A DNA stretch of 64,000 nucleotides, taken from Pelagomonas calceolata. Taxonomy: Eukaryota; Sar; Pelagophyceae; Pelagomonadales; Pelagomonadaceae. Positions 1 to 64,000 of the stretch are shown here, one piece after another (position 1 is the stretch's first letter; each line of letters starts with the position of its first letter). The position numbers were made by a program, and so were the translations under genes. The notes under the pieces were generated by a model. The model saw nothing but the letters and a program-made list of their open reading frames with translations, made no database searches and had not been told where the DNA came from. The stretch is from contig CAKKNE010000003.1 in assembly GCA_918797485.1 (NCBI GenBank), positions 2,480,001 through 2,544,000 on the forward strand, written 5' to 3'.

Positions 1-6
1 GACACG

Positions 7-1936
7 ATGGATTGCTCGAAGGTGCTCCTGCCCTGCGTCGCGCTCTTAGCCATTGGAGGGTTCCTCACGTCGCAGCAAAAAATCCGCGAGGCCGCCGCGA
101 CCGATATAGAATACGTGCGCCACGAGATTAGGGAGGAGGTCCACGGCCTCGAGTCGTGGTTAAGGCACCCGCACTCGAAGCACCACCCCGCGGCTGTGGA
201 TGACGCGGGGCCCGCGGCCTGGCGCGACCTGGGGCGAGATGTCGACCTGTTCCTGAAGCGCGTCGAACGGTTGGAGGCTTCCAACCTGGAGACGCTCAAA
301 ACTCAAATCAAGCAAGACGAGAAAAAGCTGCGAGTAGCAGAACACCGGGACCAGACGACCCATAAGACGCACACCCGCCACAACGCCAAGCCCGGCAAAC
401 TTATTTGTGATGGCAAATCGATCCAGCACGAGATCATCTACTGGAAGGACGTCCCGGGGGACATGACGTATGAATCTCCGATCACGCCGCACCACGCAAA
501 TCACGATCAAAAATACTTGACGTTCGAGTATGACGCGGGCGGCTGGAATAATGTTAGGATGGGCGTCGAATGCGTCGTCGTGTTTGCCCATGCGACGGGA
601 CGGACTCTTGTAGCCCCCCCGGCCCAGAACTTGTACTTGCTCGGGGCGCCGAACCCGCACTCGCAGAAGCGCAAGTTGGGATTCAACGACTTCTTCGTCA
701 CGGACCGTCAGTGCTCAGAGTCGTCGACGGCGCCTTCACGGGACCGCGGCGCCTCGACGGCGTGGTCGCGTCGATGGCGTCGACGCGATGCCACGCCGCC
801 TCGACGCCGTCGACGCGGCCGCATGAGAGTCTACGCGTCTCGCGAGAGAGTCGCCATCGACGCGGCCGCATGCGAGTGTCGCGACGGTATCAAACACAGG
901 CCTCGAAGCCCAAGAAGGCATGCACATGATTTCCATGGAGGAGTTTCTGAAAAGACAGCAGTCGGAAGTGGAGATCTGGCGAAGGCCCAACGCGACGGAC
1001 TTCTGGGGCCAGAAGCTCTGGAGATATCTCAAAAAAAGTGCGGACGTCAAGCCGGAGTACTCCGGGCAAGTCGTGGCCATGGGCCGCTTAAATCCGACAG
1101 CCGAGACGAAGGCCAAGGACGCGGAAGCGCTCAAGAAGCAAGCCGCGGGTCGGAAAGTGGCCGCATATGATTCGAAAGCCCAAAACGCGCGGCACGTTCA
1201 CTTTCCCGCTGGTGGGAAGCATCGCCTGCTGAACCACTTTTATGCGTTCGGTTTTTTTGGAGATCCGCAGCAGCGCAGCTTCTATCGGCGACTCATACGA
1301 GACAGCATGAGATACAGGGACGAGATCCAGTGCGCCGGGGCGCGAGTCGTGGATGCTGTGAGAGCACACTCTAGAAGATTAGGCAATGATGGCACGTTCT
1401 ACGCCCTACATATAAGAAGGGGCGACTTCCAGTTCAAGGCTGTCAAAATTTCTGCGGGCGAGATCGTCGAGAACCTGCGCGGGAATAGTATCATCCCGAG
1501 AGGCGCCTTGGTGTATCTGGCTACCGACGACCCCGACGGCGTCTGCAAGGGCTGCTGGGCGAACAAGAAACCTTGTAAAGATCAACTCGGAGTCGAGGGC
1601 TGTCCCAAGGACGCGTCGTGGGACGCCTTTGTGAGGAACGGGTGGCACGTTACGGTACTCAGAAACTACACGGAAGCTACCCACGGCACGAATCCGAACT
1701 ACTTCGGCATGGTCGATAGCATCGTGTGTGCCCGGGCCGCCGTCTTCGCCGGGACTTGGTTTAGCACCTTTACGGGCTATATTCACCGCTTGAGAGGGTA
1801 TCATGGGTTGGGCGAGGAGACATATTATCATTCTACCGGCAAGGTCGACCTGGCGCGGTCGCCCAAAAGTATAGGGTCGGGCTACTCGCGCGAGTGGCGG
1901 ATCGGCTGGACGGACGACGGCGGGGCGAATATCTAA
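7..1936 (+). CDS. GDP-fucose protein O-fucosyltransferase-like type II membrane protein (2 exons)
   Basis: Exons 7..706 and 900..1936 join in frame (phase 1) to a 578-residue protein. Residues 5-22 form a hydrophobic signal anchor, followed by a charged helical stem to about 130, as expected of a Golgi or ER glycosyltransferase. The catalytic part shows features of the O-fucosyltransferase superfamily: an early segment with RTLVAPP, then HIRRGDF (the donor-binding HxRRGD type motif), YLATDD, and a late STFTGYIHRLRG block. The family moves fucose from GDP-fucose to protein or glycan; the acceptor here is unknown. The ATG is the first in the window, so an upstream exon cannot be excluded. The single intron is introner-like. 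Family assignment is fairly sure, substrate is not. Confidence 0.72.
707..899 (+). mobile_element. Introner-like intron in the fucosyltransferase gene
   Basis: A 193-nt GT-AG intron (gtcagtgctc ... aaacacag) required to join the two halves of the coding region. Its middle repeats the core seen in clear introners (cgtcgatggcgtcgacgcg and its complement). Terminal inverted repeats are decayed apart from the final CACAG and no target duplication is left. I infer an old introner. Confidence 0.55.
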
Positions 1937-2083
1937 GGTTACTAGGTGTGGTTTTGTTTGGCGCGGCGATAGCGCCTGGCATCAGGCTTACTGGAGGGGT
2001 ACAGCCTCGTAAATGCAAGTGAGTGCAGATGGTTACTCATGGGCGCGCGGGGCGGGGCGACGGGTGGCAGAGTCCATTGGGGC

Positions 2084-2371
2084 TCAAGGAAGCGAATCAC
2101 TCACACCAAGCAGCTCGGGGTCTTTCTCGGTGGTGGCCTTCTTTTCTTCCTTGATTTTAATTCCAGCCGCGACATAATCGAATTTGTCGTCGTCCTTCAT
2201 TTCCTTAATAATTTCCTTGTAGATGTCATCGGCCATCTTCTTCGCGTTAAGAGGCAGACCCAGGGGCCACCACAGGTGCGACGTGATCTTTTCGTTTGCT
2301 TTCGCCCATGCAATCCGCTCGATGTGAAATGGGAGCGCCCCCAACTCGCAATCAGTCCGCTCCTTTGCCAT
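2084..2371 (-). CDS. Small hypothetical protein, 95 residues
   Basis: A 95-codon frame from ATG, convergent with the fucosyltransferase gene, whose stop lies about 150 bp away. The product is charged and mostly helical, with the hydrophobic stretch HLWWPLGLPLN near residue 35 and a Lys/Glu-rich tail. No family recognised. An upstream ATG at 2424 lies in another frame, so a short 5' exon is possible. It is supported only by having amino acid use more protein-like than the overlapping frames. Confidence 0.35.
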   Translation of the reverse strand: MAKERTDCELGALPFHIERIAWAKANEKITSHLWWPLGLPLNAKKMADDIYKEIIKEMKDDDKFDYVAAGIKIKEEKKATTEKDPELLGVSDSLP

Positions 2372-2635
2372 CCTTGCTCCTTGATCTGCTCAACTTGTTG
2401 GCCTGGGCACCCATCATTACTCATGCAGATCGATCGACTCCGCTAAGGTTTTCCAGCGCGGATGCGTTGAGTGGAATACGCCGCCCAGTCACGCGCCACC
2501 GCGCCTTAAATCGCCCAAGGCCGAGCTCGTGCTCGGCAAAAAAATATGTGATAAAACCCGCGCATAGCGACGCGCGCCGGGAATGACCGGACCCCGAAGT
2601 ACTCCATGGCCAAGTACAGATACCCACGAAAAATA

Positions 2636-5530
2636 TTAACTATCCGCCGAGTCGACGGCGGCGGCGGCGGCAGCGGCGGCGGAGTCGTCCACCACCTCCA
2701 CGTCCGCCGGCTCGACCAAATCCATGTTCGTCGACTGCGACCCGAAGTCGACCGCACACGACGAGTCGTCGCGCACGCGCTCCTCGCGCGCCTTGAGCGC
2801 GTTGAACCCCGCCTCGCTCACGTCGGGGTCGTCGTCGCCGGCGAGGCGCTGGACGACGCCGTCGCCGGCCTGGATCGGCTCGGCCAGTAACAATGCAGCG
2901 TCCATGCGCACTAATGGCAAATCGTCCGTCGCGAGGACGTCGGCGAGCGCCGCGGCGTCCTCGCGGCACTTTTCCCTATCTGCCGGGGCGAAGGACGACG
3001 ACGCATCTACTAAGCTTCGAGCAAGTAATAACCCGGTGCGCCGCTGCCGCGAACTTTCTGATGCGCCCAGCCTCGACACCTCCTTGAGGGGCGCGTCGAC
3101 CCAGAAGCCGTCGTTTCTCCTAGATGCTGCGGCAGCACAAGCGCACGCGCACGCGCAGGCGTTGCTGCGCACCTCGGCGACGACATCGTCCAAAGCCTTC
3201 GCGACCACTTCAGCCAGCGCTCTCCGTCTCTCCTCGTCGTCGCAGGCCGGCGCCAATGCTGGAGCGACCCTACCAGCACAACATCGCACGCGCCAGTGGC
3301 GCGACGTCGACAGGTTCGCCAGCGAGTTCGTGAGGGCGTCGACATGTCGAGGCGCCAAGACGCGAGCCAGACCCGCGCCGCAGTCCGCCAAACCCCTAAG
3401 AGCCGTGCACGCGACAGAAGGAGCCTCGTCGTTCACGAGAATCAGCAAAAGCGGAAACAGGGCCCGATCCAAAGGAGCAACGCTGTCTTCTCCTTCTCTG
3501 GCTTTCAAGGCCGCATCAGGATCATTTCCTAGAGCTTGCAACAGCAGCCCGCTCGTCTTCGCCAGCGACGCTCGACAGTCGGGCGACTCGTCGGACGCCA
3601 GCGCCGCGGCAGCCGGCGTTAAGGCAGATGTCAGTTTTTCGCACACGTCTTCGTCCGACAATTCGGCGATCCTGGGAATCGCCTCGCAGGCCGCGGACCT
3701 TACATTAGTATCATCATCTTCAAGTAAAGCCCTTGCTTCGTCCGCGACGACCAGTCTTTGCTTCTCGAAAACATGACATAAAGCTCCTGCTCTTCGAGCG
3801 AAGGCCGCCCTTACTTCAGCAGAAGCGTCGGTAGCCAACTGCAGCGCGATGGGAATCAACGAAGCCAATAGTAAGTGGAGGAACTCCTCGCGCGAGAACG
3901 TGTGCGACTCGTCGTCGTCCTCGAGCGTCTTGGGTAGACCCGCCGCGAGCGTTAAACAAGCGTCCAAAGCAGCTCTACGCACGCAAGGCAAGGCATCTCG
4001 CGCGAACTTGCCGCACTGTCTTGCTAAAAACTTCGCGACCGGTCGCGTGATGACGCCACCACAGAAGCCACCGACGCATCGCGCAAAACAAGCTCGGGCT
4101 TGCGCGTCCGCCGCGTCGCGCGCGCCCTTGCTTACACATGCTCTCGCAAAGGCGTCGTAGCGCGGTCTAGCGCACGACCTAAGAGTAGGCGCCAGCGCCG
4201 CGCAGGCTCGAGCGCACCTTTGGGCAATCAAGTTGCTCGCAGGCGCGTCGCCGCACGCCAGAGCTGATAATCTCGCTAACCTCTTGATTGTACCAGAGGC
4301 GGCGTTGGGTCTCTTTCTCTGCAACGCGGCGATCCTACACAATAGTCTAGCAGCGGACAGGGCCGACGACGCCGCAGCCGTATTTGCTTGTAGAGGCAAA
4401 GCAGACGCCGAGGCCCAGCGGCACGGCGCGAAACCATCTCCATCGGACGCCTGCTTCGCGTAGGCCGATGATGATGCTGCTAACTCTTCATCGTCGTCCT
4501 CGAGCGGTAAAGTGAACGTCCGCCGCGGTTGATCGAACGGCCCTTGGTTGGCGCCACCTTCAATAACTTTACAGAGGGCCGGCGCTAGTGTTGCTTCGTG
4601 TTTGCGTAACGACGCTCTAGCTCGGCGGCCGCCCGTCGTCGGCCTGCTACACAACTCGTCGAGCGCCGCGAGTTGTGACGCGAGCTCCGCCATAGAATCG
4701 GGCTTCGACGGCGTGCCGGGGATTGGAGGCGCCGCGCCGGGCAGGCAGCCGGCTCTACGTAAAGCGCGTACCGCACTTTCTAAGACGGGGTCCGTGATCT
4801 CACTCGTTGTAGAGGTGGGCGGCTGCCTCGCTGCTAATGCTAAGCCTCTCGCTTCCTTCCGTCGTCGCGCCAAAGTTACGGCGTCCAAGTCCTGCACTTT
4901 CAGGGTCAAGGGCCGGTCCGGCGTCCGCAACAGCGTGATGACCTCGTCGTGCAAGAGACCCCGCGTCGTCTCGCCATTGACACTGACCACCAAGACGTCG
5001 GCCACGAGACCGGCCTGCTTCGCCGCGCCGTCCTCATCCACATCATGGACGACCGTCGCCTCGAGGACGTTTTCCAGCGTCAGACCCAGGCGCGCCGCGT
5101 GGAGCTGCACATCTCTGAAAGTTCCCGGAACTTTCCCAATATCCTCCGGGTCGTCACTGATGTCGTCGTCCGACGACAACGCAACGTCGGAGGCGTCCGA
5201 GCGCCCGTCGTCGAACTGGTCCTCGTCGTCAAAAGCTTCGCGCGTTTGGGAGGAAAAGACGGAGCGCGTCGGCGACGCTGCTGAATAGTAGGATGAGGTA
5301 GGAGAAGCCGCGGGCGGTGGCGGCGGCGGCGCCTCGATCGGCGACGTGGGGGCGTCGCTCCAGGGGGCCGGTTCGTCCATCAGCGACGGGCTCGACGGCG
5401 CGGGCGCGGGCGCGGGCCCGGGAGCCGGCGCTGGTGCTTCCGCGTACGGTGTGGGTGGCGCGGGCGCCTCCGCTGCGGGGACGAGCGTGTCGAGCGTTAA
5501 AGCCGCCATCGCTGCTGTCGCCGCGGTCAC
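2636..5530 (-). CDS. PDZ-domain / HEAT-repeat protein (PP4R1 or PP2A-A-like solenoid)
   Basis: An uninterrupted 964-residue frame. Residues 1-100 are Pro/Ala-rich and low complexity. Residues about 138-216 form a PDZ-like domain (LGLTLENV ... GLVADVLVVSVNGE ... VITLLRT). From about 380 to 920 the chain is a solenoid of HEAT repeats, for example DDDTNVRSAACEAIPRIAEL and the following copies, most like regulatory subunits of PP2A or PP4 phosphatases. The tail is Asp-rich followed by a run of alanines. A PDZ in front of a HEAT solenoid suggests a membrane- or scaffold-tethered phosphatase regulator; this is inference. No intron seen. The start could also be the in-frame Met at residue 8. Confidence 0.75.
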   Translation of the reverse strand: MTAATAAMAALTLDTLVPAAEAPAPPTPYAEAPAPAPGPAPAPAPSSPSLMDEPAPWSDAPTSPIEAPPPPPPAASPTSSYYSAASPTRSVFSSQTREAFDDEDQFDDGRSDASDVALSSDDDISDDPEDIGKVPGTFRDVQLHAARLGLTLENVLEATVVHDVDEDGAAKQAGLVADVLVVSVNGETTRGLLHDEVITLLRTPDRPLTLKVQDLDAVTLARRRKEARGLALAARQPPTSTTSEITDPVLESAVRALRRAGCLPGAAPPIPGTPSKPDSMAELASQLAALDELCSRPTTGGRRARASLRKHEATLAPALCKVIEGGANQGPFDQPRRTFTLPLEDDDEELAASSSAYAKQASDGDGFAPCRWASASALPLQANTAAASSALSAARLLCRIAALQRKRPNAASGTIKRLARLSALACGDAPASNLIAQRCARACAALAPTLRSCARPRYDAFARACVSKGARDAADAQARACFARCVGGFCGGVITRPVAKFLARQCGKFARDALPCVRRAALDACLTLAAGLPKTLEDDDESHTFSREEFLHLLLASLIPIALQLATDASAEVRAAFARRAGALCHVFEKQRLVVADEARALLEDDDTNVRSAACEAIPRIAELSDEDVCEKLTSALTPAAAALASDESPDCRASLAKTSGLLLQALGNDPDAALKAREGEDSVAPLDRALFPLLLILVNDEAPSVACTALRGLADCGAGLARVLAPRHVDALTNSLANLSTSRHWRVRCCAGRVAPALAPACDDEERRRALAEVVAKALDDVVAEVRSNACACACACAAAASRRNDGFWVDAPLKEVSRLGASESSRQRRTGLLLARSLVDASSSFAPADREKCREDAAALADVLATDDLPLVRMDAALLLAEPIQAGDGVVQRLAGDDDPDVSEAGFNALKAREERVRDDSSCAVDFGSQSTNMDLVEPADVEVVDDSAAAAAAAAVDSADS

Positions 5531-5961
5531 GGTTGGCTGTGCTGCTTTGTCCTGGCCAAGCTCTTCAGCGGTGCCACGGTTTTGAGCGCGGACAAGCAGC
5601 AGTCGTTACCGGCGTTCGACGAGTTCTTTGAAAGCCGTATTCCTTTGCAACGAACCGCGCTCGGCGTGGCGGATTGGCCGCGGATAAGATGAAAATGGCA
5701 GGCCTGGGTGCTGGGACCGGTCGTTCGACAGTGCCAAGAGGCTTCCGAAGCCTGGCGGAACACGCCTGTGCCGCGCGAACGATGCCGCAAAACCCGATCC
5801 CTTGCATTGAAGAGATTTGGAGCCGCTCTGCGTGTCGGCGGTGGTGGCCGCAACAAGCTGACGCGGTGACGGAACAACTCGTCTTATTGCTGCTTTTCAG
5901 CGGCGCGCAGTTCCAGTTGCACTAGCGCATTGCAGCGGCATCAACCACCGGAGCAGCAGCC
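5531..5961. other. Divergent intergenic region, no gene seen
   Basis: About 430 bp between the starts of the PDZ-HEAT gene (minus) and the methyltransferase gene (plus). It must hold both promoters. Short frames inside have no protein-like composition. It lacks the 24-bp dyad found in many other divergent spacers; only a half-like cactagcgc is present near 5922. Confidence 0.5.
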
Positions 5962-8000
5962 ATGATGCGCCGCGCTGTCGCTCTCGCGGCCGTAGCCAGC
6001 GCCTTCCGCGCGCCGGCGCCGCAGCCGCGTTCCACATCTCTCAGATCAAGCACGGAAGAAGCGGTACCAAGAACAAATAAGCCGAGCGCCGCGATGCCCG
6101 AGATCCCCGCGGGGCTCGCCGAGCCGGGTTTGAAAGTCCCCCAGACGGCCTGGAAGTGGCCGCGGCAGTGGCCCTACGGGAGAGATGGGTTTAAAAAACC
6201 GGAGGGTGAGGAGGAGAAGATTGTCGACGGTTCGAAGGTCTTCGACGAGAACGCCGAAAAGACTTTCAGGGCCCATTTAGTCACGCATCTGGAATCCGGG
6301 GCGGGCTCCGTGCTCGAGGTCGACGGCACGTGTTCGGGCCAGACGTACATTCCCACGGAAAGTGGCGAGGAATTGTGGAGTCCGCCTCAATCTGTCACGA
6401 GGGTCGATGCCTCTGCGTTGTTTGGGGACGCTTCATTACCTTATCCTGATCGTAGTTTCGATGCCGTCGTCCTCGCCTCGGCGGCTGAATTGCTCACGGA
6501 CCCCAGAGGCACGTTCCGAGAGCTCTGGCGCGTCCTGAAGCCTGGTGGCCGAGCTATTGTTGCTTTTTCTTCCGCAAGATTCAGCCCAGCCGCCCACGCC
6601 GCGCAGCAGACGCAGACCTGGAAGGACTATAACGACGCGCAGCGGCTCTGGGTCGTCGGGAGCTACTTCCACTTCTCAGCAGGCGCGCCCGCGGCCGCGA
6701 TGATCGCGGACGGCGAGCAGATCGCGACGACGATGTGGGGTGCGGGGTGGAGGGCATTGCGAGGCTACGACTACCTCGACGCGGCCGAAGATGCGGGCAA
6801 GGACATCGCGACGAAGGTCGGCGACATGGCCAAAAAAGCTACTTCGTCCGAGACGCCGTTGTTTGTGGTGCAAGCAGATAGAGCCTACGACGTGTCGTCT
6901 TCCGCCAGTGCGGGCGCGCGCATGGACGCGGCCCTCTGGAACGCGGCGTCGATGGATGAAGACGACAAGCGTGCGTGCCAGCGTCTCGTACTTCAATTTT
7001 TGGTGTGTCGTGGTCTACGCGGTCGAGGGTATCTCTCGGAGATCGTGTCCGAGTTTGGGCCGAAACCAGGGCCGCGGTGCCGAGAAGTGAGGAACGCGTC
7101 GCGTCGATGGCGTGGAGGGCTCGACGACGCTCCCAGACGCCGTCGACGCGAAGATAAGCTGACTCACCGGTCGATGTCCGCGCAGGCATGTGCGCGACGC
7201 GGCTCATGGAGTGCCTCGAGCGCTACGAGCCGAACGACGAGATGCGGCGGGCGGCGCTCGGTGCGAAGGCGGCGGCCAATCTGCCGCCGCTCTACGAGAC
7301 GCTGAAGCCGATGGCCGTCGTCATTGCTTCTCCTTTGTTAGCGCAATTTGCCGCGAATGTAGCGCCGAAGTACGATCCGAGTTGTGGCGCCCAAAGGTAC
7401 GCTTTACGCGAAGGTCTGGGCATCGCGGCTCCCAGAGAAGGCTTCTGGAAGCCCCTGGGCAACGTCACGGGTTCTCTATCCATCGACGACAAGCTCTGGT
7501 TGCTGCTGGACTGCCTGCCGCACTACCTGGGCCGGGGCGAGGACATTGATTACGTGCCTCCCGCGCTGGCGGCGTTGTTACGGTCGTCGGGCGATAGTGG
7601 CTGGGACGAGACCGGTGTCTTGCCTCGCGCCATCGCCGTGGTCAAGGAGAAATTGCCCGACCTCGTCGAGGAGCGGGAGACCCAGGTCCTCGCGACCGAT
7701 TTAGCGTGCCGAGATTTTCTCGCGGACGCGCTTGGTAGTGCTACTCTGTCCGAAGCCGCGGCCAAGGGCGACGCGTTCATCTCGTGGATGGAATCTCAAG
7801 ATAAATTTGCTCTGAAAGAATTCCTGGAGGAGCGGAAGGAGTACCGGGAGCGCGCCGAGGAACAGGCCGACGCCGCGAAGCTGGATCCGGAGGCGGCGGC
7901 CAAGGCCAAGGAGGAGAAGCGCGCGGCCGGCGAGGTCGAGGCCATGCTCAACGCGATCATGGCGGCGAAGGACGCGAAGGACGCGGAAGAGAAGAAGTAG
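5962..8000 (+). CDS. Plastid-targeted SAM-dependent methyltransferase (2 exons)
   Basis: Exons 5962..6970 and 7186..8000 join in phase 1 to 607 residues. The N-terminus MMRRAVALAAVASAFRAPAP is a signal peptide followed by an ASAF-type cleavage motif, the known heterokont secondary-plastid presequence. Residues about 140-215 carry a class I methyltransferase fragment: FDAVVLASAAELL followed by the ELWRVLKPGGRAIVAF strand, typical of UbiE/Methyltransf_11 proteins. The usual glycine-rich SAM loop is weak (LEVDGTCSG), so activity is not certain. The second exon encodes an alpha-helical C-terminal part with no family I recognise, ending in a charged Lys/Glu/Ala coil. Substrate unknown. Confidence 0.7.
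6971..7185 (+). mobile_element. Introner-like intron in the methyltransferase gene
   Basis: A 215-nt GT-AG intron (gtgcgtgcca ... gtccgcgcag). It contains the introner core cgtcgcgtcgatggcgtgg and its partial complement. The eight bases at the donor (gtgcgtgc) and after the acceptor (gcatgtgc) agree at five of eight positions, which could be an eroded target duplication. Ends of the element are no longer clear. Confidence 0.5.
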
Positions 8001-8045
8001 GGCGTAAGGTGAGGTTTCGTCGATACTGTTACGGTGCTACTAGGT

Positions 8046-8369
8046 CTAGCTCGAGTTCGCGATCGTCGTGCGCGTCGTGATCGGCGCGCGGCAATTCGGG
8101 CACTCCTGGAGGGCGGCGGCGCACGAGGCGCAGGCGAGGAAGTGGTCGCACGGCCCGAAGACGACGGCCCGCGGCGCGTCGGCCTCCATGCAGATCGTGC
8201 ACAGGAGGCGGTCCTCGAGCGCCTCCTTCTCTTGCTTGACCTGGGCGAGCACGTCCTGCTGGGCCTTCTCGCGCTGGAGGCCGGAAGGGGGCGGTGCCGC
8301 GTCGGCGTCCTCGCGCGCGCGCTTTGGCGGTCTCTCGCGCGTCTCCGCGCCGGTCTCCGCGTTGATCAC
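8046..8369 (-). CDS. C-terminal RING-finger protein (likely E3 ubiquitin ligase)
   Basis: A 107-residue protein. Residues 1-45 are basic and polar, 45-58 are a short coil rich in Lys/Glu, and the C-terminus is a compact RING finger of the MDM2/IAP type: CTICMEADAPRAVVF, GPCDHFLACASCAAAL, ECPNCRAPI. All eight zinc ligands are present in C3HC4 order. In this family the RING recruits an E2 enzyme; target unknown. It lies tail to tail with the methyltransferase gene, 46 bp from its stop. A longer 5' part is possible because no in-frame stop lies close upstream. Confidence 0.7.
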   Translation of the reverse strand: MINAETGAETRERPPKRAREDADAAPPPSGLQREKAQQDVLAQVKQEKEALEDRLLCTICMEADAPRAVVFGPCDHFLACASCAAALQECPNCRAPITTRTTIANSS

Positions 8370-8429
8370 GGGGACGGTCGTAGAATAACTTGAACCGAGT
8401 CACTGGCAGGCTTCGGATAAATGAATCGG

Positions 8430-8455
8430 CGAAAATACGCCATCGCCGCGAATAA
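8430..8455. repeat. Introner-core-like sequence outside an intron
   Basis: The string tacgccatcgccgcg lies in the short gap between the RING gene and the next minus-strand gene. It is the complement of the core found in introners and in other gene flanks of this window. No splice sites or coding exon surround it. Confidence 0.35.
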
Positions 8456-8470
8456 GTACCTCTAGTACAA

Positions 8471-10579
8471 CTAATTTACCCCCGGAATACTCCCGGGCGG
8501 CCCGCGGCCAGCGTTCTTCAGCAAGGGAGATTTCTGAGATATCCCGAGGCGTGAGGCCCGCCGCGCGATCGCCTCCCGGATGTCGTAGGGCGTCTCCGCC
8601 CGCTCAGGAACCTCCTCTTCTTCCTGAGAGGGCGGCCTCGTCGCGCCGAGATCCCGCAGCGCCTGGTCGCGATAAAAACTGGACCGGCTCAGTCGCTTCT
8701 CATCCCTCGAGTCCCGGGACGTGCGCTTGAGGTGGCGTGCGACAACCGCCGTGTAGTCCGACGGCAGCACGACCTCCTCGACCGGCTCGGGCAGGAGCGA
8801 CACACGTTTCAGGGCGGGGCGCCGCTTCAGAGCCTTGGGGTTCGGGACGAGGGCCCCCCGTCTTCCCTTCGCGTCGCGCTTCACGATGTGCGAGAGATAT
8901 AACGCCGCGACGGGCTCGTTCTGCGTGTCGTAGGCTTCAGTCCAGAGCTCCGTGACCGTCTCCATGAGCGTCTTCTCGGGCAGGAAGGCCGTGTAGAGCA
9001 TCATCACGGACTTTTTCGACGCTAGGCAGTGGGGGTCCACGAGGTCGTCGGCGACGAGCGGTTTGACTTTTACTTTCGTGTTGTGTAACCCTAGGATCTT
9101 GTTGGCATCCGCCATCGTAAACTCTCGGGGGAGGCCAACAGTGACGCCGGACTTCTTGCGGAGCGCCGGACCCTTACCGCCGCCGCGCGATTGGTGCCGA
9201 AGACAAACCTCGTGGAACAAGTCCTCCAAGGCCGCATCCCGCAACACCGCAGGGACACGAGAAACTTCGACCGTCTCCGATACCTGGCACACCGGTCCAT
9301 GCGAGACCCCTAGCTCGTGCTGCCGCCTTCGCATCTTGTCGAAATCCTCCTCCAGGTCCCGAAACACGAGCGCCATGTCCTCGACCTCCTCTTGTAAATT
9401 AGGCGCGCGCCACTTCTTGCGTGCCGTCCGCTTCGGCTCGCCGAGGCGTTTCATTTTTTTCGCGCCGATTTCCGTCCGCGCGGCCGCCTCGACCTCCTCC
9501 CAGACCTGCGTGCGTGGCGCGTCGATGGCGTACGGCGCCAGCACGCCATCGGCGCGCCACGTCGATGGCGTCGATCGATCGCGGTTGCTACACTGGAAAC
9601 GAACGGTCCGCAGGAACGCCATCCGCCGCTTCCTCACCCTGACCCAGTCCCGCACGAGCCGCTGGGCGTAGCGCACGCGCTGCTGGAAGACGAGGATCGC
9701 TCTACCGCCCTGCATCTTTGCTGTTTGTTTCAAAAAGTCGCGCACGACGTTTCTAGCGTTGTAGCGCCGCCAACACCTTAGACCTAAAGAACAGCGCCAC
9801 CTATTCCGCCGCATGAGCCCGGCGAAGCGCGCGACCTGCTGCCAGTGCTGGCCGTTGAGGTCCTTGAGTAGCTTCGAGCGCACGGCTTTTTGAATAACCG
9901 ACGCCGTCGCGCTTAGTTTGCGCAACTGCTCTTTACGAATCTCATTCTCCTTCCTAGCCTTGTCCGCGTCTTCGAAGACCGACACAACTTTGCTATAGAT
10001 CGCTCTATGTACTAAAACGTCCAGCCACTTTTGCGCGACTTTTCGGCGCTGGTGCTTTATTTTCAACAATTCCACGCGGCGCTCGTGCTCCTTGATCAGG
10101 CGCAACGTCCGGCGCTCCTTCGCCAGAGCGAGGCGCCGTCGCCGCTTCTTGACTTGACTCCGATGACTGCGCCTTAGATAGGACCGGATCGCCATCTTCT
10201 CCGACGTAATCGGATAGTCGGCATGCGACGGCGTCGCCCACAAGTTGTGCGGGTAGCTCTTCATCGAGTTGACGCTCCCGCACTCGGTGAGGAAGCTCTG
10301 GCCGTCGTCCAGGCTCAGGAAGCTCATGTCATCTAGAGCTGGAGGCGCACTCGCACTATCCAGCAGCGGTGGTAATGGTGGAGACGCGAAGCGGAAGGGC
10401 TGGCCGAGGGGGCGGCGGCGCCCTTTCACTTCCGGGCTCAGCTGGCTGGGGCTGAGGGCTGGTGCGCTCATTGTTGATTGCCTGTGGCGTTGTTTGTTGT
10501 TGGTTCGGGCTGCTAGCGTTCCATCGCGGCGTCGGCGCTGAGGCTGATGGGCAGCCTCCGCTTCATGCTCTCTGGCCAA
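8471..10579 (-). CDS. Basic alpha-helical protein with IQ-like segments, unknown function
   Basis: The open frame spans 702 codons but contains a 99-nt introner-like intron at 9506..9604; removal gives 669 residues. An alternative start is the Met at 10471. Residues 120-330 are very rich in Arg/Lys and helical with IQ-motif-like pieces (SVIQKAVRSKLLKDL and similar), suggesting calmodulin or microtubule binding. The C-terminal half is mixed, with proline-rich and Glu-rich stretches. No catalytic motif seen and no family recognised. It is divergent from ribBA across about 250 bp. Confidence 0.55.
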   Translation of the reverse strand: MAREHEAEAAHQPQRRRRDGTLAARTNNKQRHRQSTMSAPALSPSQLSPEVKGRRRPLGQPFRFASPPLPPLLDSASAPPALDDMSFLSLDDGQSFLTECGSVNSMKSYPHNLWATPSHADYPITSEKMAIRSYLRRSHRSQVKKRRRRLALAKERRTLRLIKEHERRVELLKIKHQRRKVAQKWLDVLVHRAIYSKVVSVFEDADKARKENEIRKEQLRKLSATASVIQKAVRSKLLKDLNGQHWQQVARFAGLMRRNRWRCSLGLRCWRRYNARNVVRDFLKQTAKMQGGRAILVFQQRVRYAQRLVRDWVRVRKRRMAFLRTVRFQCSNRDRSTPSTWRADGVLAPYAIDAPRTQVWEEVEAAARTEIGAKKMKRLGEPKRTARKKWRAPNLQEEVEDMALVFRDLEEDFDKMRRRQHELGVSHGPVCQVSETVEVSRVPAVLRDAALEDLFHEVCLRHQSRGGGKGPALRKKSGVTVGLPREFTMADANKILGLHNTKVKVKPLVADDLVDPHCLASKKSVMMLYTAFLPEKTLMETVTELWTEAYDTQNEPVAALYLSHIVKRDAKGRRGALVPNPKALKRRPALKRVSLLPEPVEEVVLPSDYTAVVARHLKRTSRDSRDEKRLSRSSFYRDQALRDLGATRPPSQEEEEVPERAETPYDIREAIARRASRLGISQKSPLLKNAGRGPPGSIPGVN
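9506..9604 (-). mobile_element. In-frame introner-like intron (99 nt)
   Basis: On the minus strand it starts gttcgtttcc and ends cacgcag, phase 0, with the core cgccatcgacgtggcgcg and further complementary copies inside. Its length is a multiple of three and it has no stop, so the reading frame passes through it. Spliced, the protein reads FLRT-VWEEVEA. I call it an intron because the encoded 33 residues are simply translated introner core. Confidence 0.5.
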
Positions 10580-10830
10580 GCAGTCGTTACGTCGAGTGAC
10601 GCTAGGGGCGCGAGGAGTGCGGTAGCCGCCCAGACCGGTCCGGAGAGGAGTAATGGCGAGGCGGAGAGGTCAAATCGGCGCGTGCAATCAACTCGTGCCC
10701 TCCTACTCAGGATGATGCAGCACTGCTACGCCCGGACGCAGACGCCCCGCAGACGCCCCCAGCGATCGCCGGAGCGCTTGCAAACTCACCTCTGGGCCCC
10801 AGCGATCACACCTATTGATTCCGGCTCGCG

Positions 10831-12459
10831 ATGGCGGCGCCAGCGAGGATAAAGGGAACTTGCCTTAGCGGCCGGCGAAGACGCCGCGCCACGCTGGCGG
10901 CGGCCCCGGCGCTCGCCGCGGTGTTATTAGCGGCCCCCTGCGTCGGTTTGGTGCAGAACCACGCCCTGAACCACGCGAAGCCCGCGCGCGCCGCCGTATC
11001 GAGATCCTCGGCGCGGCCGGCGCGGCGCGCGCCGTGCATGACGGCCACCCGCCTACCGAGCCTGGCCTCGAACGTCCTGAAACTCAAGGACGAGGTCCTC
11101 AACCCCAAGCCCGACGCGAATGGCTGGTGTCTAGGGCGAGAGTCCGTAGAAAAGGCCCTCGAGGAAATGCGGAACGGCCGGCCCGTGGTCGTCACGGACG
11201 ATGGCGATAGAGAAAACGAGGGCGATTTGATCTTTGCGGCGGAGACCGTGTCCCAGCAGACGATGGCCTTTGTGGTCAGGCACACGTCGGGTGTCATATG
11301 CACGGCGATGTACGGTGAAGACTTGGACAGGCTCAAGCTGGGGCCGATGGTGTCGAAGAACGAAGATCCGAAGGGCACGGCCTTTGCGGTCACGGTCGAC
11401 CTTAAAGATGGTGTGACGACGGGTATTTCCGCCGGCGACCGAGCGAGGACGATCCGAGCTCTAGCCGACCCCTCAAGCAAACCGGGCCACTTCTGCCGCC
11501 CGGGCCACATCTTTCCGCTGAGAGCGCGGCCGGGCGGTGTCCTCGAGAGGGGTGGCCACACGGAGGCCGCCGTCGACATGGCCCGTTTGGCGGGCCTGCA
11601 CCCCGCGGGCGGGCTCTGCGAGATCGTACGGGATGAAGACGGCGAGATGTCCAGGTGGGATGATCTAGAAGTCTTCGCCAAGGAGCACGACCTAGCCTTT
11701 ACTACTATACAAGACTTGCGGACGTATCGGGAACAGGTACTTGGTGAGGCCGTGGAGGAACACGTGTTGAACGAGGCCCACGACGCCGTGGCTGAACGAC
11801 GCGTCGAACTAGGGAAGGCGACGAGGATGCCGACGTCCGCCGGCTTGTTCGATGCCGTCTGCGCGACCGACCGCGAGACCGGCCTCGAGCACATTGCCAT
11901 GCTCAAGGGCTATACGACCGATGCCTACTCCTACCTCCAGCGGGCCGACGCGGCGATGCCCGTCGACGGCGACTCCGGTGCTGCTGCTGAAGCTCCATTA
12001 GTGAGGTTACATAGCGAATGCGCGACCGGAGATATTTTTGGCAGTAGAAGGTGCGACTGCGGCGAGCAGCTGAAGGCGGGCTTGGAGGCTATTCAGGCCG
12101 CGGAAGCCGGCGTGCTCATTTATCTGCGGGGGCATGAGGGGCGAGGCATCGGCTTAGGTGCCAAATTAGAAGCTTACACGTTGCAGGACGAGGGTAGAGA
12201 TACGATCGAGGCGAACGAGGACCTGGGTCACCCCGTCGACGCGCGCGACTACGAGGCGGGTGCGGCGATCTTGCGGGACCTGGGCGTGTCGCGCGTGCGA
12301 TTACTGACGAACAACCCGGCGAAGTGCGAAGCCTTGGAGGAACTGGGCATCAAGGTCGTCGAGCGCATCCCGGTCGTGACGGAGCCGAACGAGGAGAACT
12401 ACAAGTACCTTTTGACCAAACAGAAGCGCATGGGGCATTTGCTTGGATTGACGCCCTAG
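10831..12459 (+). CDS. ribBA: RibBA: 3,4-dihydroxy-2-butanone-4-phosphate synthase / GTP cyclohydrolase II
   Basis: A 542-residue bifunctional riboflavin-pathway enzyme. Residues 1-70 are a basic, hydrophobic presequence, probably for plastid import. Residues about 98-300 are the DHBP synthase domain (DDGDRENEGDLIFAAE, HTSGVIC, GISAGDRA, GHTEAAVD), which makes the four-carbon precursor from ribulose 5-phosphate. Residues about 390-540 are GTP cyclohydrolase II, with the zinc ligands in HSECATGDIFGSRRCDCG, the RGHEGRGIGLGAKL segment and the closing LLTNNPAKCEAL. Together they supply both starting compounds of riboflavin. All key motifs look intact. No intron. A second copy of the C-terminal domain lies 1.2 kb downstream. 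Confidence 0.95.
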   Translation: MAAPARIKGTCLSGRRRRRATLAAAPALAAVLLAAPCVGLVQNHALNHAKPARAAVSRSSARPARRAPCMTATRLPSLASNVLKLKDEVLNPKPDANGWCLGRESVEKALEEMRNGRPVVVTDDGDRENEGDLIFAAETVSQQTMAFVVRHTSGVICTAMYGEDLDRLKLGPMVSKNEDPKGTAFAVTVDLKDGVTTGISAGDRARTIRALADPSSKPGHFCRPGHIFPLRARPGGVLERGGHTEAAVDMARLAGLHPAGGLCEIVRDEDGEMSRWDDLEVFAKEHDLAFTTIQDLRTYREQVLGEAVEEHVLNEAHDAVAERRVELGKATRMPTSAGLFDAVCATDRETGLEHIAMLKGYTTDAYSYLQRADAAMPVDGDSGAAAEAPLVRLHSECATGDIFGSRRCDCGEQLKAGLEAIQAAEAGVLIYLRGHEGRGIGLGAKLEAYTLQDEGRDTIEANEDLGHPVDARDYEAGAAILRDLGVSRVRLLTNNPAKCEALEELGIKVVERIPVVTEPNEENYKYLLTKQKRMGHLLGLTP

Positions 12460-12592
12460 ACTCCCTCCCCACTTATTGGTGTAAAAATCTTTCGTTACTT
12501 GCGGCTACTGCGCTCACAACATTGCGCCGATGGCGTATAGGGGGTAGATCACGTTCGAGGATTCCATTCGGCCATCGCGTGGTAGAAGTCCC

Positions 12593-13261
12593 TCAATACA
12601 AAAAGCATTCCCCGCCGTCGGCGTAGCATCTGCCGTGCGGCGCGACCTGCCACCACACCGGTTTGGCGAGGCACGTGCGCGCGTCTTTTTGCTTCCGCGC
12701 GAGGCCGAGGAAGAGGCGCGAGAGCTGGATGCAGTGGTCGAGCGACGCGGTCGCGAAGTGGTTGCAGCCCAGTTGTTTGTGGAGCGGCGCGGCGACGGCG
12801 TGCACCAGCGAGACTACTCCGGTCACGACCGCAATCCGCGCGTAGCAGAGGGCGTTCACGGCCTGGTGGCGCCATCGCGCCAGCAATTCGTGCGTCGGCG
12901 CGGCGGCGACGTCTCGGTATCTGTGACGGGCTGGGGCGACGCTCTTCGGCGTCGCAGCGACTTGCATGGACTCGTCCGCTCGGCGCACCCTGGGGCGCCG
13001 TCGTATCGAGGGCCGCGTCGGCAGCGTCGGAGCGATCTTGCGCGAAAACTGGCTGGCGCCAGCGCGTGCGCCGTTCGAGACTGGGGTCGGCGTCGCAACC
13101 GCAGTCGCTGCGCCGAGATCCACTGGAGTTCGCGACCGCTGCGGTCGTTGGGAGTGCAGCAAACCAAAGGCTGGCAGGCTCGGCGGCCCTTGGAAGGCTG
13201 ACACCGTCATGGCAAGGAGACACACGACGCGTCGGATGGTGCGGGTCATCGAACGCTGCAT
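12593..13261 (-). CDS. Hypothetical protein with plastid-type presequence
   Basis: 222 residues (Met-5 at 13249 is an alternative start). The N-terminus has a basic start, a short hydrophobic core and the motif VSAFQGPP, which fits the heterokont ASAF-type bipartite plastid presequence. The rest is Arg-rich to about residue 110, then a moderately hydrophobic part (YARIAVVTGVVSLVHAVAAP) that may be one membrane helix, and a Cys-containing tail. No family recognised. It lies in the opposite direction between the two riboflavin genes, convergent with ribBA. Confidence 0.5.
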   Translation of the reverse strand: MQRSMTRTIRRVVCLLAMTVSAFQGPPSLPAFGLLHSQRPQRSRTPVDLGAATAVATPTPVSNGARAGASQFSRKIAPTLPTRPSIRRRPRVRRADESMQVAATPKSVAPARHRYRDVAAAPTHELLARWRHQAVNALCYARIAVVTGVVSLVHAVAAPLHKQLGCNHFATASLDHCIQLSRLFLGLARKQKDARTCLAKPVWWQVAPHGRCYADGGECFLY

Positions 13262-13668
13262 TCTTGGTTGTTGCGCTGATGGGCAGCGCTTTTTGCAAGT
13301 CCAACTTTTTTACAAGAGAGATGCTCTGCCTGCCAGGTGTCGCCCTAGCCACACGACTCAGCGTGTATCCTAGCCGTTAGAGAGTAGTCTGACGAGTAGG
13401 ATGCGCCCTACGGACGTGTCTCGTCGACTCGCGGTCTCAGCCTCCGTGTCTGCAGCCTGCTTTGTTGATGCCGGCGTACGCGACGTCCAGCAACGAACAA
13501 CTTGAAAGCAGCAATCGTGCAGGATCACCGTAGCACTCAAAGTCCAAATACGAAGCGATATCTGCAGCCATCGTGCAAGCAGTGAGATCGACAGCATTGC
13601 AGCCACTGTATCACCAAGCAGCCGCACGCCATCGCCGCATTGGTGCGCCAGCAAGCAATACATAAAAG
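13262..13668. other. Divergent intergenic region, no gene seen
   Basis: About 400 bp between the starts of the plastid-type unknown and the second cyclohydrolase. Both promoters should lie here. No complete dyad motif is present; cctagccgttag near 13369 is only vaguely similar. No convincing coding frame. Confidence 0.5.
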
Positions 13669-14358
13669 ATGTGCACCCCACCAAAAGCGCCCGTCGTCGT
13701 CGAGGCCCCGAAGGACGCGGTCGAGCGCCGCGTGACCCCACCATTGTCCCCGAGGAGCCGCCTGCGCGTCACACGCGGCGAAGAAACAAGGATGCCGACG
13801 GCCCACGGCGACTTCGACGCGGTCTGCTACACGGAAACGAATTCGGGCCTCGAGCACCTCGTGCTGACGAGGGGCGACGTGAGCACTGCCCAAGCACCTT
13901 TAGCAAGGGTCCACAGCGAGTGCGCGACGGGTGATATATTTGGGAGCCGTCGATGTGATTGTGGGGAACAATTACAAAAGTCGCTCCAGTTAATTGCCGC
14001 GGCGGACGCGGGCGTCTTGATCTACCTGCGGGGCCAGGAGGGCCGGGGCATCGGTTTGAATGCGAAACTCACAGCCTACGCCTTACAAGATCAAGGTAGG
14101 GACACGATCGAGGCGAACGAGGACCAGGGTTTGCCGGTGGACGCGCGGCGCTACGACGCCGTCGCGCACATTTTGTCAGATCTGCGCGTCGATGCGGTTC
14201 GCTTGCTCACGAACAACCCGGCGAAGTGCGAGGCGCTCGAGGCGTTGGGGGTGCGGGTGCAGGAGCGCGTGCCCGTGCTCACGGCGCCGACGCCGGAGAA
14301 CTACAAATACCTGCGCACGAAGCAGGACCGCATGGGCCATCGGTTGGAGCTCGATTAA
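13669..14358 (+). CDS. ribA: Stand-alone GTP cyclohydrolase II (RibA-type)
   Basis: 229 residues. It has an 80-residue N-terminal extension without a clear targeting signal, then one complete GTP cyclohydrolase II domain: HSECATGDIFGSRRCDCG (zinc Cys), RGQEGRGIGLNAKL, DTIEANEDQGLPVDARRY and LLTNNPAKCEALE. The domain is close to the C-terminal half of RibBA just upstream, down to NYKYL-TKQ-RMGH near the end, but synonymous positions differ widely, so the duplication is not recent. The reaction opens GTP to the pyrimidine precursor of riboflavin. The lack of an obvious presequence suggests a cytosolic copy next to a plastid copy; that is inference. Confidence 0.88.
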   Translation: MCTPPKAPVVVEAPKDAVERRVTPPLSPRSRLRVTRGEETRMPTAHGDFDAVCYTETNSGLEHLVLTRGDVSTAQAPLARVHSECATGDIFGSRRCDCGEQLQKSLQLIAAADAGVLIYLRGQEGRGIGLNAKLTAYALQDQGRDTIEANEDQGLPVDARRYDAVAHILSDLRVDAVRLLTNNPAKCEALEALGVRVQERVPVLTAPTPENYKYLRTKQDRMGHRLELD

Positions 14359-14389
14359 TGTTCTAGACTAGATTTCGACGCCGCCGCCG

Positions 14390-14446
14390 CGACGCGATGG
14401 GAGTGTTTGTGTCGGGTCGCGGCGATGGCGTATGGGTGGCGCCAGA
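14390..14446 (+). repeat. Introner-related sequence in the 3' flank of ribA
   Basis: The stretch gtgtcgggtcgcggcgat followed by ggcgtatggg nearly repeats the middle of the PFKFB intron at 45451..45488 (complement strand). Here it lies after a stop codon and outside any coding exon I can define, so the same repeat family occurs both as intron and as non-intron insertion. Confidence 0.45.
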
Positions 14447-14486
14447 TCGACGTCGGGACTCAGGCTAATATATTATGGACAACTAG

Positions 14487-15511
14487 CTAGAGCCCCTCGA
14501 CGAGCAGCTTCACGAGCAGCGCCTTCTGCGCGTGCAGTCTGTTTTCCGCCTGGTCGAAGACGATGGATTGAGGACCATCAATAACACTGGCAAGTTGCTC
14601 CTCGCCTCGGACCGCGGGCAGGCAGTTCATGAAGCTCGCACTGGTAGATGCTTTGCTCATCAACTCCGGCGTGACCTGGAAGGGCATGAGCGCCTTCATC
14701 CTACGGTCCCGTTCGGCCCCCTTGATGCCGTACGACATCCACGAGTCCGCATACACGATATCCGCGCCAGCTACGGCCTCTTCCGCCGTTTTGAGCACCG
14801 TGACCGTGCCGCCGTGCTCCTTCGTCAGAGCCGCGCATTCCTCGAGCACCGAAGGCTCGATCTCCCACTCGAAGCCCGTCGGGCCCGCGATGCGCACGTC
14901 CAGGCCCATCAGCGCGCCGGACCGCATCAAATCGTAGGTCACGTTGTTCTGGCAGTCGCCCACAAACGCCAGAGACTTGCCCGTCAATCCTTCGACGTCT
15001 CCATCGCACTTGTGCTCGACGATCGTCTGTAGGTCCGCGAGCATCTGCATCGGGTGCGCATAATCATCAAGCGCGTTGATGATCGGGATCGTCGAGTTCT
15101 CCGCGAGGCCCGTGACCTGCTCCCGCGACTTGACGCGCGCCGTAACGGCGTCGCACATCCGGGAGAGGACCGCGCCCGTGTCTTCGTAGGACTCCTTCTC
15201 GCCCACCGGCGAGTCGCCGGTCATGTACGCGATGCCGTGCCCGCCCAGCGACGTCATGCCTGTGTGAATCGAGCACGTCGATGGCGTGGGGCGTCCGAGT
15301 TTTGATTTCCACACGGAGTCGCGCCCGCCTCGAGCGAGACGCGCGTGCGCAGCGAAGGCTTCTCGAAGAACATGAGCAGCGTCCGCCGCTTGAGCGCGTC
15401 CCAGTAGTCCGCCGGCCGGGCCTTCATCTCGAGGGCAAGCTTGAGGACGCCCTTGATCTCCTTGGGGGAGAGGCTGGAGATCTTGGTGACATGGCGCAGG
15501 GCGGGGGTCAT
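14487..15511 (-). CDS. argF: Ornithine carbamoyltransferase (2 exons)
   Basis: Exons 15325..15511 and 14487..15259 give 319 residues, the usual length for the family. Motifs: FEKPSLRTRVSLEAG (carbamoyl phosphate loop, S-x-R-T-R), MTSLGGHGIAY, SRMCDAV, the region LADLQTIVEH (usual HPxQxLAD is HPMQMLAD here), VGDCQNNVTYDL and FMNCLPAVRGEE, which carries the ornithine-site Cys although the usual His before Cys-Leu-Pro is Asn. The enzyme makes citrulline from ornithine and carbamoyl phosphate. No mitochondrial presequence is visible. The joint restores a textbook EAG-MTSLGGH sequence only if the intron uses a GC donor. The dyad motif lies 114 bp upstream of the start. Confidence 0.88.
15260..15324 (-). 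mobile_element. Short introner with GC-AG splice sites
   Basis: On the minus strand the element starts CCGTGTGGAAATCAAAAC and ends TTCACACAG, with the core ccacgccatcgacgtg between. The flanking 8-mers gcgcgact (intronic copy) and gcatgacg (exonic copy) agree at five of eight positions. The intronic copy provides a GC donor, the element end provides the AG. It is the shortest copy here, 57 bp of element plus 8 bp. Confidence 0.7.
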
Positions 15512-15624
15512 CTTGCGGCGCCGGTCTCAGGTGGCTGTGCAATGCTTTTTCTGCACGAATTGGAGCTTCTCGTCGCGGATCCCTTGAAGCAAAACGTACC
15601 AAGTCTGCGAGTGAGATGACGCTT

Positions 15625-15644
15625 GCTAGTGTCTCACAGCTAGC
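15625..15644 (-). promoter_or_regulatory. Dyad motif copy 1
   Basis: A 20-bp version of the repeated dyad; on the minus strand GCTAGC, spacer TGTGAGA, CACTAGC. It lies 114 bp upstream of the OTC start and about 260 bp upstream of the divergent lipase-like gene. Confidence 0.6.
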
Positions 15645-15902
15645 TCCGAGGATCATTTTCAGAACTTTGAAGAACTCTCTTGCACCCGCGAGACCCTTTA
15701 CGGCAGGTACAAGGTCACCGCGTGCGAGCCCCTCGAAGCCCTGTTCAGAGAGCTTGGCTTTCAAAGCTAATTTACTACACCCTTGGCGCGTGATACCACG
15801 CAAGGATTGGTGGTTGAAAAGCAGTCCCGCTGTCCTATCAAGCTGTGCCATTCAAAGCTCGGCGTGATTTCGCGGCAGTGTGCCAAACACAGCATTCATA
15901 TC

Positions 15903-16951
15903 ATGGGCTGGATTTTAAACCTGTGGTGCGCGCTCGCATTCATCAGCAGTGCCGCCGCCCTGTCAGTGACGCGCGACGCCGCCGTCGTCGTCCCAGGATT
16001 TTTGGAGGGTGCAGCGGAATTCGTCGGCGTCGCGGAGGCGCTGCGGCGGCGCGGCATCGCGGCGACGGTGGCGCCGATCCACCGCTGGCACTGGATTCCG
16101 TGTTTGGGCGGCCGGTCCGTGCGACCGATCCTCGCGCGTATTGATCACGCTTGTGCTTACGCGACGACGGCCGAGGAATTGGACGTCGTCGCGCCATTTC
16201 CCGATTACTCGGCGGCAGATCTCGTCAGCGACTTCGTGAACAATCCCGGAGGCGTTTTGAAGGCCGGCGGCTCGGCAGATCCGGACGAGTTCCCGTACGT
16301 CGAGCCGCGCGGGAGCTTCGGCGCCTTCAACGGCCGCGAGCGGCGGCGCGGCTGCAGCATCGTCGGCCACAGCGCCGCGGGCTGGATCTCGCGCATCTAC
16401 CTGAGCGAGGAGAAGTACGGCGGCCACTCGCACCGCGGGCTGGCCCGGGGCGTCCGACGGCTCGTGACGCTGGGCTCTCCGCACGCCGCTTCGGACGGCG
16501 TCGCGTTTGCCAACGTGGCGTGGGCGCGGCGGCAGCCATCACCCGTCAAAGCTCTCGCGGTCGCGGGCGCCGGCTTTCGAGGCGACGACTCCGGATCATT
16601 CACGCGGGACTCGTACGAGTGAGTGACGCGGCGTCCATGCGACATGTCTTCTTGAGGCCATCAACGCGGCGCCATCGACGCGAGGCCATCGACGCGGCGC
16701 TATAGACGCGACGCCACCGCAGGTTCTGCGGCCTTTCCAAAGCAGAAGCGGCAACGGCCGACGGTGACGGCGTCACGCCGCTCAGCTCCGCCCTGGACTT
16801 CGAGGGCGCGGAACGGCTCACCCTCGCCGGAACGACGATCCACGCTGCGAAGCTGCCGTCGTTCCTGTCGCCCGAGCTCGCCGAATCCGACGCGCAGTGG
16901 TACGGCGACGAGGCGAGGATAGACGAGTGGGCTAGGTTTCTTGTGGACTAA
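15903..16951 (+). CDS. Secreted or plastid lipase-like alpha/beta hydrolase (2 exons)
   Basis: Exons 15903..16618 and 16723..16951 join in phase 2 to 314 residues. The start chosen is the Met that opens a signal peptide (MGWILNLWCALAFISSAAAL). The hydrolase fold shows VVVPGF after the first strand, the nucleophile elbow GHSAAGW (GxSxG) near residue 160 and TLGSPHAA after it, as in lipases of the PGAP1/class-3-like group. A likely catalytic Asp/His pair lies in the second half (candidate GTTIHAAKLPSF carries the His). Substrate unknown, a lipid ester is likely. Confidence 0.7.
16619..16722 (+). mobile_element. Introner-like intron in the lipase-like gene
   Basis: A 104-nt intron with a consensus donor gtgagtgac and acceptor caccgcag. 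Its body is a run of near repeats of ggccatcgacgcggcg, the complement of the introner core. Terminal repeats are not preserved. Confidence 0.5.
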
Positions 16952-16966
16952 TCATTTCACAAATTC

Positions 16967-18112
16967 TTAGAACACGACATAGCTCCCCGGATGACCCCAA
17001 TATTCGACGATGATGTCGCCGATCTCCGCGGGAACACGATGACCGACGATGCGCTGGACGATGGTCGTGAGAGCGCGCAGCTGGTCGCGCTCGTATTCCT
17101 CGTATGCAGCAAATCTGCAAGCACCGCGGCTCACTAATTTACCGCATTCTGCGCATCGCTTGCGGTGCTTGCTGATTTGCGGCTCACTAGTAATCAGGGC
17201 GTCGACTGAGCGAGCAAAACGATCGCGATCCTCGGAGGCAGTCTCGCCCGGGCGCACGAAAAACTGCGCGTCAACAGCTGCTTTGCGGATTCGGTTGAGA
17301 TATTCGACGTTGATGCACAGGGCGTCTCGGTCTATCGAGTAGAATGCCCAGTGCACACAGCACGGTTCGGCGCGGAACAACAAATGGAGCCCTCGGGGGC
17401 TCCCTTCGCACATCGCAGCCTCAACAACATCGCTAGTCAATTCTGCGCCCGCGGCGAGGAGGGTCTCGATGCATTTGGGGGTCTTGTTCTCCGCAGCGAA
17501 TTCCAGCGGCGCACAATCTTCGTTGTCTTTAGCATTAACGTCGCTACCGGCTGCGATGAGTAATTTACAGATGGCTACATTGTTATGGCGCGCCGCGTGG
17601 TGAAGTGCCGTCATGCCCTCGGCACTTTTCGCGTTCGGGTCGGCACCATGTTCTAGCAAGCTCGTCACCACGCTCGCACCGTGCTTAACATTTTCGACTG
17701 TGGCGTGGAACAGCGGCGTCCAATCGAGCCATTTGGACCGCGCATTTGGATCGGCGCCCGCCTCGAGCAACGCCACGACGAAGTCTAGGCGATCAGGAAC
17801 AGCATAATGCAACAGCGCACCGCGAGTCCGGCCTTCGCTCGCCGAGGCGATGCCTGGCCGTAAACGTAGCATATGTTTGAGCGCCTTGCGTCCGCGTGGC
17901 CATATTGACAACATTTCAATACATCTGCCATACTCTTGGTCGTCGAATTCTCTCAGGGCGCATCGCGCCAATCCCTGCATCGTCCGGCGGTCGTCCAATC
18001 CCCGCGGCGTCCAATCCCTGTTTTTGCGAATCTTATCCTTCAGAAATCTAACAATTGCTAAGCCTTTATTCTGCGAAATTTTCCGCCATTTATCCTTGAG
18101 AGAGCTCACCAT
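16967..18112 (-). CDS. Ankyrin-repeat protein
   Basis: 381 residues from the Met at 18112; the frame is open further upstream to 18247, but that part lies next to the dyad motif and looks like leader. Residues about 95-250 contain four to five ankyrin repeats (ALLHYAVPDRLDFVVALLEA, TPLFHATVEN, TALHHAARHNNVAICKLLIA, APLEFAAEN). The C-terminal third has four Cys around residue 335-345 (CAECGKLV ... CRFAAYEEYERDQ) that may bind zinc, and ends in a hydrophobic FxV tail. It should act in protein binding; partner unknown. Confidence 0.75.
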   Translation of the reverse strand: MVSSLKDKWRKISQNKGLAIVRFLKDKIRKNRDWTPRGLDDRRTMQGLARCALREFDDQEYGRCIEMLSIWPRGRKALKHMLRLRPGIASASEGRTRGALLHYAVPDRLDFVVALLEAGADPNARSKWLDWTPLFHATVENVKHGASVVTSLLEHGADPNAKSAEGMTALHHAARHNNVAICKLLIAAGSDVNAKDNEDCAPLEFAAENKTPKCIETLLAAGAELTSDVVEAAMCEGSPRGLHLLFRAEPCCVHWAFYSIDRDALCINVEYLNRIRKAAVDAQFFVRPGETASEDRDRFARSVDALITSEPQISKHRKRCAECGKLVSRGACRFAAYEEYERDQLRALTTIVQRIVGHRVPAEIGDIIVEYWGHPGSYVVF

Positions 18113-18263
18113 GGTCTCACAGCTTGTCCACCACAAACATCCGGCAGACGAGCCGAAGCGATGGAATTGATGCTCAGCTGGATTGCTGCGGCGCTGTAGA
18201 CCGCCCGAAAGACGGAAACACGCGGCAGCAAGCAAGCTGCGTCGCAAACCGCGGAGCGAGCTA

Positions 18264-18285
18264 GCTAGTGTACACAGATACTAGC
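18264..18285 (-). promoter_or_regulatory. Dyad motif copy 2 (most divergent)
   Basis: On the minus strand GCTAGTAT, CTGTGT, ACACTAGC. One arm differs from the consensus GCTAGCG. It lies 152 bp upstream of the ankyrin gene and 230 bp upstream of the divergent LRR gene. Confidence 0.5.
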
Positions 18286-18514
18286 GCAGCGCTCCGCGCT
18301 TGCAATTATTGTTAGCCGCAAAAGAGCTCAGTGACGGGCCTCGGGGCGCGTGGTTACTCGCATTTATATAATTGAATAACCAGTCGTCGCTTCCACGTCT
18401 CGGGCGTGCTGCCACATACCCGGGACAGCGCCACAGCAGTGCTCCAGCGCCAAGAAGAAGCCGTGCTCCCGGAGACCGCCGTAGGGAGACGGGACCGTAC
18501 CGCAGTGCCGGTGA

Positions 18515-19357
18515 ATGGGCTGCACCACCTCGACCATGGGCAACGACGTAGCCAAGATGGCCGGCCTCGGCCCGCCGACCAACAAGACGGGCTCGAGCGT
18601 CGTGCGGAAGAAGGTCGAGCGCGCGTCCAAGACTGGTGTCCTATCCCTGACGGAGCACAAGCTCGAGGCCGTGCCGAAGATCGTCTGCGAGCAGCTCGGC
18701 GGGAGTGCCTCGCGACTGCGAACTTTGGACCTGTCTCGCAACAAACTTGATAAGCTACCGGAGCAGTGGAATTTTCCCAAACTCACAACCTGCAACCTCT
18801 CGCAGAACCGATTGACGCGCCTCCCGGAACTTGGTCAAGCTCTAAAAAAGCTCGACGCGAGTGAAAACCGCCTGACGGACGTCGTCAGTTGTTTGACGAA
18901 CGCGGAGGCGCACCTTGAAGAATTATCATTGTCGAAGAATCCGTCCCTGGGCACGGGCAACCTCTGGCCCGCCGTCGCGCTGCTCACGCGGTTGACTTTG
19001 TTGGATGTGTGCGGCTGCGGCCTCCGCTCTCTGTTAGATGGCTCCTTCTCCCTCCCTGAATTAGTTGACCTGCGGGCCGACGACAACCTCATCGAGGCGG
19101 TCGATATTGCGACGAAGGCGCCTGCATTACGACGGTTATCCCTCGCGCGGAATCGTTTGCAAGCACAGGGCATCGCGACGTCACTATTACGCCTATCAAG
19201 TTTATCGCACCTGGACCTGCAGGGCAACCCTCTCACAAAAAGGCAGTTCCTCGACGTGCCGGGCTGCGACGACTTTTTGAAACGAAGAGAAGAGCACCGG
19301 AAGAAGCAGGGCGGCGAATTTGCCGAAATGGGCGTCTGCGGCCTCGACGACCAGTAA
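18515..19357 (+). CDS. LRRC57-like leucine-rich-repeat protein, N-acylated
   Basis: 280 residues with about eight leucine-rich repeats from residue 45 to 255 (LRTLDLSRNKLDKLP, LTTCNLSQNRLTRLP and so on). The overall plan, including ERASKTGVLSLTEHKL before the repeats and GNPLTKRQFLDVPGCDDFL after them, matches LRRC57. MGCTTS at the start is a signal for N-myristoylation plus palmitoylation; an internal MGNDVAK at residue 9 could give a second myristoylated form and looks more like the start of animal LRRC57. Role in the family is not well known; membrane scaffold is likely. Confidence 0.8.
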   Translation: MGCTTSTMGNDVAKMAGLGPPTNKTGSSVVRKKVERASKTGVLSLTEHKLEAVPKIVCEQLGGSASRLRTLDLSRNKLDKLPEQWNFPKLTTCNLSQNRLTRLPELGQALKKLDASENRLTDVVSCLTNAEAHLEELSLSKNPSLGTGNLWPAVALLTRLTLLDVCGCGLRSLLDGSFSLPELVDLRADDNLIEAVDIATKAPALRRLSLARNRLQAQGIATSLLRLSSLSHLDLQGNPLTKRQFLDVPGCDDFLKRREEHRKKQGGEFAEMGVCGLDDQ

Positions 19358-19369
19358 GTAGCTAGTGTT

Positions 19370-19460
19370 TTAATCGCGGCGGCGCAGGCGGTGTTCGTGG
19401 CTCGCGTCGCGGCGACGGCGTCGGGGCGGCGAGAGAGACGCGGCGACGGCGTCCAGAGGG
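19370..19460 (+). repeat. Introner-core-like GC-rich sequence in the LRR 3' flank
   Basis: Two copies of gcggcgacggcgtc, one of them as cgcgtcgcggcgacggcgtc, after the stop codon. Similar to the core of introners but without terminal repeats or coding context. Confidence 0.3.
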
Positions 19461-19571
19461 CGTCATCCGATGTAGTAATGCCAGTGGATGAAGAAACATC
19501 AATTACGTCAAGGGGGGAAGGTAGTATAACCAGAATAGCAGGAAAGGAGAGGAAGGTATGTTCGCGCACCA

Positions 19572-19793
19572 CTAGAGGTGCCACAGCAGCGGCCCGTGGC
19601 CGTGGATCGCCCGGCGCCCCGCATGGCCGACGTCCCTCGAAATGTCCTTCGCGAAGTGGCCGTCGGCGTTGAAGATGCGCAGGCGGCTCCACTCCGAGTC
19701 CACATCTAAATTCTGCCAGTCGACGTTCGCCAGCTTCTTCCGGAAGTAGGCGCTCAGGTCGCACTTTTGGTTTTTGCAGTCGCGCTCGTAACC
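19572..19793 (-). CDS. Orphan 3' exon of an unknown protein, 73 codons
   Basis: A protein-like frame (GYERDCKNQKCDLSAYF, then WQNLDVDSEWSRLRIF) that ends in a stop at 19572 and begins after a good acceptor, ctacatttcag. There is no Met in frame. Either a short first exon lies in the 170 bp before the upstream gene's stop, or this is the last exon of that upstream aldo-keto-reductase-like gene, with a donor near its 3' end (gag/gtgccgg gives a matching phase 0). The dyad motif 24 bp before the acceptor argues for an own promoter. No family recognised. Confidence 0.35.
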   Translation of the reverse strand, partial: GYERDCKNQKCDLSAYFRKKLANVDWQNLDVDSEWSRLRIFNADGHFAKDISRDVGHAGRRAIHGHGPLLWHL

Positions 19794-19816
19794 CTGAAAT
19801 GTAGGTCGACTCACTT

Positions 19817-19840
19817 GCTAGTGTCTTACAGACCGCTAGC
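19817..19840 (-). promoter_or_regulatory. Dyad motif copy 3
   Basis: On the minus strand GCTAGCG, spacer GTCTGTAAGA, CACTAGC: the full consensus. It lies between two minus-strand coding segments and just before the orphan exon. Confidence 0.6.
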
Positions 19841-19881
19841 GAACGTGATGGCGCGCATCGATCGACTCATGCGAGCACCCA

Positions 19882-19901
19882 GGCGCGCGCGCGCGCGCGC
19901 G
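19882..19901. repeat. Short (GC)n dinucleotide run
   Basis: About ten alternating GC units in the spacer between the orphan exon and the aldo-keto-reductase-like gene. Could adopt Z-form DNA. It is a simple repeat with no other support for a function. Confidence 0.6.
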
Positions 19902-19983
19902 ACTTTAACGCTCCGCGCGCGGGGCCCGGACGCGACGGCCCCGTAGTACGCCATCGCCGCGAAGCTACCTACAAAAACCAATC

Positions 19984-21162
19984 TTAGAGCGTGAACGCCG
20001 GCACCTCCTCGCCCCGCTCCCGAGCCTTATCCTCGGCCGCCGTCGAGAACGCACTGAGGGCATTCAACGCCTTGGCCGCCGTCCGCACCGGTTTTAATTT
20101 TCTACGAGTAATCTCCGCCAGCCGTTGATCATAATACTCCTGCTTTTCATTTTGTTCTCGATCAAAAGAGTTCAACAAAGCCAGTCGCGCATTATCCAAA
20201 TTCACGCGCCGGCCCTCGGTGGGCATGTGTAGGTGAAGCGTGCGAGCAGCCAGAATCTTTTTCAATTTGTCGGCCCAGGCTTCATAGGCTTCGGCTGACG
20301 TTAACGACGACCCTTCACTGACCACCCTCGATAAAGAGGGCAATGTCACCACACCGCGCTGCACCGCCCAGCGCGTAATTATGACAGACGGCTCCACGTC
20401 CATTTCTGATTGTAACTCTCTAAATTTCCCCACCTCCTCAGTACTTATCTTGTGCTCCGACGTATCTAACATACCAAGCAACTCGATGCCGTGCGCCTGG
20501 CACCACGTGACCGTCCTCGTCTTTGGCGCGGAGATGTCCATCTCTATGAGATTGAAGACCGGCCGCTCATGTTCCGAGACGTCCTCCACGACCCTTTCGA
20601 GCTGCCAGGCATCGAGCAACTCCGTGCCGAGCCATCGAACTCGATCAGGAACTAGTTTCTTATGTAGTGCTTTCCAGGTCCTCAAGAATAGCTTCTTCTG
20701 TCGTCGGCAGTCGGGCCCCGTGTGGTTCGGATCGTGAGGCGCGTCCTCCGACGCTTCGGGCCACGGCACACATAGACCATCCAATTTTTCGACCCCGAGA
20801 TGATCCATGATTCTTGTGGTCTCTAGTATTGCCCGATCGGAACCTCTATGACAATCATCGGACAACCTCGCCACCAGTATCAATTCTGAGCGAGATGGAG
20901 GCGGCGGCCGATTCGCCAATGGACTATCGGCAGGCACATCCCGCTCTTCCGGATGCAACACATGCCGCACGGCACCCTCGGCGCCGCGGTCAATCAAGAC
21001 CAACCTATATCGACATTCATCCGACAGCGCCAATCGCAGCGCCTCGGCGACGGCCGCCTCGGACTGTTTTGCGTGTACTCTGCCCGGCGCCTCGGCGCGG
21101 AAGCCCACTCTCGCGTGCTCCGTGAAGCGCGATCGTTTGGAAGTGAAGCCCATGGCCCACAT
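19984..21162 (-). CDS. Aldo-keto-reductase-like TIM-barrel protein
   Basis: 392 residues from the Met at 21162 (the next Met, 21153, is equally possible). The barrel shows AKR features: HLGVEKLDGLCVPWPEA, FNLIEMDISAPK, TWCQAHGIELLGM and RWAVQRGVVTLPSLSR, which corresponds to the LRW-x-LQRGVVVIPKS strand of aldo-keto reductases. The usual catalytic Asp-Tyr-Lys-His set is not obvious, so it may be inactive or changed in chemistry. A C-terminal helical extension of about 90 residues follows. Sequence before the Met resembles an introner ending in cgacgcgccgcag, so a 5' exon upstream is likely. Confidence 0.55.
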   Translation of the reverse strand: MWAMGFTSKRSRFTEHARVGFRAEAPGRVHAKQSEAAVAEALRLALSDECRYRLVLIDRGAEGAVRHVLHPEERDVPADSPLANRPPPPSRSELILVARLSDDCHRGSDRAILETTRIMDHLGVEKLDGLCVPWPEASEDAPHDPNHTGPDCRRQKKLFLRTWKALHKKLVPDRVRWLGTELLDAWQLERVVEDVSEHERPVFNLIEMDISAPKTRTVTWCQAHGIELLGMLDTSEHKISTEEVGKFRELQSEMDVEPSVIITRWAVQRGVVTLPSLSRVVSEGSSLTSAEAYEAWADKLKKILAARTLHLHMPTEGRRVNLDNARLALLNSFDREQNEKQEYYDQRLAEITRRKLKPVRTAAKALNALSAFSTAAEDKARERGEEVPAFTL

Positions 21163-21349
21163 GGTTTTGGTGCCGTCTCCTGCGGCGCGTCGATGGCGTC
21201 TGGCTACTCCCACACGGCAGCCTGTAAGGGAGCCGGCGCGTCGCGGCCCACAAGGCGAAAGTGCTCCGGCCTTGGTCTGGATCTACCGGTGGGCTGCCCT
21301 ATCTATCGTTTCGTAGTCGTGCAACGCCCGGTTTGGCAGCCCCAAAAGT

Positions 21350-21373
21350 GCTAGTGTGTGTCGATACGCTAGC
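21350..21373 (-). promoter_or_regulatory. Dyad motif copy 4
   Basis: On the minus strand GCTAGCG, spacer TATCGACACA, CACTAGC. Nearly identical spacer to the copy at 24144. Lies in the divergent spacer of the AKR-like and ArfGAP/PDZ-like genes, 188 and 245 bp from their starts. Confidence 0.6.
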
Positions 21374-21617
21374 TACCTAAAACAGCATCGCAAAAGTCGG
21401 TCGCTGCTATTGTCCCTGTGGCGCGCGCACGTTGGGTGGGCTGATTGATTACTGCTGCGAGTCTGCCGCCCAACAGTTAGAGCGCTTCGCCGCCGCCCGC
21501 CGACAAATAACACCTTGCCACAGCACGCCGCCGAGCAGCACGCCGCCGCAGCTGTCGCAGTCGTTGGAAAAGCACCCGCGCAGTCGTAAGATCCATCGCT
21601 GCGGGCGCGCAAGACCG

Positions 21618-23504
21618 ATGGCCGGCTCCCCCGAGCGGCGCACGCGTGCGACGGTCCGCTGGGAGACCGCTGTAAGGGAGGAAAAGGAGCTCGATTCAAG
21701 CATAGTGACGACGTTAGATAGCGGATGCACAGTGTTCATTGTGGACACGAAAACGCTGGCGAGCGGCCGCGAGCGCTGTAAGATAGACGAGCCGGTGCGG
21801 GGCTGGGTGTCGCGGCTACTCTTGGAGGAGGCCGTCGAAAGCGATGATGATGAGGAGGAGAGCGTCTCGCCAGAACCTTCGAAGAAGCGAGCGACGGGAC
21901 TCTCATCAAATGAGAGGGTGGCCGTCATTTCACTGCGCGGCAACGACCGCTGCTTTCATTGTTTTGCGCGGATTGAGGGGTTGTGGTGTGTCGACGGCGA
22001 GCGCGCCTATGGGTGTGCATCAACAGGTATCGTCGCGTGCAGCGCGTGCGGCATCAGCAGAAACTATTGGTCCCTCGAGGACGACGCGTGGGCGCCGCAC
22101 CACGTCGCGGCCCTGTGTCTGGGCGGCAACGGCCGGTTACGGCACCACCTCGAGAGCGTGGGCGCGTCGGACCCGGCGGTGTCCGCGCCGTACGTTTCTG
22201 CTTATGCGGAGCATTTGGCGGTGGCCGCCTGCGACGCCGTCAAGGCTTCCTTGGATTATGAGGCCCACTGGCTCGACGACGAGGAGTCATCTATAAGGAA
22301 CAGGAGGGACGCCTGCGTCAAACTCGTAGCTTCCAGTATAGAATCGCGCGACGTGACACCTGATCAAGACGAGCGCGCCGTGGAGCTGCGTACGAATGAA
22401 GGTAAATTAGGATTGGAGCTCGCCGAGGTCCATGGTGGGAGGTGCGCCGTTATCAAGTGCTCGGCGTGGACGGAGGCGGTCCAGCCCGGAGACTACGTTG
22501 TTGGTGTGGGCGAGAGGCGCTGCTGGCGCTACGCTCCGGTCGTGAAAGCTATTGCAAAGGCGAAGAAGCGCGGCATTGTAAAGCTGTTATTAAGGCGCGT
22601 CGACGTCGCGCAGCCGGAGCTCGATCAAAAAGAAGCGCCTCCGACGTCGGCGACGAACGAAGCGTGGACGGCGCAGAAGCAGGACGGCTCGCAGTCCAAG
22701 GTCCAGAGCTACTGGGACACGCGTGCCTCGAAGTCCTTCGACAGCGAGGACGGCGAAGTCGCTGCAATAACCAACACGATGCGACCCGTGCCCCCAAAAC
22801 CGGAGCTCGTCGCCGCCGTCGTGCCCGCGGGCGCGCCCCTTGGCTCGAAGATGACGCGCGACGCGGACTTCGCTCTGGTAGACGGCGCGCGCGTCGTCGG
22901 CGTCAATGGTGACCGCGACCGCGTGTCCTACGACCGCGTCGTCGAGGCCCTGGCGACGGCCGCGCGGCCGTTGCTGGTGCTGCTCGCGTCCGTGCCGCAA
23001 GAGGCGACGCCGACGAAGGAGAAGAAGGTCGTGCGCCTGCCGGAGGGCCCGCTCGGGCTGCGCCTCGCCGACGCGAGATTGAAGGACGGCGCGCCCGTGG
23101 CGCGCGTCGCGCGCGTCGCGCCGGGCGGACGCGCGTGGAAGGGCGGCGTCGTCGTGGGCGACGTGCTGACGGTTGTGGATGGAGACAACGTCGCGGGCTA
23201 CGCGCACGCCCTGGCGCTGCTCGCGGACCGGCGGCCGTGCGCGGCGACGTTCGAGTTCTGCGGGGACGCTCTTGATGTTGTCGCGGAGGCGCCGGCGGCG
23301 CCGGCGTCGTTGTTTGAGAAATTGAAAGCGCCGGCCGCGGAACTGGCGCGGAATCTGGCCGCGGACCTGGAGACGCTGAAGGCGGACCTGACGCCGTCGA
23401 AGGAGGAGCCGCCGCCGCCTCCACCGGTGCTGCCGCAGGTGAGCTCTGGGTCGCTCTCGTCGCCCCCTTCTGCGGATGGCAAGGAGGTTTATTTGTTTTC
23501 GTGA
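21618..23504 (+). CDS. Multi-domain protein: ArfGAP-like zinc finger and PDZ-like domains
   Basis: 628 residues from the Met at 21618. Residues 30-72 resemble a small SH3-like barrel. Residues about 112-185 resemble an ArfGAP zinc finger: CFHC, then CSACGISRNYWS and GGNGRLRHHL; the spacing between the Cys pairs is about 25 instead of 16-17, so the match is loose. Three PDZ-like domains follow at about 257-330, 390-455 and 470-550, the last with LGLRLADARL and GGVVVGDVLTVVDGD. The C-terminus is proline-rich. A membrane-trafficking scaffold is a reasonable guess. No intron. Confidence 0.5.
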   Translation: MAGSPERRTRATVRWETAVREEKELDSSIVTTLDSGCTVFIVDTKTLASGRERCKIDEPVRGWVSRLLLEEAVESDDDEEESVSPEPSKKRATGLSSNERVAVISLRGNDRCFHCFARIEGLWCVDGERAYGCASTGIVACSACGISRNYWSLEDDAWAPHHVAALCLGGNGRLRHHLESVGASDPAVSAPYVSAYAEHLAVAACDAVKASLDYEAHWLDDEESSIRNRRDACVKLVASSIESRDVTPDQDERAVELRTNEGKLGLELAEVHGGRCAVIKCSAWTEAVQPGDYVVGVGERRCWRYAPVVKAIAKAKKRGIVKLLLRRVDVAQPELDQKEAPPTSATNEAWTAQKQDGSQSKVQSYWDTRASKSFDSEDGEVAAITNTMRPVPPKPELVAAVVPAGAPLGSKMTRDADFALVDGARVVGVNGDRDRVSYDRVVEALATAARPLLVLLASVPQEATPTKEKKVVRLPEGPLGLRLADARLKDGAPVARVARVAPGGRAWKGGVVVGDVLTVVDGDNVAGYAHALALLADRRPCAATFEFCGDALDVVAEAPAAPASLFEKLKAPAAELARNLAADLETLKADLTPSKEEPPPPPPVLPQVSSGSLSSPPSADGKEVYLFS

Positions 23505-24356
23505 TAAGTTTCTATGTGTGATATCCCCGCGCGGCGGCGCCGCGTCCGACCATCACATCTACTTGACGACGCCGTGCAAAGCCATAATCACCATCAGACC
23601 TCTCCGACAGAGCCAGGAACGTTGCGGGCCTGAAACCTTGCGCGTTGGCGCGTCTGGCCTATATGGCCCGGTAGGGGGTCAAACAAAGTGCAGCATTTCG
23701 TGAAGTGCCCATCAGCTCGACGTGAACACGCTCAACTCGCCGCAAGTATCAGTGTCGAATTCTTCACTAAACGCCAATCGTCCCTTCAGCATGGTTGTCG
23801 CGAGTCGCGTAAATTGTAATTGCTTGCAATAGCATTGCAAATGCGTGCGCACGTGCTTCCGTCAAACCGGTCGCGCCGCGCATTTCCAATCGAGAGCTTC
23901 AGCCACCGCGCCCGACGGCAAAGGATTGGCTGCATAGCTCGCGCATTTTGGCCACCGCGCGCCGCGCGTCGTCGTTCGTCGAAGTACCCCGCTCGACCCT
24001 ACGTCGGGCGGGCAGGCACGGAGGCCTTCTCTGGTCATCCGTAGCACATCCCCATCCCCATCGACCCATCCCCACATCGCGTAAAAAGTACTTAGTACAA
24101 AAAACACTCAGAGCTCAGCTCACGACAAGCAGCCCTATAGCAGGCTAGCGTATCGACACACTAGCTCACTTTCAGGCTTTTGCTCGAGGAGCGCCTAGCT
24201 GCAGCGAGACCGCCCGCTGCAGAGAAGTTGCGCACTCGGTACTACTCCAACAGCTGCGCGCCGCAACGACACTTATCCACGCCGCCTCAGCTCCTGTCAA
24301 AAGGACCTATAGCGCTGCGCACACTCACACCCGGCCCAGGGACGCGCGGCCGAAGC
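23505..24356 (+). other. 850-bp intergenic region
   Basis: Holds the 3' end of the ArfGAP/PDZ-like gene and the promoter and leader of ARPC5. GC content is lower than in genes. I see no coding frame worth calling. A dyad motif copy lies at 24144..24165. Confidence 0.5.
24144..24165 (+). promoter_or_regulatory. Dyad motif copy 5
   Basis: GCTAGCG, spacer TATCGACA, CACTAGC on the plus strand, 192 bp upstream of the ARPC5 start. The upstream neighbour is also on the plus strand, so this copy belongs to ARPC5. Confidence 0.65.
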
Positions 24357-24656
24357 ATGGCCGACCTCGACACGCTACTAGCCACGGCGCCCGCCGGCTC
24401 CAAGGACGCTTCACAAAAACAAACACACGCGGACCAGGTCTTCGCCGCGCTCGACAAGATCGCCGACTCGAAAATCGACGTCACGATCGACGCGATGACG
24501 CCCGATCATGGTGATGTGCTCCTCAAGTACGTCTACAAGGGCCTGGAGACGCCGTCGGACCGCACGGCGAAGCTCTTTATGTGGCAGGCGAAGCTCGCGG
24601 AGAAGTTCGGCGTCGGGTCCATAGTAAGGGTGCTCTCGGACCGGAAGACTGTGTAA
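24357..24656 (+). CDS. ARPC5: Arp2/3 complex subunit 5 (p16-Arc)
   Basis: 99 residues. The second half carries the ARPC5 signature: DVLLKYVYKGLETPSDRTAKLFMWQAKL and the invariant end GVGSIVRVLSDRKTV (each shown in part). The subunit bridges Arp2 and the rest of the actin-nucleating Arp2/3 complex. Animal and fungal ARPC5 has about 150 residues; the shortness here is in the N-terminal arm and the first helices. The frame is open for 59 codons upstream without a better Met, so a spliced 5' exon cannot be excluded, but MADLDTLLA is a plausible start. Confidence 0.85.
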   Translation: MADLDTLLATAPAGSKDASQKQTHADQVFAALDKIADSKIDVTIDAMTPDHGDVLLKYVYKGLETPSDRTAKLFMWQAKLAEKFGVGSIVRVLSDRKTV

Positions 24657-24718
24657 GTATGACTAATGGAGTAGTACCTCGCCGACGGCGCGATGAGGGC
24701 CTACAGCAGTAGATGAAT

Positions 24719-26236
24719 TTAGAGCCCCGCCTCCAGCCTAGGAGAGTCGTCATCCCCGGGCTCGTAGCAGCAGTCCCGCGCATCTAATGAAGAGAACGCG
24801 GCGCCGTTGAAGCACGCCAGGTGGTCGTCCCGACCGGCGAAGGCGCACCGCCGCAGCACCGCACTCGACTTGTCCTCGGAGAGCGCCACGCCGTGCTCCC
24901 CGTTCTTCGAGAACGTCGCATCCGACACGTCGCAAGACGCGCCCGACTGGACCCAGACCCCGCACCTCCGGTTCCGCGACAGGTCCGCCCTCCGCAGCTT
25001 CGATGAAGACCCGGGGTCGGAAACAAACACCCCAAACAACGCGTTGTGCGCGCAGCGCAGCCGCAGCGCGTCGTCGACGCGCGCCGCGTCCTGAATTTCC
25101 AGGCCGTGCGCGCCGTTCTCCGAGAGGTCGCATCTTTCCAGAGTCGCCGTCGTCCCCGCGCCGCTCAACAAGACGCCCGTGTGGCGGCAGTTCGCGCCAG
25201 TAACTCGTAATAGGGAAAGCGTTGCGCCGCGCTGCGCGTTGACCCCTGATAATGCGGAAGCACTCCCGACGGCGCACGACTCGAGGGCCAGGCGGCCGCC
25301 CTTGACGCCGACGGCCGCGCAGGGCCTCGCTAACTCATTCACTTCGGTCGAGCACCGCCACGCGATGCCTCGCGCCGTACACGAGCCCGCAGCTGTCACT
25401 AATAAAGCCCGTGAACCTGGCGCCGGCGCCTCGACGGTGACCGTCGTTAACGGCGCGCCGACGCCTTCGTCGTCACTCGTAGTTTCGGCCGCTTCGAGTT
25501 TTATTGGTCTTGCAACGACCAATGCCTCGCGATACAATCCAGGCGCGATAATAACTAGTCCATCATCTTCCGCGGCGTCGATCGCCGCCTGGATCGTCGC
25601 GAAGTCGTCTGGTATCCTTGATATAGATGGAGGCTCCTGATCTTGGTACGAGGCGTAGGCCGCGACCAACGCATCTTCCTCGACGACCGGTTGCTTCTTT
25701 AGAGGAGAAAGAGCAGCCAACCGGTCAGATAACGACTTCTTCCTCTCCCTCTGTAAAGGAGGCGACGCCTCCGCGTGCTTCTGCGCTTGTTGAGCCGCGA
25801 CCTCTGCCCGTGCCGCGGCCTCTCGAGCTGCTTTCACCGCATCTAGACAAGTTTTCGTCGGCTGGTTCTCGACCAGTTTCACCATCATCGTCTTCATCTC
25901 GGTGCAGCGCGCGTCCAACGCGTCTAAGCGTGATGCTACTACTGCTTCTACTCTAGCACATCGTCTTTCCACTCTTTCAACAGCAGCTCGGAGAGCTCTC
26001 CGAGCAGCTACCGTGGACGCCGGTTCGCGCTTGTCGGCCGACGTCGGTGTTCTAGGAGGCGAGGGCGGCGTGACACTTGTAGGTTTGAAGACCGTGGCCG
26101 GCGGCGCGTTCTGCTTGGACGGCGGAACAGGAGAGGAAAACGGGTCGGCCGCCGCGTAGTCCTCGTGGACCTTGGCGTGGGCCATCGTCGCGTGGGCGTC
26201 CGACAGTGCCGAGGCTAATGCGGAGGCGAGGGCCAT
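24719..26236 (-). CDS. Coiled-coil protein with right-handed beta-helix (PbH1/FBXO11-like)
   Basis: 505 residues. Residues 1-65 are Ala/Pro-rich, 70-165 a coiled coil (RRALRAAVERVERRCARVE, EAAARAEVAAQQAQKHAE). Residues about 205-490 form a pectin-lyase-like parallel beta-helix: IPDDFATIQAAIDAAEDDG followed by GLYREALVV, and then regular rungs such as RHTGVLLSGAGTTATLERCD and NGAHGLEIQDAARV. This rung pattern resembles FBXO11 and SHCBP1 repeats, which bind proteins or glycans. No F-box seen. Convergent with ARPC5. Confidence 0.7.
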   Translation of the reverse strand: MALASALASALSDAHATMAHAKVHEDYAAADPFSSPVPPSKQNAPPATVFKPTSVTPPSPPRTPTSADKREPASTVAARRALRAAVERVERRCARVEAVVASRLDALDARCTEMKTMMVKLVENQPTKTCLDAVKAAREAAARAEVAAQQAQKHAEASPPLQRERKKSLSDRLAALSPLKKQPVVEEDALVAAYASYQDQEPPSISRIPDDFATIQAAIDAAEDDGLVIIAPGLYREALVVARPIKLEAAETTSDDEGVGAPLTTVTVEAPAPGSRALLVTAAGSCTARGIAWRCSTEVNELARPCAAVGVKGGRLALESCAVGSASALSGVNAQRGATLSLLRVTGANCRHTGVLLSGAGTTATLERCDLSENGAHGLEIQDAARVDDALRLRCAHNALFGVFVSDPGSSSKLRRADLSRNRRCGVWVQSGASCDVSDATFSKNGEHGVALSEDKSSAVLRRCAFAGRDDHLACFNGAAFSSLDARDCCYEPGDDDSPRLEAGL

Positions 26237-26479
26237 GATTGGTGGTGCTGGGAGTGGTGCTCCGGGAGCCGGGGCAGCAGCGGGGGCGGAGTTGGATACG
26301 CCGCCGCGCCAGTCCGATTGATCGATGGCTGCCTCGGCGCGCGCGCGAGTGTGGCACGCTGCCCCTGCCCACTGTTTTGCCTTTCAGTTTTTTTTCCCTG
26401 TGCTCTCAGAAGGGACGAGCTCCTTCCCCGCTCTGACGAGGTCTGTGGGCCGTGCTTGAAGCCTTGCATTGGTACTTGA

Positions 26480-26501
26480 GCTAGCGGACTGAGACACTAG
26501 C
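26480..26501 (+). promoter_or_regulatory. Dyad motif copy 6
   Basis: GCTAGCG, spacer GACTGAGA, CACTAGC. Lies in the divergent spacer of the beta-helix gene (244 bp) and the ZIP transporter (226 bp). Confidence 0.6.
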
Positions 26502-26726
26502 AAGCATGCAAAAAAAAAGTGTGTGTGCAAATCGAGTCGCGGTTGCCTACCGCGTTTCACCATTGCAGTCACCCTAATTACTTAAGAATTGCTGCCAGCG
26601 ATAAATCGTGCGAGCCCTCGAGCTGCCGCGCTGCGTTGGCTGCGCCAAGTGACCGCAGTGCGAGCTTTGACGCCGCGCGCGCAGTGCGCGAAGGCCTGCA
26701 CGCCGCCGCGGCGCCACAAAAAAACG

Positions 26727-27737
26727 ATGGGCCTCGCCGCCGCGACGCTCGACGCCTTCCTCGCGACCTGCTTCACCTGGGCCGTGACGGCCGCCGGCGC
26801 CGCTTTAGTTTTTGTGCTCCCACCGGACGAGGCGACGCAGCGGCAATTACTAAGACCGATGCTGGGGTTTGCGGGCGGTGTGATGACCTCCGCCAGCTTC
26901 TTCTCGCTGCTCGCGCCGGCCTTGGAGCTCGCCGAGGACCAGCTGGGCCGGAGGTGGTCCTTCGTCCCTGTTGCCGTTGGTTTCTTCTTGGGCGGCGCGT
27001 TCCTCTATTTATGTGATGTCTACATGGAAACGCAACAGATCCACGACCCGCTCGCGCTCATGCAGGACGCCGTGCTCGGGCGGAAGGCGAAGGCGAAGGC
27101 GGACTCGCCGTTGCGGCGGTCGCCGCGGAGCAGCAGCAACCCCTACGCGACGCCGTCGAACGCGCGACTTAGGAGACCGGACGCGCTGCCGCGCGTGCCG
27201 TCTTCCTTAGAAGGTGGGCGCGGGCCGCCACAGCCGGACGACGACTCCACCGCAAAAAAGGCCGCGGCGGCGCGGCGGGCCGTCGCGCTATTAGTGTTTG
27301 CGATCACGCTGCACAACTTCCCCGAGGGCCTGGCTGTGGGAGTTGGGTTTGGCGGCGCCGCCGCGGGCCTCGCGGGCCAATCTAGAGCGAAGGCCATGAA
27401 CCTCGCTCTGGGCATCGGGCTGCAGAATTTCCCCGAGGGCCTCGCCGTGTCGATGCCGCTCAAACGGGCGGGACTGTCGTCGTACAAAGCGTTCTTGTTT
27501 GGGCAGCTGTCTGGTGTCGTCGAGCCGGTCGGTGGTATAATGGGTGCGGCGCTCGTAACGCTTGTGACACCGATCCTGCCTTACGCCTTAGCCTTCGCCG
27601 CCGGCGCGATGATCTACGTCGTCGTCGACCAGCTGATCCCCGAGTCGCTCGCGGGCCCGTCTCAGAACAAGCAGCAGACGCTCGCGTTCATGGGCGGATT
27701 CGGGCTGATGATGGTGATGGACGTGGCTCTCGGTTAG
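26727..27737 (+). CDS. ZIP-family divalent metal transporter (ZIP11/ZupT-like)
   Basis: 336 residues from the Met that opens the first membrane helix; the frame upstream is Arg-rich leader. Eight membrane segments can be traced. Helix IV has HNFPEGLAVGVGF and helix V QNFPEGLAVSMPL, the metal-site helices, and GQLSGVVEPVGG closes the core; these are the hallmarks of the SLC39A11 (gufA) subfamily, in which the second motif is QNxPEG. A cytosolic loop of about 90 residues between helices III and IV is basic and Ser/Pro-rich. Transports zinc or related metals into the cytosol; membrane unknown. Confidence 0.88.
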   Translation: MGLAAATLDAFLATCFTWAVTAAGAALVFVLPPDEATQRQLLRPMLGFAGGVMTSASFFSLLAPALELAEDQLGRRWSFVPVAVGFFLGGAFLYLCDVYMETQQIHDPLALMQDAVLGRKAKAKADSPLRRSPRSSSNPYATPSNARLRRPDALPRVPSSLEGGRGPPQPDDDSTAKKAAAARRAVALLVFAITLHNFPEGLAVGVGFGGAAAGLAGQSRAKAMNLALGIGLQNFPEGLAVSMPLKRAGLSSYKAFLFGQLSGVVEPVGGIMGAALVTLVTPILPYALAFAAGAMIYVVVDQLIPESLAGPSQNKQQTLAFMGGFGLMMVMDVALG

Positions 27738-27801
27738 ACGGCGCCTCTTCTTCTAAGGTATACTATGTGTCTTACTGATCTATCCCCGAGAAATCGCGAC
27801 T

Positions 27802-27825
27802 GCTAGTGTCTTACCGACCGCTAGC
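27802..27825 (-). promoter_or_regulatory. Dyad motif copy 7
   Basis: On the minus strand GCTAGCG, spacer GTCGGTAAGA, CACTAGC. It lies 130 bp upstream of a plus-strand gene with another plus-strand gene before it, so here the motif points away from the only gene it can serve. Confidence 0.6.
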
Positions 27826-27954
27826 ACGATGTAATTAGTTTTTTTAGCTCTTTGCCGCTGTGCGGGTGTAGAAATCCCGCTCTTATTATCCACATCGCAG
27901 CAGACGCATCTCGTTACTGTTCTGCGCACGACTTTGCCTTTCCTTCGCATCTCT

Positions 27955-28728
27955 ATGGCTACAGTGCCCGCAGTCCAAGAGGCTCCAAAGGCGCGGCCGA
28001 CGCACTGTCCGCCGACGAGGCCGAAGACGAAGCGCCCGCGCACGCTCGCCGACGTGCCGCAGGCTGTGCTACACAAAGAGATTTTCAGGTTCGACGCGCT
28101 CCAAAGGGAGAACGAACACCTACGGTCCGAGGTCGCGCGCCTCCGCAAAATACTAACCCAACCCTACTACGAAGCCTCGTTGGAGCTCATCAAGCGCCAA
28201 GCAGCAATGGGCCAGATAGAGGCCGACCTCTTCACCGACGACCTCGTAGAAGCCTATGCGGACAGCGACGAACCGCTGACGCTGGCGGATCAATGGCCGC
28301 AGCTGACGACGGAGGACAAGTGTTCCATCGTGCCGCAGCTCGTCGCCCGGGGGTTTTGCGTGGAGACGCTCGTTGGAGCCAACGTGGCCGCCCCGATTTC
28401 CGTGTATTTTAAATACGAATGGGACGACGCGGACCGGGCTGGGAGCGGCAAGATGCACCGTTTCCATGCGCCGCCGACGCCGCGCTTCAAGGTCGGGGAC
28501 GCGATCCTCTGCAAGACGGGGCCCGCGGCGGACGCGTGGGAGCCAGGCAGCATCGTCAAGATCGGTTGGGCGGAATCGGTGTTGGAGCTCGAGAAGGATT
28601 ACGTGGCCGCGTACCAGATACAGCTCGCCAATTCGGAGGATCTGGTATATGCGCCGAACGACACCGACGAGTATGTCCGCCCTTATGTCGACTCACCCCC
28701 CGCGAAGAGACGGAAGCTAGACAAGTAG
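27955..28728 (+). CDS. Unknown nuclear-type protein with a lineage-specific C-terminal domain
   Basis: 257 residues. The N-terminus is Pro/Lys-rich, residues 45-70 a short coil (LQRENEHLRSEVARLRKIL), the middle is acidic and helical. Residues about 175-245 form a small beta-rich domain: RFKVGDAILCKTG, WEPGSIVKIGW, YQIQLANSE and YAPNDTDEYVRP. The same domain appears in the fragment just downstream (28927..29340). The C-terminus KRRKLDK is a possible nuclear localisation signal. A possible donor gtagtaag overlaps the stop codon, so both copies might be exons of one gene; I rate this less likely. Confidence 0.55.
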   Translation: MATVPAVQEAPKARPTHCPPTRPKTKRPRTLADVPQAVLHKEIFRFDALQRENEHLRSEVARLRKILTQPYYEASLELIKRQAAMGQIEADLFTDDLVEAYADSDEPLTLADQWPQLTTEDKCSIVPQLVARGFCVETLVGANVAAPISVYFKYEWDDADRAGSGKMHRFHAPPTPRFKVGDAILCKTGPAADAWEPGSIVKIGWAESVLELEKDYVAAYQIQLANSEDLVYAPNDTDEYVRPYVDSPPAKRRKLDK

Positions 28729-28926
28729 TAAGTTTTGTGATTGAGTTTACAACATACTATGCCTCCACAGCTTGCGGTCCAGACTGCTACAAAAACGGGT
28801 TTTCCAAGTCATTTTTTTGCCCGCATATCGCTTTGGGTGTCTAGCTTGTAGCTGAGAGCACTCGAGCATTCGAGCTTTCACGCATAGATCGAAGCTCGCA
28901 TCAAGTTTCGCATTTGGAGTCCTTGA

Positions 28927-29340
28927 GAGCTGAATATCAATAATCATGTCATTGGCCTCGCCGTCCACGACAAAGGCGGCCCTGAGGTCGAGTGCGCGCT
29001 CGGGGAGGGAGACGAGGGTTGGGTGCCGTGTGAAGTGGTTCAGATCGGATGGGGAGAGACGTTCGGTGACATGGGGCCGGTGCCTGACGGGGGATACGAC
29101 TATATTTGCCCCTACCAGGTCAAGACGAATTCGGGCCGCCTCGCGATGGCGCCGTACGACACCGACGAGTTCATCCGCTTGAGGCCCAAGCCGCTCGCGC
29201 CGGCTGCGCACGGGCTCCTGCAGGCCGTCAAGGACGCCGGCGTGAGCGACGACAAGCTGCTGGACACCGCGTTGAAGGCGGTGGACAAGCTCGCCGACGC
29301 ATTTGAGGTGAAGGATGGGAACATCGACGATTGCTTTTAG
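28927..29340 (+). pseudogene. Fragment or exon paralogous to the preceding gene
   Basis: An open frame without a Met, bounded by a stop upstream, encoding EGWVPCEVVQIGW, PYQVKTNSGRLAMAPYDTDEF and IRLRPKP, clearly homologous to the C-terminal domain of the neighbouring 257-residue protein, then an unrelated helical tail ending in a stop at 29340. The 200 bp before it are AT-rich and unlike the genes around. Either a duplicated piece that lost its start, or a second exon. Its good codon use suggests it is not old. Confidence 0.45.
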
Positions 29341-29368
29341 GGGGACTAAGAATACCACTAATCATAAC

Positions 29369-32300
29369 TTACGTTGCCGCCGCCCAAGGGGGCGCCGGAC
29401 TCTCCACCACCGTAGAAGACTGCTGCGCCAGCCGCTCGGCCTGCTGCTTCTCGACGGCCTCCTTGAACTCATCAGACGCCCCGAGCAGCGCCGGCGGCCA
29501 CGGCAGACTGAACTGCGCCTCGCCCCGATCTTCTTTAGCTAGAGCAGCTAAAGTTTCGGGCGTGTCCTCGTCATCCGAGACTTCGTCGCCGAACGCCACA
29601 AACTCACGAATCGGCGGCGTCTCCTCATTCGCCCGAGCAGCTCTACACTTGCTACAAACAAACTCGTCCGCCGCCTTCTCGTCGGCCTCCTCGACGCCCA
29701 CGCACCGCCCGTGGAACCACTCGTCCCCACAAGCCGACCCATCGTTGCAGCCGAGCATGAACGCGCCGTCCGACGGCCCCCGACAAAAGCAGTAGCGCTT
29801 GCCCCCATCATCAATTATCGCGGCACACCTTCTCCTCAACGTTTCTAGGCGCAAGGGGATGTGCCGCGACGCTTCGAGGACCGCTTTGACCGCCGTGACG
29901 TCGACTTTCCGTTCCTTGCCTCGCGACGACGACGTCTTTACTTCTGCCTCTTCCGGAGGCTCCTCTTCTTGAGGCGGCTCCTCTTCCGCAACGGGCTGCT
30001 CCGTGGGCTTGGGCTTGGGCTTCGGCCGAGATCTAGGTTCTGGTCGGCGACATAACTGCGCCAATCTACGTCTTAACACAGCACCTCTTTCCAAACAACC
30101 AGAAAAGTGCTGCAAGGGCAGATCGGGAATGCCCAATGACGGCGCCGCACTCGTAATAGGTATGACATCTCTACAGCGAGGCGGCGCCCGTAGCAACGCC
30201 GCCGCGGCGTAGGCCCAGGCCAACCTCCTAAGCGGCTGGGCCGTCTCCGGCGGGCACTGCTTCACCAGATCATCCACGGAACGCATCAATTGCGGCGGAT
30301 CTTTAGGTGCTTTTGAGACACATCGCACCGCCGCCAGCGCCAGCGTGTCTCCAGAAGGTCTTGCAACGATATTTCGCACGCCATCCACCCAGGCGCCGAT
30401 GTTGTTCTCCAGGGTCCGTTCCGTCGCCTCCCTCTCGGAAGATGCGAACCGCTCCAGGACACACCTCGCACACGTGAACGGCTCCGTCGACACATTGCTC
30501 ACAGATTTATAACGAGTTTCTGGATCCTCATCTATTGCAGGAGGATTCAGCGCGTCCAACGCATCTTGGGCCGCTTTTGCTGCGGCTTGCCGGTCCTGAT
30601 CCAGTAACCGAGCCTTCTTCTTGGCCGCGGCATTGAGCGGCTGCGGTCGTTTTTTGGACACCAACGGTTCTAGATCAGGGCCGCCCCGCCCGACACATCT
30701 AGCATGAAATTGCATCGCACAGGACTCGCACTGCAGCATCTGGCCGTCTGCTGGTGAGGCACACAAACAAACTTGCAATGACGCCTGCTTGACGACGTCG
30801 ACGTCTCCGGAAATGTCTACTCGTATCTTCGCCGCTTCCGGCAGTAGAGCTCGCAACTCGCTAATAGACGCTTCTCCCCTCTCAATCCCCGTGCGCTTGA
30901 CCTTGGCGAACCACGCTCTAGCGGCTCGCGCGGCGCTTCGCAACGCGCGCGCGTCTTCACAATCGCCGAGGCCGACCTTCGTGGCCTCGCGCGCGAGGGC
31001 GTCGACGGCCTTCAGTTTCCTCTTGGGACCGCTCCGCAACGCGTCCCTGGCGTCGAAGATCCACTTCTTTCTACGACGTAGAGAGTCACAAGCGTCCATG
31101 ATGCCGCGTCGGTCCCTTCTGGAAGTCATCTTCTGTTGGAGAGCGGCGCCTCGACTTAACAAGTCTTCTAAGACACTGACGAGGGGAGCGTCTCGCCGCT
31201 CCAGAGCCTTCCTGGCTTCATCCCTCCACCCGTGCAACTGGCCGAATTTGTCGCGCAGCGCCGCAATCCTGAGCGACCAGTATTTGTGGAGCTGCTCCCA
31301 GGGCACCAAACATCGTATATCTTCTGGTTGATCATTGGCGTCCCGGGCCTGCAAGCCATGCCATAGTAACTGGCGGTCTCGGTCGATGCCTGACAGCTCA
31401 TCTGCGTCGACGGCCTCGCCCCGGTCGGCCCGGTCTGCCAGCTCCGCCGCTTCTCGCGAGAGTCGTAGTTGACCGTCGCGCATCTCGTCGGTCACGTGTT
31501 CCGCCTCGCGCAAGGACTGCAACGCTTTCTGGGCCCGGTCCTTCGCCTCAAAAGCGCGCTCCTCCCGCGCCTGCGCCGCACAAGCGACGGCGGTAATACG
31601 CCTAGCGGCAGCACACCACGCTAATATGTCTAAACAGCGTTCCAGTCTCCTTTCGTCGGCCGTCCGCACTCTAGGTGCTTTAGCCAAAGCAGCCTCAACT
31701 TCCCGTTTCAAAACCAGTTCCGCTCGCAGCACGCCGCGCCCGCGGTCGTCGTCCTCCGGGAGAGCGTCCCTCTCCAACTCGTCGCGATCGAGCCGCTCCT
31801 GCCGCGACAGCTTCTTCGGTCTAGGTTTTGGTGGAGGCTTCTTGTCGACAGCAGTGTCGACGTCCATCGGTTGTACAACGGGCGCCGGCCGCGGCACGAG
31901 GGGCGCGTCGTCACTGTCCTCACTGTCGGAGTCCTCACTGTCACTATCGCCGGTCTCGAGGCGAGCTAGTCGAGCCGTATGATTTGGCAGCAATCCGACA
32001 CACCGCTCTCCCACATCACTCAACAAAGTACGGACTTCACTCTTGAGCTCCGAGGCCGCGGTTAATCTATCTGCGAGAGCCTGCCTCTCGACCTCCATGT
32101 CCAGAGGTAGGGTGTTTAATGCGGCATCTAACGTTCTCAACACCTCAGGAGTGGGCTTGGCGTCACCAGTGCACGCGCCAATTGTTAAGTAGACGGGTCT
32201 CCGTTTCTCCGCCTTGCTCGGTTCTCGGACGTTGGCGCGAGCAGCCTCCTCTTCGGCCAGCTGGCGGGCCTTCTCCGAGGCTTTGGATCTTGTACTACTC

Positions 32301-35300
32301 TTCTGCGGCTGGTCGTCGATCAGCGTACTCCGACGGGGGCAGAGCTCCCGGTGTCTCGCGCGCCACGCGTCGACGCGACTACCGAGCTGTCGTAGCTGCG
32401 CCAGCTCGTCGACCTTCGCGCCCAACCGCCGAGCTTGCGCGAGACACGACGATAATTGAAGAGCCGTGACACCTGACTCGTCCTCGTCGCCCGACTCCTG
32501 CTTCACCACCGCGTCGCTGTCGTCGCTGTCACTATCATTTGTGGTCGTGACCCAGAGTTTCACGTCGGTCGTCGCTTCGAGGTTGAGCTTCCGACGGACA
32601 TCTCGCGAGTTGTGGAGCCAGGCGCCGGCTTGCCTCGAGGCCGTCCGCAGCGGTCGTAGTTGGATCGTGCAGTCAATCGCCAACGCCTCGCCCTGGTCAA
32701 CTAGCTTCTTGAGCTGTGCGAGAGTAGGTGCCGCCATGAGCTTCTCGTGGGGGATCTCCGTCAGCCCGCCGGCACAAGTTGCCGGCTTGAGAGCTTTAGC
32801 ACGAGCGGCCCAGCTTTCAGCTTTCGCGAGTATTTCCCGCAATTGCGACTCTTCCTCGGACACGTGAGTGGCGTCCCGCGCCGCCTTCCGTATGGTCAAC
32901 GCCGTTAATTTCCGCCTTTGATTCTGATTCACATCTTCACTGTCAGAGTAATCTTCGGAAGACGAATCCGTATCCTCCGGAGGGGGAGGCTTCTTCTCAG
33001 CTAAGCGAGCCTTCTCCTCCTCCTGCTTGCGCTTCGCTTCGAGCAGGGCCTCCTTGCGGGCGTTCGACGCGGCCCGCCGGTCTTCCCCTTTTTGCACAGG
33101 GTCGACCTCCTCGACCTCGCCCCGCTTCTCCGGGTTTAAAATGACTTGAGGGTCCTCGTGCTGCTTCCGCGCGAGTTTGGCCAAGTCGTCCGTGGCACCC
33201 TTCCGCAGCTCGTCGAGCGACTCGAGGTGGTCCTTCGCGTCTTGAATACCTGTGTGTGGAAACGCGTCGCGCGCCGGCGAGGGAGCGTCGAGCGAGGTTT
33301 CGAGCCGTTTCGGACCACGCGACTCGTACGCCATCGACGCGACTCGCCAGAGGACACAGACAACATACCGGGCCGGATCACCTCGTCGTGGTCGCCCGGC
33401 TCCCGCACGGAACACGCCACGAGCGCGCCGCGCGCCTCCCGGACCCACTGCAGGAAGCGATGGCGCCGACTACAGGCCGTCAGGGCTCTTCTAGGAGCTG
33501 GTACATCTTCTGCGGCATCCACGAGTCGACCCAATGATGCGTAGTCATCAGCATCACCCTCATAGACGCTAAGAGCTTGCTCCGTCCACTTGTCGGCCTT
33601 GGCGACCTGTTCTTGCAAGGTGACACCCATGGGTCCCACACCACATTTTATTTCTGTCAATTGCGCCAACAAACGTCTTGCCTTCGTCGGGGCCTTTTTC
33701 GCATGAGGATCGGTCAAGATACGTCGGGCATCCTTCGCCCACTGCTCCGCGGCATCACAAAGGGAATCGAGCTCTCTCCGAGCTTCTAACTTAACACCAA
33801 CGAAGTCCCGGCACCGTTCTCGTAACTCTTTCAAAGTTTGGAGGTTAGGTGTGGTCACGCCATCTAAAGCTCTAGAAAGCTCCCTATCTAGGTCACGCGC
33901 GTCTTGCGCCCGCTCCTCGAGCTGCTCACACAACTCACCTTCAACGAACGGCATCGCGCGGCCCCGCTGCGCCAATCCGAGTAACTGCCCCGGCGCGATC
34001 TGCCGCGCGGGCGCGCCCTGGCCCTCTAACGAATCATGAGCTTTCCGTCGCCAGGCCGACGCCGCTCGCAAACAAGCCGCTAAAGGCCTTAAAGCATCGT
34101 CATCTCGTATACAATGCTGCTTCAACTGCCGCAGACACGCCTCGGCGTCCTCGAGGGGCAGCGTCGGCTCCCGTTCCGACATGGCGCCCAGCCCCGCAAC
34201 GACGTCCTCTTCAGGCTCTTCTTCTACTGCGGAGCCAGTAGACAGGCCGCGCGCGCCGCTCCGAGACACGCCGACGCCCGCGGCCACGATCTCGTTCGCC
34301 GTCTGCTTGGGCGTGCCGTCGGCGTTCGTGCGAGCGTAGACGGAATACCCAAATCCTCGAGCGTCATACGCGGCCGAGGCCTCGTCCGCACTCCCGCGAG
34401 CCACACAATCTCTAGCTCTCGCTGATAATAAGCGACATCTAGCCACATGCCTCCAAATTTCATCCAGTCTTTCCTTCAGCAGCGACACGGGATCCTCGCC
34501 GGTACCACCGATCGACGGCGGACAGTCCGGCAGGTCTTCCGCCTCCCTCAAGATAGCGACACATTCGGCCAAAGTCGGCCGTTGATCATTCTTCGCGACC
34601 GGCACAACATCGTCATCATCATCCGAACTTTCCTGGGCCTTCTTCCGGCGCTTCTTGGACGGCGGTTCCTTCGCGGGTTCCTTTTCCGCTTTCGGCTGGT
34701 GCCGCTGCGCGCGCTGGCAGAGCTGGTCGGCCTTCTGTTCTAAGTCGCGCCAGCGCTGGGCCGCGTCGGCCCGGCCCAGGCCGCGGCCTCGCCGTTCTAA
34801 GCGTCGTCGACCCTCCTGCTCTTGTTCGTCGTCACTACTGGAGTCTTTCTTGTCCTCCTCTTCATTATTGCCGTTCTCGGCGCGTTGTTGAGCTTCGGCA
34901 GCTTTCCGGGCCTCCTCGTCGGCCTTGAGCTTGGCCTCGCGCTCCCTGCGCTTGAACTCCTCGACCCGAGCTTGCCCCGCGGCGACGCCCGACTTTCTTT
35001 TCGTTAAATCGGGGGGCACCATATAACGTCGAGATCGCTTCGACCTCGGTTTTGTACTAACGCCGGCCATGAAGCCGGGGAGTGCCGCGAACAATCTAGT
35101 TTCTCGGGTAGGGGGTCTCGCGGGATCGAACAGTTGCGCCGCCAAGGGCCGAGACCCGACGCAGGACGGTGTCGCTCCCTGGGCCGCGGCTCGCAACACG
35201 AGCTTTCGTTGCTGGTCGAAGCGCTTGCGAGCACCGGCTTCGGCAGCAGCACCCAAGCCAGACGTCATCGCGTAGGCGGCCCGTCGCGCGTTGCCGCCAT

Positions 35301-35811
35301 GAGCTTGAATTAATGCGAGTACTTGTTCATCACTTTCTAACGGAACGGGCTGGCCGTCGACGCCCAACCACGAAAAGGGCTCTCGCGGCGCGATGGCCTC
35401 GTGCACATCATCTCTCCGTCGCGGCGGCCAGCCTTCCGGATGGCCTTCATCCAGCGCGTGCCTCGCGGCTAGGATGAGATCGCCGCAGGGCCCGCCCTTG
35501 TTCCCATCCGGATGAGGCTTCCAGTTGCCGGCCTGCCACGCGAGTCTCCCGTCCGCCACGTTGGAGGCTTTTGCATCTCGGCCTCTTCGCGGGCCTCGGG
35601 CCCTCCTCGTAGGAGCGTCGGGGATCTCGGCCTGGTGGGCCTCGCCAATTTGTGGCGCGACGACCCAGCCGGCCGCGTGGCCTTTGCGCATCAACGGCTT
35701 GTCTTTTCTAGGTTCCGGCGCCTTTTGTTGCTCGCGCGGCTCTTCTTTCGGTGCGGTCTCGCCGCGCTCGGCCGCCTTCTCCGCCTGGAGCTTGCGGAAG
35801 GCGGCGTCCAT
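29369..35811 (-). CDS. PLU-1/PHD-finger chromatin protein related to the C-terminal half of KDM5 (2 exons)
   Basis: Exons 33369..35811 and 29369..33249 join in phase 1 to 2107 residues. Residues 1-400 are charged, with a UBA-like piece (LIQAHGGNARRAAYAMTSG) and an Arg/Lys/Glu-rich coil. From about 430 to 1640 the chain is a long series of helical repeats like the PLU-1 region of KDM5 demethylases (LAECVAILREAEDL, LAQLKKLVDQGEAL, WRERA-type turns). Two PHD fingers follow at about 1640-1740 (CLCASPADGQMLQCESC, FHARCVG) and 1966-2017 (YCFCRGPSDGAFMLGCND, CSKC). In KDM5 these parts come after JmjN, ARID and JmjC domains; none of those is present here, so no demethylase activity is expected. A histone-tail reader or complex scaffold is likely. 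Confidence 0.72.
33250..33368 (-). mobile_element. Introner in the PLU-1/PHD gene
   Basis: A 119-nt intron on the minus strand from gtatgttg to cacacacag. After the first nine bases comes CTGTGTCC and the far end is TTTCCACACACAG, a decayed pair of the inverted ends. Core gtcgcgtcgatggcgtac is present. Donor-side gtatgttg and exon-side gtattcaa share their first four bases, the remnant of a target duplication. Confidence 0.65.
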
Positions 35812-36245
35812 CGTCGTCGCGTCTCGCTTTCTTGCGCGGCGGAGTCTCTCTGAACCGCGACGCGGTTCTCGTCTCTGGGCGCAGCGCGTCGCCCTCCAAG
35901 TGCCGGTTTCGCTGCGCCGGCTGGTCAGGCACCCCTAAGGCTTGCCACCGTGAGCTGCGCAGGCAGATCTAGCAGCTTGCGGAGCCTCTGCACCTCAATT
36001 TTGCGACCAAGAAAACCCGTGACCAAAATAGAAGAGCGACGGCTCCGTCGCTACGGGGTCTTCGGCGAATGAGGACTACCCAGGCTTCGTCCTGAGCCCC
36101 CTACGAGCTCCATTTAGGTGCGCAAACCCGCAGCGTCTCCCGCAGCTAAAGAGAGCAAAAAGCGCACGCACGCGCTGGGTAGACGAGCCCAAGAGCTCGT
36201 GAGGCCTTCCGAGCCGCAGGCAAGCCTTCGACAGATTGATTCAGC
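35812..36245. other. Divergent intergenic region, no gene seen
   Basis: About 430 bp between the PLU-1/PHD gene and the plus-strand plastid-type gene. No dyad copy and no coding frame with protein-like composition. Confidence 0.5.
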
Positions 36246-36785
36246 ATGCGGTATCCTTACGTAGCGCTCTGCTGCGCCGTGGTGGCGCATGGCTTTGTGT
36301 TTGCTCCTCTGCCCAGCCAGGGCCGGGCGCCGCCGAGGACAGTAAGGAGGGCCGAGGACGACTCCAAAAGCGACGAGAAGAATAACGGTGACCGCCTCGC
36401 GCCCGTCGAGGAGACGCTCTCGGCCTTCGTCGTTGGCGCGGTCGCCGCGGCCGGCGCCGGCGTCGAGATCCTAGACGCCGGTGCGGTCTCATCAGCGTTA
36501 CTGGCCGGCGCTCTGGTGGGCTTCGCGGCGGAGAACGAGAACCAGTACGGGTTTGGGATGTTGGCCCGCGGGCTCGGGAAAGTGGGCTATTCCGCCTTCA
36601 AGGCAGCAACGGAAGAAAAGCCGCCGGCGGAGGAGCCGGACCTGCTGAAGCCCGCGGATTTTGAAAAAAGATTGCGGGACGTGCGTGCAGCTAGGGAAGA
36701 GGACCTCCGGGCGGTCGCGAATGCGGAGCCTGCGAAGGAGGACTCGCTCTCCGAGTTGGGGGCGGACCTGTCGTCGAAGGTCTAA
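36246..36785 (+). CDS. Plastid-type small membrane protein, unknown
   Basis: 179 residues. The N-terminus is a signal peptide ending in VVAHGFVFAPLPSQGR, close to the ASAFAP pattern of heterokont plastid precursors. Residues about 58-98 are hydrophobic and Gly/Ala-rich and could form one or two membrane helices (AFVVGAVAAAGAGVEILDAG, SSALLAGALVGFAAE). The C-terminal 60 residues are charged and helical. No family recognised; a thylakoid or envelope protein is a guess. Confidence 0.6.
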   Translation: MRYPYVALCCAVVAHGFVFAPLPSQGRAPPRTVRRAEDDSKSDEKNNGDRLAPVEETLSAFVVGAVAAAGAGVEILDAGAVSSALLAGALVGFAAENENQYGFGMLARGLGKVGYSAFKAATEEKPPAEEPDLLKPADFEKRLRDVRAAREEDLRAVANAEPAKEDSLSELGADLSSKV

Positions 36786-37028
36786 GGGGCTCTTGTTTTA
36801 TCTTTGCGTCTCGCGTCGTCGTCGTGCGGGTGCGCTGCGCCCAAATTCGAGCTCGACTCGGAGCGCTGTGGCTGCCCGGCCGCCATTCCGGCACCAAGTC
36901 GCACGCGCAGTGCGCACGAAGGTTCCACATAAACATTCTTGCGCCTCACTGACGCCTCGACAGCACAAGCTATCTGCACAAGCTTTGGGGCAGCCTGTAC
37001 CACAAAACAATTGCCCACACAGTGAGAA

Positions 37029-37643
37029 ATGGGCCAAGCCGCCTCCTCCGGGACGAAGACGCTCCCGACGGCGAATGATGTCAGGGCGCTGCTCTTCGGC
37101 GGCAAAGACAAGGCGCTCCAGCGCCAGCGCACGCTCATCACTCCTACCACACAAACATCCGACCTGATCTTCGACGGCACGGTCCAGCAGCTCCAGGGCG
37201 AACTCGCGCTGACCTACAAGGTCGGGAAGGAGCTGTCCCAGCGACCACCTACGTTAATAAAGAGACGGAAGCAGCTCGCGATGGACGACGACGCCGAGGA
37301 ATTGCTGGTTGTGGCGGCGACCTGCTCCTTAGGTGATGATAAACTGAAAGTCTTGGAGGACGAGCCCATGTGCGCCTGCATCGACGTCTTCGACGACGAC
37401 GTGCGCATCCATTTCGTCTCTCCCACGAATCCCGAGCTCGGCGGCGTTGTCTTGATTGCGACGCGCGACGCGAGAGGAGCCATCTCGTTGCGGGGCGGCG
37501 ACGAGTACTGGTGGGACGGCTACCCGCCGATCATCCACGCGCGCGAGAAGGGTGCTGCGTCGAAGGCGCCGCCGCGGCCGGCGTTCGCGGGGAGCTTCTT
37601 CGAGAAGGACGTGGCCGTGCGGGGCCTGCAGGGGGGCGCGTAA
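37029..37643 (+). CDS. Hypothetical N-myristoylated protein
   Basis: 204 residues. MGQAASS is a good N-myristoylation signal. The rest looks like a small mixed alpha/beta domain, with CACIDVFDDDVRIHFVSP and GGVVLIATRD as strands, and a basic tail. No family recognised. It follows the plastid-type gene in the same direction after about 240 bp. Start is supported by the acylation signal. Confidence 0.55.
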   Translation: MGQAASSGTKTLPTANDVRALLFGGKDKALQRQRTLITPTTQTSDLIFDGTVQQLQGELALTYKVGKELSQRPPTLIKRRKQLAMDDDAEELLVVAATCSLGDDKLKVLEDEPMCACIDVFDDDVRIHFVSPTNPELGGVVLIATRDARGAISLRGGDEYWWDGYPPIIHAREKGAASKAPPRPAFAGSFFEKDVAVRGLQGGA

Positions 37644-37756
37644 GAATGAACTGCGGTCTTCTGCGCGGGGTTTTCACCTAGCTAGTTCGGCAATGGACCA
37701 GTTTGAGGGGTAACCGGCCCGGGACGCGGTATCCAGGGCTCCGCTGAAAAATCCGG

Positions 37757-37780
37757 GCTAGCGTCCAGAAAGACACTAGC
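37757..37780 (+). promoter_or_regulatory. Dyad motif copy 8
   Basis: GCTAGCG, spacer TCCAGAAAGA, CACTAGC. Lies in a 310-bp spacer between two plus-strand genes, 176 bp before the next start, pointing towards it. Nothing else is seen in this spacer. Confidence 0.65.
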
Positions 37781-37955
37781 AAGCAAGCAGCGTAACAAAG
37801 TGATCAATAACTCTGCCGCCGCAGCCTATTGGGGGGTGCGCAGACGCGCGTTAATACGTTATCGACCCGCGCTGCAAGCGATTAAAGTCTTGGTTGAATC
37901 CGCATCGCTGCACGGGCGATCAGCGCTGCCCATACTCAACGCCATCGCTGCGACA

Positions 37956-39548
37956 ATGAGTGTACGCGATAGAGCAACAATGAGCGGCGAGTTTCCCAAG
38001 AGCCCGCCGGGCCAGGCGTTGAGGGATCGACTCGAGGCGGGTAGGCGCATCGCGCAGTCCTGCGTCACGAACGTGTTTGGGGACAGCGCGAACAACGCGG
38101 CCATGGCGACGTCTCTTGGGACTGTACTAGCTATTGGAGTTTATGAAGGTGCTTTGTTGACGAGACCCGGAGCGCTCGGCCGAGCGAGGTTCTGCTTTCG
38201 GTACGGCGCGGCCCAAGTGCTACCGTCGGTCATATGGCTGACGAAGCCGGCCAGGACGTGTTGCGAAGCGTGGCGCGTCGAGGCGAAACCTTTGCTCAGA
38301 GAGGTCAGTCCACGCAGAGAACTGAAGGTTTTAGGAGCCCAGACGCTGCGGAGCATCGTGGCGGGCTTCCTAGGTATAGCGCAAGTGATGAGGTTAGTCG
38401 ACTCGTCGGCTGCTGCGGCGTCCGACTATGACGAGCGCGTAAGGAATGGCCACGAGCCGTTGTTCGAGACGGGCGTGCAAGAGCGAGTTGTTAGACTCGC
38501 TGGTAGAGAAAGCGACGTCACGGAGCTTTCTGTGAGAAGATTCGGCGCGCACATCGTGCCCGTTTTTGAAGATTTCTCCCTGCCTTCGGTACGCAGAACA
38601 TTAGCAGCAGCTAGAACCGCAGGAAGTGGTGTGGACACGCCCTTTGGCTGGCACGTGCCCGACGGCGCGTATTCCAAAATGGAGAGCTGGGGCGTGCCCC
38701 CGCCGACGGTCGATCGCGACGGCGACGGCACGGCGGACTATGATTTGTCTCGGGCCGCATTTCGCGTGAAAAGGGAGTGGCTCCTGCCGAACGGTCCTAA
38801 CAGAAGAGCTCTGGTGGTGGAGGCTGATAGCTCAGTAGGCGAGCAGGCTTTAGCTTTAGGAGCGGAAGGCGCCGACGACCTCACGCTCCAGGAGTGCTCC
38901 CAGGGCTTTCGGTTGGTCGAACGATTGGCGACCGAACAAAAAGCTTTACAAGCGGACGACGCGGTGATTAGAGTCATGCTCGCCGACGCATCTAGACAAA
39001 TCAGATCAGGAGGCGGCGCAGCTATGAGTTTGAGGGCGCTCGTCGAGGAGCACGACGAGGCCGACATAATTATTGATGCGAGCGCGCCGCTCATCCACTC
39101 GATCGTGGCGTGGGCCGAGACGACGGGAAGTGGACGCTATTTACTCTTCAAGACCGAGAACAGCGAGTACTACGCGTCCGTGCGCAGTTCGCTGAAGGCG
39201 CGCGGCTGGCGCGTCGCCGACTTCGAGGGGGCCTCCACCAAGCAGCGGAAGTCGTTACCCGTGTTGGTGTATGAAGAGACGACGGAGGATTCCGTGAATT
39301 CCATCGAAAGTTTGCTGCGGAAGAACGAGGTCAATTCATCAATGGTTTGTGCTTTGTTGGACAGCGTGTCGGGCGTCGACGAATTGAGGCGGCTCGGGTC
39401 TCGGTTGCCTCCAGCTCGATCGGTGTCGCACGTCTGCAGTGCCGAGATCTACTGCGACTGCTTTACGCGCGTGCGCCACGCTATTCGAGCGGGGACGCCT
39501 ACGCAGACCATACAAAGGGAGCTCGACGACGCGTTCGCTCCGCACTAG
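37956..39548 (+). CDS. Hypothetical protein with one EF-hand-like calcium loop
   Basis: 530 residues from the Met at 37956 (Met at 37980 is equally good). The first 150 residues are helical and moderately hydrophobic (AAMATSLGTVLAIGVYEGAL), perhaps membrane-associated. In the middle VDRDGDGTADYDLSR matches a DxDxDG calcium loop. The C-terminal 250 residues are mixed alpha/beta with HDEADIIIDASAPLIHSIV. I do not recognise a family. Confidence 0.55.
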   Translation: MSVRDRATMSGEFPKSPPGQALRDRLEAGRRIAQSCVTNVFGDSANNAAMATSLGTVLAIGVYEGALLTRPGALGRARFCFRYGAAQVLPSVIWLTKPARTCCEAWRVEAKPLLREVSPRRELKVLGAQTLRSIVAGFLGIAQVMRLVDSSAAAASDYDERVRNGHEPLFETGVQERVVRLAGRESDVTELSVRRFGAHIVPVFEDFSLPSVRRTLAAARTAGSGVDTPFGWHVPDGAYSKMESWGVPPPTVDRDGDGTADYDLSRAAFRVKREWLLPNGPNRRALVVEADSSVGEQALALGAEGADDLTLQECSQGFRLVERLATEQKALQADDAVIRVMLADASRQIRSGGGAAMSLRALVEEHDEADIIIDASAPLIHSIVAWAETTGSGRYLLFKTENSEYYASVRSSLKARGWRVADFEGASTKQRKSLPVLVYEETTEDSVNSIESLLRKNEVNSSMVCALLDSVSGVDELRRLGSRLPPARSVSHVCSAEIYCDCFTRVRHAIRAGTPTQTIQRELDDAFAPH

Positions 39549-39563
39549 TAATTTTAACAAGTT

Positions 39564-40483
39564 TTATTCCCCACCGGTGGGCGACTTCTTCTTCTTTTTC
39601 TTCTTCTTCTTTTCGGAACCAGTCGGCGACAGCGCGTCGCCCGCGTCGCCCTTGGACCTCTTCTTTTTCTTCTTTTTCTTCTCGGAACCCGTCGCATCGC
39701 TCTTCCGCTTCTTCGTCGGCGCGGAAGTCACGACGCCCGGCGGCGCGGAGCCGTCGCGCGGCTCGCGCGTGGCGTTGGGAAAGAAGCGCGCCCTGATGTC
39801 CCGCGGCTGGAGCTTGCCGTTGTAGGCACTCCGCGACCTGTGTGGAAATCAACCAGTGAGTTAGGTTACTCCACGTCATCGATCTGCCGCAGTTATTTGG
39901 ACGACGTCGCGTCGATGGCGTAGAAACTCCACGCCATCGAGCAGATGCCATTACCAGGGCGACGTCCCGTCGATGGCGGGGGGCGTCCGAAATTTGATCT
40001 CCACACAGCCCGCGACCAGATCGGGTGCACGTAGCCCGTCTTCTCGGCGAAGTCCTTGCCGAGCAATTCCTCGCCGATCGGATCCTGGGACCAGACGCTC
40101 TCGACGGCCGGTGCGACGATGCTAGGGACGTATTTCGCGGCGTCCATTTCCGTCGTGGCCGGGTCGTGCTCCACCGCTAATGATAATTGCCTTGATACGG
40201 GCACGCCCGCACACCTCAAAGAGCCGCTCCGCGTCTTCACGAGGGGCCGCATGTCGTCCGCGAGCGCGGACTCCTCCCGAATCACGATGTCGCCGCCGAA
40301 GGCGCGGCCCACGGGCCCGCCGTGGTCTCGGGCCGCGCCCGGCGCCCTCGCTACAACATCACCGACGTTGCCCTGCTCCTTCGCGATCGGGAGGTTGTTG
40401 ACCGCATCGAGTGAGATGCTCGACGGGACGCGGAGGAGCCAGATCTCCTTGTTCGGGTCTTCGATCGTCTTTTGTTTGACCAT
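39564..40483 (-). CDS. RPA34-like RNA polymerase I subunit (2 exons)
   Basis: Exons 40017..40483 and 39564..39837 join in phase 2 to 246 residues. The start EIWLLRVPSSISLDAVNN resembles the opening strand of the A34.5/RPA34 subunit of RNA polymerase I, and the protein ends in a strongly lysine-rich tail with two blocks of seven to nine lysines, as RPA34 does. The middle carries short beta strands typical of a TFIIF-beta-like dimerisation fold, but similarity is weak. The joint at HPIWSR-SAYNGKLQPRDIRA is clean. Convergent with the preceding gene, the stops only 15 bp apart. Family call is tentative. Confidence 0.5.
39838..40008 (-). mobile_element. Introner, 171 bp, with near-perfect target duplication
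   Basis: Ends CTGTGTGGAAATCAACC and AATTTGATCTCCACACAG in plus orientation are inverted repeats. Flanks tccgcgac (39830..39837) and cccgcgac (40009..40016) are a target duplication with one mismatch. The intron (39838..40016, minus strand) takes GT from the duplicated copy gtcgcggg and AG from the element end. Core gtcgcgtcgatggcgtag lies inside. Confidence 0.85.
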
Positions 40484-40713
40484 GGTGCTCGCAGCGCTTC
40501 GGCGACTCGCGAACCGTCGGCGGCGTGATCAGTGGTCGCGCGCCGGCGTGCTGCAGTAAGGCGCTTGCAGCTCAGTGCAGCGGTGTTATTGCGCACGCGC
40601 GTGCAGCACAAATGCCCCAGCGGTTCACTGCTATAAATGCAATATTTTAAGCAGGTGGTGCTGGTGGTTAAGCAGCTCCTCGCCTTCTTAGCCAGCTTCA
40701 GCCTCAGCCGCTT

Positions 40714-40737
40714 TCTAGTGTCTTACTTGACGCTAGC
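40714..40737 (-). promoter_or_regulatory. Dyad motif copy 9
   Basis: On the minus strand GCTAGCG, spacer TCAAGTAAGA, CACTAGA. Divergent spacer: 231 bp from the RPA34-like start and 69 bp from the plus-strand gene. Confidence 0.6.
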
Positions 40738-40805
40738 AATCGCAAAGGTGACATATATATCACTTAGACTCGACGTTTTATAATCACAAATCAAGGTAGC
40801 GCATC

Positions 40806-41309
40806 ATGGGTGGTCAGTACGACAAGAACTTCGCCCGCCGCGCCGTCCAGTTCATGGGTTTCGCCTCGCTCTTCGCTCTGAGAGCTGCAGTCACCTCTCT
40901 CCGCCAAAATGGCCACGGCGTGATGTGGCCCGCGCCGCCGATCAACGCGACGCTCGCCACCAACCCCTACCTGGGCCCGTGGGCGCCGCAAGTACCGGGC
41001 ATGATGGGTCCGTGGGGCTCGGCCCCGTCTCAGCAGATCATCGCCTCCGTCGACGCGATGCCGCTCATCATGGCGCAACACACGCGGCGCTTCCCCGACA
41101 TGCCTCGGTCGCAATGGAACCACCCGCTCAACCAGCGTGGCGACCTGAGTCAATTCAACAATGTCCGCGTGGACCGCTCGACGTCAACGACCGCCAACGG
41201 CCTCACCGCCGCCCGGCAGCTCCTGGACGACTGGTGCGCGATGACGGACCTGGAGCGCGAGGAAGCCATCGCGTTCTGCGACTGGTACTCGCCGAACATC
41301 CAGCCCTAG
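40806..41309 (+). CDS. Small hypothetical protein, possible membrane anchor
   Basis: 167 residues. The N-terminal part has a hydrophobic helix (AVQFMGFASLFALRAAVTSL), then a Pro/Gly/Met/Trp-rich region (NPYLGPWAPQVPGMMGPWG), then a hydrophilic helical end. The first ATG after an AT-rich leader is used. The composition of the first part recalls small mitochondrial inner-membrane proteins, but I cannot name a family. Confidence 0.55.
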   Translation: MGGQYDKNFARRAVQFMGFASLFALRAAVTSLRQNGHGVMWPAPPINATLATNPYLGPWAPQVPGMMGPWGSAPSQQIIASVDAMPLIMAQHTRRFPDMPRSQWNHPLNQRGDLSQFNNVRVDRSTSTTANGLTAARQLLDDWCAMTDLEREEAIAFCDWYSPNIQP

Positions 41310-42187
41310 GCTAGATGTTAAGTTTCTTTATATTCACTAGTGCCTCTGTGCCGGGAGACGCGCCGCGACTTCCACGGTGTCGTCTGCGGGTCGTCGCCTT
41401 AAAAAGTCGGCGTTTGACGGTGGAGGTGGCCGCGGACGCCTGGCCGTCTCGCGCTGCGGCCGCCCGTAGCTATTTGCAGGACCGCGATGGCTACAAATCC
41501 GCAACGCGAAGACCACATGACTCGCAGGTCGTATTGTGCACGCAGAGAGCACCTAGCGTAGTCTAATCGATTCCGGAAGTGGGACGCGTAGACTGCCTCT
41601 TCCAGATCGGCTGATGAGAGACCGCGGTCAACGAATACTCGAGTGTCCGGTTTCACTAGGGAAGCAAGGATACCAACCACACACGCGGGCCGCGCGTTCG
41701 CCTCGGTTTCATACCGCTCGGTGCCGGCGACGAATCTACTCGTCCTGCGCCTCGCTGAGGGTGGAGTTGTGGCCAGGAGCCGTCCCGCTATCTAGGGGCC
41801 GCCGCGCGCGCCGCGCAGTACGTCGCAGTGGAGCTCGCCAGCAATCGTTGCGCTGTCGCGGCCCATCGGCCGCGGCTTCCTTCATGAGTGCTGTCGCCGC
41901 CGCGCCCGCCGCGTCGCTGCGCTGGTGAGGTGGGCAAGAGGTGCGCTGCTTTTAGCTTTGGCAGCGCTGAGCCATCGCAGAAATGCTGCTGTTGTGCAAA
42001 ATCAATCGAAACCAAGGCGCCTCGTAATACTGCGCCTCGGATGCGGCCAAACTCCGCGTAGCACCGTACCGTGGAGCTAGCGTCATGTGAGACACTAGAA
42101 AGCCCAGCCAAGTGGCTTGGCGGCCGACGTACGAGCCGCATTGGTGCTGCTGCGTTGGTGCTCGTTCGGAAAATAGCTCGCTGCTGC
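41310..42187. other. 880-bp intergenic region, one weak minus-strand frame
   Basis: Between the small unknown and the next plus-strand gene. On the minus strand a Met-less frame at 41399..41793 reads partly protein-like (ASLVKPDTRVFVDRGLSSAD, LEEAVYASHFRNRL), which could be a gene remnant or an isolated exon; I do not call it. A dyad copy lies at 42076..42099. Confidence 0.35.
42076..42099 (+). promoter_or_regulatory. Dyad motif copy 10
   Basis: GCTAGCG, spacer TCATGTGAGA, CACTAGA, 89 bp upstream of the start at 42188 and pointing towards it; no divergent partner called. Confidence 0.65.
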
Positions 42188-44273
42188 ATGCGCGGCAGCC
42201 TCCTCTTCTGCTTGGCGGGCGCCGCGACCTCCTTCGTGCGGGAGCCGCGCCGGCTGGCCTTGCTGCAAGCGATGCCGACGGGCAAGCAACGTATTGCAGA
42301 GCTAGAGGCGCGGCCGCTCTCTGGCCACACGCCGCCGGGAGAAGACTCGGTGGAGTGGACGCCGGAGCAGCTCGCGGAGCACTTCGGTTTGCCGGGCTGC
42401 CGCGTCTGGTGCGCGTGGCACAAAACAAGAGGGTATACCCTAAACGACGTCAAAGTCGTCGTGCCCTGGGACGACAAGAAGCCTCTTTCGCTCGCCAGAG
42501 CCAAGGAGGAGTTTCGTGCGAGGGCCTTACTCGATGAGGAGGACGACTCTGGTGCTGGAGGGCTCTCAGCCGCTGCTCGCAGTGCCGCGTCGACGCATGA
42601 GCCGAACGCCAAGAAATCGGCGGCCGGCAGGGCGCAGCGCCTGAGAGAAGTCGAGATCGAGGCGGAGGCGAAGAAGTGGTCCGGTACCCCTCAAGAGCGC
42701 CAGCTCACGCTTATGGGGGGCACTGCCCTGGTGCCGCACCGCTCCGTCTCGGTCGCCGACTGGCAGTACTGGAAGGGAGAGGGCGCCTATCCGACGACGC
42801 CGGGCGTGCCGGGCTTCGAGCCGTCGTTTTTCTATGCGCGGAAGCACTCGGCGATGAACCGAGTCCTCGAGCGCGAGGCGGATGAAGGGATGACGTGCCA
42901 CGAATGGGAGCTCGAGCTCTTTCGAGGGGCGGATAAGGAGCTGACCATCAACCGCGGCGACATGGCCCAGTCCTGCCAGTGCCTCGCCACGGCTGGCGTT
43001 ATTACTAATGATCAGATCGGCCAGCAGGTGCGCACGCGGCGTTTTTTCAATCAGCTCGAGGCGCCTTCAAAATTTGAGAGTGGCCTCGGCGGTAGCCGCG
43101 TTTTTGACGGTCGTTGTCGCACAGGCCATCGAGTGGGGCTTCGGCTGGCCGTTGTTCCGCAACGGCGAGGTCGTCAAGATCGACGGCGCCGCCGCCCACG
43201 CCCAGGCCAACGCCTGGTTCAACTTTTGTGAGGACAACCAGCTCGACTTGTGGGCGAAGGAGATTAGTAGAGACGGCGACGGCTTCACCGTGCGCCCCAG
43301 CAACAAGGGCGACGCCAAGTACGCCTACGAGCGCTGCGGCCGGTCGAAGTGGGACAAGACGTGCTTCGCCGACCTCATCGTCAAGAACTCGTGGGCCGGG
43401 CGGCCCGACGACCTGCCGCGCCTGGACACGCGGCCGCTCGATGAGAACAACTTCCAGCTCGCGAAGATCCAGAAGGGCGCCGCCGACGAGAACGGCCACT
43501 TCACGGTCACGACCCTCTGCTACATCGAGCGCGCCGGGCGGAACGCGGTCGTGCATCTGCCGGCGACGCGCCACGGCCTGCTGCCGCTCAAGCGCATCAC
43601 GGAGGAGGAGCGCATCGAGACCTTGGGGCGTTTCCGGGAGTTCGCCGAGGCGCGGAACGACGACGCGAAGCTGAAGCAGTTGGCGCGCGGCGTGATGGTC
43701 CACCCTTCACGCGTTAATCAGAAGCGCGGCCGCGGCCCGGGCCAGAACTACGGCATCATCGTGACGAGGGACTCGCCCGAGAGCGTCGCCCGGGCCCTCT
43801 GGACGAACATGTTCAACCCGGAGGGCGCGCGCGCGACGAAGATCATCCAGGACTTCCTGGACGACATCTACGCGCTGATGGCGGAGTTCTTCCCGGCGGC
43901 GCACCACGCGGCGCTGCGCCGCGACCCCAAGTTCGTGGAGATGGCGCTGCGCGGCGTCATCGACGACGAGAGCGAGTACGAGCCGAACTACGACGAGCTG
44001 CCGACGATCCTCAAGTCGCTCACGTTCAACGACGACGTCGCGAAGAGCTTCACTGCGTTCGGCAAGGTCCTGCGCGACCGGTGCATCACGCTCAGGAAGG
44101 AGCACCCGGGCTGCATCACGTGGCCGCCCGGGCCGACGCCGCCGGGACCGGGGCCGGGGCCGGGCGGTGGCGGCGGCGGCGGCGGCGTCGGCGGCGACCC
44201 TCTCGACGGCATCGACGCCGGTGACATCCACCCCGGGCACGACATGTCGCCGGACGAGGTGTGGAATTTCTAG
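42188..44273 (+). CDS. Unknown plastid-type or secreted protein with Gly/Pro-rich tail (2 exons)
   Basis: Exons 42188..43027 and 43125..44273 join in phase 0 to 662 residues. MRGSLLFCLAGAATSFVREP is a signal peptide with an ASAF-like junction (ATSFVREP). The first half has a helical charged part and the motif YWKGEGAYPTTPGVPGFEPS; the second half starts AIEWGFGWPLFRNGEVVKID and contains several conserved-looking Cys/Trp segments (YERCGRSKWDKTCFADL). It ends with a Pro-Gly run and eight glycines. No family recognised. The 97-nt intron gtgcgcacgcgg ... gtcgcacag has no introner core and looks ordinary. Confidence 0.6.
43028..43124 (+). other. Ordinary 97-nt intron
   Basis: GT-AG intron between GQQ and AIEWGF. 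Unlike the other introns here it has no introner core (cgatggcgt) or inverted ends, and it has a T-run upstream of the middle. It shows that not all introns of this genome come from introners, or that old ones erode fully. Confidence 0.6.
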
Positions 44274-44349
44274 GAAGCTTGTGCTTGTGCTTAAGTATTA
44301 GCCTATTATAGCGCACACCACCGCCGTGATTATATGTATACAACTTTAC

Positions 44350-46293
44350 TTACGAGGTGAGCCGCACGGGAGCGTGTACCACAGGCGAGCCCTTCCCTTG
44401 CGGCGCCGCCTGGGCGTGCGACGGCACGCGCGCCGGGAACGCTACGGGCGACGGGACGCCGTGCTCGGAGACCTGTGTGGACGACGACCGGTGAGTCGCG
44501 CGGAACGACGCAGACGCCGAGTCGGTGCCTCCTCGTCGTCGGGCAATAATATATGCGTCCGCACCTGCGTCCCGTGCGGCGTCGGCGTCAATTCCAAGAC
44601 GGCGCCCGCCGGCAACGGTAAATAAGGGATAGCCTCGGCGTCGGTACCCGTAAAATAAGAATACAAGCACCTTTGGACGGCCAGATGCGTCACCAGTAGT
44701 ACAGATTTGCGTTGGCGCTCCAATTCAATGAGGATAGGTCTCAACCTGTTGATGACGTCCAGGTACGACTCCCCACCGGCGCCCGGGTATCGGAACCGCA
44801 GCTTGTCGGCCATGCGTCGGTGCCAGACCGCCGGGTACCTATCTTGAATCTCCTTGACGCTCAGTCCATCAAAGTCGCCGCCACACAACTCATTTAATAG
44901 AGACGACGTCGACACGCGCGGCGCCGCCTCGAACGCTAGAGGATCGGCCAGCAGCGGCTTTATCGTTTGAGAATGGATGGGCGCATTACCGGTCAAGACG
45001 ACGATCTCGGGGTCCGTATCTACATGCTCTTCTCGGAAGGAAGCATGCGCGTCTTTCACGAAAGAAGCTAATCTTCTGGCAAAACACCGCCCGCGCGGCG
45101 TGAGGTGCCCCGTAGCGGCGCCGACTCTTCTAGACTCTACTTGCAGCTGACTTTCACCATGTAATGCCAACCAAATCCGCCTCGGCTGGATGTGCACGTT
45201 GCCCAGGTAGAAGCCCAACTGAGAAGTGAGATAACCGCCGCACCGTCTTGTTATAACTTTATCACCGACATTCACGAGCTTGATGTAGGCGCACTCCTCG
45301 GCATCATCTACCGGTTCATACCTAGCTTCATACTGCTTCACGCGTTCCATGAAGTCGGCCATGGCCTTCTTCGGGTCCGTGCCCCGGTAGTCGGCCTGCG
45401 GGGGACCGCGGTGGCGGCGCGGCGGTGGGCGTACTCTCGCGGCGAGGCGTCTCGTGCCACCCCATACGCTATCGCCGCGACCCGACACGCACACGCAACA
45501 GAGTTGACGGCCGCGCGACGCGACGAGGACGCCGCGCGCGCACGTTCTGAAGCTTCATCTCGTAGTTCCGCGAGAGCACCTTCGGGTCGTCGCAGATGCT
45601 CTCCACAAACACTATACTCACATCGTTGCCACTTTCATCACTCTCGGCCTTGCATCTCTCTGTTAACAAGTGTCGCCGATGTCGCGTCGTATTGGTAGCG
45701 TCGAAGATGGCCACACAAGCGCCCTTCTGGGCCCGCAGCCAGTCGTACATCTCCTCCTGGCACTGCAGCGCGAGGCCCTCTCGGACGGCCATCGCCTCTG
45801 GCGTGTCGGCGAAGTACTCGGCCTTGGCGCCGGCCTGGCCCTGCTTTCGTCGTAGTTCGCCCACATTAAATATTTTCGTGGGGAAGCCGACCCAACTCAG
45901 ATATCTTACTAACATTTTGACGAGATAACTTTTACCTCTAGCTGGTAGGCCGACCATGGCCACGACCAATTTGACTCTACTACCTAAAGTGCCGCCCGCA
46001 TAATCCGTGGTCGACGCTTGTGCGAGGGCCTTGGACTCGACCATCAACCTTAAAGATCGCTCGCTCTTTTCTCGATCCATGCTTCTCGCTTCATGTCTTG
46101 TGGCTAACGAAGAAGGCGTAATGCCGTAGAAGCTAGACGCCGTGCTCTCGTCGAGCTTCGTGCTGTCGTCCAGGCTCTTCGGCGTTTCGTCTTCGTCGTT
46201 GCTGAGGTACTTGCTGGTTGTTTTATAAGCGACGGCGAAGGCGGCGCCGGCCAGGGCCGCTACCGTTACTGTTTTTGCCGGCTGCGCGGCCAT
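44350..46293 (-). CDS. PFKFB: 6-phosphofructo-2-kinase with degenerate bisphosphatase domain (3 exons)
   Basis: Exons 45544..46293, 44565..45395 and 44350..44472 (both joints phase 0) give 567 residues. Residues 8-30 are a hydrophobic helix, unusual for this cytosolic family. The kinase domain is complete: Walker A GLPARGKSYLVK, FNVGELRRK, FDATNTTRHRR, SICDDP. In the C-terminal phosphatase domain the catalytic RHG is LHG (IWLALHGES), the Arg of the second substrate motif is missing (LTGNAPIHSQTI) and the Glu general acid is Asp; the late His is kept (VTHLAVQRC). I expect a kinase that makes fructose 2,6-bisphosphate with weak or no phosphatase activity. A dyad copy lies 257 bp upstream. Confidence 0.88.
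44473..44564 (-). mobile_element. Introner-like intron 2 of PFKFB
   Basis: A 92-nt intron, gtgcggacgc to gtccacacag on the minus strand, phase 0. Only the end CCACACAG and some GC-rich core recall an introner. No target duplication. Confidence 0.4.
45396..45543 (-). mobile_element. Introner-like intron 1 of PFKFB
   Basis: A 148-nt phase-0 intron, gtgcgcgcgc to cccccgcag. Its middle (45451..45488) is almost the same as the repeat in the ribA 3' flank at 14409: gtgtcgggtcgcggcgat, then agcgtatggg. This links introns to non-intron copies of the same repeat. Confidence 0.55.
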
Positions 46294-46549
46294 GGCGTGC
46301 CGTGGCTTTTTAGATGCTGATTCTGGTCGTATGGCGCCCCGCGTGCGCGCTTGTGAGCACCCCGGCGGCGTGCGCGCTTGTGTTGCGCTCAAGTGCCCTA
46401 GAGAGCAGTGGCCCTGCCGGCAAGTTGCGCGCGGGAGCAAAGGTTGCTCTCGGTTCACACGCGCTGCGGCGATCTTATGGCGGCTGCAGTTTATCAATTC
46501 AGCTCGCGAGTAGCCGTGCGCCGTGCATCAAATGATGGAGCCCGTGCTT

Positions 46550-46573
46550 GCTAGTGTGTTACAGACCGCTAGC
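46550..46573 (-). promoter_or_regulatory. Dyad motif copy 11
   Basis: On the minus strand GCTAGCG, spacer GTCTGTAACA, CACTAGC. Divergent spacer of PFKFB (257 bp) and the cupin gene (231 bp). Confidence 0.6.
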
Positions 46574-46803
46574 TCTGGCTTTGCTCCTTGCCACTTTGTG
46601 CATAGTTACGCCTACCAGACGGGCTACATCGCCGCCTGTGAATCCAGGACAGGCCCTCGGCTGCTCCCTCCATCGCTGCTGCCAATACAACACGCTTACG
46701 TGCCGTACACAACCGGAGAGCATATTGGCTCTCACCCTGCTGCCGGCCGCGCAGAGCTGTAACGCAAGGTGCCGAGCGAAAGACAAGCATCAGGGAGACG
46801 TCT

Positions 46804-47526
46804 ATGCTCCTCACGTCGCTGCTCCGGCGACACCTCCTCGGCATGGGACTGACCGCATCCGCCCTCTCTACCGCCCCCGCGGCCAAGGGCGCTATTCGCT
46901 ATCGGCAGCTCTGGGTAAGTGCCGACGGCGTTACTCATATCGACGAGCACGAATGCGGTAAACTAGAGACGAAGGACTTCACGTCGACGGGCGGCGACGC
47001 CGCGCTGCCCGAATCGGCGTCCTTTCGGCCCCCACGCCAGCGACGCGACGCGTGCCTCACACAGGCAATACGTGCGCGCCTTCTCTGACTCCGACGATTT
47101 CGCTCTCACGGGCTTAGTGGTCACGCAACAAGTAGGAGAAAACCCGTGGCACTTCTGCCCTTCGCCGCAGTTCGTCGTGACGCTCAAGGGCAGCTGGTAC
47201 ATCCGGACGAGCGACGGCAAGACCACAACATTTAAACCGGGCGACGTCTTGTACCGTGTGGAAATCAAATTTCGGAGGCCCCACGTCGACGTAGCTGCAT
47301 CTGCTCGATGGCGTTCAGGTTGGATAACCTAACTTACTGGTCGATTTCCACACAGGTCTTATATCAAGACAACTCCGCGGAACACCCATTGGCCAAACTC
47401 GGAGCGAGAGGCCAGGCCCCGAGCGGCGCGCAGCACTGGTCCGGAGCCAACGGCGGGCCCTGCAACCAGCTCGTCCTCGGCGTGAAGCCCAAGATATTCC
47501 CTGCATCAAAACCCGGAACTTGGTAA
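46804..47526 (+). CDS. Cupin-fold protein (3 exons)
   Basis: Exons 46804..46982, 47065..47245 and 47356..47526 give 176 residues. A short hydrophobic, basic N-terminus (LLTSLLRRHLLGMGLTASAL) may be a targeting peptide. The cupin barrel shows WHFCPSPQFVVTLKGSWYI and, across the second joint, TFKPGDVLYQDN, the second cupin motif. Metal-binding residues are only partly present (one His in the first motif), so the chemistry is uncertain. The second joint is independently confirmed by the target duplication of an introner; the first (donor gtcgacggg) is less sure. Confidence 0.72.
46983..47064 (+). mobile_element. Introner-like intron 1 of the cupin gene
   Basis: An 82-nt intron, gtcgacgggc to cctcacacag, phase 2. 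The second half, ccccacgccagcgacgcgacg then CACACAG, resembles the right half of the OTC introner. The donor position is my best choice among two in-phase options. Confidence 0.45.
47254..47355 (+). mobile_element. Introner, 102 bp, in the cupin gene
   Basis: Ends CCGTGTGGAAATCAAATTT and TCGATTTCCACACAG are inverted repeats. Flanks gtcttgta (47246..47253) and gtcttata (47356..47363) form a target duplication with one mismatch. The intron 47246..47355 takes its GT from the left copy and AG from the element. Spliced, the exon copy encodes VLY of the cupin motif. Confidence 0.88.
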
Positions 47527-47549
47527 GTATATGTTTTATTACTAGCTAG

Positions 47550-49451
47550 CTAGCAGCCGCACGGCGGCACCGACGACGCCGCCGCGAGCGCCTCGACGTC
47601 CAGCTCTAGCGCCGACGTCGGGTTCGCCACGCCAAAGTTCTTCAATACTTCAGGATGGACGACGCCGAAAATACCGACAGATGTCTTCGAACCTGATTCT
47701 TCAATCATCACGCGCGCACACCGCCCGGGGAAGTACGTAGGGTCGTCAATAGGTTCGACGGAGTACATCCTACTTCCAGAGCTACCCGTGTAGCCCTTCA
47801 AGGAATTCCCCGCATATGCTTTAGTAGGTGCTATTTGAGCACACGTCATGACCCGATCCACTAACCCATGAATGACCTCGAACCCGGCCGTCATGCCCGT
47901 ATAAGTAGCAACGAGATGCCTTCTATTGAGAGCCCCGACATCTTCATTATCATCACGGTGGACCACATCATTCACTTCAAACAGCTTCAGGCCTTCCTTG
48001 ACGGAGTGCGCCTTGGCGCATTCGAGGGTTTTGAGAGCACCCACCAGTAACGAAGTGCGGACGATCTCGAACTCCTCGGAAGCCGGGTTGGACAGGACCA
48101 CGGCCTTCTCCTTGCCGTCGTCGTGTCGTAGCTTGTCGAATTGCTCGTCTAACCGACAGAGGCCATGGGTCAGTACTTCGACGTAACCGGCTCGCGCGAC
48201 CTCATCTCTCAGTAAGTCACTAAACCCATTCAATCGTGTCGGTCGTCCCGTCGTAGTCGTACGTGGCAACGTCTCGGGGATGTTGTTGTAGCCGTACGCA
48301 ATTCCGATGTCTTCGGCGACGTCTACTGCATGTAAAATATCAGACCGCGTCACCGGGACGGAGACAGACACTTCGTCCTTGGTCGCATCGTACCTCGCTG
48401 GAGCGAGCTGCATCTTCTCCGCCAGTTGACACGCAGCTTCGGGTGTCAACTCATTATCTGTTAATCCAACAACACCTCGGACATCTCGTAAAGGCGCGGT
48501 CATCGTCCTCGCTGCTAATACTGGAGTCGTCTCCGTCCTCGTGATGACACCGTTCTTGACGTACTCGACGTCGACCGGTTCTACTCTAAACCCACAGTAC
48601 TCGGCGAACATGGCTACGACGGTGCTACAAACCACATTAGCTTTGGTTTCATCGGTCGCCGTGCACTCAATGAAGACATTCTTCGTCGAAGGCTGGATCC
48701 TCGAGTGCCGGCCGTTGATGATTGGTGGGAGCGACAGTACTTGTCCGGTAGAATCGCGGATCACGGGGTAGTTCGGAGAATCATATATGATACCCGTATA
48801 GGGCTTTAAATGTTTGCATTCTGGTGCCGTGCGGTAGTGGTCTAGGAGCTTGCGACCGGTCCAGGACTTCTCCGTTTCCGTGAGTGGTACGAAATCGATC
48901 GAATCCCTCGGTTCCGCTCGGTAAGTGAACTGAGGTTGTAGAGTATCCAAGTCGTGGGTCCCGATGGCCACTAACGTCCGTCTTCGACAGATGTTTTGAT
49001 GTAACTTATCTTGTAAATCGATGAAGGAGTTGTACACGCGCGGATCTTCAAAGGAAACGCCTCGGAGAACGGCACAGACGCAGAACGGCCTGATGGCATC
49101 CGTGCTATCACTTTCCACGGTCATTTTTAATCGCTTAGCAGGCTCGACCAGCGTAAACGACGGCGTCTTCTCCAGCCCCAGAAAAATGCGCAAAGCGCGC
49201 GCCATGCCTTCCATACAAAGTAAATCGTATCTATTGGCCGGCACGTCGATGGCGTACTCCACACTTTGATCGTACTTCTCGAGCTCTTTCGCGGTCAAAT
49301 TCTTGTTCATGTCCTTGGCCCTCTGGTACGCGCTCGTCACGTCGTCGAGCTCGACGCCGAACTCGAAACAAAGTAACTCGAACTCCTCCTGCGTGTAGGT
49401 CTTTCCTAGTCTCTCGTAGAGGTGGTCGCGGTCTAACGTGACGGTCGGCAT
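47550..49451 (-). CDS. FARSB: Phenylalanyl-tRNA synthetase beta subunit, cytosolic type
   Basis: 633 residues from the Met of MPTVTLDRDHLYERLG, the family's usual start. The order is that of eukaryotic/archaeal PheT: N-terminal domain, B3/B4 editing domain (YTGIIYDSPNYPVIRDS, GRHSRIQPSTKNVFIECTAT in parts), B5 DNA-binding-like fold (VSVPVTRSDILHAVDVAEDI) and the synthetase-like C-terminal domain (NGFSDLLRDEVARAGYVEV, LSNPASEEFEIVRTSLL). It pairs with the alpha subunit, not in this window, to charge tRNA-Phe. No introns. Full length. Confidence 0.96.
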   Translation of the reverse strand: MPTVTLDRDHLYERLGKTYTQEEFELLCFEFGVELDDVTSAYQRAKDMNKNLTAKELEKYDQSVEYAIDVPANRYDLLCMEGMARALRIFLGLEKTPSFTLVEPAKRLKMTVESDSTDAIRPFCVCAVLRGVSFEDPRVYNSFIDLQDKLHQNICRRRTLVAIGTHDLDTLQPQFTYRAEPRDSIDFVPLTETEKSWTGRKLLDHYRTAPECKHLKPYTGIIYDSPNYPVIRDSTGQVLSLPPIINGRHSRIQPSTKNVFIECTATDETKANVVCSTVVAMFAEYCGFRVEPVDVEYVKNGVITRTETTPVLAARTMTAPLRDVRGVVGLTDNELTPEAACQLAEKMQLAPARYDATKDEVSVSVPVTRSDILHAVDVAEDIGIAYGYNNIPETLPRTTTTGRPTRLNGFSDLLRDEVARAGYVEVLTHGLCRLDEQFDKLRHDDGKEKAVVLSNPASEEFEIVRTSLLVGALKTLECAKAHSVKEGLKLFEVNDVVHRDDNEDVGALNRRHLVATYTGMTAGFEVIHGLVDRVMTCAQIAPTKAYAGNSLKGYTGSSGSRMYSVEPIDDPTYFPGRCARVMIEESGSKTSVGIFGVVHPEVLKNFGVANPTSALELDVEALAAASSVPPCGC

Positions 49452-49741
49452 CTTTTGCTGTGATTTATCTTTTGGAGAGCAGCAATGTGCTTGTGAGAGC
49501 GAGCGGTGTGTTGTGTGGTTGCCAAGCGCTGTTGCGGTTGCAGTGCGAGTAATGTGTGTGCTCTCGCTGCGGCGAGCGTCACTACACCACCACTGGTCGC
49601 GCTTGCTGGCGTTTTTGCAGCTTCGCCACAGGCTCGAGCTGCGATTTTTGGTTGGTTGCAAGACGGCTGGAAAGGACTCCATGCGCCAGCCGATGGCTCC
49701 TGTTTGCGAAAACCGAAGGGTGTTAGGATAATCGTGTTTCT

Positions 49742-49764
49742 GCTAGTGTGCTAATGTCGCTAGC
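49742..49764 (-). promoter_or_regulatory. Dyad motif copy 12
   Basis: On the minus strand GCTAGCG, spacer ACATTAGCA, CACTAGC. Divergent spacer of PheRS beta (291 bp) and the A/B barrel gene (199 bp). Confidence 0.6.
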
Positions 49765-49962
49765 TCAGTTTCTCCTTGCGTGACCACAGCCGTATTGAGC
49801 GCGCTACTCACTATTGGTGGGCGACGCGAGAGAATATCTGCATTTCGTCGGGGCAGATTCGCTGCACCACCGAAACGCTGCCATTCGCAACTCCTGTGGC
49901 TGCTCTCCCGCCTCCCAGCTTCTCAGAGCCCAAGCGCGGTCGCTGTTCAGGATTATACAACA

Positions 49963-50367
49963 ATGACGCTCACGCACGTCGTCCTGCTGAAGTGGAAGCC
50001 CGGCACACCGGACAGCGCCGTCGAGCCGGGCCTGAAGAAGCTCGAGCAAATACCGCTCACCGAGACGTACATTTTGAGCTACCGCATCGGCAAGGACTTG
50101 TGTGTAGGCAGGACGAAGATGAATCATGATGTGGCGGTGGTCGCCGAGTTCGCGACGGAGGACGACTACCACCGCTACGCGACTGCTGGAAAACACCTCG
50201 ACGCCGTGGACTTGCTCAAGCCGCACCTGATGCATCGCCACGCGGTGCAGACGCACGCGAGGGAGTGGGCGACGCCCTGCTCGCAGCGGACGACGCCGTC
50301 CAATAAACGCGTCTTCGCCGCGCTGGTGTGCGGCGTCGTGCTCGGGCGCTTGCTCGCGCGCCGGTGA
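49963..50367 (+). CDS. Stress-responsive A/B barrel (Dabb) protein with C-terminal membrane anchor
   Basis: 134 residues from the Met of MTLTHVVLLKWKPGTP, the classic start of Dabb proteins. Typical features: LTHVVLLKWK strand, the helix ending at LKKLEQIPLTETYILSYRIG and NHDVAVVAEFATEDDYHRYA, HLDAVDLLKPHL. The family forms dimeric ferredoxin-like barrels, some acting as cyclases. The tail FAALVCGVVLGRLLARR is a likely tail anchor, unusual for the family. Confidence 0.82.
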   Translation: MTLTHVVLLKWKPGTPDSAVEPGLKKLEQIPLTETYILSYRIGKDLCVGRTKMNHDVAVVAEFATEDDYHRYATAGKHLDAVDLLKPHLMHRHAVQTHAREWATPCSQRTTPSNKRVFAALVCGVVLGRLLARR

Positions 50368-50462
50368 CAGCGCGACCTTTATGCAACCCGCACGGAACCG
50401 GGCAGGCTTCACTCCGTTCAACTTGGCCGGGTTTTCCCCCTCCGTGCACACTAACACTAAAT

Positions 50463-51446
50463 TTAATCTCCTCCACCCCACGGCCGGGGCACGGGCATGC
50501 CGTCGGCGTCGATCTCGTTCATGCGCCTTACACCAGCAAGGCCCGCGTCGATTATCGCCTTGTTCACCGCGAGCGCGGCGGCCTCCTGATCATCAAAATA
50601 GCCGATGTGGCGCTTGACGGTGTTCGCATCATTATAAGTCGCCCGCCACTGCTTGCTCTGCTTGCGCGCCCAGGTCACGCCCCAGTACTTGGACTGTTGG
50701 GCCGCCGTCGGATCTCTGAGAGGGGGCTTCAGGGCCAGTTTCCCGTCGACGACCGGATTCACCTTGCGCACGCCTTCCAAGCCCGCCTCGCGAATCGCAT
50801 CATTATAGGCGTAGGCCGCCTCCTCCTCGTTCCCATAACGACCTACGCTCTTTCTTTTCCCATCACCATCGGTATACTGCGCCCGCCAGACCCTTCCTTT
50901 TCTATCCCACGTGACGCCCCAGTACTTGCTGACACCGTATTTCGTCACCGCGAGGGGATCAGGCGCTATGACCGACGCCTTGGCCCGCCGATGCGGCGCG
51001 CCCGGCGGCACGAGCACACCATGCTCGTCCACCGCATTCATCCGACGTCTACCCTCCAGGCCCGCGTCGAGCACCGCCTTGTTACGCGCGTAGGCCGCCT
51101 CGCGCTCGTCGTCGTACCGACCTATGGTTCGATCCTTGCCATCTAACTCGTTGAGAGTGACTTTCCACTTCCTCCTTTTTTCATCCCAGGCCACGCCCAC
51201 GAAACGACTCACCCTTTTAGCCCAGTCCTCGATGTCGTCTGAAGTGGCTTCTGAAGGCTCCTCCACGTCCTCCTCTTGAAGGGCCTCCGCGAGCTCCCGC
51301 CGTAACCGATCGACTTCCGATTCTACGACAGGGTCGCACCGTTGTGCGATGTATTGCGCAGATTCTGAGAGGGCGTCCTCGGCCTCCCTGTGTGGCACGG
51401 ACACCGTCGCGAAACTGTCTCCGTGCACTCGCGAGCGATGCGGCAT
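50463..51446 (-). CDS. Triple AP2-domain DNA-binding protein
   Basis: 327 residues with three AP2/ERF-type domains at about 82-135, 172-225 and 252-306. Each starts with SKYWGVTWDRK or SRFVGVAWDEK, continues with a W-containing strand (RVWRAQYTD) and ends with the helix EEEAAYAYNDAIREAGLEG. A glutamate-rich coil precedes them. Such tandem AP2 proteins are common in algae and act as putative transcription factors; some related domains occur in homing endonucleases, but no nuclease motif is seen here. The start lies only 16 bp after the stop of the upstream esterase gene on the same strand. Confidence 0.82.
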   Translation of the reverse strand: MPHRSRVHGDSFATVSVPHREAEDALSESAQYIAQRCDPVVESEVDRLRRELAEALQEEDVEEPSEATSDDIEDWAKRVSRFVGVAWDEKRRKWKVTLNELDGKDRTIGRYDDEREAAYARNKAVLDAGLEGRRRMNAVDEHGVLVPPGAPHRRAKASVIAPDPLAVTKYGVSKYWGVTWDRKGRVWRAQYTDGDGKRKSVGRYGNEEEAAYAYNDAIREAGLEGVRKVNPVVDGKLALKPPLRDPTAAQQSKYWGVTWARKQSKQWRATYNDANTVKRHIGYFDDQEAAALAVNKAIIDAGLAGVRRMNEIDADGMPVPRPWGGGD

Positions 51447-51462
51447 CGCGACGGACGCTGCG

Positions 51463-52368
51463 TCAGCACCTGAGGAACTTGGGGAAGAGCATAAAGTCGT
51501 GGAACATCTCCTCGTAGGTTTTGTGTGTGACTTCTGTGCCGGAGGCTTTCGCTGTTAGTGCTAGCGTCAAGGCATCAACATGCAACGTTTCCTGCTCTCC
51601 ACTTAGTATCATCATATCGTCGACGCCGGACGCGGTCAGAGCGAAGGCGTGGCGCGCGTCATTTTGTTCGTCGTTCACGTGTCTTGCCGGTTGTAACGAC
51701 GAAACGTCCAGAAAATCGCCGTCCGAAGATAATGACCGTTGCACATCCTTCGTCGGGTGATGCAGCAGGTAGGGGCACCAGAGCAGCACGCCCGCTGGTT
51801 TACTTGAGAGTTGTTGCGCCGCCCTTAGTGCTAAGTAAGCGCCGGCGGAATCACCAGCTAGCACGATCGGACCGGTCAGTTCATTGTACTGCCCGACGAC
51901 GTCGTTTACTGCATCAGCAATAGTGAACTCGGGCGCTCTTCTATATTTCGGCAATAAAGCCGTACACCCACCGGGCACGCGCGCGATCAGCGAAGCGACG
52001 GCTCCGCGATACGCGTGCGGGCTGCCCGCAAAGAAACCGCCGCCGTGGACAAAACAAATAGTGGCCTTCGATTCACTATCTCTAGGCGCGATGCGCACTC
52101 CACCATAGTCCGTCGTCGTCGCCTCGTGCGTGCTCCCTAAATGGGGGCAGCGCGCGTTGCCCCGTTCCATCAGCTCCTCGAAGAGCGTGCGGTTCCGCTC
52201 GACGTCGCCGCCGGCCCACCAGGGCGTCTTGCGGATGGCGTTTAGCAGTTGTTTTACGACGGGTCTCTGTTGTTTTTGTTCCGGTGGTGCCGTGCTGCTG
52301 CGGCGCAGGCTTTGGGCTAGCGCGCGGCGCAGCATCATTGGCTTCAGCAGCAGCGCGTGTGGCAGCAC
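51463..52368 (-). CDS. HSL-family alpha/beta-hydrolase (esterase/lipase)
   Basis: 301 residues. The oxyanion motif CFVHGGGFFAGSP and the nucleophile elbow AGDSAGAYLALRAA are those of the hormone-sensitive-lipase family; the other catalytic residues are likely Asp in LSGEQETLHVDAL and His in EEMFHDFMLFP. The N-terminus is basic (MLRRALAQSLRRSSTAPP) and could be a mitochondrial presequence. Compared with the family the last helix after FMLFPKF is cut short. A potential donor (ctcag/gtgctgac) at the very end leaves open that the gene continues into the next one. Confidence 0.8.
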   Translation of the reverse strand: MLPHALLLKPMMLRRALAQSLRRSSTAPPEQKQQRPVVKQLLNAIRKTPWWAGGDVERNRTLFEELMERGNARCPHLGSTHEATTTDYGGVRIAPRDSESKATICFVHGGGFFAGSPHAYRGAVASLIARVPGGCTALLPKYRRAPEFTIADAVNDVVGQYNELTGPIVLAGDSAGAYLALRAAQQLSSKPAGVLLWCPYLLHHPTKDVQRSLSSDGDFLDVSSLQPARHVNDEQNDARHAFALTASGVDDMMILSGEQETLHVDALTLALTAKASGTEVTHKTYEEMFHDFMLFPKFLRC

Positions 52369-52961
52369 TGATCAGCAATGTGGGTGCTGGATGAATCAGT
52401 CTTCGTCGCGTTCGCCTTACGCGCTGCTGCGAGCCGTCACTGCCAGCACAAGCCCTGGTGCTTTGCTGATGCGAACAGGTTCCCGCGCAGCGCTTCGTTG
52501 GCGCAAGCCAACTCAATAATCAGTCGAATGCAATAGTTAACGTAGGCTCAACGCAACTATGCGAGCCGCTGGGACGAGTTTTGTCGGCTGAAGTGCTTGC
52601 TAGTGTGTTTACAACGCTAGCGGAAAAAAAAGTGCCGACGACGGCACCGAGCGGCTGGCTCCTCATACCCACAGCGCTTGGATCTGAGAAAGCCCTCGAG
52701 CCACGCAAGGCTGCGCGTCGACGCCGAAGCGCCTCCGACTTGCGCACGGCTGCTGACCGGAACACGCCTGACCACCCGCAGCGGTAAAATAGCCGCGCGG
52801 AGAGCGCGCCATCGACGCGGGCCTCGAGGGCCGTCGTAGACTAAACGCCGTCGACGCCCGGGGTAGAATAAACGCCGTCGACGCGCGCGCATCGCCGCGC
52901 CGAGTCGCCGGTCGCAACCATTTGGCCCCGCACGCGCCAGCGAAGGGCGTTAAGCGCCGAC
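52369..52961. other. Divergent spacer of esterase and CLC genes, with dyad and small repeats
   Basis: 590 bp with both promoters. It holds a dyad copy and, closer to the CLC start, two tandem copies of taaacgccgtcgacgc (52842..52857 and 52869..52884) plus gcgccatcgacgcggg, which resemble introner core. No coding frame called. Confidence 0.5.
52599..52621 (-). promoter_or_regulatory. Dyad motif copy 13
   Basis: On the minus strand GCTAGCG, spacer TTGTAAACA, CACTAGC. 231 bp upstream of the esterase start and 340 bp upstream of the CLC start. Confidence 0.6.
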
Positions 52962-55391
52962 ATGTCCGAGCCCTACGCGCGCAAGGGCGGCGGCACGGCC
53001 CATGGCCGGACGCCCTACCGCCAAGTTTCGCAAGATGACACTGATGGTAGTGGCGTCAGAAGAGCAAGGCTCGCGACGTGGTCCAAGCTCCCCGAATCCC
53101 TCAACTTCACCACAGAAGAAAATGAAGTCTGGCGCACGAAGCACGCCCAGCTCCAGTACACGAACCGAAATAGGTGGTGGACGTCGCACAACGCCGTCGT
53201 GTTCAAACGGTGGGTCCTGACGTTTATTATTGGCGTCCTGGCTGGCTTAGTTGGTACATTTATTACGTTCTTCACTCGTAAACTAACCGACTACAAGTTC
53301 GAGAAAGTGCGACGCGTCATGGATGCGGAGGACGAGGGTACCTACCGAGGCTCTTCGTTCTTCTGCTACCTCGGCTTTAACTTATTATACGTCTCTGTCG
53401 CTATACTATGTGTATATATAGAACCGGTATCCGCCGGCTCAGGAATCCCGGAGGTGAAATGTTACCTTAATGGTATAAATGTACCTCGTATAGTACGAGT
53501 ACGCACCTTGTTCTGCAAGGCCTTTGGCGTACTCTTTAGTGTAGCCGCAGCGCTACCCGTGGGCAAGGAGGGCCCCATGATCCACTCTGGGAGTGTTATT
53601 GGTGCTTCACTGGCCCAAGGCACTAGAGGCCTGTTCGGTACATTGGGTGATACGCGAGTCTTAGAGTTTCGCAGTGACCCGGAAAAGCGGGACTTCGTCG
53701 CTTGTGGGGCCGCAGCAGGCGTCGCCACGGCCTTTGGGGCGCCGATTGGGGGTGTTCTGTTCGCCCTGGAGGAAGGCGCAAGCTTCTGGTCGACACAACT
53801 AACGTGGCGCGCGTTTTTTTGTGGCATGATCACGATCTATACGTTATATGTCGTACGGACATCGGAGGACCTGTGGGGCAGCGCCGACTCGACGAAGATG
53901 TTTTCCTTTGGCGAGTTCACTTATAAAACGTCAGACGGCAAGGCCAATTTCAGTGTGTGGGAGTTGTTGCTGTTCACGGCGCTGGGGGCGCTGGGCGGCC
54001 TGGCCGGGGCGCTGTTCAACCATTTGAACAAGCGACTGACGCAGTGGCGCATGCGGCACTGCGCGTCGAAGGCGCTGCGAGCTTTGGAAGCCTGGGCCGT
54101 CTGCGTCGTCTGCAGCACGGTCATGTACGTCGTGCCCTGCCTCTGGCGGCGGTGCACCCCCAAGCCGCTCGTACAAGTCACGTGGACGCAGTTCGAGAAA
54201 AACTTGGTCGAAGATTTAGTTCCGTTTGGCTGTCCCGCGGATTCCTACAACGAGGTGGCTTCGTTGTTTTTCACGGACTCCGACACGGCCATCAAGCAGC
54301 TGTTCCACTTTCGGGAGTCGGGCGTCTTCAATCAGGACGTCCAGACTTTTAGTTCATTAGCCATTGCTACCTTCTATGTACCTTATTTCTTGTGCGCGTG
54401 CCTGACGTATGGCATCGCCGTGCCCTCGGGCTTATTCGTACCTTCACTGTTGGGAGGAGCTGCTCTAGGTAGACTCGTCGGGCACCTCCTCCACCGATTA
54501 GACGCGCAGTCGGGCACCTTCGCGGACGCCGGCACGTATGCGCTCGTGGGAGCCGCCGCGGGCCTCGGCGGCATGGCGCGGATGACCATATCATTATGTG
54601 TTATTTTGCTCGAAGCGACGGGCAACATCTCGAACCTATTGCCATTAATGCTGGCGCTGATGGCGGCGCGCTGGGTCGGCAACGTTTTTAATGAAGGGTT
54701 GTATGATGTACATATCCACTTGAAGAAGATGCCGATTCTTGAGGAGGAGGTACCTGCTGCCGCTGCAGAGAGAACCGCGCACGCGGCCCAGGTCATGGCA
54801 GCGGACCCGGTCTGCTTCGCGCCTCTGGTCACGGTGGGCGACGCGTACGACGTCCTACGAAGCTGTCGGCACGCGTGCTTTCCCGTCGTCGCCGGCGGTG
54901 GCTCGACACAGCTCGCTGGTACGGTTTTACGTTCAACAATATGCATGCTCATCCAGCACCGGGCCTTCGGCGCGCCGGGCGACGACCCTACCTCGAGAAA
55001 TGACTTACGAACAAGAGCTCTCTCCCCGTTACTCTCGTCCGCGGTCTTCGAGCGGGCCTATCCGAGGTTCCCGACCGTCGATGAGTTAGACGTCTCGGAG
55101 ACCGATAGAGGGTGCTGGCTCGACTTGCGACCTTATGCCGACACGGGACCGGTGACGATCCAAGACTGCGCGTCGATACAGCGCACATATAGAGTCTTCC
55201 GCACGCTGGGGCTGCGCCATTTAGTCGTCGTCGACGCGGGCAATAAAGTGCGCGGCATCATCACGCGCAAGGACCTCGACCACCACACGCTTGAAGAAAG
55301 ATTAGCGTGGGCCGCGAACGAGGCCGAGAACCTCGAGAGCTTCTCGGTGGAAGCGCACCCGTCGACGATGGCGCGCTTCAGCGTCGCGTGA
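52962..55391 (+). CDS. CLC-family chloride channel or Cl-/H+ exchanger
   Basis: 809 residues without introns. Selectivity motifs are intact: GSGIPEVKCYLNG (Ser form, chloride rather than the Pro form of nitrate carriers), GKEGPMIHSGS with the gating glutamate, and GIAVPSGLFVPSLLGGAALG. Ten or more membrane helices lie between residues 80 and 600. Two CBS domains follow (FAPLVTVGDAYDVLRSCRHA and ASIQRTYRVFRTLGLRHLVV, GIITRKDL). The pattern is close to the CLC-6/7 and plant CLC-d group of endomembrane exchangers, so a vacuolar or endosomal role in acidification is likely. Confidence 0.93.
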   Translation: MSEPYARKGGGTAHGRTPYRQVSQDDTDGSGVRRARLATWSKLPESLNFTTEENEVWRTKHAQLQYTNRNRWWTSHNAVVFKRWVLTFIIGVLAGLVGTFITFFTRKLTDYKFEKVRRVMDAEDEGTYRGSSFFCYLGFNLLYVSVAILCVYIEPVSAGSGIPEVKCYLNGINVPRIVRVRTLFCKAFGVLFSVAAALPVGKEGPMIHSGSVIGASLAQGTRGLFGTLGDTRVLEFRSDPEKRDFVACGAAAGVATAFGAPIGGVLFALEEGASFWSTQLTWRAFFCGMITIYTLYVVRTSEDLWGSADSTKMFSFGEFTYKTSDGKANFSVWELLLFTALGALGGLAGALFNHLNKRLTQWRMRHCASKALRALEAWAVCVVCSTVMYVVPCLWRRCTPKPLVQVTWTQFEKNLVEDLVPFGCPADSYNEVASLFFTDSDTAIKQLFHFRESGVFNQDVQTFSSLAIATFYVPYFLCACLTYGIAVPSGLFVPSLLGGAALGRLVGHLLHRLDAQSGTFADAGTYALVGAAAGLGGMARMTISLCVILLEATGNISNLLPLMLALMAARWVGNVFNEGLYDVHIHLKKMPILEEEVPAAAAERTAHAAQVMAADPVCFAPLVTVGDAYDVLRSCRHACFPVVAGGGSTQLAGTVLRSTICMLIQHRAFGAPGDDPTSRNDLRTRALSPLLSSAVFERAYPRFPTVDELDVSETDRGCWLDLRPYADTGPVTIQDCASIQRTYRVFRTLGLRHLVVVDAGNKVRGIITRKDLDHHTLEERLAWAANEAENLESFSVEAHPSTMARFSVA

Positions 55392-55492
55392 GGAGTAAGG
55401 GGCTATCTATGTGAATTTCTAGAGTGGGTACCTAGTCACGGTGTGGAAAACTTACTGCGCTCCACAGGGGTAAACAAAAGCATGGAGGAGGT

Positions 55493-57357
55493 CTAGTATA
55501 GTTGCTGCTGCATCGAAAGGGCCGCGCGCGCAGATTGGTGCACGACGGTGGTGGTGTGATGATGGTGGTGGTGCACGACTATGGGGGCGGGCGGGGCGCT
55601 CGGCGGCGCCGTCACGATCTCTTTCACGTACTCGTACCGGCGCCGCTGGCAGATGGAATCGAGCCACACGCGGAAGGGCCAGGTGAGCAGCAGCAGGTTC
55701 GCGACCCAGTACCAGCCCGTCGAGGCGTATTTCGGCTTCGCCCCCGGGTACATCTCGACCTGTGTGGAAAACAAGTGAGTCAGGTTATCCAGTGACAACG
55801 TCGCCTCGATGGCGTGGACATCGCACAGACGCAACTACGGAAGCACGTCGCGTCGATGGCGTGGGGCGCCCTATATTTGATTTCCACACACATTCCTACC
55901 AAAAGCCGCTCCCGGAACTCGGGGAGCTCGAAATCTTGGGAGAAGTCGAAGTGTCGGTCCCGCCGATGGTGGCGGATGAAGCGCCGCTTGTACATGCCAA
56001 AATGCTGGCGCGTATAGTCGTCGCCGAACGTCCAGCGCTTGCCGAACTCGACCTTGGCGAGCAGCGTCGCCGGCCAGCGGTTGTAGGCGTCGCCGCCGCT
56101 GTCACGCACCCAGGAGTACTGGTACACGTGCGACGCCGCGTGCGTGTTCACGCGCACCTCCTTCGACCGCCGCACGCGCCGCTCGCGCCCGTGCTGGTCC
56201 TTAACTGTTTCCCACCAGTGATGCGTCTCGAAGTGGTAGCACTGGATTTTGAGCTTGATGATCGGGCGCGAGCGTTTCACCTGTTCGATGTGAGGCTTCA
56301 GCGCAGAGTCGCGCGTGAGGTTCCACAGGAATTTATGCGTGTCGGAGAAGCACAGGCACTCGGCGACGTAACAGACCAGCAGGATCCAGAACGCGTTATC
56401 CGACGCGTCTTCCTCGCGGCCATAGCTTCTCATGTTCCAAAAGTCAGCGCATTTCCCTTGGTACAGCCACGTCGCATTGCAGAAGGGCAGCGGCACGACT
56501 ATGATGAGTATGAGCACTGTCAGGGTGAGCGACTTCAAATGCGGGCTTTGGCCGCAACCGGGGCCACAACCGGCGCCTTGTTCGACTTGCTCCGCGACGG
56601 CCACGGCTTCGGCGGGCTGGCCCTCCGGGACGAGTGCTGGCTGCTCCACGTAGGCGGGCGGCGCGTCGTCGGCGGGTTTTCCGACACCGACGCCCGGCTC
56701 CACCACCATGCCCTCAGGCGTTGCGTCCTCGTCTTCCGTATTGAGGAACGCCGGTGTCGCGTAGGCGAACGCCTCTGTATCCGTAAACATCGGCTCCCAC
56801 GGGGGCGCGGACGGCGTCGGCGCCGGCTCGGGCGCCGGCGGCGCGCTCGGCGTTTCTGCAGGTAGCAAGGGATTGGCAATGGTAGTAGTGGCCTCGATGT
56901 CGGAAACAACAGGGACGGCGTCTGGCGCTTCGGCCAAGGTCCGGCCCGCCCAATGGCCGCTCTCCTTCGCGCAGACGCAGCCGACGATGCCGACCATCGC
57001 CGAGCACACGAGGTATATAATTATGAGCGTGCACAGGCCATCATATTCGTCCATGTACGTCGCCTCCGTGGATCCCGGGGCATAGCAGCAGCCCGTCACC
57101 ATAGTCACTCCCGGCCCACACTTATCCGGTGCGCTACACGCCCACGCCAGGTCGGTCTCGTAGGAGAATCCGTCGCTGCAATAGCCGGTGCCGGGGCACG
57201 CGCAGCAGATGCTCTGGCCTTTGCTGCTCTGGCCTTGCGCCCGGCACGCCTGGTCGTCGCGCTCGCGCGTGGGGTCGCAGCGGTCGTCTGTGAGCTTGGT
57301 GTAGGCATTGGCGTAGGCTAGGGACAGCAGGAGCCATAAGGCAGGGGCTGCCTTCAT
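55493..57357 (-). CDS. TMEM151-like membrane protein (2 exons)
   Basis: Exons 55900..57357 and 55493..55759 join in phase 0 to 574 residues. Start chosen at the Met opening a signal peptide (MKAAPALWLLLSLAYANA). A Cys-rich extracellular part (about 20-80) precedes a membrane helix (LIIIYLVCSAMVGIVGCVCA), then a Pro/Ala-rich loop, two more helices, and the conserved TMEM151 block RPIIKLKIQCYHFETHHWWE with HAASHVYQYSWVRDSGGD. After the introner joint comes the last helix GWYWVANLLLLTWPFRVWLD. The C-terminus has six consecutive histidines. Function of the family is unknown. Confidence 0.8.
55760..55891 (-). mobile_element. Introner, 132 bp, in the TMEM151-like gene
   Basis: Ends CTGTGTGGAAAACAAG and TATTTGATTTCCACACAC are inverted repeats. 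Two copies of the core tcgatggcgtgg lie inside. Flanking atctcgac and attcctac agree at five of eight positions. The intron is 55760..55899; donor gtaggaat is the duplicated copy, and the splice restores LLVEMYPGAK. Confidence 0.85.
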
Positions 57358-57787
57358 CGTGAAGATTCGATACTCTTGATGGATGGAACAAGGAGCTGCG
57401 GCTGCCCAACGTTCGGAGGCAGCCCAAGCATGCGTCCTGCGGCCGGAGAGATTATGCTGAGTGCGTGCGGGGTCGGCGCGCCGGGTTTTCTCTGCGAAAG
57501 AGCGAGACCTCTCACGGCACTCCCTCCGCCGCAACAAGAGGACGCATGCTGTAGCTCCGCTGCTTGCCCTCATCGAGCGGCAGTGCATACAGGACGCGGC
57601 TAATTGAGCACGGGCGCGTACGAGTAGGACGGACCATGGGTGCGATTCAGCGTGCTCAAAATAATCGAGCGAGACGCCGGAAGCGCTGCGCGGGGACGTC
57701 CGCCGGCCGTTCAGCAGGAATCCGCCAAATAGCAGCACCTAGACGACATCGGCGCGCGCGCAGGTCCTCCGCTGTTTTCCAAGATCA
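57358..57787. other. Divergent intergenic region, no gene seen
   Basis: Between the TMEM151-like start and the VDAC region. The frame of the TMEM151-like gene stays open far into it, but this part is Arg-rich and not protein-like. No dyad copy. The first exon of VDAC may lie here. Confidence 0.4.
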
Positions 57788-58777
57788 ATGAAGCGTGTGA
57801 TGACGTACGCACCAGTGTCCTGTCGCCACGGTACCGCGCGGCGCGCCGACTACGCAGCGCGCCGGCCACCGCCGGCCGCCGTCAGAGCGTGGCAAAAAAA
57901 ACTCACGCCACGGCCGCCACGCAAGGACGCTGTCGTGCCGCCGACCCGGCGCGCCGTCGGAACGCGTCAGAGAGACCGCGCCCGCACACACAACACCCAC
58001 CCTCACACCACACAGCTCATCGGCGACGACTACACGTCCAAAACCACCCTCAAAGTGAAGTGCGCCCCGAAGAGCGGCCCGCCCATCTCCTACACCATCG
58101 AGGACGAGGTCAAGCCCGACGGCGTCGCCGGCAAGCTCACGCTGAAATACGTCGAGCCGTCGACGGGCATCTCCTTCGACAAGGTCACGCTGAAGGGTAG
58201 CGCGTACGGCGTCGAGGCGTCGAAGACCGTGTCCGGCGTCAAGTGCAAGGCGAAGCTCGACCCGTTTGATGTCGGTACGCTGTCGGGCTCCGCGGAGCTC
58301 AAGGAGTCGAACTTCACGGCGACCTGCGGCGCGGACTCGAAGAAGATCGTGGGGAGTGCTACTGCAAGCCCTTTCGCTGGTGGTGTACTAGGCTTCAGCT
58401 TCGAGTACCCGACGGGCGGCGGCGCGCTGGCGCTGTCCGCGGGCGGCTCGGCGACGGTCCAGGGCGTCTTCGCGAGCTGCATCTACACGTCCAAGAAGGT
58501 CTTCAACTTCGGCTTGATGTTCGACGCGACCCCGGACATCACGGTCGCGGCGACGGGCGACAGCACGGGCCAGGACAGCGCCTGCGTCGGCCTCAAGTGG
58601 ATGTGCGGCTCGGCGCTGGCGGGCGTCACGTCGCTCGGCGTGAAGACGACGACGGCGGCGCTCAGCTTGGTCGCCGTCAAAAAGTTCGGCAAGGACGCGA
58701 CGCTGGCGGTCTCGGCCTCCTCGAAGTACGACGCGCCGGGCGCGCCGGCGTACGGCGCCCAGCTCACGATCGGGTGA
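57788..58777 (+). CDS. Mitochondrial porin (VDAC-like)
   Basis: The open frame is 329 codons. From DDYTSKTTLKVKC onward it reads as a VDAC/Porin_3 beta barrel: alternating strands such as ISYTIEDEVKPDGVAGKLTL, TATCGADSKKIVGSATASP and AALSLVAVKKFGKDATLAVS, ending in YGAQLTIG like the last strand of VDACs. The 75 residues before it are Arg/Pro-rich and unlike a VDAC N-terminus, which should be a short amphipathic helix. A good acceptor, caccacacag at 58015, lies exactly before LIGDDYTSKT, so a first exon upstream is likely and the listed start is only the frame's Met. Confidence 0.72.
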   Translation: MKRVMTYAPVSCRHGTARRADYAARRPPPAAVRAWQKKLTPRPPRKDAVVPPTRRAVGTRQRDRARTHNTHPHTTQLIGDDYTSKTTLKVKCAPKSGPPISYTIEDEVKPDGVAGKLTLKYVEPSTGISFDKVTLKGSAYGVEASKTVSGVKCKAKLDPFDVGTLSGSAELKESNFTATCGADSKKIVGSATASPFAGGVLGFSFEYPTGGGALALSAGGSATVQGVFASCIYTSKKVFNFGLMFDATPDITVAATGDSTGQDSACVGLKWMCGSALAGVTSLGVKTTTAALSLVAVKKFGKDATLAVSASSKYDAPGAPAYGAQLTIG

Positions 58778-58833
58778 GCGCTGTTTTCCCCCTTTGCCGA
58801 CCGTCCCCCCTCCCCGCGGTCTAACGATGCAAA

Positions 58834-59754
58834 CTAGTCTCTATAAAAACTGAAGAAGGAGATGTCGCCGCCGAGCCAGTAGAGCGCCGCGACGCATGGC
58901 GCGATGGCGAGAGCGAAGCAGACCACCACAAAGGCCGGCACGATCTGCGCAAAGGGCGCGCAGCCCGCCTTGCCGACGCGGTGCGCGACCATCGACGCCT
59001 CCGTCGCGAAGAGCGCAAACAAGCTCGTCGAGGACTCGAGCGTCTGCTGCGACGGGTGGAGCGCGCTGACTCTATCCCACCACGCACTGCTCCCCAGTCC
59101 GAACGCCACGCAGTCGGGGATGAAAATAGCACCCAACGTGCCGATCGCCACGAGCCCCGTGGCGCGCAGGGTTTCCGTTTCCGAGAGCTCGGGCCGCTCC
59201 GAGCCGTAGAGGCCGAGCAGCGTCAGCACGGGCGCGACCGCACCGTAGGCGAAGACGAGCACCGCCAGCGCCGCGCAGGGCGCGTCGTAGTCCGACAATC
59301 CGGGCGGGCACGCGGTGGAAGCACGTAAAGCGAGCCACGAGACCGCCAGGCTGTAGGCGCCCGCGAAGGCCGTCACCGTGGCATCATCAATAATGCCGCG
59401 CCGCTCGTTCGGCGAGATGTTGTATTTGGAAACGAGCTGCGCGACGGCCGCCGCGGCGGAGGCGGCGCCGAGCGCGACCGCCCAGCGCTCGGCGTCGACG
59501 TATGTCGTGTCGTATGCGCCGACGACGTTCGCGAGCGAGATGCGCCCGCCGACGGCCAGCAGTGCCATCGCTAACGCATCTCTCGGATTTGCGAGGGCTT
59601 CTGTGAGTGGTGGTCGGTTCGAGAGGTCGGCGGAGTCGGTGATGAGGTAGTCTGGTTGGGTTCGCAGAGGTGCGAGTCGTGGTCGGTCGAGTGAGAGTGG
59701 TCGTTGGTAGGCGTGGGCCGCGCAGGCGATCAGTGCGACTGAGAAACGGCCCAT
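58834..59754 (-). CDS. Polytopic membrane protein, probably plastid-targeted
   Basis: 306 residues from the Met of MGRFSVALIACAAHAYQRP, a signal peptide with an ASAF-like junction in which Phe is Tyr. Six to seven hydrophobic helices follow, for example DATVTAFAGAYSLAVSWLAL, ALAVLVFAYGAVAPVLTLLG, LVAIGTLGAIFIPDCVAFGL and FVVVCFALAIAPCVAALYWL. No family recognised; such proteins with 6-8 helices and no motif are common in heterokont plastids. Met at 59772 is an alternative start. Confidence 0.6.
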   Translation of the reverse strand: MGRFSVALIACAAHAYQRPLSLDRPRLAPLRTQPDYLITDSADLSNRPPLTEALANPRDALAMALLAVGGRISLANVVGAYDTTYVDAERWAVALGAASAAAAVAQLVSKYNISPNERRGIIDDATVTAFAGAYSLAVSWLALRASTACPPGLSDYDAPCAALAVLVFAYGAVAPVLTLLGLYGSERPELSETETLRATGLVAIGTLGAIFIPDCVAFGLGSSAWWDRVSALHPSQQTLESSTSLFALFATEASMVAHRVGKAGCAPFAQIVPAFVVVCFALAIAPCVAALYWLGGDISFFSFYRD

Positions 59755-59955
59755 GGTGTTTCCGGTTCGCATAGCTTTGGAGCGCTTGGCTGCCGTGTCC
59801 TCTGTGCACGCTGTGCAGGGTTGGCAAATGCTCGCACGAGTGCCAAAGTCGATACGGACTGGAGCCCAGGGCACAACCGCTAGTCGAATCAACCTCTCTA
59901 CTGGCACAATTGCTGCAATCCGGCTGAGCAATAGCCAAGTTTGCGCATGAGGCGA

Positions 59956-59979
59956 GCTAGCGTCCAGTAAGACACTAGG
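59956..59979 (+). promoter_or_regulatory. Dyad motif copy 14
   Basis: GCTAGCG, spacer TCCAGTAAGA, CACTAGG. Divergent spacer, 202 bp from the membrane-protein start and 195 bp from the ESS2 start. Confidence 0.6.
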
Positions 59980-60173
59980 CATCGGCCAGCAGCATCGGGC
60001 ACCAGGCCGTAGACGCGAACTGTGCCGCCTCACGTACCGAGCAGCGCTCCACACGTCGGCCTTTGTCGTGCCTGCCGAAATTCAGACGCGAGACGCCCCT
60101 CAAAAGCCGCGCCGCCTCAGCAGTCCGCAGCGGCAGCCGCGCGAGCGCGAGACGCCGCCGTCGCGAAGCCGCC

Positions 60174-61250
60174 ATGGCGTCGACAGACGCCCTCGCGACG
60201 ACGACACAAACAAATGACGACCCGCCCCTCGACGACGACGCCGTCGAGGCCGCGCACATCGCGCCGTCCACCCTCGCGACGAAGCCGAAGCCGCCGCAAC
60301 CACAGAAGACGCGCGGCGCCACGGGCTGCCTCGTCATGGCGCCGCCGCCGCCGCGCCCGCCGGCGCGAAAGAAAATCGTCCTCGAGGAGGAGGAGTACGT
60401 CGACGAACTACGTCGAATCATCCAGCGCGACTACTTCCCGGACGGCGCTTCACGAGATGACGTCGCGGCGCTGGATATGAGTTTAGACGCCTTCGCGGCG
60501 AAGCACACGTCCGAGGACAACGCGTCGTTCGAGGAGGCGCTGGAGCGAGCCAGGAACGCGCACGTGCGCAAGTACTGGTGGTGCTACGACGCCGAGCGGT
60601 TGAAGGCCGCTGGTATTGAGGTGCCGGACACGTCGTCGTTGGGTACTCATTTATTATCGGACGGGACGCGCATTTCCGAAGAACGGCGGTTGAAGGCGGA
60701 CGCCGCGGCCGACAACGCACCGATGGCCGCGGATGACTCGCAACGCTTACTAGATTTCGCGCCGCACGAGCCGCGGAACGCTTTGTTGTTTCCGCCGGCC
60801 TACGAGGGTGCCCAGAAAAGGCCGGTGGTCAAGGCGATCCAGCGCGCGAACACACGGTTTCGTCCCGAGGAGCCGCGCGCGCGCTCAAATACGACAAGCA
60901 GCTATCCGGACCTGTCCTCGGTGTCGTCGGAGACGACCTCTGCTGCTGCTGACGAGGGCCTCGTGCCCATGACGCCTAGGATCCTGCCGGGCGGCGACGA
61001 GTCGCCGCTGATGACGTGGGGCGCCGTCGCGGCTACGCCGCGATTGCTGGAGAGGGACGACCGGCGCCAGGAGCTCGGCCGGGCCCTCGACGCGCGGGCG
61101 AAGCGGCGGCGGACAGCGCTGCCGGCGCCCTCGCCGCTGCGGGCGGCGCTGGACGCGCGGCGGGCGGCGTCGCGGCGGCCGTCGTCGTCGCGGCCGAGCC
61201 GCAGCGCGCGGACGCCTGGAAGGAGTCCTGCGCCGCCTCGTCCGCACTGA
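60174..61250 (+). CDS. ESS2: ESS2 / DGCR14 splicing-associated nuclear protein
   Basis: 358 residues. The signature is clear: KKIVLEEEEYVDELRRIIQR followed by DYFPD, then SLDAFAAKHTSEDNASFEEA, which match ESS2/DGCR14 proteins of the spliceosomal C complex. The C-terminal half is disordered and basic with SYPDLSSV and TPRILPGG segments, also family-like. In animals and fission yeast this protein helps splicing of selected introns; it may matter in a genome rich in introners, but that is only a thought. No intron. The first Met after the leader is used. Confidence 0.88.
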   Translation: MASTDALATTTQTNDDPPLDDDAVEAAHIAPSTLATKPKPPQPQKTRGATGCLVMAPPPPRPPARKKIVLEEEEYVDELRRIIQRDYFPDGASRDDVAALDMSLDAFAAKHTSEDNASFEEALERARNAHVRKYWWCYDAERLKAAGIEVPDTSSLGTHLLSDGTRISEERRLKADAAADNAPMAADDSQRLLDFAPHEPRNALLFPPAYEGAQKRPVVKAIQRANTRFRPEEPRARSNTTSSYPDLSSVSSETTSAAADEGLVPMTPRILPGGDESPLMTWGAVAATPRLLERDDRRQELGRALDARAKRRRTALPAPSPLRAALDARRAASRRPSSSRPSRSARTPGRSPAPPRPH

Positions 61251-61357
61251 TGTGTAAGTTGGTTATGTACCTGCGGGTTCAGGTTGCTTTTTTTCCTGTG
61301 AACTCGCGACCGATTCCAGTGAATTAGCGGCGTGTTTCGCTACAAGAGATCGCTAGC

Positions 61358-62144
61358 TACGTACTCAACGTCAATTTGTTCCCGCCGCGATTTGCAAGGG
61401 CGCGGCGAGGCGTTTCGAGTGCGTTTTTGTTGCTGCACATAGATACAACGGCGCCGGCTGGGACGATGACGGATTTAGATTCGACGATAGCTACTGCAAT
61501 AATGATCGAACGTATTACCTCTGCGAGGCGTGCCCGGCGGGGCGGTCCAAGCTCGCGGGTTTCGAAGTCGGCGGGTACGGAACGGACAATTACTACTGTA
61601 AGCTTTGCGCCGCGGGCAAGTTCTCGGTCCCGGGCCAACGTACGTGCACGCCCTGCGAGAAGGGCAGGCACGCCAGTGGCCAGGAGAACACAAACTGTGC
61701 GCTCTGCGCGCCGGGCAAGATCGCCAAAAACTCGCAGACTTCGGACTGTGAAGATTGCCCCAAGGGCCAGGAGTCGAACGCAGGTCACGATGGCTGCAAG
61801 CCTTGCGACGACGGCTACAAATCATCGAGCGCTGGCACTATGTGCACCGCGTGCGACGCGGGCCAGGAGTCGAACACAGGTCGCGATGGCTGCAAGCCTT
61901 GCGACGACGGCTACAAATCATCGAGCGCGGGCACTACGTGCACCGCGTGCGACGCTGGCCGACCCGCGTACCTACGCGCGGATCGACGCCCGGACCAACG
62001 GCGCCTACGGCCGCGCCTACGACTGGGCCGACGGCAGCGCCGACTGTAGGATCTACAACGCCCGGACCGACGCCTGGGCCGACGTCCGTGCCTACATCCA
62101 CGCCGAGCGCCGGGCCTACGTCGTCGCCGACGCCAGCGCCGTAG
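61358..62144 (+). pseudogene. Fragment of a Cys-rich (GCC2/ephrin-receptor-like) and PT-rich extracellular protein
   Basis: A Met-less frame begins about 100 bp after ESS2 and encodes Cys-rich repeats of the GCC2_GCC3 type (CKLCAAGKFSVPGQRTCTPC, CPKGQESNAGHDGCKPCDDG). Two tandem 96-bp units end this part. The frame then turns into Arg-rich nonsense, while the next frame gives a fine PT-rich stretch (GSTPGPTAPTAAPTTGPTAA and on) to a stop at 62144, typical of heterokont cell-surface proteins. The change of frame at about 61957 means a frameshift, an assembly error or an unseen small intron. With no start codon either, I treat it as a host-gene remnant or partial gene. Confidence 0.5.
61765..61956 (+). 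repeat. Tandem duplication, two 96-bp units
   Basis: Units 61765..61860 and 61861..61956 differ at only a few positions and each encodes 32 residues of the Cys-rich repeat, starting GQESN and ending CTACDA. Recent in-frame expansion inside the extracellular repeat region. Confidence 0.85.
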
Positions 62145-62440
62145 TGGTGCATGGCGAAGGCGTTACGGCGTCGTAGACGCGCGCCCCAAAAGAAGGCGTC
62201 TACAACAACGGCAACGCCGCCCTTGCTACATGACCGCCCGATCTCCGGACGCGAACAAGCGCGCGTTGACGCCCCCATCCCTTCTCGGCCGCTCGACGGA
62301 CGACGCAACGACGCTAGCGACGGTACGTGCTCACGAAGGAGCGCGGATCACGCGTCGTCCTCCCCTGTTCAGACGTTCCACCTTTCCTTGCGAATGTGTA
62401 ACGTATCTTGATGGGAACAACTAGTATATTTTCAAATTTC

Positions 62441-64000
62441 TTAGTCTGTCAGGTTCAGCAAGGCTGCAACCCCAGCCAACACCCACGTGTCGGGGTCGAC
62501 GGCGGTAGGCAGCTCCACCGCCACCACGAAGTTCGTCGACATACCTGTCGTCGACAATACACCTTTCCGGACCGCCGTCTTGTAGATGGGGCAGGCGTAC
62601 GACGTCGGCGCGATGACGTGGCCGACCGCCGGGATGAAGTGCACGATCGGCAGCGGCGTGTACATCTCACCCAAGACCGAATCGACGACCATCGCCGCAT
62701 CGGGATCCCACTTCGCGCCCTCGAGCATCATGCCACTACACAACACGCCGTCCTCGGGGTGTTCCTGGGGCTCCTCGAAGCCGCAGATCCCAAACTTGAA
62801 CGACAACGTATCAATTGCCACCATGTACTTGCGCGCGAAGGTCTGCAAAGTGCCGGTCATGAACCCTTGCGGGAAGAAGAAGACGGGCAGCGGGAAGCTC
62901 ACGGGCAGGCCGTTGACGAGCCAGGTGCGCATGAACTCGATGCGCGACAGGGCGTCCTTCATCCACGACCCGAGCGTCTTCATCGTCGCGAAACTTACTT
63001 TCTCCCAGATGGGCGGCAGCTGGTTGTTCATCAACCCGACGTACATGTCGTCTAGGTCTGAAGACATGATGGCCAGCCCCCCGATCGCTCGTCTCAACAA
63101 ACTAAGGGACGAAGACATGTTCGTCATGAGTCGGTTGAACTTGACCATTTCCTGCATCAATACGGTGTCCAGCGACGTCAACAAGCCGTTGTCCTGGATC
63201 ACGAAGGTCGTGGGGCCTTTATCATCTTCATCCAACCTGTGTGGAAATCAAAATTTTACGGCGCGTTCGTGCTGAATCGTCGCGTCGTCCTCCACGCCAT
63301 CGGCGCGACGCCTGCTCGACGGCGTGGCGATGCCGGCGCCCCACCGCTCGACCGAGCCAGGATGGCCGCGTCGTCGCCGAGAAATGACTTAGCACCCGAC
63401 GCACTGGTTGATTTCCACACAGCATCCAACAGCGCGGGCATGCGCTCCTCAGCATCGTCAATAACATCAATAACGATCTCATCTGAAGATTTCCCGCCGC
63501 CGCCACCGCCTTCGCGCGGTTGTAGCGCCAGAATCGAGGACATGAGCGTACTGCTTTCCGCGCGATTGAAAGTTATATTGGCATTTTCATGCATGCCAAA
63601 TATTTCAGGTTCATCTATTTGTGGCAAGGAGGAAAAATAATCCGTGTGTTCCTGCAAGGGTCCGACTGAAGCGGGCTTGTACAGTCCCGACCGCGAGAAA
63701 CTATGAGGCTTGTACGCGCCGTCCTCCTGGACCATGATCGCCTCATTAAAGTATATACTGAGGATAGTGACGATACATCTCCTATCCCAATCATCTGTAA
63801 CTCTACCACCGTAGTTGATATGCCCCGTAATAAATCGCAGCGCGTCCCACGGTATCGACTCCTGCTCGTCCAAGAACCTCCTCATGACATTTATAGACGT
63901 CTCCAGATCGCTCTCGTCGAAGGCATACCTGCGCGGAGCATCGACGCGGTCCGAACAGCCTCAAGATGGACACGAGTCGCGTCGACGGCGTGAAACGGGA
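62441..64000 (-). CDS. Dynein heavy chain, C-terminal part (axonemal type; 5' end outside window)
   Basis: Exons in the window are 63431..63928 and 62441..63236, joined in phase 2, with a further acceptor at 63929. About 430 residues of the AAA6/C-terminal region: YAFDESDLETSINVMRRFLD, IPWDALRFITGHINYGGRV, LPQIDEPEIFGMHENANI, and at the end CPIYKTAVRKGVLSTTGMST with NFVVAVELPT, all typical of dynein heavy chains. PDATRK-like spacing and the GAKWD / TPLPIVHFIP segments favour axonemal inner-arm dyneins, so the organism probably has a flagellated stage. Stop at 62441. Confidence 0.93.
63237..63422 (-). mobile_element. Introner, 186 bp, with perfect 8-bp target duplication
   Basis: Ends CTGTGTGGAAATCAAAATTT and CTGGTTGATTTCCACACAG are inverted repeats. 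catccaac stands on both sides (63229..63236 and 63423..63430). The intron on the minus strand is 63237..63430: GT is the first two bases of the duplicated gttggatg, AG is the end of the element. This is the youngest-looking copy in the window. Confidence 0.92.
63929..64000 (-). mobile_element. Introner-like intron of the dynein gene, cut by the window edge
   Basis: Acceptor gctccgcgcag precedes YAFDESDLETS. The visible part contains gccgtcgacgcgac, the introner core. The donor and the other end lie beyond 64000. Confidence 0.5.

What the first reader, a model, noticed from the sequence alone, without database searches (positions are those of the whole stretch)
15625..59979. A 20-24 bp dyad, GCTAGCG-(8-10)-CACTAGC, sits at most gene starts from 15.6 to 60 kb
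Seen: 14 copies at 15625, 18264, 19817, 21350, 24144, 26480, 27802, 37757, 40714, 42076, 46550, 49742, 52599 and 59956. All 14 share ACACTAG, 13 share GCTAGC and 12 share GCTAGCG. None lies inside a coding exon I call; 13 are in clear 5' flanks and the 14th precedes an orphan exon. Nine are in divergent spacers. Two fixed 7-mers at fixed spacing should not recur by chance in 64 kb. Inference: a core promoter or 5'-leader element of a subset of genes (PheRS, PFKFB, ARPC5, CLC, ESS2 and others), read by a dimeric factor. I know of no described element of this form in this group.
Basis: partly seen in the sequence, partly recalled or inferred. Interest (0 to 1): 0.82.

Follow-up and report, generated by a model that had tools for sequence, protein, structure and literature searches.

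The report
Shared promoter signature in pelagophyte alga
A 20-26 letter DNA signature, present in thousands of copies in the genome of a tiny ocean alga, sits just upstream of about half of the sampled genes, often midway between two genes that point away from each other, and is probably the landing site of an unknown protein that helps to open promoters.

Summary
All 14 copies are at the stated places; nine lie in divergent spacers. The genome has 2647 strict copies against 29 for the reversed pattern. In a 264-kb sample the element occurs in 31 of 58 divergent, 12 of 36 tandem and 0 of 59 convergent spacers, and in none of 209 kb of predicted coding sequence. It sits mid-spacer, 80-364 bp from predicted start codons.

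The reading needs revision. It is not a true dyad: fully palindromic versions are rare (40 and 20 sites), one unpaired position is kept, orientation is free and the spacer varies. This argues against an RNA hairpin, a 5'-leader element and two equal half-sites.

Mis-binned algal contigs (about 79-94% identical by block) gave a footprint: 7 of 8 sites are kept at the orthologous place, one of them inverted; the halves are 85/90 identical against 870/1200 in flanks.

Best explanation: an orientation-independent, bipartite promoter-proximal DNA element read by an unidentified factor with two DNA-binding modules, setting up a shared open promoter as yeast general regulatory factors do. Location and conservation are shown; factor and chromatin role are inferred.

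The parts
15625..15644 (-). element, 20 bp, divergent spacer (OTCase-domain gene on -, unknown gene on +)
18264..18285 (-). weak element (left half GCTAGTA), divergent spacer
   Evidence: score 13, below the threshold used for the counts
19817..19840 (-). element in a predicted intron, just before a small minus-strand exon; the exception in the window
21350..21373 (-). element, TCGAC subtype, divergent spacer
24144..24165 (+). element, TCGAC subtype, upstream of ARPC5 (P16-Arc)
26480..26501 (+). element, divergent spacer (beta-helix gene on -, ZIP transporter on +)
27802..27825 (-). element, tandem spacer
37757..37780 (+). element, tandem spacer upstream of a DUF6739 gene
40714..40737 (-). element (last base A), divergent spacer
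42076..42099 (+). element (last base A), tandem spacer
46550..46573 (-). element, divergent spacer (PFKFB-like 6PF2K gene on -)
49742..49764 (-). element, divergent spacer (PheRS beta on -, Dabb gene on +)
52599..52621 (-). element, divergent spacer (AP2-domain gene on -, CLC channel on +)
59956..59979 (+). element (last base G), divergent spacer (ESS2/Es2 gene on +)

Best explanation
A genome-wide, promoter-proximal DNA element in two parts: left GCTAGCGK, a spacer that varies by several bases, right (T)GTAAGACACTAGC(AAGC). An unidentified sequence-specific protein with two linked but different DNA-binding modules (or a heterodimer) reads it as duplex DNA in either orientation. It sits just upstream of the transcription start and, in divergent spacers, midway between the two starts. 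Bound there, the factor keeps the spacer open and allows initiation both ways, as general regulatory factors do in yeast. SHOWN: abundance, restriction to gene-start spacers in the sample, central position, asymmetry, variable spacer, free orientation, conservation of the halves in a relative. INFERRED: that a protein reads it, its place relative to the transcription start (from ATG depletion only), and nucleosome clearing (by analogy only).
For: 2647 strict copies against 29 reversed. 31 of 58 divergent, 12 of 36 tandem, 0 of 59 convergent spacers; 0 in 209 kb of predicted CDS. The 8- and 10-mers most enriched in 94 promoter spacers come from it. Mean relative position 0.50, sd 0.13, in 31 divergent spacers. 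Proteasome genes, placed by homology: 8 of 20 carry it. Tandem orientation 7:5. Asymmetric halves. Seven of 8 sites kept in a relative, halves 85/90 identical against flanks 870/1200, p=3e-7; one site inverted. A/T tracts within 75 bp of 12 of 43 copies.
Against: 27 of 58 divergent and 24 of 36 tandem spacers lack a score-14 copy, so other routes exist. Two of 45 copies lie in predicted introns. The A/T-tract excess against element-free centres (12 of 43 vs 2 of 27) is not significant (p=0.06). The ATG-depletion contrast is weak (p=0.048). No difference in codon score, GC3, length or intron number between genes with and without it. One of 8 sites is degenerate in this genome. No factor, chromatin or transcription-start data. 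Gene models are home-made.
Confidence: 0.65

Rival explanations
1. RNA element: the near-palindrome folds as a hairpin in the 5' leader or in divergent transcripts and acts on processing, translation or termination.
For: The outer five bases pair; folded as RNA, 45 copies average -5.8 kcal/mol on one strand and -8.9 on the other against -2.7 (sd 1.9) for shuffled letters. Variable loop length would suit a hairpin.
Against: The closed versions are rare: 40 and 20 sites against 2647. Orientation to the gene is free and one orthologous site is inverted. Of the 40 copies with both inner halves exact in the 264-kb sample none shows a Watson-Crick compensated end pair; ends are 23 G-C, 14 uncompensated end changes by last or first base, and similar non-pairs (read).
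Confidence: 0.06
2. A core promoter element at the transcription start, comparable in role to the oomycete INR+FPR block.
For: Always near gene starts in the sample; common; stramenopile core promoters are known to lack TATA in oomycetes (PMC3599244 abstract).
Against: No fixed direction, no second conserved feature at a fixed distance within 60 bp, one copy serves two divergent genes, and the sequence is unlike INR/FPR as I recall them.
Confidence: 0.12
3. An ordinary site of a transcription factor that controls a functional set of genes, not a general promoter organiser.
For: Only 43 of 94 gene-start spacers carry a strong copy.
Against: Proteasome genes (8 of 20) show about the same rate as genes at large; flanking genes in the window are of unrelated function.
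Confidence: 0.1
4. A chromosome element that merely lies in promoters: replication origin, boundary or recombination site.
For: Direction-free, one copy per spacer as a rule, central between genes.
Against: About one score-14 copy per 6 kb (45 in 264 kb) is dense for origins; not tested further.
Confidence: 0.05
5. A dispersed mobile repeat (MITE or introner remnant) that prefers promoters.
For: Inverted-repeat-like ends; introner-length introns are reported for this species (PMC9481584) and repeats are seen here.
Against: 45 copies share nothing beyond -1 and +1 to +4 within 60 bp except one weak position at -39; the middle varies; sites are kept at orthologous places while flanks diverge.
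Confidence: 0.02

Closest known systems
Yeast general regulatory factor sites (Abf1, Reb1; PMC2897762, passages seen)
   Same: Frequent promoter site tied to open promoter regions, gained and lost over evolution; poly(dA:dT) nearby is part of that picture.
   Different: Other sequence; longer; asymmetric with a variable spacer; nucleosome depletion not tested here. Abf1's bipartite fixed-spacing site is recalled, not looked up.
Divergent gene pairs with a shared nucleosome-depleted region in Ectocarpus (PMC7784034, passages seen)
   Same: Stramenopile; median divergent spacer 409 bp there, 413 bp here; many genes in divergent pairs.
   Different: No DNA element appears in the passages that I saw; chromatin there was measured, here not.
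Oomycete core promoter elements INR, FPR, DPEP (PMC3599244, abstract seen)
   Same: Undescribed-lineage promoter elements of stramenopiles, each in a fraction of genes.
   Different: Those lie at or near the mapped start with a direction; this one is direction-free and upstream.
Human ZNF143/SBS sites (recalled, no call)
   Same: Long site read by many modules, frequent in divergent promoters.
   Different: Different sequence; no relation tested.

Membership tests
General regulatory factor site (Abf1/Reb1-like) | Frequent and confined to promoter regions | tested here: met
   43 of 94 gene-start spacers, 0 of 59 convergent spacers, 0 in predicted CDS
General regulatory factor site (Abf1/Reb1-like) | Works in either orientation | tested here: met
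   7:5 in tandem spacers, one orthologous inversion; occurrence only, activity not tested
General regulatory factor site (Abf1/Reb1-like) | Nucleosome-depleted when bound | not testable with these tools
   no chromatin data
General regulatory factor site (Abf1/Reb1-like) | A/T tracts close by | tested here: inconclusive
   12 of 43 against 2 of 27 (p=0.06)
Core promoter element | Fixed place and direction relative to the transcription start | tested here: not met
   direction free; distance to predicted ATG 80-364 bp; starts themselves not mapped
Palindromic site of a homodimer | Two equal half-sites | tested here: not met
   40 and 20 symmetric sites against 2647 asymmetric
RNA hairpin element | Sense orientation in the transcript and pairing kept by compensation | tested here: not met
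   fold energy alone would allow a hairpin
Dispersed repeat or introner element | Copies share a long sequence | tested here: not met
   no shared flank beyond -1 and +4 but for one weak position
Rfam RNA family | Match at gathering score | tested here: not met
   0 matches in window, L050, L021, L019

The most novel reading that the evidence does not exclude
One lineage-specific factor organises about half of the promoters of this alga: it docks once between two divergent genes, in either orientation, and sets a shared open, bidirectional promoter, so that strand-alternating gene order and promoter architecture are two sides of one system in pelagophytes.
Probability: 0.3. Interest if true: 0.8.

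Novelty: new member of a known kind. Interest (0 to 1): 0.6.

Why it matters
[quoted passage not shown] A long, conserved element in about half of the sampled gene-start spacers gives a direct handle: promoter prediction, a bait for isolating the factor, and a test of whether divergent gene pairs share one opening site in stramenopiles. The inverted orthologous site is a natural experiment on orientation independence.

Tried and rejected
Looked for the element in viral contigs: 0 hits in two scans. Rfam: 0 matches at gathering score in four sources. Literature: both half-site strings together are in 36 papers, 20 of them listed, and none of those titles or abstract openings concerns such an element. 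Pelagomonas+introner, Aureococcus+core promoter, Aureococcus+bidirectional promoter, and Pelagophyceae+promoter+transcription factor binding gave 1, 2, 0 and 1 papers, none on this by title and abstract opening. The main texts of two Pelagomonas papers hold neither 'motif' nor 'promoter'; supplements were not read. A first idea, a 3'-end signal with UGUAA in a hairpin loop, was dropped because no score-14 copy lies in 59 convergent spacers. A link to a gene class was not seen. The promoter word GGCTGCCC neither excludes nor accompanies the element (p=0.16). The first gene-finder run merged genes and was replaced. In one search one pair was cut one base off, so its left half scored 0; read by eye it is 6 of 7, and one search uses the corrected 85/90. 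A global alignment of L062 with L049 was poor because only about 1.6 kb is colinear; local matches were used instead. Rows left out of the main counts: 12 hits at score 13 (4 divergent, 2 tandem, 2 intron, 4 CDS).
Full report
THE OBSERVATION. Nine match GCTAGCGN{4,14}ACTAGC exactly in the 64-kb window, where shuffles give 0.01. The window is C3:2480001-2544000 of a genome of 32,445,274 bases in 8 contigs. That fits the Pelagomonas calceolata assembly, whose paper speaks of six nuclear contigs and of contigs 7 and 8 for the organelles (PMC9481584; outline and passages seen); the name is an inference. The genome holds 1293 + 1354 strict matches against 16 + 13 for the reversed pattern.

WHERE IT SITS. 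I took one contiguous 200-kb stretch of C1 with the window (264 kb in all) and called genes with a home-made coding-potential model: 155 genes. Of 30 window proteins tested, 21 match a Pfam family at E<=0.001 on the predicted strand, 17 of them over the curated cut-off. Copies with at least 14 of 15 half-site letters number 45: 31 in divergent spacers, 12 in tandem spacers, 2 in predicted introns, none in 209 kb of predicted coding sequence, none in convergent spacers. By spacer: 31 of 58 divergent, 12 of 36 tandem, 0 of 59 convergent. Convergent spacers are short (median 76 bp), but those of at least 60 bp still give 0 of 32 (p=2e-4 against tandem). At score 13 there are 12 more hits: 4 divergent, 2 tandem, 2 intron, 4 CDS, so that level mixes real copies with chance.

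HOMOLOGY-ANCHORED CHECK. To be free of my gene models I took about 1 kb upstream of 20 of the 27 proteasome-domain matches of the genome (7 matches, some of them exons of one gene, were left out). Eight of 20 carry the element at score >=14. In seven it lies 101-249 bp from the 5'-most in-frame ATG; in one no such ATG was found. Five are sense and three antisense; three further pieces have a score-13 site.

ANATOMY. The 45 copies are 24 bp (29), 23 (7), 22 (5), 20 (2), 25 (1) and 26 bp (1) long. The halves are kept and the middle varies in length and letters. Beyond the halves A at -1 and AA.C at +1 to +4 are favoured; apart from one weak position at -39 nothing within 60 bp is shared, so the copies are not a dispersed repeat. 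The halves are not interchangeable: GCTAGTG...CACTAGC occurs at 40 sites (control 1) and GCTAGCG...CGCTAGC at 20 (control 9), against 2647 of the mixed form (that pattern is one letter shorter). A perfect palindrome is therefore rare, and the C/A position that would be unpaired in a hairpin is kept. A minor subtype carries TCGAC in the middle (47 sites, control 0), including window copies 21350 and 24144. In 51 gene-start spacers without a score-14 copy, 9 have a score-13 site against 1.2 in shuffles, so some weaker copies are real.

POSITION AND DIRECTION. In 31 divergent spacers the relative position averages 0.50 with sd 0.13, where a uniform spread has 0.29 (KS p=0.03). The distance to predicted ATGs is 80-364 bp. 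In tandem spacers 7 copies are sense and 5 antisense. Going outward, ATG:CAT is 16:23 in the first 25 bp and 47:145 further out (p=0.048), a weak hint that leaders begin soon after the element on each side. A/T tracts of six or more lie within 75 bp of 12 of 43 copies, against 2 of 27 centres of divergent spacers without it (p=0.06).

FOOTPRINT IN RELATIVES. The genome-contig scan hit three marine MAG contigs labelled as bacteria that match this genome. L049 matches C1 at 96 and 90% over about 1.6 kb of the 8 kb held. L051 matches C6 at 89% over 339 bases. The third MAG (G002: NZGT01000013.1 = L050, and contigs C146 and C182) is largely syntenic at 79-94% by block. On the stretches held G002 has 8 sites of score >=14. 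Seven have a site at the orthologous place in this genome (six of score >=14, one of 13), and one (L050:461) faces a degenerate remnant. In the six same-orientation pairs the halves are 85 of 90 identical and the 100-bp flanks 870 of 1200 (gaps as differences; p=3e-7, corrected). The seventh is inverted: L050:5352 is on the strand of the downstream gene, its counterpart (7293 of the reversed L061) on the other strand, with two shared blocks (CTGGCRATGCAA and GCGCACCTCGTCGC) upstream of both. A further site of this genome (9548 of reversed L061) faces a weaker 20-bp version in L050 (seen). The L049 and L051 pairs keep identical elements. The contigs were found because they carry the element, so the count is conditioned on presence in the relative; this genome's side is not.

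MECHANISM. Free orientation, inversion in place, a kept mismatch and unequal halves speak for duplex DNA read by one protein with two different modules, or a heterodimer, joined flexibly. Against this stands only that the sequence can fold as RNA better than shuffled letters, which follows from its outer inverted pentamers. Central position in spacers of about 400 bp fits what is reported for Ectocarpus, where divergent pairs closer than about 600 bp share one nucleosome-depleted region (PMC7784034, passages). General regulatory factors of yeasts give the mechanism by analogy (PMC2897762, passages). Not shown: a factor, open chromatin, transcription starts, any effect on expression.

NOVELTY. 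No description was found in the searches and papers named (listings, abstracts and passages only, no supplements). The kind (frequent promoter-organising site) is known; this element and its build are, as far as I could see, undescribed. Interest 0.6.

Noticed in passing
window 1-64000 and G000 C1:1000001-1200000 (L009-L028): Neighbouring genes alternate strand far more than chance in my gene models: 29 of 35 and 88 of 118 neighbour pairs; convergent gaps are very short (median 76 bp).
   Followed up: partly
window about 15276-15314, 39832-40008, 55826-55890, 63235-63422: Pieces of dispersed repeats with ACGCCATCG(A/C) and ends like GATTTCCACACAGGT, probably introner elements; several overlap predicted introns, and the word ACGCCATCG is also enriched 25-50 bp upstream of start codons.
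   Followed up: partly
L050:299-455; C1 sample at 4898, 82878, 107977, 126260, 142269 (joined 200-kb coordinates): A dispersed repeat of about 157 bp with dozens of copies in G000; all five hits in the 264-kb sample lie in tandem spacers, three of them within 300 bp of an element of score >=13. Possibly a terminator or a mobile element.
   Followed up: partly
promoter spacers of the 264-kb sample: A second promoter word, GGCTGCCC, 39 copies against about 3 expected, independent of the element.
   Followed up: partly
CAJWEZ010000013.1 (L049), NZGT01000013.1 (L050), CAJWOS010000634.1 (L051): Marine MAGs labelled Spirochaeta or proteobacterium contain contigs that match this alga at 79-96%, i.e. 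misplaced eukaryote sequence, one set apparently from a related species.
   Followed up: partly
47 places in G000 listed: Subtype of the element with TCGAC in place of GTAAG in the middle.
   Followed up: partly
window 10831-12459 and 13669-14358: Two neighbouring genes with a GTP cyclohydrolase II domain, the first fused to DHBP synthase; the spacers around them lack the element.
   Followed up: no
G000 C1:575887-575899 and 575924-575936: Two right halves on one strand 37 bp apart, a possible double site.
   Followed up: no
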